Below, in pieces: positions 1-54,917 of a DNA stretch of 54,917 nt. The number at the start of each line of letters is the position of its first letter. Positions within the stretch are counted from its first letter, which is position 1. Both the position numbers and the translations under genes were made by a program. This DNA comes from Crystallibacter permensis (GTDB lineage: Bacteria > Actinomycetota > Actinomycetes > Actinomycetales > Micrococcaceae): positions 1 through 54,917 of the forward strand of contig NZ_JAODLR010000028.1 of assembly GCF_025960875.1 (NCBI RefSeq). The letters are read 5' to 3'. The notes under the pieces are model-generated. The model searched no databases. It saw only the letters and a list, made by a program, of their open reading frames with translations, and was not told where the DNA came from.

Positions 1-84
1 CAGCTTCTGCTTGGTGCCGTTGTGCAGGACCTTCAGGCGCTCGAGCTCGGCGACGGAGTTGGCGGGAGCAGCTGCGATGGACAT
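1..84 (-). CDS. N-terminal fragment of an unidentified protein
   Basis: A reading frame opens on the minus strand at the ATG at 84-82 and runs off the window edge after 28 codons. It begins MSIAAAPANSVAELERLKVL. An AGGAG ribosome site sits six bases before the ATG, which is the main reason to accept it. It lies 51 bases after the stop of the upstream MHS transporter on the same strand, so the two are probably co-transcribed. The residues available do not identify a family and I assign no function. Confidence 0.6.
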   Translation of the reverse strand, partial: MSIAAAPANSVAELERLKVLHNGTKQKL

Positions 85-135
85 TGAATCTCCTAAAGAA
101 TCAGTTATTGATGTAGCGATGGGTGGGGGAAGCAT

Positions 136-1536
136 TTATTCGTGCCGCAGCGGTTCGTTGCTGGTTTCGCGGGAGAGCGAGACAGCGACCAGGGAGATGA
201 TCGCGGCGGCCACGAGGTAGAACGCCGGCGCCAGGTTGCTCGCGGTCGCGGCGATCAGCAGTGTTGCCATCATCGGCGCGGTGCCGCCGAAGAGGGCGTT
301 GGAGAGGTTGAAGCTCACCGCGAAGCCGCTGTAGCGTACGCGGGTCGGGAACATTTCGGCCAGGAAGCTGGGCAGCGTGCCGTCGTTGAGGGTCAGCATC
401 GCGCCGAGCAGGATCTGGACCAGGACGATGACCAGGAAGTTGCCGGTGCCCAGCAGGCTGAACGCAGGAACGGTCAGCACGATGAACAGCACGGAGGCGG
501 TGATGAGGACCTTCTTGCGGCCGAACCGGTCCGAGAGCATGCCGGTCAGGAAGATGAAGCCGATGTACGTCAGCAGGGCGATTGTCGTCGCGATGTAGGA
601 CTCGGTGGCGCCCAGGCCAAGTTCCTGTGACAGGTAGGTGGGCATGTAGCTGAGGATGACGTAGAAACCGACGGCGTTGAGCAGCACCGCGCCGACGGCC
701 TGCAGCAGCTGGCGCCAATGGGTGCGGAACATGTCCTTGACCGGCGCCTTCACGGCGTGGTCTTCGGCGGCCAGCGCCCGGAAGGCCGGGGTGTCTTCCA
801 GCCGGGTCCGGATGTAGCGGCCGATCAGGCCCATCGGGGCGGCCAGCAGGAACGGCAGCCGCCATCCCCAGTCCTGCATCTGGCTGTCATCGAGCAGCCC
901 GGTCAGCAGCGCCGCGAGCAGCGAGCCGAGCAGCAGGCCGGTGGCGGTGCTGGCCGGCACGACGGCGGCATATAGACCGCGCCGGTTCGGCGGGGCGTAC
1001 TCGACGAGGAAGGCCGACGCGCCGGCGTATTCACCCGAGGCGGAAAAGCCCTGCACGACCCGGATGATCAGCAACAGGATCGGGGCCCAGATGCCGATCG
1101 TCGCGTAGCCGGGGATCAGCGCGATGCAGAACGTGGCCGCGGACATGATCAGGATTGACCAGGACAGGGCGGTCCGCCGGCCGATCCGGTCGCCGATATG
1201 CCCCCAGACAAAGCCGCCCAGAGGCCGCACCAGGAAGGAGATGGCGAAGAGCGCGAAGGTCAGCAGGAGCCCGGTCTGCGGATCGGACTCCGGGAAGAAC
1301 ACGGCCGTGATGGTGACGGCGAGATAGCCGTAGACCGCGTAGTCGAACCACTCGACGAAGTTACCGATAAAGCTCGCGGCGATGACCTTGCGCCGGGTGT
1401 CCCGGCCAACGTTCGGCTCAAGCCGGCGCTGGCCGCTGAGGGAGGGATCACCGTCATTGGAAAAGGCCACAGCGGGTACATCTTTCGTTCCTGGAACGGG
1501 GGCGCCATTGCCTGCCCGAGTTTTGCTTAGTTTCAT
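136..1536 (-). CDS. MFS transporter, metabolite:H+ symporter (MHS) type
   Basis: A 466-residue integral membrane protein of the major facilitator superfamily. Two copies of the MFS loop signature are visible, GHIGDRIGRR between helices 2 and 3 and GMLSDRFGRK in the second half. The ASFIGNFVEWFDYAVYG segment entering helix 1 is typical of the MHS subgroup (proline/betaine, alpha-ketoglutarate, shikimate carriers). Members use the proton gradient to import organic acids or osmolytes; the substrate here cannot be read from sequence. I start it at the ATG at 1536. An in-frame ATG at 1575 would add 13 residues but lies against a GCAAC-AGT-GTTGC palindrome (1577-1589) that looks like an operator. 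It follows the cytosine deaminase gene, separated by an intrinsic terminator, so it is probably its own transcription unit. Confidence 0.88.
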   Translation of the reverse strand: MKLSKTRAGNGAPVPGTKDVPAVAFSNDGDPSLSGQRRLEPNVGRDTRRKVIAASFIGNFVEWFDYAVYGYLAVTITAVFFPESDPQTGLLLTFALFAISFLVRPLGGFVWGHIGDRIGRRTALSWSILIMSAATFCIALIPGYATIGIWAPILLLIIRVVQGFSASGEYAGASAFLVEYAPPNRRGLYAAVVPASTATGLLLGSLLAALLTGLLDDSQMQDWGWRLPFLLAAPMGLIGRYIRTRLEDTPAFRALAAEDHAVKAPVKDMFRTHWRQLLQAVGAVLLNAVGFYVILSYMPTYLSQELGLGATESYIATTIALLTYIGFIFLTGMLSDRFGRKKVLITASVLFIVLTVPAFSLLGTGNFLVIVLVQILLGAMLTLNDGTLPSFLAEMFPTRVRYSGFAVSFNLSNALFGGTAPMMATLLIAATASNLAPAFYLVAAAIISLVAVSLSRETSNEPLRHE

Positions 1537-1576
1537 GGGGGAAAACCATCCAGATTTTGGTGGAGTTGCATTCACT

Positions 1577-1589
1577 GCAACAGTGTTGC
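1577..1589. promoter_or_regulatory. Palindrome upstream of the MHS transporter gene
   Basis: GCAAC-AGT-GTTGC is a perfect 5+3+5 inverted repeat about 40 bases before the chosen start of the transporter. Its position suits an operator. No regulator can be tied to it from the sequence. Confidence 0.3.
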
Positions 1590-1632
1590 GTCAACCATAA
1601 GATGTGCCCTGTGTCACTGTCAATCCTTTTGG

Positions 1633-1674
1633 GCAAAAGAAAGCGCCCTTCCCGGAGTTTCCGGGAAGGGGCGC
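1633..1674 (-). terminator. Intrinsic terminator after the cytosine deaminase gene
   Basis: Read on the minus strand, a stem of about 13 base pairs (GCGCCCCTTCCCGG against CCGGGAAGGGCGC, one extra G) with loop AAACT is followed by the T-rich tract TTTCTTTT. This is a good rho-independent terminator. It ends the permease-deaminase unit before the MHS transporter. Confidence 0.8.
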
Positions 1675-1699
1675 GCAACAGCGTTGTTCTTACGGCAAT

Positions 1700-2173
1700 T
1701 TACTTGAGCTGGTTCAACTGGTTCTCGGTGAGTTCGCCAATGTCTTCCGCCCACAGCTCCGGCTGGGCCTGCTGGAAGTCCTGCATGAGCTGTGTGCACC
1801 GCTCATCGTTGAGGACGATGACCTCAACACCCCGTGACCGCAGAAGGTCCAGTTCACCTGGAAAAGTGGTGGATTCGCCAACGACGACGGTCGGGATTTT
1901 GAACTGGATGATCGTTCCGGCGCACATCGCGCAGGGCGCCAGGGTGGTGTAGAGAACGGTGTCCGTATAGGTGTTCTGGCGGCCGGCTGCCCGAATGCAA
2001 TCAATTTCTCCGTGGGCAGTAGGGTCCCCTTGCTGAAACCGTTGATTGTGTCCCGTGGCGATCAACTGGCCGTTTCGCTCGAGGGCGGCGCCTATGGGAA
2101 CACCACCCGTTGACATGCTCTTTCGTGCAGCTTCCACGGCGGCTTCGAAACTGGGTCGTGACAAGGTAGGCAT
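1700..2173 (-). CDS. Cytosine deaminase, yeast FCY1-like fold
   Basis: A 157-residue zinc-dependent deaminase of the CDA superfamily. It matches the yeast cytosine deaminase pattern along nearly its whole length: GGVPIG, GHN-RFQ-G, then HGE (His54, Glu56), TLAPCAMC (Cys81, Cys84) and the terminal W-EDIGE, where Asp144 corresponds to the substrate-binding Asp155 of the yeast enzyme. His54, Cys81 and Cys84 would hold zinc and Glu56 would be the proton shuttle. It should convert cytosine to uracil and ammonia in the cytoplasm. Bacterial CodA is an unrelated amidohydrolase, so this is a non-orthologous solution. It lies behind an NCS1 permease in the same orientation, which supports import and deamination of cytosine or a close analogue. 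Another small nucleobase remains possible. Confidence 0.85.
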   Translation of the reverse strand: MPTLSRPSFEAAVEAARKSMSTGGVPIGAALERNGQLIATGHNQRFQQGDPTAHGEIDCIRAAGRQNTYTDTVLYTTLAPCAMCAGTIIQFKIPTVVVGESTTFPGELDLLRSRGVEVIVLNDERCTQLMQDFQQAQPELWAEDIGELTENQLNQLK

Positions 2174-2217
2174 GCTGCTCCGGTTCGGTTGGTTGTGTCT
2201 TTAACTGGGAAACGTCT

Positions 2218-2252
2218 GTACGGCCGGAGCTGAGTGCCAGCTCCGGCCGTAC
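2218..2252 (-). terminator. Intercistronic hairpin between permease and deaminase genes
   Basis: A perfect 14-bp inverted repeat (GTACGGCCGGAGCT and its complement) with the 7-base loop GAGTGCC lies in the 157-base gap between the two genes. No T-run follows on the minus strand. It may be a leaky terminator or an mRNA-stabilising element rather than a full stop. Confidence 0.6.
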
Positions 2253-2330
2253 AGGGGAGAGTGTCAAGTAACTGCAGGCATAAGGCTGCACTCCCAAGGA
2301 TTACTCATTGACTTGCTGATGGGAAGGCCG

Positions 2331-3878
2331 TCAGGACACGCCGCCGTGGGTTGCATCCAGATGGCGGCCGCGCTCCTTCTCTTTAGGCACAGCTGCGGGC
2401 TCCGGCATGGAAAGGTTGGAGATGCTGGCGGCATAGCGGCGGTGGATGCGCGGGCCGAGAATTGCGTACACCGTGGCGCTGGTCAGTCCGCCGGCGAGCC
2501 AGGACAGGTCCAGTCCGCCCATGGCGACGGCGATGGGGCCCTGCGTGGCCGGGAGAATGCCATACATGAACAGCCACGTGGCGAAGATGCCGGCAAACAG
2601 GGCGGTCACTCCTGCCCAGTTCACGACGGGCAGCCTGTGGGTGCCGATGGGGTCGAAGAGGCGGGTCGGGTCCTGGGGCTGGCGGCGCTCAATGCCGTAG
2701 TAGTGGACCAGCATAATGCCTCCCCAGGATGCAACCCAGGCGACGAGCCCAATGAGCCACGAGTCGAGTATGGCCGCGAAGTTGGTTTGGTAGATGAAGA
2801 AGATGACTGCGATCAGGGCGAAGACGCCGACAATCAGGTTCAGGACGCGTCGCTTGACGCGTACATCGAGGGCCTGTGCTGCCACCGAGAACGTGTAAAT
2901 GTTCAGGATGTTCGTGGCGATGGGGCCGTGCAGAACCATCAGCAGGACGGGGATGGCCAGAGCTCCGTAGTTTTCCACGATGAGCTGCCCGGGATCAATG
3001 CTTCCGCTCTTCGTTGCGAGACTGGCGCCGAGTACGCCGAGCCATACGACCGGGATGAACTGGCCCAGCACCGAAGCCAGGTACAGACGTTTCTTCGAGG
3101 TCTTGGTGCTCACGAAGCGTGAGTAGTCCGCCGCGTAAGTGAACCAGGTGATTCCCCAGCCGATTCCGATGGCGGTCATGACGGCGCTCATGGCTGCGAT
3201 ACGTTCGGTGCCCGTGAGGATTTCTCCTACCGGACCGGCATAGCTCCAGTCGATATCCATGCCGAACCACGCGACAGCGGACATGGCGATGAGGACCAGG
3301 ATCGTGGGCGGAACGGTCCAGCGTTCGAAGGCAGCGATGGCTTTGTAGCCGAAGAAGGCGATCAGGACCTGCAGCCCCATGATGAGTGCGGCAACGCCGA
3401 TCTTCCAGGCGTAATTTTCCTGGGTCGGGTCTACCCAGCCGATGCTCCCGAACAGGGCCATGACCAGGTCGAGGATGATCCAGGTGTTGACTGCGCACCA
3501 ACCGATGCCCAGTGTTGCCTGGATGGTAGCCGGTATGTAGTTGCCTCGGCGGCCGAATGCTGCACGTGCAAGGACCATTCCGGTGGCGCCGGTTTTCTGG
3601 CCGAGCAGGACGAAGAAGCCGAACAGCACCATGCCGATCAAGTTGCCGAGGACGAGGACCGTTACGGTGTCGGCGAAACCGAGGCCGAGGTTGATGCCGA
3701 GAGCTCCGAGAACCCAGTTGATAGGCGCGAGGTTCGCGCCTGCCCAGATCCAGAATTGGCCTGACACTTTGCGCGTCCGGGAGGACTCGGGAATGCACTG
3801 CAGGTCTTGCTCCACGTCGTCGTGCGACGTAGAACCTGTGGTGGGGGAAGAAGGGGTGCCCTGTTGGTTCTGAATCAT
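2331..3878 (-). CDS. NCS1-family nucleobase permease (cytosine/purine type)
   Basis: A 515-residue membrane protein of the nucleobase:cation symporter-1 family (CodB/PucI group). After a hydrophilic head of about 40 residues, the segment FWIWAGANLAPINWVLGAL shows the family's W-G-N motif at the first helix, followed by about 12 hydrophobic segments. It should import a nucleobase or related ring compound across the cytoplasmic membrane with Na+ or H+. The ATG at 3878 has a strong GGAGG site. The gene is divergent from a PucR regulator (108-base gap) and followed by a cytosine deaminase, so cytosine is the most likely substrate; allantoin, hydantoin or uracil are alternatives. Confidence 0.88.
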   Translation of the reverse strand: MIQNQQGTPSSPTTGSTSHDDVEQDLQCIPESSRTRKVSGQFWIWAGANLAPINWVLGALGINLGLGFADTVTVLVLGNLIGMVLFGFFVLLGQKTGATGMVLARAAFGRRGNYIPATIQATLGIGWCAVNTWIILDLVMALFGSIGWVDPTQENYAWKIGVAALIMGLQVLIAFFGYKAIAAFERWTVPPTILVLIAMSAVAWFGMDIDWSYAGPVGEILTGTERIAAMSAVMTAIGIGWGITWFTYAADYSRFVSTKTSKKRLYLASVLGQFIPVVWLGVLGASLATKSGSIDPGQLIVENYGALAIPVLLMVLHGPIATNILNIYTFSVAAQALDVRVKRRVLNLIVGVFALIAVIFFIYQTNFAAILDSWLIGLVAWVASWGGIMLVHYYGIERRQPQDPTRLFDPIGTHRLPVVNWAGVTALFAGIFATWLFMYGILPATQGPIAVAMGGLDLSWLAGGLTSATVYAILGPRIHRRYAASISNLSMPEPAAVPKEKERGRHLDATHGGVS

Positions 3879-3986
3879 TAGATTCCTCCGGTGAGTTTTG
3901 GGACTGCGTCAATGCTATGTGGGATGAGTCACATGATCTATATTCGATATGTCGCATAGGCACTAAATGAACTGGACAAAACGTCA
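3879..3986. promoter_or_regulatory. Divergent control region, permease / PucR regulator
   Basis: This 108-base gap is clearly richer in A+T than its surroundings. It contains an ATGTG-N8-CACAT inverted repeat and a second short ATATGTCGCATAG segment of similar composition. Both promoters and the PucR binding site should lie here. I could not pick confident -35/-10 boxes. Confidence 0.45.
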
Positions 3987-5495
3987 ATGAACATTGAGCT
4001 CGATGAGGTACTCAACCACGAGGCGTTCCGAAGGGCTGGTCCTATTGTCCGTGCGGGCGCCGCGTTTGTGCCCGGACGCCAGGTGCGGTGGGTTCATTCA
4101 AGCGAAGTCATGGATATCGCTCCGCTGCTCAGCGGCGGAGAGCTGCTCCTGACCGGCGGTGTAGAACTCGCAGCTGCATCCGCGGAACAGCGGCAGCAGT
4201 ACATCCGCGACCTCGCTGCCCGCAGTATTGCCGCCCTCGGCATCGAATCCGGCGGACCATTGAAGACAATTCCCGCTGATCTCATCCAGACAGCCGAGGC
4301 ACATGAGTTGCCCCTGATTGAACTGCGGAAGGTTGCACCCTTTGTGCAGATAGCCCAGTCCATCAACAGTCTCCTGGTCACCCGATCGGTCGACCTTCTG
4401 CGCCAAGCGGATGTTCTGTCCCAAAATCTGGCAGCCGAGCTGGCGAACGGTGGAGGCTTGAAGGAGCTCCTGCAGCTCCTTGCCAGAGAGATCCCGGCCG
4501 ATGTGACGGTCCTGGACGGGGCAGGAACGGTCATCGAGCAGGCAATGGCGCCGGCGGCTGCCGAAACCCAGTCCGAAGGCGATCTCCCTCCACTCGAATT
4601 CGATATCTCCCAGCGGGGTACGGTGACAGCTTCCTTGCGCCTCTGCCCCAAAACGGATGGCGACAGCTCATGGGCGCAGGTTGTCGGTGACCGGGCAGCG
4701 AGCATCCTGGCGCTGGCGTTGCATGGACGGCACACGCCGGATCTTGTGGACGTTGCGGGCAAGGAGTTGGTGCGATCTATTTTGGGCGGAGTCCAAGGCC
4801 AGCGGCTGAGGCAGCTTTGCCGAACAGCCGGAATGGATCCCGACGACCAGTTTGTGGTCGTTCTCGGTAGGCCGCTGGGAGCCGGCTGTCGTTGGGCCGG
4901 CGTCGAGCGGCTGGTCCGCAAATACCAGACAAAGGCCATTGTTTATGTCCAGCAGCAAGAAATGGTCGCTGTGGCAGCCCTTCCCGCAAAGAGGTCGCGT
5001 GCCCGCCGGGCAACGTTATTGTCTGAATTAAAAGCGGGTGTGGTCGACCAACCCCAGGTATTGGTGGTCGGTCCCGTGTCGGCGGGGATTGCCGATGCCG
5101 CGCGCTCCCTTGCGGAGACGAGGCTGACTTTCGATCTGGCCCCCGCGGGGACTGGGCCTGGTTCCGTTATCGACGCAGATGCTTTCGTGATAGAACGTTT
5201 GGCGTCCCAAGCTTCCGGCGACGAAGCAATACATCACGTGGTGGATGAGCTCCTCGGCGGGCTCATTGCACACGATGACGCCCGACGTTCGCGCTTGCTC
5301 GAAACGCTTGACGAATGGTTGGCCTCCGGCTGCAACACGGCGGAAACTGCGCGGGCGATGCACCTTGAGCGCCAGTCTTTGTACAACCGGTTGGAGAAGA
5401 TTTTCGAGCTCATCGGCGGGGACCCCCGCGGTACCGACAGACTAGCGGGGCTTCATCTGGCCGCACGGCTTGGGCGCTATTTCCGTTCGTCCTGA
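3987..5495 (+). CDS. PucR-family transcriptional regulator
   Basis: A 502-residue regulator with the PucR layout: an N-terminal ligand-sensing domain (about residues 8-125, with LLLTGGVELA and a LPLIELRK segment), a GGDEF-like middle region, and a C-terminal PucR helix-turn-helix (about 435-500, with NTAETARAMHLERQSLYNRL). Relatives are usually activators of purine, allantoin or pyrimidine catabolism in Gram-positive bacteria. Divergence from the NCS1 permease-deaminase operon makes that its likely target. The ribosome site before the ATG is weak, but no better in-frame start is close by. It converges with the GntR gene downstream. Confidence 0.88.
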   Translation: MNIELDEVLNHEAFRRAGPIVRAGAAFVPGRQVRWVHSSEVMDIAPLLSGGELLLTGGVELAAASAEQRQQYIRDLAARSIAALGIESGGPLKTIPADLIQTAEAHELPLIELRKVAPFVQIAQSINSLLVTRSVDLLRQADVLSQNLAAELANGGGLKELLQLLAREIPADVTVLDGAGTVIEQAMAPAAAETQSEGDLPPLEFDISQRGTVTASLRLCPKTDGDSSWAQVVGDRAASILALALHGRHTPDLVDVAGKELVRSILGGVQGQRLRQLCRTAGMDPDDQFVVVLGRPLGAGCRWAGVERLVRKYQTKAIVYVQQQEMVAVAALPAKRSRARRATLLSELKAGVVDQPQVLVVGPVSAGIADAARSLAETRLTFDLAPAGTGPGSVIDADAFVIERLASQASGDEAIHHVVDELLGGLIAHDDARRSRLLETLDEWLASGCNTAETARAMHLERQSLYNRLEKIFELIGGDPRGTDRLAGLHLAARLGRYFRSS

Positions 5496-5536
5496 GCCGG
5501 ATTGGCGCCACCGGATGCCCGGTCTTCCGTCGAAAA

Positions 5537-6208
5537 CTAGAGAACCTTCCGGATGGTCTCTTCGAAACTCGTGACGTGTTCCAACGCTAAAGTGCCGGCT
5601 TTGTCTGTATCGCCGGCAACAATCGCGTCCAGCAGTTCCACGTGTTCGGTGATGTGGCCGGCGATCGATGGTACGCGGTCCAGCACCAGGCACCAGATGC
5701 GCGTGGCGAGATTGTCCAGCCGGATGAGGGTTTCTTCCAGATGCTGGTTGCCCGCGGCTTTGTAGATTAGCCGGTGCACGCTCAGGTCGTAGCGCATCAG
5801 CGCATGCTTCTGGGGCTTCTGGCCGTCGAGGCGTTCAATGTCGCGGGCCAGATTGTGCAACTCTTCCTTGACCTCGGAACTGGCCATCCGGGCGGCCCGC
5901 CGGGCAGCCAGGGGCTCAAGCGCCTGCCTCAGTTCCGAAACATCGGCCAGGGCGGTGATGTCAACGATGGTGGCAAAGGTTCCTCTGCGCGGATAGGAGG
6001 TGACCATGTGGTCGATCTCCAAACGCTTGAGCGCCTCGCGGACAGGCGTACGGCCGATGCCCATCTCGGCGGCCAGTTGCCCGTCATTGATCGGTTCCCC
6101 GGGGCGGATGTCCAGCATGATGAGTTTGTCCCTGAGTTCACGGTAGGCGCGCTCGGCCAGCGAGAGGGACAGATCGGCACTGTGGGCCGATTCAGCAATG
6201 ATGCTCAT
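5537..6208 (-). CDS. GntR/FCD regulator, probable controller of the sarcosine operon
   Basis: A 223-residue GntR-family protein. The winged helix occupies about residues 15-85 (YRELRDKLIMLDIRPGEPI, then GIGRTPVREALKRLE as recognition helix). The all-helical FCD effector domain follows, with metal-ligand-like Asp/His positions including the YDLSVHRL segment. An AAGGAG site precedes the ATG at 6208. It is divergent from glyA-soxBDAG, and the gap holds a near-consensus promoter with a 14-bp palindrome, so it very likely represses that operon. Its effector may be sarcosine, glycine, dimethylglycine or a C1 compound; this is inferred from position only. Confidence 0.87.
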   Translation of the reverse strand: MSIIAESAHSADLSLSLAERAYRELRDKLIMLDIRPGEPINDGQLAAEMGIGRTPVREALKRLEIDHMVTSYPRRGTFATIVDITALADVSELRQALEPLAARRAARMASSEVKEELHNLARDIERLDGQKPQKHALMRYDLSVHRLIYKAAGNQHLEETLIRLDNLATRIWCLVLDRVPSIAGHITEHVELLDAIVAGDTDKAGTLALEHVTSFEETIRKVL

Positions 6209-6258
6209 GGGCTCGCTCCTTGGCTGGGCGGGATTCTTGCCGACAAATTTTACGGCTG

Positions 6259-6287
6259 TTGACAGGCTGTGATCACCATCATACTAT
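6259..6287 (+). promoter_or_regulatory. Sigma70-type promoter of the sarcosine operon
   Basis: A perfect TTGACA (6259-6264), a 17-base spacer and TACTAT (6282-6287) form one of the best vegetative promoters in the window. Transcription should begin near 6294, giving a leader of about 50 bases to the AAAGGAGAG site and the glyA ATG. Confidence 0.75.
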
Positions 6288-6297
6288 TACAACCAGT

Positions 6298-6311
6298 TCT
6301 GATATATCAGA
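6298..6311. promoter_or_regulatory. Operator-like palindrome at the sarcosine operon start site
   Basis: TCTGATATATCAGA is a perfect 14-bp palindrome positioned just downstream of the -10 box, over or beside +1. GntR-type regulators bind short symmetric sites, and repression by blocking transcript initiation would fit. Confidence 0.6.
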
Positions 6312-6344
6312 TACACATTAGTTGTTTTTCAAAGGAGAGAACGA

Positions 6345-7643
6345 ATGGTGTCTACCCTGACCACCCCGCTGGCAAGCGCCGATCCAGAGGTCGCCGCAGC
6401 CATTGGCCAGGAGTTGGATCGCCAGCAGTCGACGCTGGAAATGATCGCTTCCGAGAACTTCGCCCCGACCGCAGTGATGGAAGCCCAGGGCTCTGTCCTG
6501 ACCAACAAGTACGCCGAGGGCTACCCCGGACGGCGCTATTACGGCGGCTGCGAGCACGTCGACGTAATCGAGCAGTTGGCTATCGACCGGGTCAAGGAAC
6601 TCTTCGGCGCTGAGGCCGCCAACGTCCAGCCGCACTCCGGTGCGCAGGCCAACGCCGCCGCTATGTTCGCGCTGCTGAACCCGGGCGACACGATCCTCGG
6701 CCTGGACCTGGCCCACGGTGGCCACCTGACGCACGGAATGAAGCTCAACTTCTCCGGCAAGCTCTACAACGTTGTTTCCTACGGAGTGTCCGAGGAAGAC
6801 CACAAGATCGATATGGCCGAAGTTGAGCGCCTAGCGGTCGAGAGCAAGCCGAAACTCATCGTGGCCGGCTGGTCCGCTTACTCCCGTCAGCTGGACTTCC
6901 CCGAGTTCCGGCGCATCGCCGATCTTGTCGGCGCCTACCTCATGGTCGACATGGCGCACTTCGCCGGGCTGGTCGCTGCCGGACTGCATCCGAACCCGGT
7001 GCCGTACGCCGACGTCGTTACTACCACTACCCACAAGACCCTCGGCGGTCCCCGTGGCGGCGTGATCCTGTCCAAGCAGGAGCTGGCCAAGAAGATCAAC
7101 TCGGCTGTTTTCCCCGGCCAGCAGGGTGGGCCGCTGGAGCACGTGATCGCGGGCAAGGCCGTTGCGTTCAAGATGGCCGCGTCACCCGAGTTCAAGGAAC
7201 GTCAGCAGCGGACGCTGCAGGGCGCGCGCCTGCTGGCCGACCGACTGCTCCAGGACGATGTGGCCTCGGCCGGCATTAGCCTGGTCAACGGCGGAACCGA
7301 CGTCCACCTGGTGCTGGTGGACCTGCGCAACTCGGAGCTGGATGGCCGGCAGGCCGAAGACCGGCTGCACCGCGTGGGCATCACCGTCAACCGCAACGCC
7401 GTCCCGTTCGACCCGCGCCCGCCGATGGTCTCCTCCGGCCTGCGGATTGGTACGCCGGCGCTGGCTACGCGTGGCTTCGGCGATGCCGAATTCGCCGAGG
7501 TCGCCGACATCATTGCCACGGCTTTGACCCATGAACTAACCGAGGAACTGACCTCGGAGCTCCAGGACCGGGTCACCGTCCTGGCCGATAAATTCCCCCT
7601 CTACCCGAACCTGAATGCTGATACTTCGAACGGAGCACTGTAA
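6345..7643 (+). CDS. glyA: Serine hydroxymethyltransferase, sarcosine-operon copy
   Basis: A 432-residue PLP enzyme that interconverts glycine plus 5,10-methylene-THF with serine. The N-terminal LEMIASENF, the [11 protein letters not shown] segment and the PLP-lysine motif [14 protein letters not shown] (about residues 226-239) are intact and the length is normal. It opens the operon behind an AAAGGAGAG site. The stop shares one base with the soxB start (TAATG). Being beside sarcosine oxidase, it should use the two products of sarcosine oxidation, glycine and methylene-THF, to make serine. A separate housekeeping glyA probably exists elsewhere. Confidence 0.96.
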
Positions 7644-8860
7644 TGGCTGATCTGCTGCCAGAGCACCCGGATTTCCTGTGGCGGAATCCTGAGCCCAAAT
7701 CTTCGTACGACGCCGTTATTGTTGGCGGCGGCGGACATGGCCTGGCTACCGCGTACTACCTGGCCAAGAACTTCGGTATGACTAACATCGCCGTGCTGGA
7801 GCGCGGCTGGCTGGCCGGCGGGAACATGGCCCGCAACACCACCATCATCCGCTCCAACTACCTGTGGGACGAGAGCGCGGGCATCTACGAGCACTCGCTG
7901 AAGCTGTGGGAGCAGCTGCCCGAGGAACTGGAATACGACTTCCTCTTCAGCCAGCGCGGCGTCATGAACCTCGCGCACACCCTGCAGGACGTGCGCGAGA
8001 GCGTGCGCCGCGTCAACGCCAATGTGCTCAACGGTGTGGACGCGGAGTGGATCACCCCGGAACAGGTCAAGGAACTCTGCCCGATCATCAACACCGGGGA
8101 TGACATCCGCTACCCGATCATGGGCGCGACCTACCAGCCGCGCGCCGGCATCGCCAAGCACGACCATGTGGCCTGGGCCTTCGCACGCAAGTGCGACGAG
8201 ATGGGCGTGGACATCATCCAGAACTGCGAGGTCACCGGTTTCATCAAGGACGGCAACCGCGTGGTCGGCGTCGAAACCAACCGCGGCCGGATCAATGCCG
8301 GCAAGGTGGCCCTGGCCGGGGCCGGACACAGCTCCGTGCTGGCCGAACTGGCCGGTTTCGAACTGCCCATCCAGTCCCACCCGCTGCAGGCCCTGGTCTC
8401 CGAGCTGCATGAGCCGGTCCACCCGACGGTCGTCATGTCCAACCACGTGCACGTCTATGTCTCCCAGGCACACAAGGGCGAACTGGTCATGGGCGCGGGC
8501 ATTGACAGCTACAACGGCTACGGCCAGCGCGGCGCTTTCCATGTGATCGAGGAGCAGATGGCTGCCGCCGTCGAGCTCTTCCCGATCTTCGCCCGTGCCC
8601 ACGTGCTGCGCACCTGGGGCGGCATCGTGGACACCACCATGGACGCATCCCCGATCGTGTCCAAGACCCCCATCGACCAGCTCTATGTGAACTGCGGTTG
8701 GGGCACCGGCGGATTCAAGGGCACCCCGGGTGCCGGCTTCACCTTCGCCCACACCATCGCGATGGACGAGCCGCACCCGCTCAACGCCCCGTTTGCCTTG
8801 GACCGATTCGAAACCGGGCACCTGATCGACGAACACGGCGCCGCAGCCGTAGCCCACTAG
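7643..8860 (+). CDS. soxB: Heterotetrameric sarcosine oxidase, beta subunit
   Basis: The 405-residue flavoprotein subunit that dehydrogenates sarcosine. It carries an N-terminal FAD-binding dinucleotide fold ([19 protein letters not shown], residues 25-43) and the conserved RSNYLWDES segment. His173 in the KHDHVAWAF stretch is at the position that carries covalent FMN in the Corynebacterium and Stenotrophomonas enzymes. The C-terminal [12 protein letters not shown] loop is typical of the family. Electrons pass to oxygen and form H2O2. Translation is coupled to glyA by a TAATG overlap. Confidence 0.96.
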
Positions 8861-8874
8861 GAAGGAAAACCACG

Positions 8875-9204
8875 ATGCTTCTGATTGAATGCCCCTGGTG
8901 CGGGCCGCGTGACGAAACCGAATACCACTACGGCGGCGAGGCCCACGTGGCCTACCCCGCAGATCCGAACCAGCTCAGCGACGAGGAGTGGTCGAAGTTC
9001 CTCTTCTACCGCGCCAATCCCAAGGGCCTCTTCGCCGAACGCTGGGTGCACAGCACCGGCTGCCGGCGCTGGTTCAATGCGGTGCGTGACACCGTCAGCT
9101 ATGACATCAAGGCCGTGTACAAACCCGGCGAGAAAAAACCACAGATCGACGCCGGTAACGTAGCCGGCGCCAAGGTCCAGTCAGTTAAAGGAGGAGCGAA
9201 GTGA
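8875..9204 (+). CDS. soxD: Sarcosine oxidase, delta subunit
   Basis: A 109-residue zinc-binding subunit of the oxidase complex. Cys6, Cys9, His59 and Cys63 match the four zinc ligands known for this subunit. The start has a GAAGGA site 14 bases after the soxB stop. Its TGA overlaps the soxA GTG (GTGA), a four-base coupling. The family is small and occurs essentially only in sox operons, so identification is secure. Confidence 0.95.
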
Positions 9205-12128
9205 CCGCCCCCAGTGCCAACCAGTCCCAGCGGCTCGCCGTTGAAGCGACAGCCGCTGCGCGGATCGACCGCACCAAGCCCCTGGCCTTTACGCTCGACG
9301 GCGAGGCATTCAGCGGCTTCGCCGGTGACACGCTTGCCTCGGCCATGCTTGCTGCCGGCAAGGTCACGGTAGGGAATTCGCTCTACCTCGACCGTCCCCG
9401 CGGCATCCTCTCCGCCGGTGTGGAAGAAGCCAATGCCCTGGTCAAGATCAGCGCGCGCTTCGAAAGCCACGTGGACGAGTCCATGCTGCCGGCAACCACC
9501 GTGGAGCTGACGGACGGCATGGACGCCAAGCTGCTTCAGGGCCTGGGCCAGCTGGACCCGCGCACGGACAAGGCCGTGTACGACCGCAAGTACGTGCACA
9601 CCGACGTCCTGGTTGTCGGCGCCGGCCCCGCCGGCTTGGCCGCAGCCCGCGAAGCTGCCAAGAGCGGTGCCCGCGTCATCCTGATGGATGAGCAGCCCGA
9701 AGCCGGCGGCTCGCTGCTGTCCGGCCGGGATGAAGTCATCGACGGCCTGCCCGCCCAGGACTGGATCGCCCGGACCACCGCCGAACTGGCTGCCGCCGAG
9801 GAAGTAACCTTCCTGTCGCGCACCACCGCGTTCGGCAGCTACGACAGCAACTTCATCGTCGCTGTGCAGCGCCGTACCGACCACCTGACCGGCGAACTCG
9901 GTTCCGGCGTTTCCCGCGAACGCATCTGGCATGTCCGCGCCAAGCAGGTGGTGCTCGCCACCGGTGCGCACGAGCGCCCGATCGTCTTCGCGAACAATGA
10001 CCGCCCCGGCATCATGCTGGCCTCCGCCGTGCGCAGCTACCTGAACCGCTACGCCGTGGCGGCCGGACACAAGGTTGTCGTCGCCACCACCAATGACTCC
10101 GCCTACAAGCTGGTTGCGGATCTGCAGGCGGCCGGCGTCGGAATTGCGGCCGTGGTCGACTCCCGGGCTGAGGTCAGCGGCGACGCGGCCGACGCCTTGG
10201 CAGCGGCGGGCATCCGCCTCATCACCGGCAGCGCCGTGGTGGACACTGAAGGCAACAACGACGGCGGAAGGATCAGCGCCGTCGTCGTGAGCGGTCTGGA
10301 CGCCGACGGGCAGCTGACCGGTGAGCCGGAAACGATCGAAACGGATCTGCTGGCAGTCTCCGGTGGCTGGACCCCGGTGGTCCATCTGCACAGCCAGCGT
10401 GAGCGCCAGCTGAAGTGGGATGAGGCGCTCGCCGCGTTCGTCCCCGGCCGCGAGGTCAAGGACCAGCAGACCGCAGGTGCCCTCAACGGCAACCTGGATC
10501 TGGCCGGCTGCCTTGAGGAGGGAGCCCAGGCCGGTGCTGAGGCCGCCACCCGGGCAGGCTTCCGCGCCAACGCGCTGGTTCCCGCCGCCGCACCCGAAAC
10601 CCTCGCCCCGAGCCGCCCGCTGTGGCTGGTTCCGGGACTTGAGGGTGAGGTCGCAGACTGGAAGACCCACTTTGTGGACTTCCAGCGCGATCAGACCGTG
10701 GCCGACGTGCTGCGGTCCACCGGTGCCGGCATGCGCAGCGTGGAGCACGTGAAGCGCTACACCTCGATCAGCACCGCCAATGACCAGGGCAAGACCTCCG
10801 GCATCAACGCCATCGGTGTTATCGCGGCGGCGCTGAACAACACCGACGTCGGCAGCATCGGCACCACCGCCTACCGCGCCCCTTACACGCCGGTAGCCTT
10901 CACGGCACTGGCCGGGCGCCAGCGCGGGGAGCTCTTCGACCCGGCGCGGCTGACCTCGATCCACCCGTGGCATGTGGCCCACGGTGCCTTGTTCGAGGAT
11001 GTCGGACAGTGGAAGCGCCCCTGGTACTTCCCGCTGCCGGGCGAGGACATGGACACGGCCGTGCTGCGCGAATGCGCCGCCGTGCGTGAGAGCGTCGGCT
11101 TCATGGACGCCACCACGCTTGGCAAGATCGAAATCCGCGGCAAGGACGCCGGTGAGTTCCTCAACCGGATGTACACCAACGCGTTCAAGAAGCTCAAGCC
11201 GGGGCTGGGCCGCTACGGCCTGATGTGCACTCCTGACGGCATGATTTTCGACGACGGCGTGACCCTGCGCCTCGACGAGGACCGCTACTTCATGACCACC
11301 ACCACCGGCGGAGCCGCTAAGGTGCTGGACTGGCTGGAGGAATGGCTGCAGACCGAATGGCCGGAACTGGACGTGGTCTGCAACTCCGTCACGGAGCAGT
11401 ACACCACCGTTGCCGTGGTTGGACCGAAGTCCCGCGCCGTGATCGCCAAGCTGGCGCCGGAGCTGGACCTGGACAACGACGCCTTCCCGTTCATGGCCTT
11501 CAAGGAAACCACGCTCGCGTCCGGTATTCCGGCACGCATCTGCCGGATCTCGTTCTCCGGCGAGCTGGCGTTCGAGATCAATGTGTCCTCCTGGTACGGA
11601 CTCAAGGTCTGGGAAGACGTGGCCGAAGCCGGTGCGGAGTTCAACATCACCCCGTACGGCACCGAAACCATGCACGTGCTCCGCGCCGAAAAGGGCTTCA
11701 TCATCGTCGGCCAGGACACGGACGGCACCGTCACCCCGCAGGACGCGGGGATGGAATGGGTGGTCTCCAAGGTCAAGGACTTCGTGGGCAAGCGCTCCTA
11801 CTCGCGGGTGGACAACCTGCGCGAGGACCGCAAGCAGCTGGTCGGCGTCCTGCCGGTGGACAAGTCGTTCCGCCTGGAAGAGGGTGCGCAGCTGGTCAAC
11901 CAGGGCACCCGCATCGCCCCGGCCGAAGCGCCGGTGCCGATGGAAGGCCACGTGACCTCCAGCTACCACAGCGCCGCGCTGGGCCGTAGCTTCGGCCTGG
12001 CCATGATCAAGAATGGCCGCAACCGCATCGGTGAGACGCTGCAGGCCCCGCTCGGCGGGCAGCTTGTGGACGTCGTCATCGCAGAACCCGTACTTTACGA
12101 TCCCGAAGGGAGCCGTCGTGATGGCTGA
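9201..12128 (+). CDS. soxA: Sarcosine oxidase, alpha subunit
   Basis: A 975-residue subunit. It has an N-terminal ferredoxin-like Sox domain (about 20-100), an NAD-binding disulfide-oxidoreductase-like fold ([19 protein letters not shown] near residue 140) and a C-terminal aminomethyltransferase (GCV_T-like) half from about residue 580. The C-terminal half binds tetrahydrofolate and captures the imine from sarcosine as 5,10-methylene-THF. GTG start with an AAAGGAGG site inside the end of soxD. The coding region contains one copy of the AACGACGGCGG word (10257). It ends by overlapping soxG by eight bases. Confidence 0.96.
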
Positions 12129-12750
12129 ACAGGTATTGACCGATATTGCAGCGCTGCGCCGCAGTCCACTGGCACATCTGGAAGAGGCAATCCGTGAAGG
12201 TGCCGTGTCCGGCGAACGGGGCGTGAGCCTGCGCGAAATCCCGTTCCTGAATATGGTTGGCCTGCGGGCCGAGCCGGGTTCGGCCGGCGCCAAGGCACTT
12301 GAGGCAGCCCTGGGCCTGCCGCTGCCGGCCGGCCATGGACAGGTGACGGGCTCCGTTGACGGAACCGCCCTGTTGTGGCTGGGCCCGGACGAGTTCCTGC
12401 TGGTCGGCCCGGAAGGCTCCAACGCCACCACGGCGCTGACCGAAGCCCTCGGGGCCGAGCCGGGCGCCGTCGTCGATCTCTCGGCGAACCGCACCACGGT
12501 GGAACTGACCGGACCCTCGGCACGCGCCGTGCTGGAGAAGGGCTGCCACGTGGACCTGCACCCGCGGGCCTTCACACCCGGCACCGCGGTCATGACCCAG
12601 CTCGGCCCGGTGCCGGTGCTGCTGTGGCAAACGGCTGAGGAAGGCGGGTCGCAGACCTACCGGATCCTGCCGCGCGCCTCCTTCGCGGACTACACCGCCC
12701 GCTGGCTGCTGGACGCCATGACGGAGTTCGCTTCGCCCGAGGTACCGTAA
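12121..12750 (+). CDS. soxG: Sarcosine oxidase, gamma subunit
   Basis: A 209-residue subunit with a truncated GCV_T-like fold that caps the complex. It shows the [18 protein letters not shown] entry and the [13 protein letters not shown] motif of SoxG proteins. I place the start at the ATG at 12121, inside the last codons of soxA and behind an AAGGGAG site. A GTG directly before it (12118) is possible. The stop overlaps the sdaA ATG as TAATG. Confidence 0.94.
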
Positions 12751-14150
12751 TGGCGCTGAGCGCACTTGATCTGTTTTCCGTTGGCATCGGCCCCTCCTCA
12801 TCGCACACGGTGGGGCCGATGCGGGCGGCCAAGCGGTTCACCGACGGCTTGGTCCGGGACGGGCAACTGACCGCAGTTGCCCGCGTCCGGGCCGAGCTGT
12901 TCGGCTCCCTGGGTGCCACCGGCTTCGGCCACGGCTCGGACAAGGCCGTGGTGCTGGGCCTGCAGGGCCAGGACCCGGAGACGGTGGACACGGATACGGC
13001 CGACGCCCAGGTCCGGGACGCCGTCGCGGCACGGAAGCTGGCGCTGGCAGGGGAGCACCCGGTGTCCTTCGACTGGGACGCCGACGTGATCCTGCACCGG
13101 CGCAAGGCCTTGCCGGCACACCCGAACGGCATGACCTTCTTCGCTTACGACGACGCCGGAGACCTGCTGCGCGAACGCACCTACTACTCGGTAGGTGGCG
13201 GCTTCGTGGTGGACGAGGATGCGGCCGGAGCGGACCGGATCGTCGAAGACACCACCGCCCTGCCCTACCCGTTCACCACCGGTGCCCAGTTGCTGGCGCA
13301 CTGCCGGACCGAAGGCCTCTCCATCGCCCAGGTCATGCTCGCCAACGAGCTCACCTGGCGCAGCGAAACCGAGCTCCGCTCACAGCTGCTGCACATCTGG
13401 GCGGTCATGCAACAGTGCGTGGAAAACGGCTGTACCCGCACGGAGGAGAGGTTGCCCGGGGGACTGAAGGTCCGCCGTCGTGCTCCTGAATTGCGGCGCA
13501 AGCTGCGCCAGACCGAGGCAGCGGCCGCCACCAGCGGCAGCCCGCAGTCGGATCCGCTCTGGGCCATGGAATGGGTCAATCTTTACGCGCTGGCGGTCAA
13601 TGAAGAAAACGCCTCCGGCGGCAGGATTGTCACCGCGCCGACCAACGGGGCGGCCGGCATCATCCCGGCCGTGCTGCACTTCTATACCCGGTTTGTCCCG
13701 GGTGCGGATGGCGACGGCGTGGTCGAGTTCCTGCTCACGGCGGCGGCAGTGGGTATCCTCTTTAAGGAGAACGCGTCCATCTCCGGTGCAGAAGTCGGTT
13801 GCCAGGGCGAAGTGGGTTCGGCCTGCTCCATGGCCGCCGGCGCGCTGTGTGCGGTGCTGGGCGGCACACCGGAACAGGTTGAAAACGCTGCCGAAGTCGG
13901 CATCGAGCACAACCTGGGGCTGACCTGTGATCCTGTAGGAGGGCTGGTGCAGATTCCCTGCATCGAGCGCAACGCGATCGCCAGCGTCAAGGCGATCAAC
14001 GCCGCGCGGCTCTGCCTGCAGGGGGACGGTGAGCACAAGGTCTCTCTGGATCAGGCCATCAAAACGATGCGCGAGACCGGCAAGGATATGAAGATCAAGT
14101 ACAAGGAGACCTCCCGTGGTGGCTTGGCCGTCAACGTCATTGAGTGCTGA
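12750..14150 (+). CDS. sdaA: L-serine ammonia-lyase (iron-sulfur type)
   Basis: A 466-residue single-chain L-serine dehydratase that converts serine to pyruvate and ammonia. The beta domain opens with [20 protein letters not shown]. The alpha domain contains [17 protein letters not shown] and [19 protein letters not shown], which supply the conserved cysteines for a 4Fe-4S cluster. It is fused to the sarcosine operon by a TAATG overlap with soxG. Here it completes the route sarcosine, glycine plus C1, serine, pyruvate. The iron-sulfur cluster of this family is oxygen-sensitive, which is notable beside an H2O2-producing oxidase. Confidence 0.95.
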
Positions 14151-15033
14151 ACAACAACCCGCTCCGGGGGCCGAGGTGGCGAGTGAGCTGGTGCTGACCC
14201 TGGACTGCCGGGAGGCCCCGGGCATCGTGCACGCGGTCAGCGGAGTGCTGCTGGAACACGGCTGCAACATCGTCGAACTCAAGCAGTTCGACGACAGGCG
14301 CCTGGGCCACTTCTTCATGCGGGTCCATGTGGCCTCCTCGACCGGGGAGGCGCTGGACGAGGAAGCGCTGCGCAAGGACTTCGGGCCGGTGGCCGAACGT
14401 TTCGGGATGAGCTGGGAGCTCGACCGGCACGGGGCCAAGCGGCGCGTGATGATCATGGTTTCCAAGTTCGGGCACTGCCTGAACGACCTGCTGTTCCGTG
14501 CACGCACGGGGGAGCTGCCGGTGGAGATTGTCGCCGTGGTGTCCAACCACCGCGACCACCAGCGGCTGGTGGAGTGGCACGGCATCCCGTTCTTCCACAT
14601 CCCGGTCACCCCGGACACCAAGCCCGAGGCCGAGGCGAAGCTGCTGGAACTGGTGGACCGTTTCGAGGTGGATCTGGTGGTCCTGGCCCGCTACATGCAG
14701 GTGCTCAGCGACTCGCTGGCCACCCGGATGGCCGGCCGCGTGATCAACATCCACCACTCCTTCCTGCCCAGCTTCAAGGGGGCCAAGCCGTACCACCAGG
14801 CGTACGAGCGCGGCGTGAAAACCGTGGGCGCCACCGCGCACTACGTCAACAGCGAGCTGGATGAGGGCCCGATCATCGCCCAGCAGCTGGTGGACGTGGA
14901 CCACACCTTCGGCCCCGAGGACCTGGTTGCGGCCGGGCGGGATACCGAATGCAAGGCGCTCTCCAACGCCGTGAAGTGGCACTGCGAAGGCCGCGTCATC
15001 CTGCACGGAAACCGGACCGTAGTGCTGCGCTAA
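14116..15033 (+). CDS. purU: Formyltetrahydrofolate deformylase
   Basis: A 305-residue hydrolase that releases formate and THF from 10-formyl-THF. An N-terminal ACT domain (about 22-100) precedes a formyltransferase fold with [19 protein letters not shown] and the downstream GATAHYV-LDEGPII catalytic loop. I use the GTG at 14116 because AAGGAG lies seven bases before it; this makes a 35-base overlap with sdaA. A TTG at 14140 or GTG at 14176 would shorten the head. As the last gene of the operon it relieves trapping of folate as C1 adducts. FolD, needed to link methylene- to formyl-THF, is not in the window. Confidence 0.93.
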
Positions 15034-15070
15034 TCTGACACGGCGCAGCCTGCGGCACCGCTGGCTAACA

Positions 15071-15118
15071 ACGACGGCGGCTCTCACCTTTTCAGGTGAG
15101 GGTCGCCGTCGCTGTTTA
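15071..15118 (+). terminator. Intrinsic terminator of the sarcosine operon
   Basis: A long hairpin pairs GACGGCG (15073-15079) with CGCCGTC, with an inner CTCACCT-TTTC-AGGTGAG helix, followed by GCTGTTT. It starts 38 bases after the purU stop. The left arm includes a copy of the AACGACGGCGG word. Confidence 0.75.
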
Positions 15119-15153
15119 ACCGCCCCGGCGTGACCTTTTGCACTCCTGAAACT

Positions 15154-15188
15154 TTGCAGTTGTGTATTTTTGCAGTGACTGCAATAAT
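15154..15188 (+). promoter_or_regulatory. Operator and promoter of the tetR-exporter operon
   Basis: TTGCAGTGACTGCAA (15170-15184) is a perfect 7+1+7 inverted repeat, and a third TTGCAGT half-site lies at 15154-15160. A possible -10 box AATAAT (15183-15188) with TTGTGT 17 bases upstream is covered by the palindrome. Autorepression by the downstream TetR protein is the natural reading. Confidence 0.55.
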
Positions 15189-15194
15189 GGTTCG

Positions 15195-15821
15195 GTGAGT
15201 CAACTACTTTCCCTGCGGGACCGCAAACGCGCCGAGACCTGGGCGGCACTGCACTTGTCCGCATCCGGCACCGCCCTGGACAAGGGGCTGGAATGCGTGA
15301 CCGTGGACGCCGTGGCGGCCGACGCCGGCGTTTCCCCGCGTACCTTTTTCAACTACTTCGCCTCCAAGGAAGACGCCGTACTTGGACTGCAGGAACCTTT
15401 CGTCGACGAGTCCATGCTGGCGGAATTCGATGTTGACGGTGACCTGCTGGCAAGCGTGAGCCATCTGATGCACGCCGTGACCCGCACTATCCACGGCAGC
15501 GCAGACGAGGACGGCAACCGGTGCCGCGAGGTCATCTGCAGGTATCCGCAGCTGATGCACCGCCGGTTCCAGTACATCGTCAAGGTTGAGCAACTCGTCA
15601 CCGATGCGGTGGCCGAACGGCTCGCCCAGTCGAGCAGGTGGGCCACCGCCCCGGCCGGCAACACCGTGGACGACGTCGCCAAAATGCTTGTCCTCGTCGC
15701 CGGTGCAAGCCTGCGCTTTGCCATCCAAAAAACCACATCCCATCCCACCCGCGAATCCCAGTCCGAGGCCCTCGATCAGGGCATGGAACTGATGCGCAAC
15801 ATTCTGAAGGAACTTCTGTGA
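15195..15821 (+). CDS. TetR-family repressor of the adjacent exporter
   Basis: A 208-residue TetR protein starting at the GTG at 15195. The helix-turn-helix spans about residues 20-60, ending in AGVSPRTFFNYFASKEDA, which is a textbook TetR recognition region. The C-terminal ligand domain is divergent as usual. There is no ribosome site before the GTG, and the predicted -10 box ends seven bases upstream, so the mRNA may be leaderless. Its stop overlaps the exporter start (GTGA). It should repress this operon and respond to an exported compound. Confidence 0.88.
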   Translation: MSQLLSLRDRKRAETWAALHLSASGTALDKGLECVTVDAVAADAGVSPRTFFNYFASKEDAVLGLQEPFVDESMLAEFDVDGDLLASVSHLMHAVTRTIHGSADEDGNRCREVICRYPQLMHRRFQYIVKVEQLVTDAVAERLAQSSRWATAPAGNTVDDVAKMLVLVAGASLRFAIQKTTSHPTRESQSEALDQGMELMRNILKELL

Positions 15822-17428
15822 GCAAACCCGCAAGTGTCGAAAGCGGCGCGCAGCACGGCAAACTGGCGCTGGTCTTTGTGGCCCTGGTGCTGGCCATGCT
15901 GCTTGCCGCGCTGAACCAGACCATCCTGGGCACGGCCCTGCCAACCATCGTCGGCGAACTCAACGGTGCCAACCTGATGCTGTGGGTGATTACCGGCTAC
16001 ATCCTGGCCTCCACCATCATGATGCCGATCTACGGCAAGATCGGCGATCTGATCGGCCGCAAATCCCTGCTCATTGGGGCGATCCTCGTCTTCCTGGTCG
16101 GTTCCATCATCGGTGCGCTGGCCCTCGACATGACCTGGCTCATTGCCGCCCGCATCGTCCAGGGCCTGGGCGGCGGCGGCCTCATGATCCTCTCGCAGGC
16201 CATCATTGCCGACGTGGTGCCCGCCCGCGAACGCGGCAAGTACATGGGCTGGATGGGCGGCGTCTTCGCCTTTTCCTCCGTGGTGGGCCCGCTGATCGGC
16301 GGCTGGCTGACGGAGGGCCCGGGCTGGCGCTGGACCTTCTGGTTCAACGTACCGGTTGCCGCGCTGGCCCTGCTGGGCGCGATCTTCTTCCTCAAGACAC
16401 CGGCCAAGACCAGCCGGCCCAAACTCGACATCTGGGGCATCCTGCTGATGGCCACTGCCACCACCGGACTGGTGTTGGTCAGCAGTTGGGGCGGGAGCAC
16501 TTACGACTGGTCCGACCCGGTCATCATCTCCCTGATCGCCGGCACCGTGCTGGCTGCGTTCCTCTTTGTTCTGGTGGAGCGCCGCACCGCGGAACCGATC
16601 ATCCCCATGGAGCTGTTCCGGGACCTCAACTTCAACCTGACCACGATTTCCGGCCTGCTGGTTTCGGTGGCGATGTTCGGCGCCATTGGCTACATGCCTA
16701 CCTATCTGCAGATGGCCACCGGGGCCACCGCTACGGAGGCCGGCCTGCTGATGATTCCGATGATGGGTGCGCTGCTGGCAGCCTCCGTGATCTCGGGCTC
16801 GCTGGTGTCCAAGACCGGCCGGTACAAGTGGATGCCCATTGCCGGTTCGGCCATCCTCGCGGTCGCGCTGGTGCTCATGGGGCTGGTCCACGCCGACACC
16901 GCGGTCTGGCATATCTGCCTGAACCTTGGCCTGCTGGGCCTGGGGTTGGGCCTGAACATGCAGATCCTCGTGCTCATTGTGCAGAACTCGTTCCCCGCGC
17001 GGCAGGTGGGGACGGCGACGGCGGCCAACAACTTCTTCCGCCAGATCGGCGCCACGTTGGGCTCCGCCGTCGTCGGCAGTCTCTTTGCCTCGCGGCTGGT
17101 GGGCTTCCTGAACGAACGGCTGCCTGCTGATGCCGTTGCCGCCACCGGTGGCGGCAACTCGCTGACCCCGGAAATGGTCCACGGCCTGCCCGAAGCCATC
17201 CAGACACCGATCGTCGAGTCCTATAACGAGGCACTCATGCCGCTGTTCGCCTTCATGTTCCCGCTGGCCCTGGCTGCCGCCGTGCTCTGCCTGTTCATCA
17301 AGGAGAAGCCGCTGGCAACCTCGCTGGAGCCGGAAGTGATGCCGGAGGCGCTCGCGGAGGGCAACGTGCTGATCACGGCCAACGACGACGGCGAAGCCGT
17401 CCGGCAGGCCGAGCCCAGCCGACACTGA
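15818..17428 (+). CDS. DHA2-type (EmrB/QacA) drug exporter
   Basis: A 536-residue, 14-helix major facilitator exporter. Visible signatures are LNQTILGTALPTIVGEL in helix 1, GKIGDLIGRK in loop 2-3, and the antiporter motif C region GGVFAFSSVVGPLIGGWL. It should expel lipophilic drugs or other toxic compounds with the proton gradient. GTG start overlapping the tetR stop by four bases, so the two are translationally coupled. The C-terminal tail of about 40 residues is acidic and hydrophilic. Confidence 0.92.
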   Translation: MSKPASVESGAQHGKLALVFVALVLAMLLAALNQTILGTALPTIVGELNGANLMLWVITGYILASTIMMPIYGKIGDLIGRKSLLIGAILVFLVGSIIGALALDMTWLIAARIVQGLGGGGLMILSQAIIADVVPARERGKYMGWMGGVFAFSSVVGPLIGGWLTEGPGWRWTFWFNVPVAALALLGAIFFLKTPAKTSRPKLDIWGILLMATATTGLVLVSSWGGSTYDWSDPVIISLIAGTVLAAFLFVLVERRTAEPIIPMELFRDLNFNLTTISGLLVSVAMFGAIGYMPTYLQMATGATATEAGLLMIPMMGALLAASVISGSLVSKTGRYKWMPIAGSAILAVALVLMGLVHADTAVWHICLNLGLLGLGLGLNMQILVLIVQNSFPARQVGTATAANNFFRQIGATLGSAVVGSLFASRLVGFLNERLPADAVAATGGGNSLTPEMVHGLPEAIQTPIVESYNEALMPLFAFMFPLALAAAVLCLFIKEKPLATSLEPEVMPEALAEGNVLITANDDGEAVRQAEPSRH

Positions 17429-17463
17429 ACCACGGCTGGACAAGCGGTGGCTAAGCTTGCTCC

Positions 17464-18621
17464 ATGGGCGCATCACCAGCACTGCATAAAGAGCCGCGGG
17501 TCCTCGAAATCGAGACGCTTGAGCAGTTCGACCGGCTCGTAGCGGAGGGCGCCAAGACGCTGCGGGCCGGGGCAGGGCAATCCTTGAGCGGCTGGCACTT
17601 CCAGTCCGTGGACCTGCGGGAACGGACCGGCGTGCTGCGGGACCTGGATCCCTCCGGCGCGATCTTCCTCGGCTGCGACTTCGAGCCCGGAATGGAGGAG
17701 TGGCTGCGCTCCCGCGGCGCGCTGCTGTTCCCCGTTCTTCCCGGTATCCCGTTCGATGCCTACCGTGCCGCGGTGTATACGCCCGCCGAACTCTTCGATG
17801 GCCTGTCCGAGGCGGAGTATGAGGCGACGCCGGACGCGCTCATCTACGCCTGGTCCACGCAGCCTGCTGCCCGGGTGAATCTCGATGCCACCCTCGCGGC
17901 CAGCCTGCATGACCACGCCGTCGGCGATGCCATGGACGCGTTGTTCGACGGCCCGGGCTTCAACGGCCGGAAAGTGGTCGGCGTGATGGGCGGGCATGCT
18001 GCGGAGCGGGGAAGCGCAACGTACGACGACGCGGCCCGCCTGGGCAGGCAGCTCGCGAATGCAGGGTGTGCAGTGGCGACCGGCGGTGGACCGGGTGCGA
18101 TGGAGGCCGCGAATCTCGGGGCCTACCTGTCATCGGCGGAGGACAGCGCTTTCGCACAGGCGCTTGCCTCGCTGGCCGAAGTGCCTTCCTTCCGCCCCTC
18201 CGTAACGGCCTGGGCCAGGGCGGCGGCGCGGGTCCTCGAACAGCACCCCGCCGGCGTCGTTAATCTTGGCATTCCGACTTGGCACTACGGGCACGAACCG
18301 CCGAATCTCTTCGCCACGCACATAGCCAAGTACTTCGCCAATGCCATTCGTGAGGCCGTGCTGCTGGAGCGGTGCGACGGCGGCATCGTCTTCCTGCCCG
18401 GCGCGGGCGGAACAGTGCAGGAGATCTTCCAGGACGCGTGCGAAAACTATTATGCGACGCCGGAGAAGCTCTCGCCGATGATCCTGGTCGGCGCTTCGTA
18501 CTGGACCGAGGAGCTTCCCGTGTGGCCGCTGCTGCAGTCGCTGGCCCGCGGACGGGCGATGGAGGAGGCTATCCATTTGGTCGACTCGGTGGAGGCGGCG
18601 GTGGAGCTCACGGCTCCATAG
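17464..18621 (+). CDS. LOG-family protein (TIGR00730-like), long form
   Basis: A 385-residue protein with a lysine decarboxylase-like Rossmann fold of the LOG family in its C-terminal two thirds. GVMGGHAAERGSATYDDA opens the fold, GGGPGAMEAAN is the nucleotide motif, and PGAGGTVQEIF is a variant of the catalytic PGGxGTxxE. Classic LOG enzymes (about 190 residues) cleave cytokinin-type nucleoside monophosphates. Here an N-terminal segment of about 170 residues without a motif I recognise precedes the fold. Nucleotide phosphoribohydrolase activity is likely; the real substrate is unknown. It stands alone and converges with the VIT gene. Confidence 0.82.
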   Translation: MGASPALHKEPRVLEIETLEQFDRLVAEGAKTLRAGAGQSLSGWHFQSVDLRERTGVLRDLDPSGAIFLGCDFEPGMEEWLRSRGALLFPVLPGIPFDAYRAAVYTPAELFDGLSEAEYEATPDALIYAWSTQPAARVNLDATLAASLHDHAVGDAMDALFDGPGFNGRKVVGVMGGHAAERGSATYDDAARLGRQLANAGCAVATGGGPGAMEAANLGAYLSSAEDSAFAQALASLAEVPSFRPSVTAWARAAARVLEQHPAGVVNLGIPTWHYGHEPPNLFATHIAKYFANAIREAVLLERCDGGIVFLPGAGGTVQEIFQDACENYYATPEKLSPMILVGASYWTEELPVWPLLQSLARGRAMEEAIHLVDSVEAAVELTAP

Positions 18622-18636
18622 TTTCCGGGGCAAGCG

Positions 18637-18670
18637 CAGTTCCTCGGCCAGCTCAGTTCCTCGGCCAGCC
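18637..18670. repeat. 17-bp tandem duplication
   Basis: CAGTTCCTCGGCCAGC occurs twice, 17 bases apart, in the 57-base gap between the convergent LOG and VIT genes. It looks like a recent local duplication and has no evident function. Confidence 0.75.
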
Positions 18671-18678
18671 CGGAAGTG

Positions 18679-19794
18679 TCAGGCGACCCCGGTCCCGAAC
18701 AGCAGGCCCAAAAGATAGGTTGCCAAGGCTGCCCCGAAGCCGATCCCCAGCTGCCGCATCGCCCGATTGAACGGCGAAGCTCCGGAGAGCAAGCCGACGA
18801 TTCCTCCGGTCACGAGCAGCGCCAGGCCAACAAGAACCAGCGAGACCAGTATGGCCGGCAGGCCCTGCAGACCGAAGATGTACGGCAGGATCGGAACGAG
18901 CGCACCGCTGGAGAAGAACAGGAAGCTGGAGATGGCTGCATTCCAGCCGGTACCGATCTCCTGGTACTCGACCTCCTCAAGCCCGGGGTGCAGGGATAGG
19001 CTGGGATCACAGTCGCAGTCCAGATATCCCATCCGTTCCGCTGCCCGGTGCTCGGCCGCTTCAGGGGTCATGCCGCGTGCCCGGTAAACCAGAACCAGTT
19101 CATTGGCTTTCAGATCCAGGTCCGGAGCCGCGGTCAGCGTGATCTGGGTTGGCTTTGTTGCACTGAGCAGTTCGCGCTGGGAACGCACGGAAACGTACTC
19201 GCCGGCGCCCATGGACAGCGCCCCGGCCAGCAGGCCGGCGATGCCGCTGAAGAGAATGAAGCCGCTGGAGACGCCGGTGGCGCCGATGCCCATGATCAGG
19301 GCCAGGTTCGAGACGAGTCCGTCATTGGCGCCGAAGACCGCGGCACGGAAGTTTCCGGACAGCCTTGCCCGGCCGCGGGTGGCGAGACCACGGATGACCT
19401 CTTCGTGGATCAGCTCATCGGCGGCCATCGCATTCGTGGCGGCCGGTTCGGAACTGTAGGGGGAGCGGCCCTCGGCGCGCTGCGCCAGCGCCATGACAAA
19501 GACCGAGCCGAACCACCGCGCCATGGTGCGCAGCAGACTGCGCCGGAAGGATGGCCGCGCAGGCTTGTCCGCGTGTTCGCCGAGCAAGTCGCGCCAGTGC
19601 TGTTCGTGCCGGCCTTCGGCTTCGGCCAGTTCGAGCAGGATGGCTCGTTCTTCGCCGTCGCGGCGCCGGGCCAGGTCCCGGTAGATGGCCGCTTCGGCGC
19701 GTTCGTCGGCCAGATAGCGGCGCCAGAGTCTGATATCCCGGCTCGACGGCGGGGCCTGGCTGGATTGGGCGGGTCCTTCGCGGGAAGGGCTCAT
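18679..19794 (-). CDS. VIT1/CCC1-family metal transporter with ferritin-like head
   Basis: A 371-residue protein. The N-terminal part (about 15-130) is a ferritin/rubrerythrin-like helical domain with spaced acidic and histidine residues (ERAEAAIYRDLARR, then EAEGRHEQHW and ADELIHEEVIRG). The C-terminal part is the VIT transporter with FRAAVFGANDGLVSNLALIMG and GALSMGAGEYVSVRSQ. The family moves Fe2+ or Mn2+ across membranes. I start at the ATG at 19794, which has an AGGAG site at slightly long spacing. The frame is open further upstream, but that extension has proline- and tryptophan-rich junk composition and no ribosome site. Confidence 0.88.
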   Translation of the reverse strand: MSPSREGPAQSSQAPPSSRDIRLWRRYLADERAEAAIYRDLARRRDGEERAILLELAEAEGRHEQHWRDLLGEHADKPARPSFRRSLLRTMARWFGSVFVMALAQRAEGRSPYSSEPAATNAMAADELIHEEVIRGLATRGRARLSGNFRAAVFGANDGLVSNLALIMGIGATGVSSGFILFSGIAGLLAGALSMGAGEYVSVRSQRELLSATKPTQITLTAAPDLDLKANELVLVYRARGMTPEAAEHRAAERMGYLDCDCDPSLSLHPGLEEVEYQEIGTGWNAAISSFLFFSSGALVPILPYIFGLQGLPAILVSLVLVGLALLVTGGIVGLLSGASPFNRAMRQLGIGFGAALATYLLGLLFGTGVA

Positions 19795-20172
19795 GGTGGC
19801 GATGCTCCTGATCATGGACCGGAGACGGGATGGCTCCGGCCAGCTATACGGCAACTGACCGAAGGTCTCGCTCGCCCGAAGCCTGCCGGATTGATGCAGG
19901 ATCAGGTGGACTGCCGGGCCACCATCGTGCTGGCCAGTATGTCGACAGGCCTCCACGCCGTTCCATGGCAGAACTTCCCGATAAACCGGAAATTCGCCGA
20001 CAGGCGGTGGAGCTACTCCCCTTCGCAACCTTCATCATACCGTGGCAGGTCCCGAAGTTCCCTGAGGCAGGGCGTTAGCCGGCACACAGGCCAGGGTTCA
20101 TGGGGGTGGACCCCGGGGTAATGGGCGACCCGCGATGCCGGGATGAAGACAGGCCGCCGTTAGGATGGAGCC
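19795..20172. other. Gene-free stretch between VIT and DUF202 genes
   Basis: These 378 bases hold no convincing gene. The frames that cross it are extensions or shadows of neighbours. On the minus strand a TATGAT (20039-20034) could be a -10 box for the VIT gene, but it has no matching -35 box. A GC-rich hairpin-like GGGGTGGACCCC lies near 20104-20115. Confidence 0.5.
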
Positions 20173-20580
20173 GTGGCTACCTCGGCATCTCCTACCCCGG
20201 ATCCCGCACCCGGACGCGGCAAGTTCTCCACCAGGCTTTTGCATGGCGGCGCTGAACCGGACCCGCGTTTCACCCTGGCCAACGAGCGCACCTTCCTGGC
20301 CTGGATCCGCACCTCGCTGGCGCTGCTGGCCGGCGGCATCGCCGTCGAGGCGTTCACCACCGAACTGTTCATCACCGAGGTCCGCAAGACGGTGGCCATC
20401 CTCCTGCTGGTCCTGGCCATGGTGATCGGTGCCGGCGCCTTCTTCCGGTGGCTGAACGTGGAGCGGGCCATGCGGCACAAAACCCCGCTGCCGTTGCCGC
20501 TGATCGCGCCCATCCTGGCCATCGGCGGGGCAGTGGTCGCGGCGATCCTGGTGGTCTTCGTCGTCCTGAGGCCCCTCTGA
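20173..20580 (+). CDS. DUF202 (YidH-like) membrane protein
   Basis: A 135-residue inner-membrane protein with the DUF202 entry motif FTLANERTFLAWIRTSLALL, followed by two more hydrophobic segments. The biochemical role of DUF202 proteins is not established in bacteria. GTG start behind a GGAG site. It is paired with a second DUF202 gene two bases downstream, so the two are likely co-translated and may form one complex. Confidence 0.85.
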   Translation: MATSASPTPDPAPGRGKFSTRLLHGGAEPDPRFTLANERTFLAWIRTSLALLAGGIAVEAFTTELFITEVRKTVAILLLVLAMVIGAGAFFRWLNVERAMRHKTPLPLPLIAPILAIGGAVVAAILVVFVVLRPL

Positions 20581-20582
20581 CC

Positions 20583-20933
20583 ATGGCCCCGCGCCAAGGT
20601 CCCGCACCCGAACACAACGACGCCGGACTCCAGCCCGAGCGCACGTCCCTCGCCTGGGGCCGGACCACCATGGCGATGGTTGTTGCCGCCGCGATCTTCC
20701 TACGCTGGATGCCGCACCACGGCTGGTTCGCCGGGATCCTGGTAGCCGTCACGCTCATGACGGCCCTGGCCATCAACCTCACCCAGAAAATCCGGTACCA
20801 CCGCGCTGTCCGCGGCATTGCCTCCGAAACGGTACACGCCGACGTCGTTGGTGTCCTTTTTACCTCCGCCAGCGTCTTCGTCCTGGGGGCGCTGGGTATT
20901 TACACGGTGCTGTTCCTGCCCGTGGGTGGCTAG
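20583..20933 (+). CDS. Second DUF202 membrane protein
   Basis: A 116-residue protein starting at the ATG two bases after the previous stop. It has the related motif LQPERTSLAWGRTTMAMV and three hydrophobic segments. The tandem arrangement of two diverged DUF202 genes is common in actinobacteria. Function unknown. Confidence 0.83.
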   Translation: MAPRQGPAPEHNDAGLQPERTSLAWGRTTMAMVVAAAIFLRWMPHHGWFAGILVAVTLMTALAINLTQKIRYHRAVRGIASETVHADVVGVLFTSASVFVLGALGIYTVLFLPVGG

Positions 20934-20949
20934 CCGGCGGGCAGGAACA
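20911..20949. terminator. Hairpin between convergent DUF202 and symporter genes
   Basis: TGTTCCTGCCCG (20911-20922) and its exact complement (20938-20949) make a 12-bp stem whose left arm lies inside the end of the DUF202 gene. No T-run is present. It may stop transcription from both sides. Confidence 0.5.
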
Positions 20950-20974
20950 ACAGGCTCAGCAGGAACAGCGCAGG

Positions 20975-22498
20975 TCAGCGGTTGCGGACCTCTTCCGGGC
21001 CTTCCACCGGCACTTCCTCCGAAACGGCGCCGGCGACCCGCAGATCCCAGGCCTCTCGCACGGCCGGGTCGGTCGGCTTGGTTGCCAGGGACACCACTAC
21101 GTAGGCGACCAGCGAGGCGATCAATCCATAGTAGATCGGCTCGTTGGCGTAAATGCCGTCGTACTGGTTTTCCGCGTTGACCTCAAGGATGATCATGGTG
21201 GTCAGGGTGACCACGCTGCCGGCGGCCATGGACGCCGCGGCGCCGAGACCGGTTCCGCGCTTCCACGCCAGGCCGCCGAGGATGGCAATGAGCAATCCGC
21301 CGACCAGGATGTCGTAGGCGATGGTCAGTGCGGCGACCACGTCCTGGACCAGGATGGCCAGCACAATCGCCACGACGCCGAGACCGAGGACGTACCAGCG
21401 GCTGCCCTGCACATCGTGCCCCGGGTTTTCGCCGTGCTCGTGGTGGGCCGGCCTACCGAACCAGGAGCGGACAAAGGGCACCACGTCGGCCTTGGCCACG
21501 GTGGCGGCGGCAATCAGCGTGCCGGAGGCAGTGGACATCATCGCCGCTACAGCGGCGGCCAGCACAATACCGCCGACGCCGATGGGCAGCAGGTTCATCG
21601 CGACGTCCGCATAGACATCGTCCTGGTTCTCCAGGCCCGGAATAACGACGGCGGCCGCCATTCCGATCAGGGCGCCGGCCGCACCGTAGAAGATGCAGTA
21701 AATGCCGGCGGTCGCGCCGCCCCAGCGGGCAACTTCCGGAGACCGGGCGGTGAAAACGCGCTGCCAGATGTCCTGCCCGATCAGCAGGCCCAGGGTGTAG
21801 ACCACGAAGTACGTGATGATGGTTTGCGCGCCGATGCCGCCGAGGTCGAAGAAGGAGGCGTCAACGCGCTCGCGGATCCCGTCCAGTCCGCCGGCGGCGT
21901 TCCAGGTAAACGGCAGCATGAGCAGGAAGACGCCGATGGTCTTGATGACAAACTGTGCCATGTCCGCCAGCGTGATGGACCACATGCCGCCGATGGTGGA
22001 GTAGATCAGCACAATGGCGCCGCCTACGGTGATGGCCAGCCAGCGTTCCCAACCGAAGAGCACCACCAGGATGGTCGCGTAGGCGCCTGTCGACGTGGCG
22101 CACAGCATCAGGGTGTAGGCGAGCATGACGATGCCCGAAACCTTGGTGGCGCTGACGCCGTACCGCAGGGTCAGCATCTGTGCCACCGTGTAGATTTTCA
22201 ATTTCTGCAAGGTGGGCGCGAAGAGCAGGCTCAGCAGCAGCACGCCGGTGCCGATGGCCACCACCAGCCACATGCCGGACAGTCCGAACGTGTAGCCAAG
22301 GCCAACGCCGCCAACGGTGGAGGCACCGCCAAGAACGACGGCGGCCATAGTGCCGGTGTAGAGCAGGCCGCCGAGTCGGCGGCCGGCCACGAGATAATCG
22401 CTATTGTTCTTGGTGCGGGACTTGCCCCACCAGCCGAATAGCAGCATTGCGGCCAAGTAGGCGACCACAATGATGACGTTGATGATTTGACCATCCAT
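20975..22498 (-). CDS. Sodium:solute symporter (SSS family)
   Basis: A 507-residue, roughly 13-helix symporter. The family pattern GKSRTKNNSDYLVAGRRLGG after helix 1, the helix-2 GGASTVGGVGLGYTFGLSG and the YSTIGGMWSITLADMAQF region are clear. I start at the ATG at 22498 (AGGAG site upstream) rather than the ATG at 22552, which would add 18 unlikely residues and overlap the operator at 22535. It is divergent from an XRE-cupin regulator and probably imports the substrate of the ureohydrolase/decarboxylase pair next door. The exact solute is not readable. Confidence 0.88.
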   Translation of the reverse strand: MDGQIINVIIVVAYLAAMLLFGWWGKSRTKNNSDYLVAGRRLGGLLYTGTMAAVVLGGASTVGGVGLGYTFGLSGMWLVVAIGTGVLLLSLLFAPTLQKLKIYTVAQMLTLRYGVSATKVSGIVMLAYTLMLCATSTGAYATILVVLFGWERWLAITVGGAIVLIYSTIGGMWSITLADMAQFVIKTIGVFLLMLPFTWNAAGGLDGIRERVDASFFDLGGIGAQTIITYFVVYTLGLLIGQDIWQRVFTARSPEVARWGGATAGIYCIFYGAAGALIGMAAAVVIPGLENQDDVYADVAMNLLPIGVGGIVLAAAVAAMMSTASGTLIAAATVAKADVVPFVRSWFGRPAHHEHGENPGHDVQGSRWYVLGLGVVAIVLAILVQDVVAALTIAYDILVGGLLIAILGGLAWKRGTGLGAAASMAAGSVVTLTTMIILEVNAENQYDGIYANEPIYYGLIASLVAYVVVSLATKPTDPAVREAWDLRVAGAVSEEVPVEGPEEVRNR

Positions 22499-22534
22499 GG
22501 GAAGAAGACTCCTGGAGCAGGAAAAATGAAGAGT

Positions 22535-22549
22535 TTGCCTATTAGGCAA
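22535..22549. promoter_or_regulatory. Operator-like palindrome, symporter / XRE regulator gap
   Basis: TTGCCTATTAGGCAA is a perfect 7+1+7 inverted repeat about 40 bases before the symporter start. A related TAGGCTAATTG lies at 22564-22574, and matching sites occur before the ureohydrolase gene. It is the likely binding site of the XRE-cupin protein. Confidence 0.6.
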
Positions 22550-22578
22550 CAAGTGTTGAGTGATAGGCTAATTGTGAT

Positions 22579-23226
22579 GTGGCCGACACGTCAAGATATT
22601 TCGGAGATCCGGGGGAGTGCGCCTCTCCTGCCGCGAGAAAGAGTTGCTCAGTGAAAGCACTGCCTGTTGAGCCCAGCAATGCCCCGGTGGCGATCGGATC
22701 CCGGATCCGGGCGGCGCGGCAGGAACAGCGCATGACTATTGAGCAGGTTGCGGACTCCACGGGCTTGACCAAGGGCTTCCTGAGCCGGGTGGAGCGGGAC
22801 CTCACGTCGCCGTCGGTAGCTTCACTGGTGACGTTGTGCCAGGTACTGGGCATCTCCATCGGCGACCTGTTCCTGATGCCGGATACGCATTTATCGCGCG
22901 CAGGGGAGGGGCCGCGGGTCAGCCTGGGCGGCCAGGGCATCAAGGAAGAGTTGCTGACCGCACGGCACGAGCGCCGGCTCCAGGTCATCCGGGCGGTCAT
23001 CGAGCCGCGGGGGCGGGGCGAATCCGAGCTCTACTCGGTGGACTGCGAAGTGGACGTCCTGCATGTCATCGCCGGCCGCATCACGCTGATCTTTACCTCG
23101 GAACGCTACGAGCTCAATGCGGGCGATACCATCTCGTTCTCCGGCCGCGAGCCGCACACCTGGATCAATGAGACGGACGAGCGGGCCATCGTTACCTGGA
23201 CCCTGGTTCCTGCCGCCGCACGGTAA
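22579..23226 (+). CDS. XRE-family regulator with cupin sensor domain
   Basis: A regulator of up to 215 residues. The helix-turn-helix runs about residues 38-95 (IGSRIRAARQEQRMTIEQVA, then TGLTKGFLSRVERDLTSPS). A C-terminal cupin barrel (about 140-212) contains the VDVLHVIAGRITL strand and a REPHTW histidine typical of PuuR/polyamine-type regulators. The GTG at 22579 has no ribosome site and sits five bases after an operator-like site. A GTG at 22651 (191 residues) with upstream GAGAAAGAG may be the true start. Its location between the symporter and the ureohydrolase operon suggests control of both. Confidence 0.85.
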   Translation: MADTSRYFGDPGECASPAARKSCSVKALPVEPSNAPVAIGSRIRAARQEQRMTIEQVADSTGLTKGFLSRVERDLTSPSVASLVTLCQVLGISIGDLFLMPDTHLSRAGEGPRVSLGGQGIKEELLTARHERRLQVIRAVIEPRGRGESELYSVDCEVDVLHVIAGRITLIFTSERYELNAGDTISFSGREPHTWINETDERAIVTWTLVPAAAR

Positions 23227-23287
23227 TTCTTCCGGATGGGGTCAGGCTATACACGCCCCCTTCCTGTTGGCCAGAGGCCGAGCGGTC

Positions 23288-23347
23288 TTGACTGAGACGA
23301 TGACCACAATTAGCCTATTTCAAAACACTTGATGCTTATTGGGCAAC
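23288..23347 (+). promoter_or_regulatory. Promoter and XRE-type sites of the ureohydrolase operon
   Basis: TTGACT (23288-23293) with a 17-base spacer to TAGCCT (23311-23316) is a plausible promoter. CAATTAGCCTA (23307-23317) is the exact complement of a site before the XRE gene. TATTGGGCAAC (23337-23347) differs by one base from part of the palindrome at 22535. The sites would place a repressor over the -10 box and start point. Confidence 0.5.
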
Positions 23348-23367
23348 TTTTTCTCAGGAGAGACCAC

Positions 23368-24489
23368 ATGGAAGAACTCCGCGTCGAGGCCAACGGCAAG
23401 CTCGGCCCCATCGATTCATCACGGATTCCGCGCTTTGCCGGCGCCGCCACCTACGCCCGCCTCCCACGGCTGGACCAAGTGGCCCACGCCGATGTCGCCG
23501 TCGTCGGTGTTCCCTTTGACTCCGGGGTTTCCTACCGTCCGGGTGCACGCTTCGGCGCCAACCACGTCCGTGAAGCTTCGCGGTTGCTGCGCCCGTACAA
23601 CCCGGCCTGGGACGTGAGCCCGTTCGAGAGCCTGCAGGCCGCCGACGCCGGCGACATGGCGGTCAACCCGTTCAACATCAACGAGGCGATCGAGACCATC
23701 CAGCAGAACGCGCTGGATCTGACCGAAAACGGCACCAAGCTCATCACACTCGGCGGGGACCACACCATCGCCCTGCCGCTGCTGCGCGCCGCCGCGGAGC
23801 GCGCCGGCCAGCCGGTGGCCATGCTGCACTTCGACGCGCACCTGGACACCTGGGACACCTACTTCGGCGCCGAGTACACGCACGGCACGCCGTTCCGCCG
23901 CGCGGTAGAGGAGGGCATCCTGGATACGGAGGCCATCTCGCACGTGGGCACCCGCGGCCCGCTCTACGGCAAGAAGGACCTGGACGATGACCACCGCTTC
24001 GGCTTCGGCATCGTGACCAGTTCCGACGTCTACTACCAGGGCGTCCGCGAAGTGGTGGCCAAGCTGCGCGACCGGATCGGCGACCGCCCTCTCTACATTT
24101 CGGTCGATATCGACGTGCTGGATCCGGCCCACGCGCCCGGCACCGGAACACCGGAGGCCGGCGGCATGACCAGCCGCGAACTGCTGGAGATCATCCGCGG
24201 CTTCCGCGGCATGAACCTCATCGGCGCCGACGTCGTGGAAGTGTCGCCGGCTTACGACCATGCGGAAATCACCGGCGTCGCCGCCAGCCATGTGGCCTAC
24301 GATCTGTTGACGCTGATGGCCGCGAACGCCGCGGACAGCCAGAACAACGACGGCGGTGCATCCGTCGGCCGCGGTGCTTCCGCTGCGCGCGGGGGAGCGG
24401 ACCAGAGCGGCGCCGAGGCGCAGGGCGGGACGCCGCCGCACGGGGATCCGTTGGCCGCCAACGCCCTGCGCGGCGGGGAAGGCTCCTGA
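23368..24489 (+). CDS. Agmatinase-family ureohydrolase (possibly guanidinobutyrase)
   Basis: A 373-residue binuclear manganese hydrolase of the arginase/agmatinase family that splits urea from a guanidino compound. The metal motifs GGDHT, DAHLDTW and [19 protein letters not shown] are all present. The ATG at 23368 has a clear AGGAG site, so the upstream in-frame ATGs are discarded. The last ~45 residues form a Gly/Ala/Ser-rich low-complexity tail not needed for the fold. Two bases separate it from a TPP decarboxylase gene. Agmatine, 4-guanidinobutyrate or 3-guanidinopropionate are all possible substrates. The decarboxylase neighbour favours guanidinobutyrate from arginine transamination. Confidence 0.86.
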
Positions 24490-24491
24490 TC

Positions 24492-26207
24492 ATGACGGCA
24501 CCCAGCACCGGCGGGACCAGCGCCGGTGAAACAATTGTCGCCGCCCGCAACGGCGGGGACCTCGTCGTCGAAACCCTGAGCGCCCTGGGTGCAACTACCG
24601 TGTTCGGCATACCCGGCCAACACGCGCTCGGGCTCTTCGATGCCCTGAGCCGGTCCAACCTGCACTTTGTTTCTTCCCGGGTGGAGAACAACTCGGCCTT
24701 CGCCGCGGACGGCTTCTCCCGCGCCACCGGCGATGTCGGCGTGCTCTTCCTCTCCACGGGACCGGGTGCGCTGACCTCGCTGGCCGGACTGCAGGAGGCC
24801 TATGCCACCGGTGTGCCGATGGTGGTGGTAGCCAGCCAGATTCCGCTCGAAGGGCTCGGCGCCCGGCGCAAGGGCATGCTGCACCAGCTCGATGACCAGA
24901 AGGCCTCCGCCGCCAATGTCACCAAGAGCCAGCGGCTGATCCAGCACGCCTCCGGCATTCCGTCCGCCATCCAGGACGCCTGGACGGAGGCCATTTCCTC
25001 GCCGCAGGGCCCGGTCTGGGTGGAAGTGCCGCAGAATGTCCTGCTCGATCCGATCATGGTCCCGCCCGTTGAGGATGCGCTCGCCGAAGCGTTCGATAAT
25101 CCGCCGCGGACCGAGCTGGTGAAGGAAGCGGTGAAGTGGCTCGCTTCCGCCGAACGGCCGGCCATCATCGCCGGTGGCGGCGTGCGCCGGGGCAGGGCCG
25201 AGCCGTGGCTGCGCTCCATCGCGGAAAAGCTGCGCGCTCCCGTGGTCTGTTCGCCGGGCGGCAACGGGGCTTTCCCCTGGCAGCATGAACTGTCGCTGCA
25301 GTCCTGGGTGGAGGACCGATACGTCACCGACGTCCTGGAAGACGCCGACGTGCTGGTGGTGGTTGGTTCGTCGCTGGGCGAGGTCACCAGCAACTACTTC
25401 ACCTTTGAACCCCGCGGCAGGATCATCCAGATCGACGCCGAACCCCGGGTGCTCGAATCCAACCGGCCGGCTTTGGGGATCCGGGCCGACGCGGGCCAGG
25501 CGCTGCAGGCGCTGGACGGAGCGCTGATCGCCTCGGCCCGGCCGGAAACGGAACCGGCGTTCTCGCCCGACTGGCACGGCAAGACACCGGAGCAGTTGGT
25601 AAAGGAAACTCTGGCCAATGTGCAGGCCCGCCTCGATGCCCAGGACCTGGCCAAGGAACGGGCGTTCATGGCCGACATCCGCGAGGCTGTTCCGGATGGC
25701 ATGCAGACCTTCTGGGACATGACAATTTCCGCGTACTGGGCGTGGAGCTGCTGGGACTCGCGTGAGGGTCAGTTCCACTCGGCGCAGGGTGCGGGCGGGC
25801 TGGGCTTCGGCTTCCCCGGGGCGATCGGCGGCTCCGTTGGCCTCGCCGGCAAGGGGCTGCCGGCACGCGTGCTGGCCGTTTCGGGCGACGGCTCGGCGAT
25901 GTACTCCATCAGCGAGTTGGCCACCGCCAAGCAGCACAACTTCCCGGTCACCTGGCTGATTGTCGACGACGGCGGTTACGGCATCCTGCGCGAATACATG
26001 GAGGACGCCTTCGGGCAGGCCACCGCCACCGAGCTCGCGCGGCCGGACTTCGTGAAGCTGGCCGAAGCCTTCGGGGTCCCGGCTCGCCGGGTGGAGCCCG
26101 GGAACGTCCGCCAGGCCCTCGAGGAGAGCTTTGCGGCGGAGGGTCCCAACGTCGTCGTTGTTGAGACGTTGCTCAAGATGTTCGCCCCGACGCACCTGGC
26201 AACCTGA
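24492..26207 (+). CDS. TPP-dependent decarboxylase (acetolactate synthase superfamily)
   Basis: A 571-residue three-domain thiamine pyrophosphate enzyme. The N-terminal pyrimidine-binding domain has GIPGQHALGLFDAL and the catalytic glutamate in SRVENNSAFAADG. A central domain follows (about 205-335). The C-terminal PP-binding domain has VSGDGSAMYSISELATAKQ, which is the GDG-N metal motif with a divergent tail. It resembles 2-oxo acid decarboxylases and the 2-ketoarginine decarboxylase AruI group more than biosynthetic acetolactate synthase, judged by context and not by alignment. Start two bases after the ureohydrolase stop, so they form an operon. Confidence 0.85.
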   Translation: MTAPSTGGTSAGETIVAARNGGDLVVETLSALGATTVFGIPGQHALGLFDALSRSNLHFVSSRVENNSAFAADGFSRATGDVGVLFLSTGPGALTSLAGLQEAYATGVPMVVVASQIPLEGLGARRKGMLHQLDDQKASAANVTKSQRLIQHASGIPSAIQDAWTEAISSPQGPVWVEVPQNVLLDPIMVPPVEDALAEAFDNPPRTELVKEAVKWLASAERPAIIAGGGVRRGRAEPWLRSIAEKLRAPVVCSPGGNGAFPWQHELSLQSWVEDRYVTDVLEDADVLVVVGSSLGEVTSNYFTFEPRGRIIQIDAEPRVLESNRPALGIRADAGQALQALDGALIASARPETEPAFSPDWHGKTPEQLVKETLANVQARLDAQDLAKERAFMADIREAVPDGMQTFWDMTISAYWAWSCWDSREGQFHSAQGAGGLGFGFPGAIGGSVGLAGKGLPARVLAVSGDGSAMYSISELATAKQHNFPVTWLIVDDGGYGILREYMEDAFGQATATELARPDFVKLAEAFGVPARRVEPGNVRQALEESFAAEGPNVVVVETLLKMFAPTHLAT

Positions 26208-26321
26208 GGGAAGCTGGATAGAACTGCCCATCGAGGACTTCCCTCGGTTCGGTTAGACTCGCCGGAGGGGGCAGCGGTCGATGCTGCTTCCGTCTCACCC
26301 GCACCTAACCCAGGGGAATCC

Positions 26322-26999
26322 TTGTCTAACCAGTCTCCCGAAAATCCGTCGAACCAGCCGCAGGAAGGCGCAAACCAGCCGGCCTCGAACTACCCGTCGA
26401 ACCAGCCGTACGGCCAGGCGCCGCAGCAGAATTCGCCGTATGGCCAGTACCCGGACCAGGGCGGCTACGGTTACCAGGCGCCCGTGCAGGAGAAGAAGGG
26501 CCTGGCCATTACGGCGCTGGTGCTCGGCATTGTGGCCCTTGTGCTCGGTGTGATTCCAGGTATTGGCTTCCTCAGCTTCATCCTTGGTCCGCTGGCGATC
26601 ATTTTCGGCATCATCGCGCTGGTCAAGAAGCAGAAGAAGGGCCTGTCCATCACGGGCATTGTCCTGGGGGCGCTCGGCGTGATCGCAGCCATCGTCATCA
26701 CCGCGATCATCGCCATATTCTTCACTCAGGCGGTGGGTGAGCACACCGTGCAGTACAAGGTGACCTCGGAGGGGCCCGCGGCCGTGATGTACTTCGACGG
26801 CGTCCAGCCGGTGGAAGAGCAGATCGATGGGGACTGGGATGAGGAGGTTTCCTTCACCGGTCTCCCGTTTGGGGCTGTTACCGTCACGTCCGAAAACGGC
26901 ACCGTGACCTGCGAAATCATCATGGACGGCGAGAGCGTCGCCACGAAGTCCGGCAGCGGCCAGGTGGAGTGCGCCTCGGGTGACGAGTTCGTCCAGTAG
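26322..26999 (+). CDS. DUF4190 membrane protein
   Basis: A 225-residue protein from a TTG start preceded by AGGGGAA. The first ~55 residues are a disordered Pro/Gln/Tyr/Asn-rich head. Then come two hydrophobic hairpins (LAITALVLGIVALVLGVIPG and a second), with the DUF4190 signature LGPLAIIFGIIAL. An extracytoplasmic beta-rich C-terminal part of about 90 residues follows. Such proteins are frequent in actinobacteria and have no assigned function. It stands between two catabolic islands, ended by an intrinsic terminator. Confidence 0.82.
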   Translation: MSNQSPENPSNQPQEGANQPASNYPSNQPYGQAPQQNSPYGQYPDQGGYGYQAPVQEKKGLAITALVLGIVALVLGVIPGIGFLSFILGPLAIIFGIIALVKKQKKGLSITGIVLGALGVIAAIVITAIIAIFFTQAVGEHTVQYKVTSEGPAAVMYFDGVQPVEEQIDGDWDEEVSFTGLPFGAVTVTSENGTVTCEIIMDGESVATKSGSGQVECASGDEFVQ

Positions 27000-27019
27000 G
27001 CGTAAGCACCATCCGAATC

Positions 27020-27054
27020 AGCAGTCTTTCCCGTCTGGGAGGGGCTGCTTTTTT
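27020..27054 (+). terminator. Intrinsic terminator after DUF4190 gene
   Basis: AGCAG pairs with CTGCT and an inner TCCC with GGGA around a GTCT loop, followed directly by a run of six T. This is a convincing rho-independent terminator 20 bases after the stop. Confidence 0.82.
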
Positions 27055-27100
27055 GGGCCTCAGCGAGAGGCTCGGGCAACCGACCGAGCCCGCGGTGCTC

Positions 27101-27916
27101 TTATTCGCTCGGCAGCGGCTCGCCGGGATGTTCCTGTGCCCACAGGCTGCTCATTTCCTCGATGGCCTGCTGCATGATGCGCAGCATGGCTGCGTGTGCC
27201 TCATCCGGCTTGCGGCGCTGGATGGCGCTGGCGACGTCGGCATGCAGTTGCAGGGCCTCGTCGCTGGGATGGTGCGGCATGAGCCCGTACTGGGTCCGGC
27301 CGGAGAGCACCTCAGCGACCAGTGAATCCAGCTTGGTGAACATCTCGTTGCCCGAACTCTGCAGCACCAGCCGGTGGAACTCGATGTCCAGGGCGAGGAA
27401 TTCCTCGGAGTCGCCGGCCTGGCCCGCGGCCCACATCTTGGCCGCCAGGCCCACCAGATCCGATCCATCCGAGAGCGGGGCGCGTTGCGCGGCGAGCAGC
27501 GCGGCCTGGGGTTCGACGGCGCTGCGCAGCTCGGTGAGCGAGCGCAGCTGCTTCAGCCGCCCGTTGGTGGCCAGGCGCCAACGGATGACCAGCGGGTCGT
27601 AGAGGTTCCAGGCCGTGGCAGGCTGGATAGTCACGCCCACCCGGCGCCGTGATTCGACCAGCCCCATGGAGCCGAGGATGCTCAGCGCCTCCCGGATGAC
27701 GGACCGGGAGACGTGGTAGCGCTCTTCCAGGGCGTCGCTGCGCAGGACCTCGCCCGGATGCAGGCTTCCCCCGCAGATTGCCATGCCGAGCTGTTCCAAC
27801 ACCCGCCCCTGCAGGCCGGGCGGGCTAGCCGCCGTCGTGGCCGGTGTCGATGCGGCTGGCGTCGAGGCCGCGGCCGGGCCCGCCGACGCGTCGGCCATCG
27901 CTGTCCGCTCGCTCAT
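27101..27916 (-). CDS. GntR/FCD regulator of the galactonate operon (DgoR-like)
   Basis: A 271-residue GntR protein with an Ala/Pro/Thr-rich head of about 35 residues. The winged helix spans about 35-105 (PGEVLRSDALEERYHVSRS then VIREALSILGSMGLVESRR). The FCD domain carries DIEFHRLVLQSSGN, with the usual Asp/His metal ligands. It is divergent from the solute-binding-protein gene of the galactonate cluster, with a 160-base gap holding an operator-like site. Its effector is probably D-galactonate or its dehydration product. Confidence 0.88.
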   Translation of the reverse strand: MSERTAMADASAGPAAASTPAASTPATTAASPPGLQGRVLEQLGMAICGGSLHPGEVLRSDALEERYHVSRSVIREALSILGSMGLVESRRRVGVTIQPATAWNLYDPLVIRWRLATNGRLKQLRSLTELRSAVEPQAALLAAQRAPLSDGSDLVGLAAKMWAAGQAGDSEEFLALDIEFHRLVLQSSGNEMFTKLDSLVAEVLSGRTQYGLMPHHPSDEALQLHADVASAIQRRKPDEAHAAMLRIMQQAIEEMSSLWAQEHPGEPLPSE

Positions 27917-27950
27917 TTTGCCACCTGCCTCTCGCCACTCATCTTTTTAA

Positions 27951-27999
27951 TTCAACCACGCCTCTTGAATAAATATGATCTTAGTCACTATTGTTCAAG
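27951..27999. promoter_or_regulatory. Divergent promoters and operator of the galactonate system
   Basis: Plus strand: TTCAAC (27951-27956), 17 bases, TATGAT (27974-27979). TAGTCACTA (27982-27990) is a 4+1+4 palindrome of the T-G-T/A-C-A type favoured by FCD regulators and lies over the start point. Minus strand: TTGAAC (27998-27993) with a 17-base spacer to a TATTTA-like -10 box overlaps the same site, so one bound repressor could silence both genes. Confidence 0.5.
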
Positions 28000-28076
28000 T
28001 AATCGGCAGATGTAAAGAGGCATTTGCTGCGGGTCCGTGAGAGTCGATCAGGGCCCCATCCAGAAACGGAGTCAGC

Positions 28077-29366
28077 GTGAAACGACACAATGTAATGCGC
28101 GCTACGGCGGTGGCAGCCCTGCTCTCCCTCGGGCTCACGGCTTGCGGCAGCGGCGGCGGGGGCAGCGAAGAAGCCTCCAGCACCGTGCGGGTAACCCTGG
28201 CCAACCATGTGTGGACAGACATCATCAAGGAAGCCATTCCCGAATTCGAAGAGGAGACCGGCCTCACCGTCCAGCTCACCCAGTTAGGCGAAGACCAGCT
28301 GTCCGACCAGTACAACGTGAAGCTCAACGCCGGTACGGACGAGATCGACGTGATGATGTACCGGCCGCTGCAGGAGGGCAAGCTCTTCGCGCAGAACGGC
28401 TACCTGGCCGATCTCTCGGAGCGGGTCGAGGGCAACGCGGAGTGGGACTGGTCCGACTTCCAGTCCGGTCCGGTGGAGGCCACCACCTTCGAGGACAAGG
28501 TGGTGGGCGTGCCGCTGATCACCGAGCGCGAGGTGCTCTACTACCGCAAGGACCTGCTGGAAAAGGCCGGCCTTGAGGTGCCCAAGACCCTCGAAGAGCT
28601 GGAGGCCGCGGCCAAGCAGATCAAGGAAGAGAACCCGGACACGGCGGGCTTCGTTGCGCGCACCGGCCGTTCGGCCGCGGTCACGCAGTTCTCCTCGTAC
28701 CTGTACTCCTTCGGCGGGGACTTTATTGACGATTCCGGCAAGTCGGCCATCGGCACTCCCGAGGCCAAGGAGGCTTACGACTATTACGGCCGGATGATCC
28801 GCGAGTACGGGCCGGAGAACGTCAGCACGGACATGAGCTGGCCCGAAGCCATGGCCATCTTCACTCAGGGCGGGGCCGCGTTCTATACCGAGGCGGACAG
28901 CCTCTACAAGAACGCCACCGATCCTGCAGATTCGAAGGTTGCGGAAACGGTCGGCTTCGCGCCGATGCCCGAGGGCCCGGCAGGCTCCAAGCCGTACAAC
29001 GTCCCCTCCTGGGGCCTGGCGATCAACGAGGCCTCGGCCAACCAGGACAACGCGTGGAAGTTCATTGAGTGGGCCACCAGCAAGGAAAAGACGCTCGAGG
29101 TCCAGAAGGCCGGCGTGCCCGGACCGCGTTCATCCGTCTGGGAGGACCCGGAAGGCATTTCCACCTACCCGAAGGATCTCGCGGAGGCCATTGCGGTCAG
29201 CGCCGAGAACGGGGTTGGCTATGACCGCCCGCTGGTGGTCTCGGTAGCCGAGGCCCGCGAAATTGTCGGCGATCCGATCGTTGCCGCCATTACCGGCAAG
29301 GATGCGGCCAAGGCCGCGGAAGCCGCCAACACGTCGTTCGAGGCCTTCCTCGAAGACGAAAAGTAG
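28077..29366 (+). CDS. ABC transporter solute-binding lipoprotein, sugar-acid type
   Basis: A 429-residue family 1 extracellular binding protein. A lipoprotein signal peptide ends in LGLTACG, with Cys23 as the lipidated residue, followed by a Gly/Ser linker. The mature part shows the typical PDVMMYRP-like region (DEIDVMMYRPLQEGKLF) and WSGP-like hinge segments. It captures a carbohydrate or sugar acid outside the cell and delivers it to the two permeases downstream. The following dgo enzymes point to D-galactonate. GTG start with a CGGAG site. No ATPase gene is in the cluster, so a shared MsiK-type ATPase is presumably used. Confidence 0.9.
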   Translation: MKRHNVMRATAVAALLSLGLTACGSGGGGSEEASSTVRVTLANHVWTDIIKEAIPEFEEETGLTVQLTQLGEDQLSDQYNVKLNAGTDEIDVMMYRPLQEGKLFAQNGYLADLSERVEGNAEWDWSDFQSGPVEATTFEDKVVGVPLITEREVLYYRKDLLEKAGLEVPKTLEELEAAAKQIKEENPDTAGFVARTGRSAAVTQFSSYLYSFGGDFIDDSGKSAIGTPEAKEAYDYYGRMIREYGPENVSTDMSWPEAMAIFTQGGAAFYTEADSLYKNATDPADSKVAETVGFAPMPEGPAGSKPYNVPSWGLAINEASANQDNAWKFIEWATSKEKTLEVQKAGVPGPRSSVWEDPEGISTYPKDLAEAIAVSAENGVGYDRPLVVSVAEAREIVGDPIVAAITGKDAAKAAEAANTSFEAFLEDEK

Positions 29367-29383
29367 CCGAACCAAAGGCTGAC

Positions 29384-29420
29384 GGAGAACGACGGCGGCA
29401 ACGCACCGCCGTCGTTCTCC
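29384..29420 (+). terminator. 15-bp intercistronic hairpin after the binding-protein gene
   Basis: GGAGAACGACGGCGG (29384-29398), a CAACGCA loop and the exact complement (29406-29420) form a very stable stem without a T-run. It lies between the binding protein and its permeases. This placement commonly serves to keep the binding protein in excess by protecting the upstream mRNA. Confidence 0.65.
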
Positions 29421-29444
29421 CACCACTCCGACCCAGGGTGAGAG

Positions 29445-30398
29445 ATGACTGCACTATCCACTGACACCACGCAGCGCGGGCCCGCCCCCAAGGGACCGAA
29501 AAAGACCGGTTGGCAGGTCTACTCGGACTGGGCCAACGACCACCGCAAATGGCTTTTCGCCGCTCCGGCGATGGTCTTCGTGGGCATCCTGATTGTCTTC
29601 CCGCTGGCCTGGACCCTCTACCTGAGCCTGACGGATGCCTCCGGTTCCGTCCGGGCCGAATCCGACTTCATCGGACTAGAGAACTACGCGGAAGTCCTGA
29701 CCGACACCCAGCGGTTCTGGCCCGCCGTCGGGCGCACCTTCTACTTCACCATCGGCGCCCTGGCCATCCAGATGGTGCTGGGCATGTGCATCGCGCTGCT
29801 GCTCTGGCGGCCGTTCAAGGGCGAAAAGTTTGTCCGCGTGGTGATCCTGCTGCCGCTGGTGGCAACTCCCGTGGCGGTCGGCATGATGTGGCGGCTGATC
29901 CTGGATCCGAACATCGGGTTCGCCAACCAGTTGCTGAACTTCTTCGGGATCCCCGGCCAGCCGTGGCTTTCCAGCCCGGAGACGGCGCTGACCACGCTGC
30001 TCTTCGTGGACGTGTGGCAGTGGACGCCTATGGTGGTGCTGATCCTGCTGGCCGGGCTGACGTCCCTGTCCGATGAGCCTGACGAGGCGGCGCGGATCGA
30101 CGGCGCCACCGCCTGGCAGCGGTTCTGGTACGTGACGCTGCCGCTGATGATGCCCACGGTGATCGTGGCCGTGCTGCTGCGCGGCATCGATGCGCTGAAG
30201 ACCTTCGACATTCTCTATGCCACCAAGGGCAAGGGCGGCGGTTCCTTCAACGAGGTGGAAACGCTGAACATCTACGCCTACGGCCTCAGCTTCGACTACA
30301 TGGACTACGGCGTGGCCTCGGCCGTGCTGATCCTGTTCTTCATGATCATCGTGGCCTGCATGTGGCTCGTGACCTTCCGCCGGAAGGGGAGCAAGTAA
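29445..30398 (+). CDS. ABC sugar transporter permease, MalF/UgpA-like
   Basis: A 317-residue inner-membrane permease with six hydrophobic segments. The cytoplasmic EAA loop near residues 205-225 reads DEAARIDGATAWQRFWYVTL, which contacts the ATPase. AGGGTGAG site before the ATG. Its stop overlaps the next permease start by one base (TAATG), as expected for a heterodimeric channel. Confidence 0.92.
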   Translation: MTALSTDTTQRGPAPKGPKKTGWQVYSDWANDHRKWLFAAPAMVFVGILIVFPLAWTLYLSLTDASGSVRAESDFIGLENYAEVLTDTQRFWPAVGRTFYFTIGALAIQMVLGMCIALLLWRPFKGEKFVRVVILLPLVATPVAVGMMWRLILDPNIGFANQLLNFFGIPGQPWLSSPETALTTLLFVDVWQWTPMVVLILLAGLTSLSDEPDEAARIDGATAWQRFWYVTLPLMMPTVIVAVLLRGIDALKTFDILYATKGKGGGSFNEVETLNIYAYGLSFDYMDYGVASAVLILFFMIIVACMWLVTFRRKGSK

Positions 30399-31312
30399 TG
30401 AACGCCCTGACAGATACCCAACGCAATGCCACCACGGCAACGGGCGGTTCCGGCAACGGAACCGGCGCCGCGAAGCCGGCCGCCCGCCGTCGTAAGCCGA
30501 TCCGCACCCGTGCCTACAAGTGGTTCCGGGTGGTGGCGCTGGTGGCGATTGTGCTGACCTTCCTGGCGCCGCTGGTGTGGATGCTGCTGGCCTCGCTGAA
30601 GACCAACGTGGACATCTACGATGCGTCCAAGGCGGTCATCTTCAGCCCCACCTGGGAAAACTACGACAACGTCCTGGGCCGGAACAACTACTTCACCTTC
30701 ATCTTCAACAGCTTCTGGGTGGCCTTCGTGTCCACCGCGCTGTCCCTGATCATCGGGATCCCGGCCGCCTATTCAATGAGCCGGTTCGCCATGCGCCGCT
30801 CCGCGCTGGTGGTGCTAATGGCGCGCATCATTCCCGGTGTCTCGCTGCTGGTGCCCTGGTACTACGTGTTCTCGAACCTACGGATGGTCGGCGGGTACGA
30901 GGTGCTGATCCTCTCGCACATGTTCGTGGCCCTGCCGCTGATCGTCTACATCATGATGAGCTACTTCGACTCGATGCCGCTGGAGCTGGAGGAGGCGGCG
31001 CAGGTGGACGGGCTGACGCCGATCGGCGCGTTCACCCGGATCACGCTGCCGCTGTCCGTGGCGGGCATCGCCACCGCCGGCATCCTGTCCTTCATCTTCT
31101 CGTGGAACAACTTCATGTTCGCCCTGGTGCTGTCCGGGGCCAACACCAAGACACTTCCCGTGGCCATCTTCAACTTCGTTTCCTACGCCTCCATCGACTG
31201 GGGCGGCCTGATGGCCGCGGCCACGGTGGTCACGATTCCGATCATGATCATCGCCCTGTTCACGCAGAAGTACATCGTCTCCGGCCTGACCGCCGGCGCC
31301 ACCAAGGGATAG
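30398..31312 (+). CDS. ABC sugar transporter permease, MalG/UgpE-like
   Basis: A 304-residue permease starting at the ATG that overlaps the previous stop. A basic head precedes the first helix. The EAA loop EEAAQVDGLTPIGAFTRITL lies at about residues 205-225. It forms the import channel with the preceding protein. Confidence 0.92.
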   Translation: MNALTDTQRNATTATGGSGNGTGAAKPAARRRKPIRTRAYKWFRVVALVAIVLTFLAPLVWMLLASLKTNVDIYDASKAVIFSPTWENYDNVLGRNNYFTFIFNSFWVAFVSTALSLIIGIPAAYSMSRFAMRRSALVVLMARIIPGVSLLVPWYYVFSNLRMVGGYEVLILSHMFVALPLIVYIMMSYFDSMPLELEEAAQVDGLTPIGAFTRITLPLSVAGIATAGILSFIFSWNNFMFALVLSGANTKTLPVAIFNFVSYASIDWGGLMAAATVVTIPIMIIALFTQKYIVSGLTAGATKG

Positions 31313-31334
31313 GCAAGGGGAGGGATCGTGCCAG

Positions 31335-32480
31335 ATGCGCATCGTCAAGGTTGAGACTTTCCTGGTGCCGCCGCGATGGCTCTTTGTCCGGATCGAGACG
31401 GACACCGGCATTGTGGGCTGGGGTGAGGCCACCTGCGAGGGCCACTCCGAAACAGTGCGGACGGCGGTCGCCCAGTTCGCGGAAGTGCTGCTGCAGTCGG
31501 ATCCGCTGCGGATCGAAGACCACTGGCAGGTGATGACCAAGGCCGGCTTCTACCGTGGGGGCCCCATCCTGGCGAGCGCCGTCTCCGGGATCGACCAGGC
31601 GCTGTGGGACATTGCCGGCAAGCACCTCAATGTGCCGGTGCACCAGTTGCTGGGCGGCCACGTGCGGGACCGCATCCGCGTCTATGGCTGGGTGGGCGGC
31701 GACGACCCCAACGAGGTCAAGGACCACATCCTCGAGCAACTCGACGCCGGGCTGACCGCCGTCAAAATGAATGCCTCGGGCAAAATGGGACGGCTGGGAA
31801 CCGTGGCGGAGATCGACGGCGTGGTCGCGCGCGTGGCGGCGGCCCGGGAAGTTTTGGGGGAGCACCGGGACGTGGCGGTGGATTTCCACGGCCGCTTCAC
31901 GCTGGCCAATACCCGCCGCGTGGCGCCGTTGCTGGAACCGCTGCGCCCGTTCTTCCTGGAAGAACCCGTGGTGCCGGAAAACTCGCATCTGATCGGCGAG
32001 CTGGCCCGCTCCACCTCCATCCCGGTCTCCACGGGCGAGCGGTTGTACTCCCGGCAGGAATTTTTGCCCGTGCTGCAGGCCGGCATCGCCGTCGCCCAGC
32101 CGGACCTCAGCCACGCCGGCGGCATTTCCGAAGTCCGCCGCATTGCCTCCCTGGCCGAGGTTTTCGATGTCCAGCTCGCCCCGCACTGCCCGCTGGGCCC
32201 GCTGGCGCTGACCGCCTGCCTGCAGGTCGGCTTCGCCACGCCCAACTTCCTGATCCAGGAACAGAGCATCGGCATCCACTACAACCAGGGCGCCGAGGTG
32301 CTGGACTACGTGCTCGACAAGACGCCGCTGAAGTTTGTGGACGGGCATATAGAACGGCTGACCGGGCCCGGCCTGGGCATCGAGATCGACGAAAACGCGG
32401 TGCGGGTGGCCGACAAACTGGAGCACCAGTGGCGCTCGCCGCTCTGGCGCCACCCCGACGGCTCCCACGCGGAATGGTGA
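31335..32480 (+). CDS. dgoD: D-galactonate dehydratase
   Basis: A 381-residue enolase-superfamily enzyme converting D-galactonate to 2-dehydro-3-deoxy-D-galactonate. It follows E. coli DgoD closely from memory: VGWGEATCEG, AGFYRGGPIL, GIDQALWDI, DFHGR, the FLEEPV metal carboxylate, STGER, QPDLSHAGGI, APHCPLGP, QSMGIHYN-like QSIGIHYNQGAE, and a terminal PLWRH-DGS-AEW. Metal-binding Asp and Glu and the catalytic histidines are in place. It lies 22 bases after the permease and heads the catabolic half of the operon. Confidence in the specific substrate is high because the C-terminal loop motifs separate DgoD from mandelate racemase. Confidence 0.93.
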   Translation: MRIVKVETFLVPPRWLFVRIETDTGIVGWGEATCEGHSETVRTAVAQFAEVLLQSDPLRIEDHWQVMTKAGFYRGGPILASAVSGIDQALWDIAGKHLNVPVHQLLGGHVRDRIRVYGWVGGDDPNEVKDHILEQLDAGLTAVKMNASGKMGRLGTVAEIDGVVARVAAAREVLGEHRDVAVDFHGRFTLANTRRVAPLLEPLRPFFLEEPVVPENSHLIGELARSTSIPVSTGERLYSRQEFLPVLQAGIAVAQPDLSHAGGISEVRRIASLAEVFDVQLAPHCPLGPLALTACLQVGFATPNFLIQEQSIGIHYNQGAEVLDYVLDKTPLKFVDGHIERLTGPGLGIEIDENAVRVADKLEHQWRSPLWRHPDGSHAEW

Positions 32481-33139
32481 AGATGATGCAAACGACTCCT
32501 TTGAAACCTGACGAGCTGGTCGCCGGACTGCGCGACGCCCGGCTGCTGGCCGTGATCCGCGGGAACGACGCCGATGCCTCCATTGCTTCGGCCCTCGCCT
32601 TGGTGGAGGAGGGCGTCAAGTACCTGGAAATCGCTATCACCACACCGGATGCCCAGCGGGTGATCGAGACCGTGTGCGAGCATGCCGGCCCGGATGCCGT
32701 CATCGGTGCGGGGACGGTCCTGACCGTTGACGACGTCGCGGCGGTCCTGGGCGCCGGCGCACAGTTCATCCTGACGCCGTCGCTGGCACCGTCCGTTGGG
32801 GAAGCGGCCGCGCGTGGCGTCCCGGTCATCGCCGGTGCCTTCACGCCGAGCGAGTGCTACCGAGGCATGGAACTCGGCGCTTCCGCCATCAAACTCTTCC
32901 CCGCCTCGGCCGGCGGCCCGGAGTACCTCAAGGCGGTTCGCGACCCGTTCCCGGACATCCCTTTCATCGCCATCGGCGGCGTGGGGCAAGCCGAAGCCGT
33001 CGAGTTCTGGCGGCGCGGCGCACTCGCCGTCGGCGTGGGCGGCCCGCTGGTCGGCGACGCCGCATCCGGCGGAGACCTGGCGGAACTGCGCAGCCGGGCG
33101 CGCGCCTACCTGCAGTTGGCCACGGACTCCCGGGGCTGA
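32474..33139 (+). CDS. dgoA: 2-Dehydro-3-deoxy-6-phosphogalactonate aldolase (KDPG/KDPGal family)
   Basis: A 221-residue class I aldolase of the KDPG family that cleaves the phosphorylated intermediate to pyruvate and glyceraldehyde 3-phosphate. LLAVIRGNDAD opens the barrel, EIAITTP holds the catalytic Glu, GAGTVLTVDD follows, and the Schiff-base lysine lies in ASAIKLFPAS. Several starts compete: ATG 32474, GTG 32477, ATG 32483 and ATG 32486, all overlapping or abutting the dgoD stop. I list the longest. It is coupled to dgoD. Confidence 0.9.
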   Translation: MVKMMQTTPLKPDELVAGLRDARLLAVIRGNDADASIASALALVEEGVKYLEIAITTPDAQRVIETVCEHAGPDAVIGAGTVLTVDDVAAVLGAGAQFILTPSLAPSVGEAAARGVPVIAGAFTPSECYRGMELGASAIKLFPASAGGPEYLKAVRDPFPDIPFIAIGGVGQAEAVEFWRRGALAVGVGGPLVGDAASGGDLAELRSRARAYLQLATDSRG

Positions 33140-33141
33140 CG

Positions 33142-34095
33142 GTGGAGCCTGTTGATGTCCTGACCTTCGGCGAGTCCATGGGCTCGTTCCGCCACGCCGG
33201 CCTGCTGCGGATGGGCGGCAGTGCGCAGCTGTGCCTGGCCGGCGCGGAATCCAATGTGGCCATCGGGCTGTCCCGGCTGGGCCACACCACCCGCTGGGCC
33301 GGGCGGTTGGGGCGGGACGAGATCGGCGCCTTCGCGCTGCGGCAGCTGCGGGCCGAGGGCGTGCTGACGGATGCCGTCAGCCACGACGACCACCGTCCTA
33401 CGGGATTGATGCTGCTGGAGCAGCGGACCGCGGATCTGGCCCGGGTGCAGTACTACCGGGCGGGCTCTGCCGGTTCCGCCTTGACCATTGACCTGGTCCG
33501 TCCCGCCGTGGCGGCCGGCGCCCGGGTCCTCCATCTGACCGGCATTACCCCTGCATTGTCGGCCTCTGCCGCTGAGGCAGTGCTGTGGGCGGCCCGGGCC
33601 GCGCGCGATGCCGGCATCCTGGTCTCCTTCGACGTCAACTTCCGCGCCAAACTCTGGACGGCAGAGCAAGCAGCCGCAACGCTGCCCGCCATCGCCGCGT
33701 GCGCCGACGTCGTTATTGCCTCGGAGGACGAGCTGGCGCTCGCGGTCCCCGAAGCCCACGACGGCGAGGCCGCGGCTGCCGCCGCACTGGCCACTCTGGG
33801 CGTGGGCCAAGTGGTCATCAAACGCGGGGCCGACGGGGCCACGGGCTGGATCGATGGGAAGCCGCATCACGTGGCGGCCCACCAGGTCGTCGTGCGCGAC
33901 ACCGTGGGCGCGGGTGATGCCTTCACCGCTGGGTACCTGTCCGGTCTGTTGGATGGGCTCGACATCCAGGCGCGGCTGGAGCGCGGAGCCATTCTGGGCG
34001 CGTTCGCCGTCGGCTATCCGGGGGACTGGGAGGCGCTGCCCACGCGCGGGGAACTGCGGCTGTGGGAACAGCAGACCGGCACTACGGTGAGGTAG
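33142..34095 (+). CDS. PfkB-family sugar-acid kinase, probable KDGal kinase
   Basis: A 317-residue ribokinase-fold kinase starting at the GTG two bases after the aldolase stop. It has the N-terminal LTFGESMGSFRH strand, GAESNVAIGLSRLG, and the C-terminal PfkB signature with catalytic Asp in DTVGAGDAFTAGYL (about residues 253-266). In this operon it should phosphorylate 2-dehydro-3-deoxygalactonate at O6, the step done in E. coli by the unrelated DgoK. A KDG kinase with broader specificity is equally possible. Confidence 0.88.
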   Translation: MEPVDVLTFGESMGSFRHAGLLRMGGSAQLCLAGAESNVAIGLSRLGHTTRWAGRLGRDEIGAFALRQLRAEGVLTDAVSHDDHRPTGLMLLEQRTADLARVQYYRAGSAGSALTIDLVRPAVAAGARVLHLTGITPALSASAAEAVLWAARAARDAGILVSFDVNFRAKLWTAEQAAATLPAIAACADVVIASEDELALAVPEAHDGEAAAAAALATLGVGQVVIKRGADGATGWIDGKPHHVAAHQVVVRDTVGAGDAFTAGYLSGLLDGLDIQARLERGAILGAFAVGYPGDWEALPTRGELRLWEQQTGTTVR

Positions 34096-34098
34096 ACG

Positions 34099-34117
34099 CT
34101 GCCGGACCGGCCGGCAG
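34099..34117. terminator. Hairpin between kinase and vsr genes
   Basis: CTGCCGG-ACCGG-CCGGCAG forms a 7-bp stem in the 33-base gap between the convergent genes. There is no T-run. Confidence 0.4.
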
Positions 34118-34128
34118 GAGTACCGCAT

Positions 34129-34557
34129 CTAGCCCAGGAATCCGATGAGCCGTTCTTCCAGGCTGCCCAGATCGCTGGACTTCTTGAACTCGCACTCCCA
34201 CACCGTCAGCACATCCCAGCCTGCCGCGTGCAGTTCCTGCCGTTGCGCTTCGTCCCGGGCCGCGGTCCGGGACCGCTTGGCCTGCCAGAACTCGGTATTG
34301 GACTTAGGCTCGTGCTGGCCGACCTTGCAGCTATGCGCATGCCAGAAACAGCCATTGACGAAAATGACCTTGCGCCGGCCGGGAAAGACCAGATCCGGCC
34401 GGCCGGGAAGCTTGGCCCCAGCGGCCGATCCGTGCAGCCGGTACCGGTAGCCCCTGGCATGCAGCAGCCGGCGGACAATAAGCTCAGGTTTGGTGTTTTT
34501 GCCGCGGATCCTGGACATGTTGGCGCTGCGCTGCTCGGGGGTGAGCGAATCGGCCAT
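34129..34557 (-). CDS. vsr: Very-short-patch mismatch endonuclease (Vsr), no methylase nearby
   Basis: A 142-residue Vsr endonuclease. The N-terminal SANMSRIRGKNTKPE, PDLVFPGRRKVIFVNGCFWH with Asp55 at the catalytic position, the HAHSC zinc ligands and the FWQAKRSR segment are all recognisable. Vsr nicks 5' of T:G mismatches produced by deamination of 5-methylcytosine. Normally it accompanies a C5-cytosine methylase; no methylase gene lies in this window. It converges with the kinase gene and is transcribed toward it. Confidence 0.92.
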   Translation of the reverse strand: MADSLTPEQRSANMSRIRGKNTKPELIVRRLLHARGYRYRLHGSAAGAKLPGRPDLVFPGRRKVIFVNGCFWHAHSCKVGQHEPKSNTEFWQAKRSRTAARDEAQRQELHAAGWDVLTVWECEFKKSSDLGSLEERLIGFLG

Positions 34558-34696
34558 GATCCCATTTTAAGCTGCGGCTCAGCGCTGTCCCAACGGTATG
34601 CCCAAACCCCTATGCAGATAGTTATTGAGCGATAGAATCGAAGCATTGTCGCCGGCGCCCGCGTCCTCGGCGAGATCCGACGGAAGAAGGAACGCT

Positions 34697-35563
34697 ATGG
34701 CTAACCACAGTCCAACAAATCCCGACGCCGTGCGCTCGCTGCTCGAGGACTTCTCCCTGGAAATGACGGGCAAGGACGTGCCGGCGCTGGAAGAGGCTGC
34801 CGCTTTCATCCCGCCGGGCACCAGGATCTCGGTGACGTTCCTAGGCAACGAAGACCTGCCGATGCGGGTCGGCGCGGCGGCTGCCGTCAAGCGGTTGGGG
34901 TTCGTCCCGGTTCCCCACATCTCCGCGCGCAGACTTGCCTCGCAGGCCGAGCTGGAAGGATTCCTCAGCGCGTTGGCAACGGAGGCAGCCCCCGAGGACG
35001 TGTTTGTGGTCGGCGGTGACCCCGCCCAGCCCGAAGGCCCCTATGAGGACTCCCTCGCCCTTATCCGCACCGGGCTGCTGGGCCAGTACGGTTTCAAACG
35101 CGTGAGCATCAGCGGATATCCGGAAGGGCATCCCGACATCAGCGACGAGGTGCTGTGGCAGGCACTCACGGACAAGTACGCGGCGCTGCAGGAACTCGGT
35201 CTGGAATGCTCGATCATCACGCAGTTCGGTTTCGACGCCGACCCGGTTTTCGCCTGGCTGTCGGAACTTCGGCGTCGCGGTGTGCAGGCACCGGTGGAGA
35301 TCGGCGTGCCCGGACCTGCCGGCGTCAAGCGGCTGCTCAACTATGCGCGCCGTTTCGGTGTCGCTTCCTCCGCAGGGATTGTGCACAAGTACGGGTTCTC
35401 GCTGACGAACCTGCTCGGTACCGCGGGCCCGGACAAGTTCATCAGGGAGTTCGCGCAGCGTCACAACGAGGCGGAGCATGGCCGGATCCTGCTGCACTTC
35501 TATACTTTCGGCGGGCTGAAGACTACGGCGGAGTGGGTCCGCGAGTTCCGCGCCAGCGGATGA
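34697..35563 (+). CDS. metF: Methylenetetrahydrofolate reductase family protein
   Basis: A 288-residue TIM-barrel flavoenzyme of the MetF family, which interconverts 5,10-methylene-THF and 5-methyl-THF. TRISVTFLGNEDLPMRV, VPHISARRLAS, VFVVGGDPAQPEGPYEDS and the FDADPVFAWL-GV-PVEIGVPGP segments follow the family order. A GAAGAAGGAA site precedes the ATG at 34697. It faces a LigM-like O-demethylase gene. In Sphingobium SYK-6 metF sits with ligM, where it reoxidises the 5-methyl-THF formed by demethylation; the same use is likely here. A role in methionine synthesis is the alternative. Confidence 0.86.
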   Translation: MANHSPTNPDAVRSLLEDFSLEMTGKDVPALEEAAAFIPPGTRISVTFLGNEDLPMRVGAAAAVKRLGFVPVPHISARRLASQAELEGFLSALATEAAPEDVFVVGGDPAQPEGPYEDSLALIRTGLLGQYGFKRVSISGYPEGHPDISDEVLWQALTDKYAALQELGLECSIITQFGFDADPVFAWLSELRRRGVQAPVEIGVPGPAGVKRLLNYARRFGVASSAGIVHKYGFSLTNLLGTAGPDKFIREFAQRHNEAEHGRILLHFYTFGGLKTTAEWVREFRASG

Positions 35564-35573
35564 CCGCAACGGC

Positions 35574-35594
35574 TGGCGGGCACCTGGCCCGCCA
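35574..35594. terminator. Hairpin between convergent metF and ligM-like genes
   Basis: TGGCGGGC-ACCTG-GCCCGCCA is a perfect 8-bp stem with a 5-base loop, 10 bases after the metF stop. No T-run follows. Confidence 0.45.
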
Positions 35595-35669
35595 CCCGTC
35601 GTGCTTTGGCGATTATTTTGGCTGTTTCCGTCGGAGCCCGGATGTTTTTGCAGGCCCCGCCGGTTCCGC

Positions 35670-37097
<1,428 letters not shown>

Positions 37098-38315
37098 TCA
37101 GTTCTTGACGTAGCCGTTCGGGTTCAGGACGTACTTGGTGGCGGCGCCGGCGTCGAACTCGGCGTAGCCCTTGGGCGCGTCTTCGAGGGGGATGGCCTTG
37201 GCGTTGACGGCCTTGGCGATCTGGACCTTGTCGTGCAGGATCGCCATCATCAGCTGCCGGTTGTACTTCATGACCGGGCACTGGCCGGTGGTGAAGGACA
37301 GCGACTTGGCCCAGCCGGTGCCGAGACTGATGGAGAGCGAACCGTGCTGCGCGGCTTCATCCGCCGCCCCGGGATCGCCGGTGACATAGAGCCCGGGGAT
37401 GCCCAGCGCGCCGCCGGCGGCGGTGATGTCCATCAACGAGTTCAACACGGTGGCCGGCGCCTCGTGCGAGGAGTCCTTGCCATGGCCGCGGGCTTCGAAA
37501 CCAACGGCATCGATGCCGCAGTCCACTTCGGGCACGCCCAGGAGCTGCTCGATCTGGTCCTTCGGATCGCCCTTGGACACGTCCACGGTTTCACAGCCGA
37601 AGCTGCGTGCCTGCGCGAGCCTTTGTTCGTTGAGGTCCCCCACAATAACGACGGCGGCGCCGAGTAATTGCGCGCCGACCGCGGCAGCAAGGCCAACCGG
37701 CCCGGCACCGGCCACATACACGGTGGAGCCGACCCCGACGCCGGCGGTGACGGCGCCGTGGAATCCGGTGGGCAGGATGTCGGAGAGCATGGTCAGGTCC
37801 ATGATCTTCTCCAAGGCCTGGTCGCGGTCCGGGAACTTCAGCAGGTTCCAGTCCGCGTAGGGGACCATGACGTACTCGGCCTGGCCGCCGACCCAGCCGC
37901 CCATATCGACGTAGCCGTAGGCGCTGCCGGGACGATCCGGGTTCACGTTCAGGCAGATGCCGGTCTTGCGTTCCTTGCAGTTGCGGCAGCGGCCGCAGGA
38001 AATGTTGAACGGGACTGAGACGATGTCGCCGGTCTTGATGAATTCGACGTCGGGTCCGCATTCGATGACCTCGCCGGTGATTTCGTGTCCCAGCACCAGA
38101 TCGGTCGGGGCAGTGGTGCGGCCGCGGACCATGTGCTGGTCCGAGCCGCAGATGTTGGTGGTAACTGTTCGCAGAATGACGCCGTGGGGAACCTTGCGGC
38201 CAATGTTGGCCGGATTGATCCCCGGGGCGTCCCTGAGGTCGAAGGTGGGGTAGTCGGTGTCGATGACTTCGACTTTCCCTGGTCCTTTGTAGGCAACGGC
38301 TCTGTTTCCTGACAC
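37098..38315 (-). CDS. fdhA: Glutathione-independent formaldehyde dehydrogenase
   Basis: A 405-residue zinc-dependent medium-chain dehydrogenase of the Pseudomonas putida FdhA type, which oxidises formaldehyde with NAD+ without a thiol cofactor. TTNICGSDQHMVRGR holds the catalytic Cys, GHEITGEVIECG follows, and CGRCRNCKERKTGIC carries the structural zinc cysteines. The Rossmann motif is VAGAGPVGLAAAVGAQLLGA. I place the start at the GTG at 38315 with AAGGAG upstream; longer frames lack a ribosome site. It is between a HbpS/GlcG-like gene and the LigM-like gene, so the operon is built around C1 release. Confidence 0.92.
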   Translation of the reverse strand: MSGNRAVAYKGPGKVEVIDTDYPTFDLRDAPGINPANIGRKVPHGVILRTVTTNICGSDQHMVRGRTTAPTDLVLGHEITGEVIECGPDVEFIKTGDIVSVPFNISCGRCRNCKERKTGICLNVNPDRPGSAYGYVDMGGWVGGQAEYVMVPYADWNLLKFPDRDQALEKIMDLTMLSDILPTGFHGAVTAGVGVGSTVYVAGAGPVGLAAAVGAQLLGAAVVIVGDLNEQRLAQARSFGCETVDVSKGDPKDQIEQLLGVPEVDCGIDAVGFEARGHGKDSSHEAPATVLNSLMDITAAGGALGIPGLYVTGDPGAADEAAQHGSLSISLGTGWAKSLSFTTGQCPVMKYNRQLMMAILHDKVQIAKAVNAKAIPLEDAPKGYAEFDAGAATKYVLNPNGYVKN

Positions 38316-38409
38316 GGGGCATGACTCCTTATTTCTGGACCGCACGGTGATAGCCATCACGCTAGCGGACTTCACTCACTATGGCTATAGGTACTTAGGA
38401 ACGCAGCTG

Positions 38410-38811
38410 TCAGAGCGCGCCGGCGCCGGCCTCCGCAACGGTCTGGTCCTGCTCACCGCTGCCGCCGCTGACACCAATCGCGCCGACAACCTGGCCTTCC
38501 CGGCTGAGCGGCACGCCGCCGGCGAAAATCATGATCCGGCCCTGGTTGCTGGCGTGGATGCCGTAGAACTGGTTGCCCGGCTGCGAGTTGTCGCCCAGGT
38601 CCTTGGTCTGGATGTCGAAGGCACGGGAGGTGAAGGCCTTGTTGATTGAGATGTCGATGCTGCCCAGCCAGGCGCCATCCATCCGCACGTGCGAGATGAG
38701 GTTGCCACCGGCATCGACGACGGCGATGTTCATCGGCTGGCCGATTTCTTCTGCGCGGGCTTCGGCGGCCGCGATGATGCTGCGGGCATCGGCAAGGGTA
38801 AGGGCGTTCAT
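38410..38811 (-). CDS. HbpS/GlcG-like (DUF336) protein
   Basis: A 133-residue cytoplasmic protein of the heme-degrading/heme-binding GlcG family. LTLADARSIIAAAEARAEE, NIAVVDAGGNLISHVRMDGA, INKAFTSRAFDI and the GGVPL-R-GQVVGAIGVSGGSGEQD loop are the family marks. Members occur with many catabolic operons and have no settled function. AGGAG site before the ATG. It leads the operon with fdhA and the LigM-like gene, 94 bases ahead of fdhA. Confidence 0.87.
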   Translation of the reverse strand: MNALTLADARSIIAAAEARAEEIGQPMNIAVVDAGGNLISHVRMDGAWLGSIDISINKAFTSRAFDIQTKDLGDNSQPGNQFYGIHASNQGRIMIFAGGVPLSREGQVVGAIGVSGGSGEQDQTVAEAGAGAL

Positions 38812-38842
38812 TCTTGTCTCCTAGCGCTGGTTCCGCCGGCAT

Positions 38843-38877
38843 GGCTCGGCTCGACTCGATTCGATTCGATTCGACAC
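38843..38877. repeat. Pentanucleotide tandem repeat upstream of the HbpS-like gene
   Basis: Seven 5-base units run as GGCTC, GGCTC, GACTC, GATTC, GATTC, GATTC, GACAC, with three identical GATTC in the centre. The array lies 32-66 bases before the ATG at 38811, in the promoter or leader. Such arrays can change length by slippage. Confidence 0.7.
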
Positions 38878-38929
38878 GGCGCCGGTGCGGCTCTGCGCCA
38901 GTGCTCGGATGCGGCGGGTATGCCCCACG

Positions 38930-38956
38930 CTAGTCCTCTTGTCCAGTGGTGACTAG
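38930..38956. promoter_or_regulatory. Inverted repeat upstream of the C1 operon
   Basis: CTAGTC (38930-38935) and GACTAG (38951-38956) are exact complements 15 bases apart. TTGTCC/GGACAA arms overlap them. The site is about 120-145 bases before the HbpS-like start and could be an operator. Confidence 0.35.
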
Positions 38957-38960
38957 GGAC

Positions 38961-38999
38961 AAAAAACGGGGCCGCGCGGCTTGTGCCGCGCAGGCCCGT
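38961..38999 (-). terminator. Intrinsic terminator of the M23 peptidase gene
   Basis: On the minus strand, GCGCGGC-ACAA-GCCGCGC with flanking GC pairs is followed by TTTTTTG. This is a strong rho-independent terminator 40 bases after the stop. Confidence 0.8.
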
Positions 39000-39038
39000 T
39001 CGGGTCTGGCCGTCGATCCGCCGAGGCGGATGTTGTGG

Positions 39039-39845
39039 CTAGAGGTACTTTGCCGGGTCTACTTCCGCGCCGTCGACGACGACCTCGAAGTGCAGGTGGC
39101 AACCGGTGGAATTGCCGGTGGTGCCCAGATCGGCGATGGAAGCGCCGGCCGAGACCCGTTCGCCCTGGCTGACGTCGATGCTCTGCAGGTGGTTGTAGGT
39201 GGTCTTCATGCCATTGCTGTGCTCAATGACAATGCGGTTGCCGTAGCCGGCGGCGCTGGAGGAAGCCTCGACGATCTTGCCGGCAGCAGCAGCCTTGACA
39301 TCGGTACCGCAGGCGAGGGCGTAATCGGAGCCGTTGTGGAACTCGCCGGCTGCCCCGGTGACCGGGTTGATCCGGTAGCCGAAGCCCGAGGACTGGTTCA
39401 GGTCAGCGACCGGGGAAGCCAGCCCGCTGGCTGCAGTCTTCTTCGGAGCAGGCTTGGACTCCTTCTTCGGTTCGGCCTTCTCGACGGAGGCGGCCTTGAC
39501 CTCGGTCTTCGGCTCACCCTTCTGCTCCGGGGCAGCCTTGCTGGTCACTTCGATGCGCTCGAACTTCATCTCGCTGTCCTGAGCCGCAGTCACCGGGGCC
39601 GAAGAGATGCTGGCGGCGCTGGCGGCGTTCAGGTCTTCGTTCCCGGAGACCGCCTGGGCGGTAGGAACGGCGGCCAGGGCAATGATGCCGGTGGCAGCCA
39701 GGGCCAGGCCGGCCTTCTGGGAGGCGGTAGCGGAAAAGCGGCGCTTCGACGCTCGGCGGCCTTCGCTGTCATGGTTCCGCACGGCGGTCGGCAAGGAAGT
39801 GTCGGTGGCGCGACGGCGTCCGCGCGCAGGCTTATTAGTGTGCAA
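39039..39845 (-). CDS. Secreted M23 (LytM-type) peptidoglycan endopeptidase
   Basis: A 268-residue secreted protein. A long basic head and a hydrophobic signal (AGLALAATGIIALAAVPTAQA) precede a Lys/Glu/Pro/Ala-rich linker. The zinc peptidase domain fills the last ~125 residues, with HNGSDYA (first His and Asp) and GCHLHFEV (HxH) as ligands. It should cut peptide cross-links in cell wall peptidoglycan. I favour the TTG at 39845 because a GAGAGGA site precedes it and the riboswitch ends just upstream. A GTG at 39905 would lie inside the riboswitch core and is rejected as a start. Confidence 0.88.
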   Translation of the reverse strand: MHTNKPARGRRRATDTSLPTAVRNHDSEGRRASKRRFSATASQKAGLALAATGIIALAAVPTAQAVSGNEDLNAASAASISSAPVTAAQDSEMKFERIEVTSKAAPEQKGEPKTEVKAASVEKAEPKKESKPAPKKTAASGLASPVADLNQSSGFGYRINPVTGAAGEFHNGSDYALACGTDVKAAAAGKIVEASSSAAGYGNRIVIEHSNGMKTTYNHLQSIDVSQGERVSAGASIADLGTTGNSTGCHLHFEVVVDGAEVDPAKYL

Positions 39846-39860
39846 AGGGGAGGTCCTCTC

Positions 39861-40048
39861 GTATGCGCCTGCGAAGTTAGCTGTCGGATTCGAGAGAGAG
39901 TTCACTCGGTTCGGTCAGCGGCAGCAATGTGCCTTCGATGTTGCTGACAGAACTTCACCCCAAGGCGCCCCCAAGCGCCGTGTGTGGTTCCTCCGCCCCT
40001 GTCTGGAAAGAATTGAACGGGCTGATCCGCTGACAGGGCTAGGCGTAC
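39861..40048 (-). ncRNA. ydaO/yuaA cyclic di-AMP riboswitch
   Basis: Read on the minus strand, the leader of the M23 gene contains the ydaO landmarks: GGAGGAACCA, then TTGGGGTGAAG, and the diagnostic 3' block ATCCGACAGCTAACTTCG followed by CAGGCG. P1 can be drawn between GTACGCCT (40048-40041) and AGGCG-CA-TAC (39870-39861). In actinobacteria this element commonly precedes cell wall hydrolase genes, so the context fits. A TGATCCG/CGGATCA helix (40054-40048 with 40029-40023) touches the 5' strand of P1 and may be part of the switch. The class usually turns genes off when c-di-AMP is high. Confidence 0.9.
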
Positions 40049-40208
40049 GGATCAGGCTCTTACCACTTGTTGCGTAAGAATGCCTTTCAAAAGTATCGTG
40101 TCGGCGTGTCTTGTTACAAATTCGTTATGCGTGTTTGTGGACACACGAAGCACTGCCGATGTAAAAGCTCGGCCGGTCACACGGCGCCGGCTGGGGCGTT
40201 TCAGCGAT

Positions 40209-41585
40209 TTATGCCGCCTGGTGCTGCCGGGCCCAGGCGTTGTAGCCGCCCGCAACATCGGCGACGTCGGCATAGCCGAGCGCCTTCAGCGCGCTCGCGG
40301 CCACACTGGAGCGCCAGCCGCTGGCGCAGTGCACTACGATGCGTTTGTCCGCCGGGAGCTCGTCGTGGCGTTGCGGCAGTTCGGCCAGCGGAATGTGCAC
40401 GGTTCCGGGAATGGCGCCGTCCTCCCGCTCTCCGGCATTGCGGACATCGAGCACCACGGTTTCAGGATCGGCCAGGGTGCTGTCCAGCGCATCCGCCGGG
40501 ACCCGGTCCGTGCGGCCGGCCAGCTGAGGCTGCGCCGCGAGGAGGTCGGGAAGGTTCGGGACGAAGCCGACCACTCTGTCGCAACCAATGCGGGCAAGAC
40601 CTAGTTGGACTTCGGCTTCCCTGCCCGGCTCGGCCGCAATGACGATCACGTCGCGGTGGTCGAAGAACATGCCCGCCGTTTCCTCAAAGCGCCCGTCAAT
40701 GCCCACGTTGATGGAGCCGGCCAGATGGCCTGCGGCGAACAGTTTCGGCGGCCGCGCATCAAGAATCCGCGCCCCTGAAGACAGCGCGCGTTCCAGCGCA
40801 TCCTCCGGGAGTGCCGCGGGGTGCAGTTTGCTTGCCATCACCGGATGCCGGCTGCGGTTCAGTCGGGCGTCGGTGGCAAAGTACGTCGGAGCGGACGGTT
40901 GGCCGCTGGTGATCAGGTCCACGAATTCGTCCTCGCTCATCGGCTGGACGGAAGGGTTCGCGGCCTGCTGCTGCCCGATCGTCGATTCCCGCTCGGCCGA
41001 GAGGTTCTTCCCGCATGCGCTTCCTGCGGTGTGCGCGGGAAGCAGGCGCACGCTGCCATCAAGCTTCATCAGATCATCGTGCACCGAGTGATAGAGCGCG
41101 CGGGCCAGTTCCACGGGATCAGCGCCGACGGATGCGGCAAGGTCAGGCCGGCCCACATCGCCGATGAAGAGGGTGTCTCCGGTCAGGGCCGCATGCGGTG
41201 TTTTGTCCGTTGCGTGCTCGCGGACCAGCACGGTGATGGACTCCCAAGTGTGGCCGGGGGTCTCATGGATCTCCAGTTCGACCTCACCCAGCGAAATCCT
41301 TTCACCGTGATGCAGTTTGCGGAAATCGTAGACAGCTTCCGCTTGGGCGCCGAGCCCTATCCACGCCCTGGTGGCAGCCGCCAGCTCGAGATGTCCGGCC
41401 ACAAAATCCGCATGGAAGTGGGTGTCGATCACGCCCACGATCGTGAGGTTGTTCCGGGAGGCGTCGTCCAGGTACTGATCGATGTCCCGCTGCGGGTCCA
41501 CGACAACGGCATTTCCGGTGGTCTCGTCTCCGATCAAATAGGAACTCAACGACAAGGAACTGAGGTGGTATTGATTCAGGATCAC
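40209..41585 (-). CDS. MBL-fold persulfide dioxygenase fused to two rhodanese domains
   Basis: A 458-residue fusion. The N-terminal ETHE1-like metallo-beta-lactamase domain (about 1-240) has DTHFHADFVAGH, ETPGHT and LTGDTLFIGDVGRPDL, the iron site of persulfide dioxygenases. Two rhodanese domains follow. The first (about 265-350) has lost its cysteine (VIAAEPGRE), while the second (about 365-455) has the active loop VHCASGWRSS. It should oxidise glutathione- or other thiol-persulfide sulfur to sulfite and limit sulfide toxicity. GTG start with AAGGAGG five bases upstream. Confidence 0.9.
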   Translation of the reverse strand: MILNQYHLSSLSLSSYLIGDETTGNAVVVDPQRDIDQYLDDASRNNLTIVGVIDTHFHADFVAGHLELAAATRAWIGLGAQAEAVYDFRKLHHGERISLGEVELEIHETPGHTWESITVLVREHATDKTPHAALTGDTLFIGDVGRPDLAASVGADPVELARALYHSVHDDLMKLDGSVRLLPAHTAGSACGKNLSAERESTIGQQQAANPSVQPMSEDEFVDLITSGQPSAPTYFATDARLNRSRHPVMASKLHPAALPEDALERALSSGARILDARPPKLFAAGHLAGSINVGIDGRFEETAGMFFDHRDVIVIAAEPGREAEVQLGLARIGCDRVVGFVPNLPDLLAAQPQLAGRTDRVPADALDSTLADPETVVLDVRNAGEREDGAIPGTVHIPLAELPQRHDELPADKRIVVHCASGWRSSVAASALKALGYADVADVAGGYNAWARQHQAA

Positions 41586-41767
41586 CGGTCCTCCTTGCGG
41601 GAGAAGGCCCTTGCCGGGGGTCTTGTCGGATGATGGTTATCCCAGTGTGGCACCGTTTGTATGCGCGCAACAGGAACACCATCCCTCCGGCAGGAATAAT
41701 CCGCCAGCACTCCCGGTTGTGAAGATAGATGCAATCGCATGAACAATGAAGGCATAAGGAGAAACCG

Positions 41768-42391
41768 GTGTCAGAGCGCAAAATCGTGGTGTTGTCCGCA
41801 GGGCTGGGCGTACCGTCTTCCAGCCGCCTGCTGGCGGATCAGCTGGCAAAATCCACCGCGGGCCGGTTCCGTCAAGAAGGGGCCGATACTTCCGTGAAGA
41901 CCTTCGAACTGCGTGAGTACGCCGTGGATATCGCCAACAACATGGTGGCGGGCTATGCCGCGCCAAGGCTCCAGGAATTGATCGATGCTGTCACCGCGGC
42001 AGATGCGCTCATTGCTGTCACACCGGTCTTCAGCGCCTCCTACAGCGGACTCTTCAAGTCCTTCTTCGACGTCATAGACAAGGATGCCCTGGCTGGTAAG
42101 CCCGTACTCGTCGGCGCGACCGGCGGCACCGCGCGCCATTCGCTGGCCCTGGACTACGCAATCCGCCCGCTCTTCAGCTACCTGCGCGCGCGCACAACCC
42201 AAACAGTGGTGTTCGCTGCGCCGGAAGACTGGGGTGGCGCGGATGAGGCCGGCGGCGGCATCGTGCGCCGGGCAGGCCGTGCAGCAGCGGAACTGGTGGC
42301 GCTGGTCCAGGATGTACCCGCCGAAGAGCAGGGACGCGGCGGCATCGAGTCAATGAGTTTCGAAGAAATCCTGGCCAACGTCGGCCACTGA
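41768..42391 (+). CDS. NADPH-dependent FMN reductase family (CE1759-like)
   Basis: A 207-residue flavodoxin-fold protein. LSAGLGVPSSSRLLADQLA binds the FMN phosphate and TPVFSASYSGLFKSFFD and GATGGTARHSLALDYA form the isoalloxazine pocket. The actinobacterial subgroup is annotated as an FMN reductase partner of LLM-type monooxygenases. None is adjacent here, so the electron acceptor is unknown. GTG start with AAGGAG. It is divergent from the persulfide dioxygenase gene. Confidence 0.87.
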   Translation: MSERKIVVLSAGLGVPSSSRLLADQLAKSTAGRFRQEGADTSVKTFELREYAVDIANNMVAGYAAPRLQELIDAVTAADALIAVTPVFSASYSGLFKSFFDVIDKDALAGKPVLVGATGGTARHSLALDYAIRPLFSYLRARTTQTVVFAAPEDWGGADEAGGGIVRRAGRAAAELVALVQDVPAEEQGRGGIESMSFEEILANVGH

Positions 42392-42439
42392 CTGCGGCTG
42401 GAAAAATGCGTCGGCATACGGCTGCTCATTGAGGAATCG

Positions 42440-42467
42440 GAGCCCCGTGTGCTACTGCCCGGGGTTC
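42440..42467. terminator. Hairpin between convergent FMN reductase and split-barrel genes
   Basis: GAGCCCCG (42440-42447) pairs with CGGGGTTC (42460-42467), one pair being G-U, around a 12-base loop. It has no T-run on either side. Confidence 0.4.
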
Positions 42468-42475
42468 GGTGTTGA

Positions 42476-42901
42476 TTAGTCGCGCTCCGGTTGCTCGCCC
42501 AAGATGAAGTGCCTTCCGCTGACGTGTACCGGTTTGAGTTCGATGTAGAAATCCTTGAGGGTTGGAATCCACGTCTTGAGGCCGAGCTTTTCGGCGGCGG
42601 CGATTTCATCGCCGGACTGCAGCACCCTGGCCGTTCCTTTGACGACGACGCTCCACGCCTCATCGCTGGTGATCCCGTCCGTTTCGAATACAACGTTCTC
42701 GTTGATCGTGACTTCAGCCAGCTTGGTGCCTGGTGCGCTGCGCATCAGCAGCTTGCCATCGTGGGCGAGGTAGTTGATGGGGAAGATATCCGTCTCGCCG
42801 GCGACGGTCAGGACAATGCGGCCGTGTTGGGTCTTTTCCAGCAGTTTCCAAGATTGCTCGTCGGTGAGTTCTAGGACCGGTTCATCGTGTTGGAACATCA
42901 T
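42476..42901 (-). CDS. PNPOx-like flavin-binding split-barrel protein
   Basis: A 141-residue member of the pyridoxamine 5'-phosphate oxidase-like superfamily, of the short actinobacterial type. KLLEKTQHGRIVLTVAGETD, FPINYLAHDGKLLMRSAPGTK, VVFETDGI and EAWSVVVKGTARVL follow the split beta-barrel pattern. Such proteins bind FMN, F420 or heme, and the cofactor cannot be told from sequence. The start may be the first or second of two adjacent ATGs. Confidence 0.86.
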   Translation of the reverse strand: MMFQHDEPVLELTDEQSWKLLEKTQHGRIVLTVAGETDIFPINYLAHDGKLLMRSAPGTKLAEVTINENVVFETDGITSDEAWSVVVKGTARVLQSGDEIAAAEKLGLKTWIPTLKDFYIELKPVHVSGRHFILGEQPERD

Positions 42902-42970
42902 GCACCCATTCTTCTACACTGCGTAGAAAAAAGAAATGGTTATCGTCCGCAATGCGAGCAGATCAGGGAT

Positions 42971-45900
42971 TCAGTCCGGCAGGCATAGTCCAATGAAAGC
43001 ACCCAGCTCTTCAAGTCCCTCCGGCTTGCTGGGGAGATAGCTGGTCAGCTCGCGGGAGCGGACGATGACGGCCCGCCACTGCCCGCGGGAAACAGCTACG
43101 TTGGTCCGATTGCGGTTGAGTACGAATTCCATTCCTCGCGGCGCTTCTGACGGCGCCGATACTGCCGTCGATACGATCACCACCGGAGCTTCCTGGCCCT
43201 GGAACTTATCCACGGTTCCCACCCGGACACCGTCCAGCCCGGCTGATTCAAGCTGGTGCCGGATCCACTGGACCTGGGCGTTGTAGGGCGCCACCACCAG
43301 AATGTCCGCGGGGGCCAGCGGTCGGGTTGTGCCGCCGTCCGTCCATTGCAGGCCGAGGTGCCGCTGGACCTGCCGGAGAACTTCAGCGGCCTCCTCGGCA
43401 GACGACGTCGAATTTCCCTGATGGTCCAGCAGGACGCATTCCACGCCTGCAGGCGCACCCTGAAGTCGGCGCCCGTCGGCCGCTGGCGCGCTATGCAGGC
43501 GGCCCTCGTAGGCGAGCCGGGAAACTGCGGCGCACAAATCCGGGTGCATCCGCCAGGTCAGGGCGAGGAAGTATCCCAGTTCCGGCGGCAGCGTGGCATG
43601 CCCTGCCGACAGCCAGCCCAGGGCGGAGGTATCCACCGGTTCCGGATGGGTGGCCTGGGTGACTTGCGGCAACTGCTGCGGATCTCCCAGCAGGAGCAGG
43701 CGGCGGGTGGCACGGGAGACAGCCAGGGTGTTGGCCAAGGAAAACTGTCCCGCCTCGTCAATGACCAGCAGATCCAGCGAACCCGGGGGGACTTTGCTGC
43801 CGGTCATCGTCCAAGCCGTGCCGCCTACCAGCGCCCCGCCCGGTTCCGTGAGCAGCCGTTCCACCTCGGCGTCCGTGCGGTTCCGCCACGGAACGTTCTC
43901 CCCATTGAGTTTCTTGGCCACCCGCTCCAGCGGAACGCGGCCCTTATCTACGGCCGCCTTCATCATGTTTTCCACGACCGCGTGGGACTGTCCGACCACG
44001 CCAACCTTCCAGCCCTGCGCCACTAAGCAGCCGATGACATGAGCGCCAATGTGCGTCTTGCCGGAGCCGGGCGGACCTTGGACAGCCAGGTAGGAACGGT
44101 CCAATGCCTCGACAGCTGCGGTGATCGCGTCGATGTAGCCGTCCGGCTCTTGTGCAGCGACCGGTAGTGACGCGTGGCTGCGCAATCGTGGCGGAACACG
44201 GCGAAGCAGATCGAGTGCCGGATGCGGCGGCAGTTGAGGCAATCCGCTGCTCACCAGCCCGGCAAGCTCCGCCAGCGCTTGCTTCAGCGACGTGGTTGCC
44301 GGCGGCTGGTTCGGAGACAACGCCATCGGCAACTGGTCATACGGATCCGCCTTGGAAGGCAGGCGCTCCTGGACCAGCAGGACATCCATGTCGCCGGCCG
44401 CGTCCAACTCGATGACCTGCGTTTCAAAGCAGTAGCTGCGCTGGTCAACGCCGGTGTCCCTGGCCTGTAGGAAGTCCGGAAACGGCCGGTCGTAGAGCCG
44501 GCACAGCGAGGTGCCTTCCTTGATGGTCGAGCCGGGGGCCAGCGTGCCGGTCAGCCGGAGCAGGCGGACGGGATTCCGCTTGCCCGGCGGCACGGCCCAC
44601 TCCTCAACAATCTCCGCGTCTTGCACGATGAACACGTCCCTGGTGTCGGCCCAGTCCGGCGCCGGCGCGTTCAGCCGGTCGAAGTGGGTCCACCAGAACT
44701 GCTTGTCTTCGCGCCGGTGGTAGCCGACCGCCGCGGCAACCATGGCGATGGCTTGGTCATCAGCGGACAATGGTTCGCCCGTATGTGCGGCCCTGGCCGC
44801 AGCCGCCGCCACATGGTCCAGCAACCGCCGCTCGTCCTGGGACGGCTCGTCCGGAACTTCAGCTGCCTTTCCTCCGTCGATCGCGGCAGCGTTTGCGGCT
44901 GCGCCATCGGCGGTCGAGCCGGGCTGGATGCCCCGTTCGGCCGCCAGCTTGAGCAGCCAGTTGCGCAACTCGAGGGTGGAGACGCAGTCGTATTCGTTAT
45001 AGTCGCTGATGCCCGCGAGGATCTTCGCCGCGTCATCGGTCCGGCCGGCGTCGCGTGCCTCGCAGTAGTGGGCGTAGGCCACCACCGATGCGCCGGCGTC
45101 TGTCACATCGCCGCTGCGCAGATTGTCTCCCATGTACAGCGGCTCGAGTTTCTTGATGCTGTAGGAGTTCTCCGAGATCCGCAGGCTGTTGCGCACCGTG
45201 TCGTAGAGGTCAACCAGTACGCCTTCGCGCAGCAGTCCGTCCACGGCGTCCTCGCCCAGGACGTGCTGCAGCGACAGCCGGCGCAGGGCCGCCTTTTCGT
45301 AATTGGCGTAGTGGTAAATGTGCAGGTCAGGATACCGTTCGCGCCGCTGCGCCACGTAGTCGAGGAAGTCAGCCAGCGCCTGGCCTTCCTCGGCACGGCT
45401 GTGCGCCCAGAACGGCAGGAACGGCGGTTTGTCCCGCGGGGAGACCGGGTTCTCCACCACGCCGAAAAGGTACTCGAGGCCCCAGACACCGGCACCATCC
45501 TGCCACAGCGGATCCCCCTCGAAATCGAAGAAAATGTCACCCTCGCTGGGGCGGGGGAGCGCGGCCAGCGCGTTTTGCTCCAGCACCCGGTAGGAGACCT
45601 TGTGCGGCTCGCCGTCTTTGTCTGCGAACATGACCGATCCGTCCGGCTCCTGGACCCCGGTCTGCATGCGCGCCTGATCCCGCAGCCGGGCCAATGTTCC
45701 GCCGGAGCTTTCGCCCGCCGGCAGTGGCATGGCGGCGAGGTCATCGATGGTGCGGATGCCGTCTGCCATCAGCTGGCGCCGGCGCGTGGTGCTCATATGC
45801 GAAACCAGCAGCAGGTCCCGGTGCAGCTTGACCTGCTCGGAGCAGTATTCGCAGCGGCCGCAGGCCGTGTAGCGTTCGTCATTCCAGACGACCGGATCCG

Positions 45901-46546
45901 GCTGCGCGCGGTGTTGGTCGGTGATGGCCAGGAAACGGGTCCGGCGCTCCTTGAAAGCGGGCAGGATGTCCGTGAGGCTGTGGTTGCTGTGCACGCCGTT
46001 CCCCAGCACCAGCGTGACCGTGGGGGAGGGCGTGATTCCGGCTTTGGCGAGTTGGTCGCCGTAGGCGGCGAGCTGCAGCAGGGCAGTTACCTTGGCGTGG
46101 CGGGCCAGTTTGGTGTCATACACCGCGTAACGCGACGTTCCGCCGTCGCTCTCCCTGACCAGGAAATCCGAGCGGCCGTGGAAGCTGCCGTCAAAAAACG
46201 AGGCCTGGAACACGACATCCGCCCCGGACTCCAGGGCGGCAATGGATTCGGCATGCTTGGCGGTGAGCTCCGGGCGGGTATACCCGGTGGTCTCGGCAAT
46301 CTCCACGACGCCGGAGCCGAACCGGTCCTTGAACTCCTGCAGCACCCGGTGCTCATGCACATCGCCGAGCACGGCCGTTCGCTCCAGCATCTCGTCCGGA
46401 GCGAAGACGGCCTTCGGCGTGCGGCCCAGTTTTTCATCCAGCTTCCGCAGCAGTTGGTACTCGCAGCCGGCAGCGACCACCAGATCACTGGCGGTGAAGA
46501 CCAGTTCCGGTTCGGCGCCGGCTGATTCTGATTCAAGCAGGAACAC
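42971..46546 (-). CDS. TM0106-type RecB-like nuclease fused to SF1 helicase
   Basis: A 1191-residue protein. The N-terminal half is a TM0106-family RecB-like nuclease with a CGRCEYC cysteine cluster near residue 225 and a DFEGDPLW acidic motif near 345. The C-terminal half is a superfamily 1 (Dna2/UPF1-like) helicase: Walker A GPPGSGKTHIGAHV near 825, VIDEAGQ near 930, GDPQQLPQV, and the late motifs VGTVDKFQGQEAPVVIVS and NRNRTNVAVSRGQW. It resembles Dna2-like nuclease-helicases that process DNA ends or flaps. GTG start with a GGGAGG site. No defence or recombination partners are adjacent. Confidence 0.88.
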   Translation of the reverse strand: MFLLESESAGAEPELVFTASDLVVAAGCEYQLLRKLDEKLGRTPKAVFAPDEMLERTAVLGDVHEHRVLQEFKDRFGSGVVEIAETTGYTRPELTAKHAESIAALESGADVVFQASFFDGSFHGRSDFLVRESDGGTSRYAVYDTKLARHAKVTALLQLAAYGDQLAKAGITPSPTVTLVLGNGVHSNHSLTDILPAFKERRTRFLAITDQHRAQPDPVVWNDERYTACGRCEYCSEQVKLHRDLLLVSHMSTTRRRQLMADGIRTIDDLAAMPLPAGESSGGTLARLRDQARMQTGVQEPDGSVMFADKDGEPHKVSYRVLEQNALAALPRPSEGDIFFDFEGDPLWQDGAGVWGLEYLFGVVENPVSPRDKPPFLPFWAHSRAEEGQALADFLDYVAQRRERYPDLHIYHYANYEKAALRRLSLQHVLGEDAVDGLLREGVLVDLYDTVRNSLRISENSYSIKKLEPLYMGDNLRSGDVTDAGASVVAYAHYCEARDAGRTDDAAKILAGISDYNEYDCVSTLELRNWLLKLAAERGIQPGSTADGAAANAAAIDGGKAAEVPDEPSQDERRLLDHVAAAAARAAHTGEPLSADDQAIAMVAAAVGYHRREDKQFWWTHFDRLNAPAPDWADTRDVFIVQDAEIVEEWAVPPGKRNPVRLLRLTGTLAPGSTIKEGTSLCRLYDRPFPDFLQARDTGVDQRSYCFETQVIELDAAGDMDVLLVQERLPSKADPYDQLPMALSPNQPPATTSLKQALAELAGLVSSGLPQLPPHPALDLLRRVPPRLRSHASLPVAAQEPDGYIDAITAAVEALDRSYLAVQGPPGSGKTHIGAHVIGCLVAQGWKVGVVGQSHAVVENMMKAAVDKGRVPLERVAKKLNGENVPWRNRTDAEVERLLTEPGGALVGGTAWTMTGSKVPPGSLDLLVIDEAGQFSLANTLAVSRATRRLLLLGDPQQLPQVTQATHPEPVDTSALGWLSAGHATLPPELGYFLALTWRMHPDLCAAVSRLAYEGRLHSAPAADGRRLQGAPAGVECVLLDHQGNSTSSAEEAAEVLRQVQRHLGLQWTDGGTTRPLAPADILVVAPYNAQVQWIRHQLESAGLDGVRVGTVDKFQGQEAPVVIVSTAVSAPSEAPRGMEFVLNRNRTNVAVSRGQWRAVIVRSRELTSYLPSKPEGLEELGAFIGLCLPD

Positions 46547-46691
46547 TAGGCCTCCCGGGCTGACGGTACCGCCGGCGTCGGAATCCCTGAGCTGATTTCC
46601 GGCGTCCGCGATATTGATAGACGTAATTAACTTCTACCAGCCCGGTCTGACATTTAATGACGGTGCCGAAGCAATGACGATGCTGCGGTGG
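46547..46691. other. Spacer between nuclease-helicase and hypothetical genes
   Basis: This 145-base gap on the minus-strand side is richer in A+T around 46605-46635. It probably holds the helicase promoter. I see no gene or strong hairpin in it. Confidence 0.4.
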
Positions 46692-47021
46692 CTACCTGTT
46701 TGCGGGGTCCATTTCCATCCGGACCAGCGAAAAGAAGCGGTTGCCGGCGCCGCTGCGGGTGCTGGGAATGAGCAGTTTTGCGTACTTTTCGCACCAGACG
46801 GCGGTGCCGTCGGAGTCCAAGGCGGCCTTTTGTACAGCGTCGATGTCCTCTGAGTAGAACATCTTCTGTACGCCCTGCTGGCAGAACTGCACCAGGCTGA
46901 GCTCGGCTTCAATGTGGATCCGGACATCCACCCATTCGTCAAAGATGCTTTCGTCCGGAAGGCTCGCGGCCTCGTGGTCGGTGTGGTTGCGGTCGTGTTC
47001 TGTTGAGTATGTATTCATCAT
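46692..47021 (-). CDS. Small hypothetical protein
   Basis: A 109-residue acidic soluble protein that I do not recognise. It has no signal peptide or membrane segment. A polar head of about 30 residues precedes alternating helix and strand (IHIEAELSLVQFCQQGVQKM, then DGTAVWCEKYAKLLIPSTR, RFFSLVRMEMDP). A GAGGGAA site precedes two adjacent ATGs. Codon composition fits its neighbours, so I accept it as real. It lies upstream of the nuclease-helicase on the same strand. Confidence 0.6.
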   Translation of the reverse strand: MMNTYSTEHDRNHTDHEAASLPDESIFDEWVDVRIHIEAELSLVQFCQQGVQKMFYSEDIDAVQKAALDSDGTAVWCEKYAKLLIPSTRSGAGNRFFSLVRMEMDPANR

Positions 47022-47513
47022 TTCGTTCCCTCGCTAGTTCTTGCCCGCACGGGTCCCCCTTAGAACCTCGTCGTTCTGCGATATGCAGGCCGCTTCGTCA
47101 TCCGAACCACCCGCGAACATGGGGTTGGTGCGTGACCGGTCGGAGCCTTTGCAACACCATCGACTAGCCGACTGTGTTGCTCGTCACATCTCGTGAAGCA
47201 CTCCTACTATATGGTCACGGACGCAGATAGCCAAACGATTGCCCACAGGTAAACATTGAGATGGGCATAAATGTCGCTCTGGGTCGCTGGTTATCGTCCT
47301 GTTACCCATCATGAACAACAGTGCGTGACGCGACGCCCAAACCCGTGGCATACTCTCAACAGCTTCAGGAACTGCGGCCGCTAAGCTCCGACTTGGCCGC
47401 ATACCAACCCCACGCTCTCTGGGTGGTTCGGATGACGAAGCGGCCTGCATTCGCCGTTGGCAGATGGTGCGGGCAAGAGCACGCGAAAGGACCGGTGCCC
47501 GGCACCGTTTTTC
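47022..47513. other. Gene-poor stretch before the phd-vapC remnant
   Basis: These 492 bases contain no frame I would defend. The part 47160-47320 is visibly less GC-rich than the rest of the window, which suits an old insertion or decayed genes. It ends in an intrinsic terminator on the plus strand at 47493-47512. No tRNA could be folded by eye. Confidence 0.5.
47493..47512 (+). terminator. Intrinsic terminator with no visible gene upstream
   Basis: CGGTGC-CCG-GCACCG is a 6-bp stem with a 3-base loop followed by five T. It ends one base before the ATG of the antitoxin fragment, which it deprives of a ribosome site. The transcript it would stop is not identifiable. Confidence 0.65.
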
Positions 47514-47678
47514 ATGACCAATATTTCCACTGCGCGCCAGGATCTGCGTGTAATGAGCCTCCAGGACTACGAGCAGGTAGCAGCCGCCCGGGAGGACTTT
47601 GTCGATTTCCTCCTCCGCACCGGCCGCGCTGCCGCCGCCCGGTCTGCCGCCGCCAGCCCGATCAGCACCGGCTCGTGA
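47514..47678 (+). pseudogene. Truncated Phd/YefM-type antitoxin
   Basis: A 54-codon frame reading MTNISTARQDLRVMSLQDYE at its start. The first eight or so residues look like the start of a Phd antitoxin. They join directly to the C-terminal toxin-binding motif (MSLQDYEQVAAAREDFVDFL). Normal Phd proteins are 75-90 residues and have a DNA-binding strand-helix region between these two parts, which is missing here. There is no ribosome site, and a terminator ends one base before the ATG. Its stop overlaps the vapC start (GTGA), as in intact pairs. I read it as an internally deleted remnant; an atypical short antitoxin is possible. Confidence 0.55.
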
Positions 47679-48136
47679 GGGAGCAACCCGGTCTGCTGCT
47701 TGATACGGATGTGGTGACGGAGGTGCGTAGCGCCGAGCCGCACGCCGCCGTCGTCGATTTCCTGCAGCAGCGCAAACACCTGCGCATCTTCATCTCCGCG
47801 CTGACCGTTGGGGAACTGCGTGCCGCGCATGCCCAAACGGGAACTGAGTCAAACAACGACGACGGTCGCTGGCTTGCGGAGCTCACCAAGCGTTTTGAAG
47901 GCTTCATCCTGCCGGTGGATCTGAAGGTCGCGACGGTCTGGGGACCGATGTCCAGCCGCCCGGATGTTCCGGCCGTGGAGTCGCTCATTGCGGCCACGGC
48001 CGTCCGGTACTGCCTGACGGTGGTGTCCCGCAACGTCGCCGGCTACAGCAAACTCGCTGTGCCAGCCATCGATCCATGGCAAGTGGGCCGGTATGCCGTG
48101 GCGCAGGAGCCGGCACCGGATCATCGGCCCGGGTAG
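47675..48136 (+). CDS. vapC: VapC/FitB-type PIN-domain toxin, possibly inactive
   Basis: A 153-residue PIN-domain RNase homologue starting at a GTG that overlaps the antitoxin stop. LLLDTDVVTEVR gives the first acidic residue (Asp10) and SALTVGELRAA the second (Glu47). At the third position, where relatives have the Asp of vaDaliAAtA, this protein has Glu102 (VESLIAATA). At the fourth, where TRNvrDF is usual, it has Gly123 (SRNVAGY). Loss of one metal-binding carboxylate and change of another suggest weak or no RNase activity. It ends 52 bases before a LysR gene. Confidence 0.82.
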   Translation: MREQPGLLLDTDVVTEVRSAEPHAAVVDFLQQRKHLRIFISALTVGELRAAHAQTGTESNNDDGRWLAELTKRFEGFILPVDLKVATVWGPMSSRPDVPAVESLIAATAVRYCLTVVSRNVAGYSKLAVPAIDPWQVGRYAVAQEPAPDHRPG

Positions 48137-48188
48137 CGCGCGCGCCAGGGGAACTGTGGAAGATGGCGGAACTGGATAGGCTTTCCTT

Positions 48189-49112
48189 ATGTTCCGGTAC
48201 ACCTTGCGTCAGATCCAGTACTACGTGGCCGTCGCGGAGTCCGGCTCCATCAGCGGCGCTGCGCTGGCCTGCCATGTGTCACAGGCGGGCATGTCGCTGG
48301 CCATCAACGAGCTGGAAAAGGCCGTCGGTACGCAGCTCATAGTCCGGCGGAAGGCGAAGGGCATCACCCTGACCACCGCGGGGCGGGGTTTCCTCAAGGA
48401 CGCCCAGGTGCTCCTGCGTGAAGCCGAGGAGATCCAGGCGCGGATCGAAGAGCGGCACGGGGAACTGGCCGGGCCGCTGGCGATCGGCTGCTACACCACT
48501 CTCTCGGCGTTCTGGGTCCCGTTGATGACGGCGGGATTCGCGGCGCCGAATCCCAAGCTGGAGCTCACCATCACCGAAGGTGCGGCCGACGAGCTGCAAT
48601 TGCAGATGCTGGAGGGCCGGCTCGACGCCGTGCTGACCCACACGCGGCATGTCACCGGCGGCGCGGAAATGCGGGTGATCAAGGAGGGACGGCCGTATAT
48701 CCTGCTGGGCGCGGAGCATCGGTTGGCCGGCCGCAAGAAAATTGCCCTGCCCGAGCTCGCCGAGGACGACATGGTGCTGCTGGACATCCCCTCGGTGCGG
48801 GACAACCAGCTGCCGAACCTGCGCGACGCCGGGCTGGACCCGAAGATCGCCTGGCGGTCCACCAGCTTCGAAGCGGTGCGCGGGATGGTGGCCCGCGGGC
48901 TGGGCTACACGGTCCTGGTGCAGCGGCCTCCGCTGGATGTCAGCTACGAAGGCCTGCCGCTGGTCTGCGTTCCCATCGACGGGCACATTGGCCACAGCGA
49001 TATCTGTTTCGCCTACCCCGGGCGGCAGCGGTTAAGTCGGCGCTTGACCGCGCTGATGGATTACTGCGCCCAGAGCGTCGACGTCGACGGGGCAGCGGGG
49101 AGGCAGGGCTGA
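48189..49112 (+). CDS. LysR-family transcriptional regulator
   Basis: A 307-residue LysR protein with the N-terminal winged helix (LRQIQYYVAVAESGSISGAA, then LACHVSQAGMSLAINELEKA) and a periplasmic-binding-like effector domain from about residue 90 (LAIGCYTTLSAFWVP). It converges with the MHS transporter/metallo-hydrolase operon, separated by a hairpin. It may control that operon despite not being divergent; the evidence is positional only. Confidence 0.88.
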   Translation: MFRYTLRQIQYYVAVAESGSISGAALACHVSQAGMSLAINELEKAVGTQLIVRRKAKGITLTTAGRGFLKDAQVLLREAEEIQARIEERHGELAGPLAIGCYTTLSAFWVPLMTAGFAAPNPKLELTITEGAADELQLQMLEGRLDAVLTHTRHVTGGAEMRVIKEGRPYILLGAEHRLAGRKKIALPELAEDDMVLLDIPSVRDNQLPNLRDAGLDPKIAWRSTSFEAVRGMVARGLGYTVLVQRPPLDVSYEGLPLVCVPIDGHIGHSDICFAYPGRQRLSRRLTALMDYCAQSVDVDGAAGRQG

Positions 49113-49147
49113 TCGGGCGGCCGAACCGAAGCACCGCTTAACCAAGT

Positions 49148-49175
49148 GGTGCCGGCTCCCGCAGGAACCGGCACC
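49148..49175. terminator. Hairpin between lysR and MHS transporter genes
   Basis: GGTGCCGG (49148-49155) and CCGGCACC (49168-49175) form an 8-bp stem, extended inward by TCC/GGA. It lies between convergent genes and probably acts in both directions. Confidence 0.5.
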
Positions 49176-49204
49176 GCCGTCGTCGTACCTTTGCCATCGT
49201 ACTT

Positions 49205-50545
49205 TTATTTCATTTCACTGCTCAGGTCCATGTTCTTGCCTTCCTTCGTGGCCAGCACGCAGGCGGCCGCCACGACGAAGGACAACATCCAGACCAGGCC
49301 GACCAGCCACAGTTCCCCGCCGGCGAGGAGCACCAGTCCGGAGGCGATCATCGGGGTGAAGCCGGCGCCGAGGGTCGAGGAAGACTGGTAGGTCAGTGAG
49401 GCACCCGTGTAGCGCATCCGGGTGGGGAAGAGCTCGGCCACGAAGGCACCGAACGGCCCGAAGATCACACCCTGGATGATGCCGTTGGCCAGGAACAGGC
49501 CGATGGCGAAGCCCCACAGCGTGTCGGTCTGCAGTAGCCACAGGATGGGGTAGGCCAGGACGGCTCCGGCGATCATGCCGGCCAGCATGACCGGCTTGCG
49601 GCCGTACTTATCGCTCAGGCGGGCCGCGAACCAGATCGCCACAATGGTCAGGGTGGCGCCGACGGCCTTGATGTTGAGGACGGAGGTGGTGTCCACGCCG
49701 GCCTCGATGATGTAGGAGACCGCCCAGACCGTCATCAGGCCCTGCACCGTGTAGGAGCTCATGCCGGCCAGCACACCCAGAACCAGGTTCTTCGGGTACT
49801 TGGTGACGACCTCGACAAACGGGATCTTCTTCTTTTCCGCGGTGGCTTCAAGTTCCAGGAACAGCGGCGTTTCAGCGACCTTGAGCCGGATGACCAGGCC
49901 CACGGCGATCAGCACGAGGCTCAGCAGGAACGGGATCCGCCAGCCCCAGCTCATGAACGCTTCCTCGGGCAGGGTGGAGAAGGCCGAAACGGTCAGCGTG
50001 GCCAGCACGGCACCTGCGGGACCGCCCATGTTGGCGAAGCTGGCGGCAAAGCCGCGGCGCTTGGCCGGGGCATGCTCGAGGGCAACCAGCATGGCGCCGC
50101 CCCATTCACCGCCGACGGCGAGTCCCTGGACAAGCCGCAGCACGACCAGCAGGATGGGCGCCGCCATGCCGATCTGCGCCGTGGTGGGCAGCAGGCCGAT
50201 CAGCGTAGTGCCCGCACCCATCAGTGTCATCGACACGATGAGTACGGTCTTGCGGCCGATCCGGTCGCCGAAGTGGCCGAAGATCGCCCCGCCCAGCGGA
50301 CGCGCAACGTACCCGACGGCGAGGGTGCCGAAGGACATGAACAGCCCGACGGCGGGGGAGACGTTGGCGAAGAACACGTGGTTGAAGACGATGGACGCTG
50401 CCATCGCGTACAAAATGAAGTCGTAGAACTCGATGGCGCTGCCGATGAAGCTGGAGGCCAGAATGCGGCGCATCTGCTTCGTGTTCAGGCTCTCCGAGAT
50501 GGAGGATGCCTGGGGCTGCGGGGGAGTCATGGTGTTAGCACTCAT
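49205..50545 (-). CDS. MFS transporter, MHS type (second copy)
   Basis: A 446-residue transporter of the metabolite:H+ symporter group. ASSFIGSAIEFYDFILYAMAA begins helix 1, GHFGDRIGRKTVL is the loop motif and ARLSDKYGRKPVM its second-half repeat. The start at 50545 lies inside the last codons of the metallo-hydrolase gene (11-base overlap). An ATG at 50530 is an alternative. The tight coupling suggests the carrier imports the compound that the hydrolase opens. It is only distantly similar to the MHS gene at 136-1536. Confidence 0.88.
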   Translation of the reverse strand: MSANTMTPPQPQASSISESLNTKQMRRILASSFIGSAIEFYDFILYAMAASIVFNHVFFANVSPAVGLFMSFGTLAVGYVARPLGGAIFGHFGDRIGRKTVLIVSMTLMGAGTTLIGLLPTTAQIGMAAPILLVVLRLVQGLAVGGEWGGAMLVALEHAPAKRRGFAASFANMGGPAGAVLATLTVSAFSTLPEEAFMSWGWRIPFLLSLVLIAVGLVIRLKVAETPLFLELEATAEKKKIPFVEVVTKYPKNLVLGVLAGMSSYTVQGLMTVWAVSYIIEAGVDTTSVLNIKAVGATLTIVAIWFAARLSDKYGRKPVMLAGMIAGAVLAYPILWLLQTDTLWGFAIGLFLANGIIQGVIFGPFGAFVAELFPTRMRYTGASLTYQSSSTLGAGFTPMIASGLVLLAGGELWLVGLVWMLSFVVAAACVLATKEGKNMDLSSEMK

Positions 50546-51599
50546 TGGACAGTAGCCATTTCTTCCAGAATACGGTCAGTGGAGTCAGTACGAAGGGGAT
50601 AACGTCCAGATCGTTCGGGACGTAGAAGCGGCCGTCGAAGTCGGCGCCGGCGCTTTCCCATACGGACATGGGAGTGGTGCCTGGTACTAAATGGTGCAGG
50701 GCCAGAGCTTTGGCCCCTGCACGGTTGGCCAGTGCGACTGCTTCAGCGGCACTGGTGTGCGATTTCCTGTGGTGGTCGATAGAGGCCTGGCCGGTGGAAT
50801 TCGCCGCCGAGCCATACGCGCGCTGCACCCAGTCGAAATCGATCGCCTCATGGAGCAGCAGATCGGTGTCCGCTGCGAGTCGGACAAGGTTCTCGCACGG
50901 TGCGGTGTCGCCGGAAATGGTGACGGAGCCGTGCTCGGTGTCGAACCGGAAAGCGAAGGCGGGGGCGACCGGCGGATGCTTCACCAACGTGGCCGTCACG
51001 GTCACGTTTTCGTCCCGGTAGATCTCGAAGCCCTCCATGGCGGGAGTGGGATTCTGGTTCGGGTGGTAACCACTCGCCGTCGGAATTTGGATGTCTTCGG
51101 GCACGAAGTAGTCGAAGGGCGAAGGCCGCAGCGCGTCCAGAATGCGGTCGTTCAGGTCCGTGGCGTAGGCGGCCATCAGGTGGGTGAACATCGACTTGGT
51201 GCCGGGCGTCGGGTTCTCCGGGAAGACCGGCGAAGGCGCGACGGCGGCACGGGACGAAACCGGGGGAAGCTCGCCGCGGTCGCCGGGGCCCATGATCTTG
51301 ATCTGGTGCTGGTTCTCCTTCAGCGTGAACATGCCGAAGATGGCCAGGCTGCCCAGATCGATCGTGTGGTCCGAATGCAGGTGCGTGATGAAGATGCCGC
51401 GCAGCGAGTTGACCGGAAGCCCGGCCAGCATGAGCTGGCGTCCCACGCCGTGCCCGGCGTCCACCAGGTAAGTGCTGTCGCCAACAACGACGGCGGTGGC
51501 GATCCCCGAGCGCTTCCCGGCATTCTCGCCGGTCCACCAGCGTGGACCGCCGGCAGTGCCTAGAGTGACGACGCGTGGCGTCAGATCGGTACCGGTCAT
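50535..51599 (-). CDS. MBL-fold metallo-hydrolase, RNase Z-like group
   Basis: A 354-residue metallo-beta-lactamase-fold hydrolase. YLVDAGHGVGRQLMLAG, the zinc motif THLHSDHTIDL (HxHxDH), the long insertion at about 110-190, TISGDTAPCENL and the final ALHHLVPG histidine are present. This group includes arylsulfatase-like, lactonase and phosphodiesterase members with an RNase Z-like layout, so the reaction is open. AAGGAG before the ATG. It is coupled to the MHS transporter gene. Confidence 0.86.
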   Translation of the reverse strand: MTGTDLTPRVVTLGTAGGPRWWTGENAGKRSGIATAVVVGDSTYLVDAGHGVGRQLMLAGLPVNSLRGIFITHLHSDHTIDLGSLAIFGMFTLKENQHQIKIMGPGDRGELPPVSSRAAVAPSPVFPENPTPGTKSMFTHLMAAYATDLNDRILDALRPSPFDYFVPEDIQIPTASGYHPNQNPTPAMEGFEIYRDENVTVTATLVKHPPVAPAFAFRFDTEHGSVTISGDTAPCENLVRLAADTDLLLHEAIDFDWVQRAYGSAANSTGQASIDHHRKSHTSAAEAVALANRAGAKALALHHLVPGTTPMSVWESAGADFDGRFYVPNDLDVIPFVLTPLTVFWKKWLLSNEC

Positions 51600-51663
51600 G
51601 TTGCAGAACTCCTTGTGTTGCCTATCACTTCCTATCGATACTCCGGTATCTCCGAAGACCTGT

Positions 51664-51697
51664 AAAACTGTTTAAACCGGAGATCTAAAACAGTTTT
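51664..51697. promoter_or_regulatory. Inverted repeat upstream of the metallo-hydrolase operon
   Basis: AAAACTGTTT (51664-51673) and AAACAGTTTT (51688-51697) are exact complements 14 bases apart, in the A+T-rich part of the gap about 65-100 bases before the hydrolase start. A smaller GTTTAAAC palindrome lies within. It is a good operator candidate. Confidence 0.5.
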
Positions 51698-51754
51698 GCT
51701 TATGTGGTGCGGGTTGGCCGGTGATGCAGCTGGCGAGCGTGCCGTGCAGGCGGA

Positions 51755-52594
51755 CTAGCCCATGGTGATGAGGCCGACGGCAGCGCCGGCGCTGACCAGC
51801 CCGACGAGCTGCCGTCCGGTCAGCCGCTCCCTCAACACGGTGATGCCCAGGACCACGGGGAGCACCGGATAGAGGGAGGACAACACCACCGCGATGCTCA
51901 TCAACTGCAGCTGGGCAGCGAGCATGTAAAGCGTGAGGGCCAGCGCCGCCATGCCTCCAATCAGTGCGGCAGCCAGGACCGTCCGCGCCCCGACGCCGCG
52001 CAGCTTGGCGGCCGACGGCCGGGCGAGCGGCAGGATGGCCAGCGCGGCGGCGACGCGGCCGGCAACAATGGGCCAGAGCCCTGCTTCCGCCCCCGCCTGG
52101 GCCAGGGCGATGTACTGCACGGCGATGCCAATGCTCGAGAACAGGGCGTCGAGCGTTCCGGCGGCTCGCGGGCCCTGTGCACCGTTCCTGGTGACGGAGA
52201 TCAGCCACAGTGCCGGGATGGCCAAAGCGATTCCCAGCCAGGCCGGAACAGTGGGGCGGTCACCCAGGACCGTTACGCCGATGAGGACGGGAAGAGCGGT
52301 GCCGCCAACTGCTACGAACGGAACGACGACGCTCATGCTGCCGTGGCTGAGGCCGCGGTAAAGGAACACCATGCCCATACCCGTCCCGATGCCGGACACC
52401 GCGCCCCAGGCAAGGTCCGCCGGCTCAACGGACGGAGCCGGGAAGAACGGCGCGGCAGCCAGACTGAGCAGCAGGGCGCCCAGCTGGCCGATGAGGGCGA
52501 TGGTTGTCGGATCGGCACGTCGCGACAACAAACCGCCGACGAAGTCCGCGACGCCATAAAAGAACGCCGAACCAAGAGCGAACAGAATTGCCAC
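51755..52594 (-). CDS. EamA/DMT-family transporter
   Basis: A 279-residue membrane protein with ten hydrophobic segments in two EamA repeats of about 135 residues. LGSAFFYGVADFVGGLLSRR starts the first, and SLYPVLPVVLGITVLRERLT in the second is the classic EamA end-of-repeat pattern. Family members export amino acids or other small metabolites. GTG start with a poor ribosome site. Substrate unknown. Confidence 0.87.
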   Translation of the reverse strand: MAILFALGSAFFYGVADFVGGLLSRRADPTTIALIGQLGALLLSLAAAPFFPAPSVEPADLAWGAVSGIGTGMGMVFLYRGLSHGSMSVVVPFVAVGGTALPVLIGVTVLGDRPTVPAWLGIALAIPALWLISVTRNGAQGPRAAGTLDALFSSIGIAVQYIALAQAGAEAGLWPIVAGRVAAALAILPLARPSAAKLRGVGARTVLAAALIGGMAALALTLYMLAAQLQLMSIAVVLSSLYPVLPVVLGITVLRERLTGRQLVGLVSAGAAVGLITMG

Positions 52595-52622
52595 GGCTCA
52601 GGCTGCCCATGCCGAATACTGC

Positions 52623-52793
52623 ATGCCTCATGCAACCATCAGCGGCGGCCCGTGGCAACGGCCCGTGGCTGACGCCAACTTGTTGCTGCTGACGGGATGG
52701 GACCAGCTAGGCCTGACCCTGACGGTTCTGGGCCTGCTGCTGCTGACCTTCTGGTCCGGGTACTGGACCGGACGGCGCCGTCGTCGTTCTTGA
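52623..52793 (+). CDS. 56-residue single-pass membrane protein
   Basis: A short frame with one strong hydrophobic helix (LTLTVLGLLLLTFWSGYW) immediately followed by the positive anchor GRRRRRS and the stop. This inside-positive design and its Leu-rich helix are those of real small membrane proteins rather than a chance ORF. The ribosome site is poor. A GTG at 52665 would give 42 residues and keep the helix. No family recognised. Confidence 0.5.
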   Translation: MPHATISGGPWQRPVADANLLLLTGWDQLGLTLTVLGLLLLTFWSGYWTGRRRRRS

Positions 52794-52862
52794 AAAGTCC
52801 TTGGAAACTGGGCCGGGTTCTGTTCCTCTACCGCGGATCATCCTTTATTCCTACACTGCAGT

Positions 52863-54074
52863 ATGAGCATAGATGTTGAGCAGCTGTACCGGGACCTGCA
52901 CGCCCACCCCGAGCTCTCCTTCCAGGAGCACCGGACCGCCGGGATCGTGGCTGAGCATCTTCACGCCCTGGGATTTACCGTGCACCCCGGGATAGGAGTA
53001 ACCGGTGTGGTCGGCATCCTCAGCAACGGTCCGGGCGGGACTGTCCTGCTGCGCGCGGACATGGACGGCCTGCCCGTAGAAGAGGCAACGGGACTGGACT
53101 ATGCCAGCACCGCCCGTGGTGTTGACCAGGACGGCAAGGACGTACCGGTCATGCATGCCTGCGGCCACGACGTCCACGTCGCCTGTCTGATCGGGGCGCT
53201 GGAAAGGCTCGTGGACGAGCGGGCAAACTGGCAAGGAACGGTCGTCGCGGTATTCCAACCCGCGGAAGAGTCGGGCGGCGGAGCTCAGGCCATGGTCGAC
53301 GCTGGCCTATTCGACCTTGTTCCTCACCCCGATGTGGTCCTCGGGCAGCACGTCGCACCGTTTCCGGCGGGTTGGATCGGCATCAGACCCGGCGTCGCCA
53401 TGGCATCAGCGGATTCGATCAACATTACGATGTTCGGTGCGGGCGGCCACGGTTCCAGGCCGGAAACAACCGTCGATCCGGTGGTCATGGCAGCTGCCAC
53501 AACCATGCGGCTCCAAGGGATCGTCTCGCGGGAGCTTGCCGCTGGCGATTCGGCCGTTCTGACCGTCGGGCAGCTTCACGCCGGAACCAAGAACAACATC
53601 ATTCCCGCGGAAGCCACCTTGGGGATCAGCCTGCGCACCTTTGATGAGCCGGTGCGGACGAAGATGGTGAACTCCATCGAGCGGATCGTCCGAGGTGAAG
53701 CATCGGTATCGGGTGCCGTCAAGGAACCGCTGTTCAGCTACGACGAACACTTCCCGCTGACCCGCAACGACGAACAGGCAACCATACGAACGACGGCGGC
53801 ACTGGGCAACGTCTTCGGCGAGCAGATTATTGATCCCGGCCCGATATCCGGAAGCGAAGACGTCGGAGTGCTTGCGACTGCTGCCGGGGTGCCGCTTGTC
53901 TTCTGGTTCCTTGGCGGTGCCGACCCATCCCTGGCCGAGGCCTTGGCGTCTACCGGCAGGCTGCCTGAAGACATTCCCTCGAACCACTCGCCACATTTCG
54001 CGCCTCTCATCCGGCCGACTCTCGGCCTGGGGATTGACGCGCTGGCTGCAGCGGCACGCGAATGGCTGGATTAG
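52863..54074 (+). CDS. M20-family amidohydrolase (hippurate/IAA-conjugate hydrolase type)
   Basis: A 403-residue metal-dependent amidohydrolase. LHAHPELSFQEHRTAGIVAE, LLRADMDGLPVEE, HACGHDVHVACLIGA and AVFQPAEESGGGAQAMV supply the two-metal site. A dimerisation domain (about 185-300) contains GHGSRPE, and the late SGSEDVGVL and SNHSPHFAP complete the family. It should hydrolyse an N-acyl amino acid or a similar conjugate. The ATG has no ribosome site. A TACACT (-10-like) at 52852-52857 would start the mRNA at or near the ATG, so it may be leaderless. It carries a copy of AACGACGGCGG (53789). Confidence 0.9.
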   Translation: MSIDVEQLYRDLHAHPELSFQEHRTAGIVAEHLHALGFTVHPGIGVTGVVGILSNGPGGTVLLRADMDGLPVEEATGLDYASTARGVDQDGKDVPVMHACGHDVHVACLIGALERLVDERANWQGTVVAVFQPAEESGGGAQAMVDAGLFDLVPHPDVVLGQHVAPFPAGWIGIRPGVAMASADSINITMFGAGGHGSRPETTVDPVVMAAATTMRLQGIVSRELAAGDSAVLTVGQLHAGTKNNIIPAEATLGISLRTFDEPVRTKMVNSIERIVRGEASVSGAVKEPLFSYDEHFPLTRNDEQATIRTTAALGNVFGEQIIDPGPISGSEDVGVLATAAGVPLVFWFLGGADPSLAEALASTGRLPEDIPSNHSPHFAPLIRPTLGLGIDALAAAAREWLD

Positions 54075-54189
54075 CGAGAAATCCTAGCGGGGGCAGCTGG
54101 CCGGAAAATTTTTGAAGAAATTTCGCGGAACCCGTCAGACGGTGTGAATAAGTCTCTGTATTGTCATGGCCGGATGATGGACTGGACTC

Positions 54190-54917
54190 ATGGCAACGGA
54201 AGAGCAACCGGCAGCGGTTCCCGGTTCCCCGGCCCCCGGACAGGGGCCCGGGGAGCAGGGGTTTTCGCTGCGGTGTCTTCAGCCGGGCCGTCCCACGACC
54301 GCCGCGCAGCGGCAGGAAGCCCTGCGCAAGGCCCTGGAGCGCCTGGACCACGATTGCGCCCGGGACCGCAAACGCGGCCTGGAACAGGCACGCGAATATA
54401 TCGCGGCCGGGAAACCGCCGAAGCACGCGACGATGGCCGGCTATATGGAGGAGATCTACGCCGAGGCGCGCGGCCCGGTCCTGGACCCGCCGAAGCTGGA
54501 ATCCTACGGCGAGGATCCGCTGGCCGGGCAGGAGGTTCCGGGCCGGGTCGGGGAGCCGGAGCATCTGGGTGCCAGCGCAGGCCTCGCTGACTTCGCGGCC
54601 TGGGAGCGTGAGGAAGCCTGGGCCAGTTGGCCGCCGTCGGGCCCGTTCCCCGCGAACTGGGGTCCCGCCGAAGACCTGGAGGGGCTGCCGGCGGAGGTGT
54701 TCTCCGAAACGCACGGGGAGTATTACGCCGAGCGCCTGCGCCGGATCACCGACGGCACCCCCGCCGACTGGTTCCGCCTCTTCGAAGCCACCGCCACCGC
54801 CAGCAACACCAGCAGTAACGCACTGAACCCTGCCAGTGCTGCCGGCAACGCCGAGGCCGCGACCAGCGCTGCGGGTACCGTTCTGGTTGCCGATGCCGAT
54901 GCCGATGCCGATGCCGG
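54190..54917 (+). CDS. Open-ended acidic protein, unidentified
   Basis: A frame open from the ATG at 54190 to the window edge (242 codons), with the high third-position GC of real genes here; the competing frame is a shadow. The head is Pro/Gly-rich. A charged helical part (QRQEALRKALERLDHDCARD) follows, then a Trp- and Glu-rich section (FAAWEREEAWASWPPSG) and an Ala/Ser/Asn-rich tract ending in repeated Ala-Asp. No signal peptide or membrane segment. Ribosome site poor. Actinobacterial DUF222/HNH proteins sometimes have such heads, but nothing in the visible part proves it. Confidence 0.6.
   Translation, partial: MATEEQPAAVPGSPAPGQGPGEQGFSLRCLQPGRPTTAAQRQEALRKALERLDHDCARDRKRGLEQAREYIAAGKPPKHATMAGYMEEIYAEARGPVLDPPKLESYGEDPLAGQEVPGRVGEPEHLGASAGLADFAAWEREEAWASWPPSGPFPANWGPAEDLEGLPAEVFSETHGEYYAERLRRITDGTPADWFRLFEATATASNTSSNALNPASAAGNAEAATSAAGTVLVADADADADA
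54893..54916. repeat. GCCGAT hexanucleotide tandem repeat at the window edge
   Basis: Four or more consecutive six-base units of the GCCGAT/GATGCC type, coding (Asp-Ala)n in the open-ended ORF, run into the end of the window. The full array length cannot be seen. Multiples of six keep the frame, so length change would alter only the protein linker. Confidence 0.75.

Follow-up and report, generated by a model that had tools for sequence, protein, structure and literature searches.

Crystallibacter permensis carries a DNA word with the consensus AABAACGACGNCGG that is in excess at the DNA level, has a sharp profile, is not polar, is conserved in its core, is limited to one clade in its 14-letter form and is associated with stop codons and hairpins, in a genome that encodes a Tad pilus cluster besides comEA and comEC. 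We propose, as a serious possibility that still falls short of being probable, that a DNA-binding step with sequence specificity uses it as its recognition site, most likely as a DNA-uptake-type sequence, and that selection or drive acting on the DNA itself has spread it through the genome.

The word was noticed in a window of 54,917 nucleotides (assembly GCF_025960875.1, contig NZ_JAODLR010000028.1, positions 1 to 54,917, forward strand), where a sequence-only reading had listed ten copies of the 11-mer AACGACGGCGG. All ten coordinates were correct, nine on the plus strand (10257, 15070, 21644, 22334, 24346, 29388, 37647, 51486, 53789) and one on the minus strand (29406-29416), and the claim that they exceed chance was confirmed, as 0.08 copies are expected and the largest count in 100 dinucleotide shuffles was 1. 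The longer form proposed for the 11-mer held in part: the AAN prefix is present at 7 of the 10 window copies, while its N gave way to B (not A) in the genome sample. Pfam matches broadly agreed with the gene names suggested, the host genes being of sarcosine oxidase alpha type, sodium:solute symporter, arginase family, metallo-beta-lactamase fold and M20 peptidase; fdhA is plausible, the gene at that place matching alcohol-dehydrogenase GroES-like. Both intergenic sites described as hairpins proved strong ones (Table 1). The arms of the hairpin at 15067-15116 are a 14-mer on the plus strand (15067-15080) and a two-mismatch copy on the minus strand (15103-15116), and the second hairpin lies between 29366, where a solute-binding-protein gene stops, and an ABC permease gene at 29445.

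Table 1. Copies of the word and the hairpins that it forms in the window.
Feature	Position	Strand	Context
14-mer AACAACGACGGCGG, full	10254..10267	+	in sarcosine oxidase alpha-type gene 9201-12128 (+)
intergenic hairpin	15067..15116		-41.9 kcal/mol, z -7.07; stop of gene 14176-15033 lies 33 nt upstream
AATAACGACGGCGG	21641..21654	+	in sodium:solute symporter gene 20975-22498 (-)
AAGAACGACGGCGG	22331..22344	+	in sodium:solute symporter gene 20975-22498 (-)
AACAACGACGGCGG	24343..24356	+	in arginase-family gene 23368-24489 (+)
intergenic hairpin	29385..29419		perfect inverted 11-mer pair (29388-29398 + / 29406-29416 -); -32.7 kcal/mol, z -6.52
AATAACGACGTCGG	33704..33717	-	14-mer consensus match, free position = T
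AATAACGACGGCGG	37644..37657	+	in alcohol-dehydrogenase-type gene 37098-38375 (-)
AACAACGACGACGG	47852..47865	+	14-mer consensus match, free position = A
AACAACGACGGCGG	51483..51496	+	in metallo-beta-lactamase-fold gene 50535-51599 (-)
AAGAACGACGACGG	52778..52791	-	14-mer consensus match
11-mer, AAB prefix absent	53789..53799	+	in M20 peptidase gene 52863-54074 (+)

In 855 kb of the C. permensis genome, one word family ranked first in over-representation at every length from 8 to 12. The whole genome contains 339 copies of the 11-mer, against 23 of the reversed word, and 267 full 14-mers in 4.95 Mb, that is, one per 19 kb. Within the consensus, which was derived over the genome sample, lies a sharp one-letter profile, ACGACG-N-CG: ACGACG.CG was enriched 29-fold and any one-letter change there lowered the enrichment to 0-2.9-fold. 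The base between ACGACG and CG can vary freely (A 32-fold, T 16-fold, C 5-fold). Copies with one mismatch were in excess only where the mismatch fell on one of the three tolerant positions, and not where it fell on one of the eight required ones.

As had been claimed, protein coding does not account for the 11-mer. In the 855 kb used for this test, a part of the whole genome, predicted coding sequence held 50 copies, compared with 10.4 +/- 2.4 (maximum 19) in 100 synonymous-codon shuffles and 8.8 +/- 2.7 in 40 context-preserving shuffles, and both models rule out codon usage as the cause of the word. That a bias in codons, codon pairs or mutation in a GC-rich genome produced the word as a side effect, which would fit the preference of coding copies for three of the six frames and the 2- to 3-fold enrichment of 8-letter core words in each of the five other genomes profiled, is improbable: the counts lie far above both shuffle models, third codon positions are conserved, single changes abolish the enrichment, the 11-mer is denser in intergenic DNA (1.67 versus 0.69 per 10 kb inside genes in the 855 kb sample, copies touching a gene edge being taken as intergenic) and G017 and G013, whose GC is similar (0.659 and 0.646), have few 14-mers (33 and 24 copies). 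The core 9-mer showed no such intergenic excess in the same sample (4.05 versus 3.93 per 10 kb). Regular spacing of the copies was not found (CV 1.17), and gene arrangement (tandem, head-head or tail-tail) had no effect, copies tracking the amount of intergenic DNA. A bias towards gene ends was unclear for the 9-mer, whose counts by quintile were 26, 28, 37, 29 and 35 in sense and 35, 29, 18, 23 and 27 in antisense.

The sequence-only reading had also described the word itself as strand-biased. The 9:1 split in the window (two-sided binomial p 0.02) turned out to be local, with 161 forward and 178 reverse copies in the genome; in the window itself the 14-mer is split 8:2 and the abundant 9-mer core 15:11. 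Strands were roughly equal in nine other genomes of the genus, the widest 14-mer split being 74:103 (G005), and no same-strand runs were found along contigs. In G002, whose origin was set by dnaA, 90 copies ran with replication and 91 against it among the matches listed, which comprise 181 of 283 copies and extend up to 2.59 Mb of a 4.76 Mb contig; in G007, a single contig, 20 samples gave 93 core 9-mers with replication and 88 against. KOPS are defined by polarity, and Chi is biased to the leading strand in E. coli. AIMS are defined, in the available text of PMC5993296, by a leading-strand bias that grows towards the terminus. Because the strands are used equally in the own genome, G002 and G007, KOPS and AIMS are ruled out, and the replichore-polar interpretation was refuted by the very comparison that had been suggested for it. 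The suggestion of a Chi site failed for the RecBCD type, which does not apply because RecC was not found in any of the 25 family genomes searched; polarity is lacking too.

What survives of that suggestion is a Chi-like recombination signal for an AdnAB-type helicase-nuclease in a lineage for which no Chi is known, a reading that we consider unlikely. The C. permensis genome has adjacent PDDEXK_1 nuclease genes (open frames of 1157 and 1091 aa), probably AdnA/AdnB or AddAB-like, and a similar pair occurs in 10 of 10 genomes of the genus; the core is moreover conserved and denser in shared sequence, as such a signal would be. The nuclease pair, however, is also present in G001 and G009, both without the 14-mer, the word has no replication orientation among the matches listed for G002, and hairpin pairs behind stops would not be expected. 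Chi sites measure 5-8 bases, and a word of eight required bases with an added prefix is long by that measure. The available part of PMC13309787 calls it unclear how AdnAB deals with a step resembling Chi recognition, and Chi-like motifs were known for five species only before the study of PMC8022716, according to the portion of it at hand.

The core of the word is kept by selection, as seen in its excess conservation, synonymous sites included. Core 9-mers were identical in G007 in 116 of 147 cases, versus 54.6% of 8112 control occurrences of the same composition, and third codon positions in the core were kept in 461 of 485 cases, versus 410.2 expected (z 6.5). In G003, which is about 77% identical, 7 of 19 cores were kept, versus 226 of 1895 controls. 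The 9-mer was also denser in sequence common to G007 (123 in 301 kb versus 21 in 98 kb, contig 1). The prefix was weakly conserved, with a base identity of 0.924 for AABAACGACG versus 0.911 for the flanks; it was exact in 23 of 37 cases and the 14-mer in 13 of 22, both as raw counts from the same comparison. The surroundings of the word were not more divergent than average (0.916 versus 0.9185).

Intergenic copies are gathered behind genes. Of 33 with an upstream stop codon, 26 lay within 60 nt of it (null 28%), and 11 of these 26 were hairpin arms (8 hairpins), compared with 442 of 4491 GC-matched words. Close pairs of the 9-mer were convergent in 5 cases, direct in 1 and divergent in 2; for the 7-mer AACGACG no convergent excess was found (3, 5 and 6). 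Such an arrangement might suggest that a transcription terminator, or an element of mRNA 3' ends, has spread, the more so as CCGNCGTCGTTVTT, the reverse complement, looks like the latter half of a GC-rich stem with a T-rich tail behind it and the window hairpins are very stable. Yet we give this explanation little credence. With genes called by a simple custom caller (82-90% of bases coding, single starts possibly wrong), 50 of the 71 exact 11-mers in the 855 kb sample lay in predicted coding sequence, where only 9 of 287 core copies served as hairpin arms, and sense and antisense copies were balanced (27:23 for the 11-mer, 155:132 for the 9-mer). In addition, a scan of the window for classical terminators listed neither the 15067-15116 nor the 29385-29419 hairpin.

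Amplification of the 14-mer is limited to one clade, around a more widely shared core. The 14-mer was amplified in 8 of 10 genomes of the genus (70-283 copies) and scarce in the other two (8 and 12). Among 235 other genomes of the family it reached at most 60 copies, and none approached the amplification within the genus. The two genus genomes poor in the 14-mer are richer in GC (0.686 and 0.679) than the own genome and G007 (0.641-0.651), a confounder of the co-occurrence with a secretion ATPase described below. Among 8-mers, the core CGACGGCG ranks first in G001, G009 and G017 and second in G013, four genomes without the prefix; therefore part of the signal predates the genus, and this older part may have another cause. 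The enrichment of the core in these prefix-less genomes, the sharp one-letter profile and the presence of copies in coding and intergenic DNA on both strands would also suit a word bound by an abundant DNA-binding protein, chromosome-organising or other, whose many sites are each weak. Hairpin arms directly behind stops are not predicted by such a protein, and we consider this reading unlikely.

Regarding the machinery for uptake, comEA and comEC are present in the C. permensis genome, and ComEC was detected in 38 of 39 genomes, the own one included. A third T2SSE secretion ATPase scored above cut-off in all 8 amplified genomes of the genus and in neither of the other two, a co-occurrence in ten genomes in which ATPase types were separated by score only; the two genomes without it may share a single loss event. 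In C. permensis this ATPase lies within a Tad pilus cluster, at G000:C6:131117-135824. We take Micrococcus luteus to belong to the same family as the source organism. Flp/Tad pili have been reported in its transformation apparatus (PMC4322843, in the part available).

Under the uptake reading, a DNA receptor on the Tad/Flp pilus of a competent cell, or beside ComEA, would favour DNA bearing AABAACGACGNCGG, which would pass ComEC and then recombine. Kin fragments with the word would therefore be imported more often, and this biased import would in turn make it accumulate on both strands wherever the core genome is permissive, with mutated copies restored from kin DNA; two facing copies behind stop codons would double as hairpins. 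The competence of these bacteria, uptake as the selected step and the role of the Tad pilus are each putative. The near universality of ComEC, set against an amplification confined to the genus, counts against uptake, as do the low density, the weak conservation of the prefix, the flanks of average divergence and the absence of an excess of single-mismatch copies at required positions.

Known uptake sequences, as described in the available parts of PMC2346458, PMC2397512, PMC12616744 and PMC3630211, have no general orientation, often form inverted pairs acting as terminators, are conserved above their surroundings and are commonest in the permissive core genome. The word shares with the DUS of Neisseriaceae, whose receptor is the pilin ComP, its place as top over-represented word, the lack of general orientation, inverted pairs after genes, a core conserved above its flanks and denser in shared sequence, and a common core with a lineage-specific flank (PMC3630211, PMC2397512 and PMC2346458, in the portions consulted). 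It differs in its host, a Gram-positive actinobacterium, in its free internal position and in its density, which for the full word is ~1/15 of that of DUS, about 1900 of which are found in 2.2-2.3 Mb (PMC3630211, available text). DUS flanks are more divergent than average in Neisseria (available text of PMC2397512) and single-mismatch copies are many in DUS genomes (same part of PMC3630211), whereas here the flanks are not and no excess occurs at required positions; a receptor for the present word, like competence in its hosts, is putative. Like the USS of Pasteurellaceae, it is asymmetric, with an A-rich side by a GC-rich core, and has many genic copies on both strands, but its sequence is another one, USS hosts are Gram-negative and the gene-end bias described for USS was not seen. 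Chi sites of RecBCD and AddAB are likewise genome-wide and conserved with a G-rich end; the word, in contrast, is non-polar, longer, present in a family without RecC and found as hairpin arms. KOPS/SRS (FtsK/SpoIIIE) and AIMS octamers are also short dispersed words, but they are strand-biased, whereas this one is equal on the strands.

The available part of PMC3630211 describes Neisseria and Pasteurellaceae as the only groups that require an uptake sequence, and no uptake word for a Gram-positive was found in the literature searched, most of it outside subscription journals. That AABAACGACGNCGG is the first Gram-positive DNA uptake sequence, serving a Tad-based competence in an Arthrobacter clade that favours kin DNA and arose independently of Neisseria and Haemophilus, with a core common to relatives and a prefix that varies between sister clades as dialects do, is a claim that we put forward tentatively and with considerable doubt. 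If the signal belonged instead to an AdnAB-type or chromosome-organising protein, the word would be a candidate signal in the step of AdnAB that resembles Chi recognition. If it is an uptake word, it would be unusual for a Gram-positive and provide an independent case in soil actinobacteria related to Arthrobacter. Self-specific uptake by a short word is described, in the available portions of the sources, for two Gram-negative families only; close relatives without the full word and without one pilus ATPase would make the reason for its evolution testable.

The window holds the ten copies of the 11-mer that the sequence-only reading had located there (10 against a mean of 0.08 by chance), seven of them carrying the prefix AAN that it had ascribed to most copies. 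We sampled 800 kb of the same genome, a 4.95 Mb draft of 66 contigs in which the window is contig 28, together with the window itself. Under an order-4 Markov model, the most over-represented word at every length from 8 to 12 belonged to this same family, and the aligned copies gave the 14-base consensus A-A-B-A-A-C-G-A-C-G-N-C-G-G. The word itself is real. Among one-letter variants of the 11-mer, judged by an order-3 expectation, the enrichment, 29-fold for the exact word, fell to 0–2.9-fold with any base change in ACGACG or in the later CG, while the base between them was free and the first and last bases were partly free. This profile looks like that of a protein recognition site, not like an effect of composition. 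For one transporter gene of this genome, the nearest named records were Arthrobacter sp. SF27 (99%), A. mobilis (86%) and A. hankyongi (85%). Judged by this single gene, the source is most probably a member of Arthrobacter in its wide sense, within the Micrococcaceae.

The view that protein coding does not explain the word was borne out. Predicted coding sequences contained 50 exact 11-mers, compared with 10.4 ± 2.4 in 100 synonymous-codon shuffles within genes (maximum 19) and 8.8 ± 2.7 in 40 codon shuffles preserving neighbouring bases (maximum 14), and the coding copies were sense or antisense to their genes in a ratio of 27:23. The density of the 11-mer was 2.4 times higher between genes than within them, and that of the 9-mer core was equal in both. 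Of the 33 intergenic core copies with an upstream stop codon, 79% lay within 60 nt after it, compared with 28% of random intergenic positions. Hairpin arms contained 11 of the 26 near-stop core copies; of 4491 words matched for GC content in this zone, 442 lay in such arms (odds ratio 6.7, P = 1.7e-5). The 11 copies represent eight hairpins, three of which hold two copies each. Both hairpins of the window fold strongly, and a scan for classical terminators found neither of them. Within 60 bases, 9-mer pairs were convergent in five cases, direct in one and divergent in two, and the corresponding counts for AACGACG were three, five and six. In G017, a genome of the family outside the genus, two close convergent pairs were present among the matches listed.

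As a genome-wide property, the strand bias proposed from the window did not hold. The whole genome contains 161 forward and 178 reverse copies of the 11-mer (12 and 11 for the reversed 11-mer, used as a control), and the bias of the window is local; its 9:1 split has a P value of 0.02 taken alone, the window being one of 66 contigs. Runs tests on contigs 1 and 2 showed a random order of strands (z 0 to 1.55), and strands were roughly balanced in each of the genus's nine other genomes, the widest 14-mer split being 74:103 (G005). Nor did the suggested polarity relative to the replication origin appear. In G002, with the origin set by dnaA at 1.55 Mb, 90 of the 14-mers listed (181 of 283, up to 2.59 Mb) ran with replication and 91 against it. 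In the single contig of G007, oriented by dnaA at 0.92 Mb, twenty 20 kb samples gave 93 core 9-mers with replication and 88 against. Density seems uneven along both chromosomes, with 181 of the 283 14-mers of G002 C1 in its first 2.59 Mb, and 114 core 9-mers in the ten G007 C1 samples between 1.1 and 3.1 Mb compared with 67 in the other ten.

Eight of the ten genomes of the genus carry 70–283 copies of the 14-mer; the other two, G001 and G009, carry 8 and 12 and have a higher GC content (0.686 and 0.679 in the sampled parts). Elsewhere in the family, none of 235 genomes had more than 60. In a wider set from the class (296 genomes, of which 293 belong to other families), the 11-mer count was 339 in this genome and did not exceed 60 in any genome of another family. 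CGACGGCG is the top 8-mer in G001, G009 and G017 and the second in G013, another family genome outside the genus, in all cases without the A-rich prefix. Thus, the family has an older core signal; the prefix and the strong amplification are features of a single clade. In a different genus (g45), G206 and G118 contain 60 and 48 14-mers compared with 2–10 in 12 other searched genomes, possibly a second, weaker amplification; the 11-mer contrast was smaller (75 and 99 compared with 41 in G134).

Of 495 kb, 382 kb could be aligned collinearly with G007 at 91.9% identity, and here 116 of 147 core 9-mers were unchanged, compared with 54.6% of 8112 occurrences of same-composition control words, a few of which overlap the motif family. 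On contig 1, third codon positions in ACGACGNCG were unchanged in 461 of 485 cases, where the same codons at other sites predict 410.2 (z 6.5). At the first two positions, 485 of 498 were unchanged and 475.1 predicted (z 2.1). In G003, about 77% identical, 7 of 19 cores were unchanged compared with 226 of 1895 controls. Judged by these alignments, the core is maintained by selection or drive. The A-rich prefix is kept less firmly: base identity to G007 was 0.924 over AABAACGACG compared with 0.911 in the flanks, and the full 14-mer was exact in 13 of 22 cases. Contig 1 carries 123 9-mers in the 301 kb shared with G007 and, at lower density, 21 in the 98 kb unshared, a difference to which the lower GC content (0.628) of the unshared part may contribute; its 14-mers (19 shared, 4 unshared) are too few to tell.

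The genome encodes comEA (SLBB plus helix-hairpin-helix) and comEC, and ComEC was present in 38 of 39 genomes searched. All ten genomes of the genus have two classes of secretion ATPase, defined by score without a tree, and a third exceeds the cut-off in exactly the eight word-amplified ones. With two negatives and perhaps one shared ancestor, this co-occurrence is suggestive only. The third ATPase here neighbours two T2SSF proteins, a TadE, a TadE/G-like Tad protein and two small proteins that match no Pfam family, one of them pilin-like by eye. The ATPase class of the tabulated cluster is absent from the word-poor G001 and G009. RecC was absent from the 25 family genomes searched, and an AdnAB-like gene pair was present in all ten of the genus. 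A second PDDEXK_1 nuclease pair (G001 C81, G009 C1, G003 C1; one gene in G005 C274) has a distribution that does not track the word.

Location of the Tad pilus cluster
Feature	Locus	Positions	Surroundings
Tad pilus cluster	L223 (G000:C6:125001-145000)	6117-10824	Adjoins genes resembling prfB, ftsE, ftsX and smpB by eye

Might the word serve in DNA uptake? The more divergent flanks and many single-mismatch copies reported for uptake sequences were not found for it, and its density is below theirs. The weakly conserved prefix, the equal density of the core in and between genes, the AACGACG pair counts and the GC content of the word-poor genomes also count against such a role, with small effect. 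GCCGTC, from the reverse complement of the core, also starts the 10-base Neisseria DUS GCCGTCTGAA (PMC2397512), probably by coincidence. With the uptake sequences of Neisseria and Pasteurellaceae, the word shares top over-representation, occurrence on both strands, inverted pairs after genes, a conserved core, a lineage-specific flank around a common core and the presence of competence genes, properties described in PMC2397512, PMC2346458, PMC3630211 and PMC12616744. By this analogy, the word resembles an uptake sequence and may act like one, a tentative candidate that we do not assign to the class.
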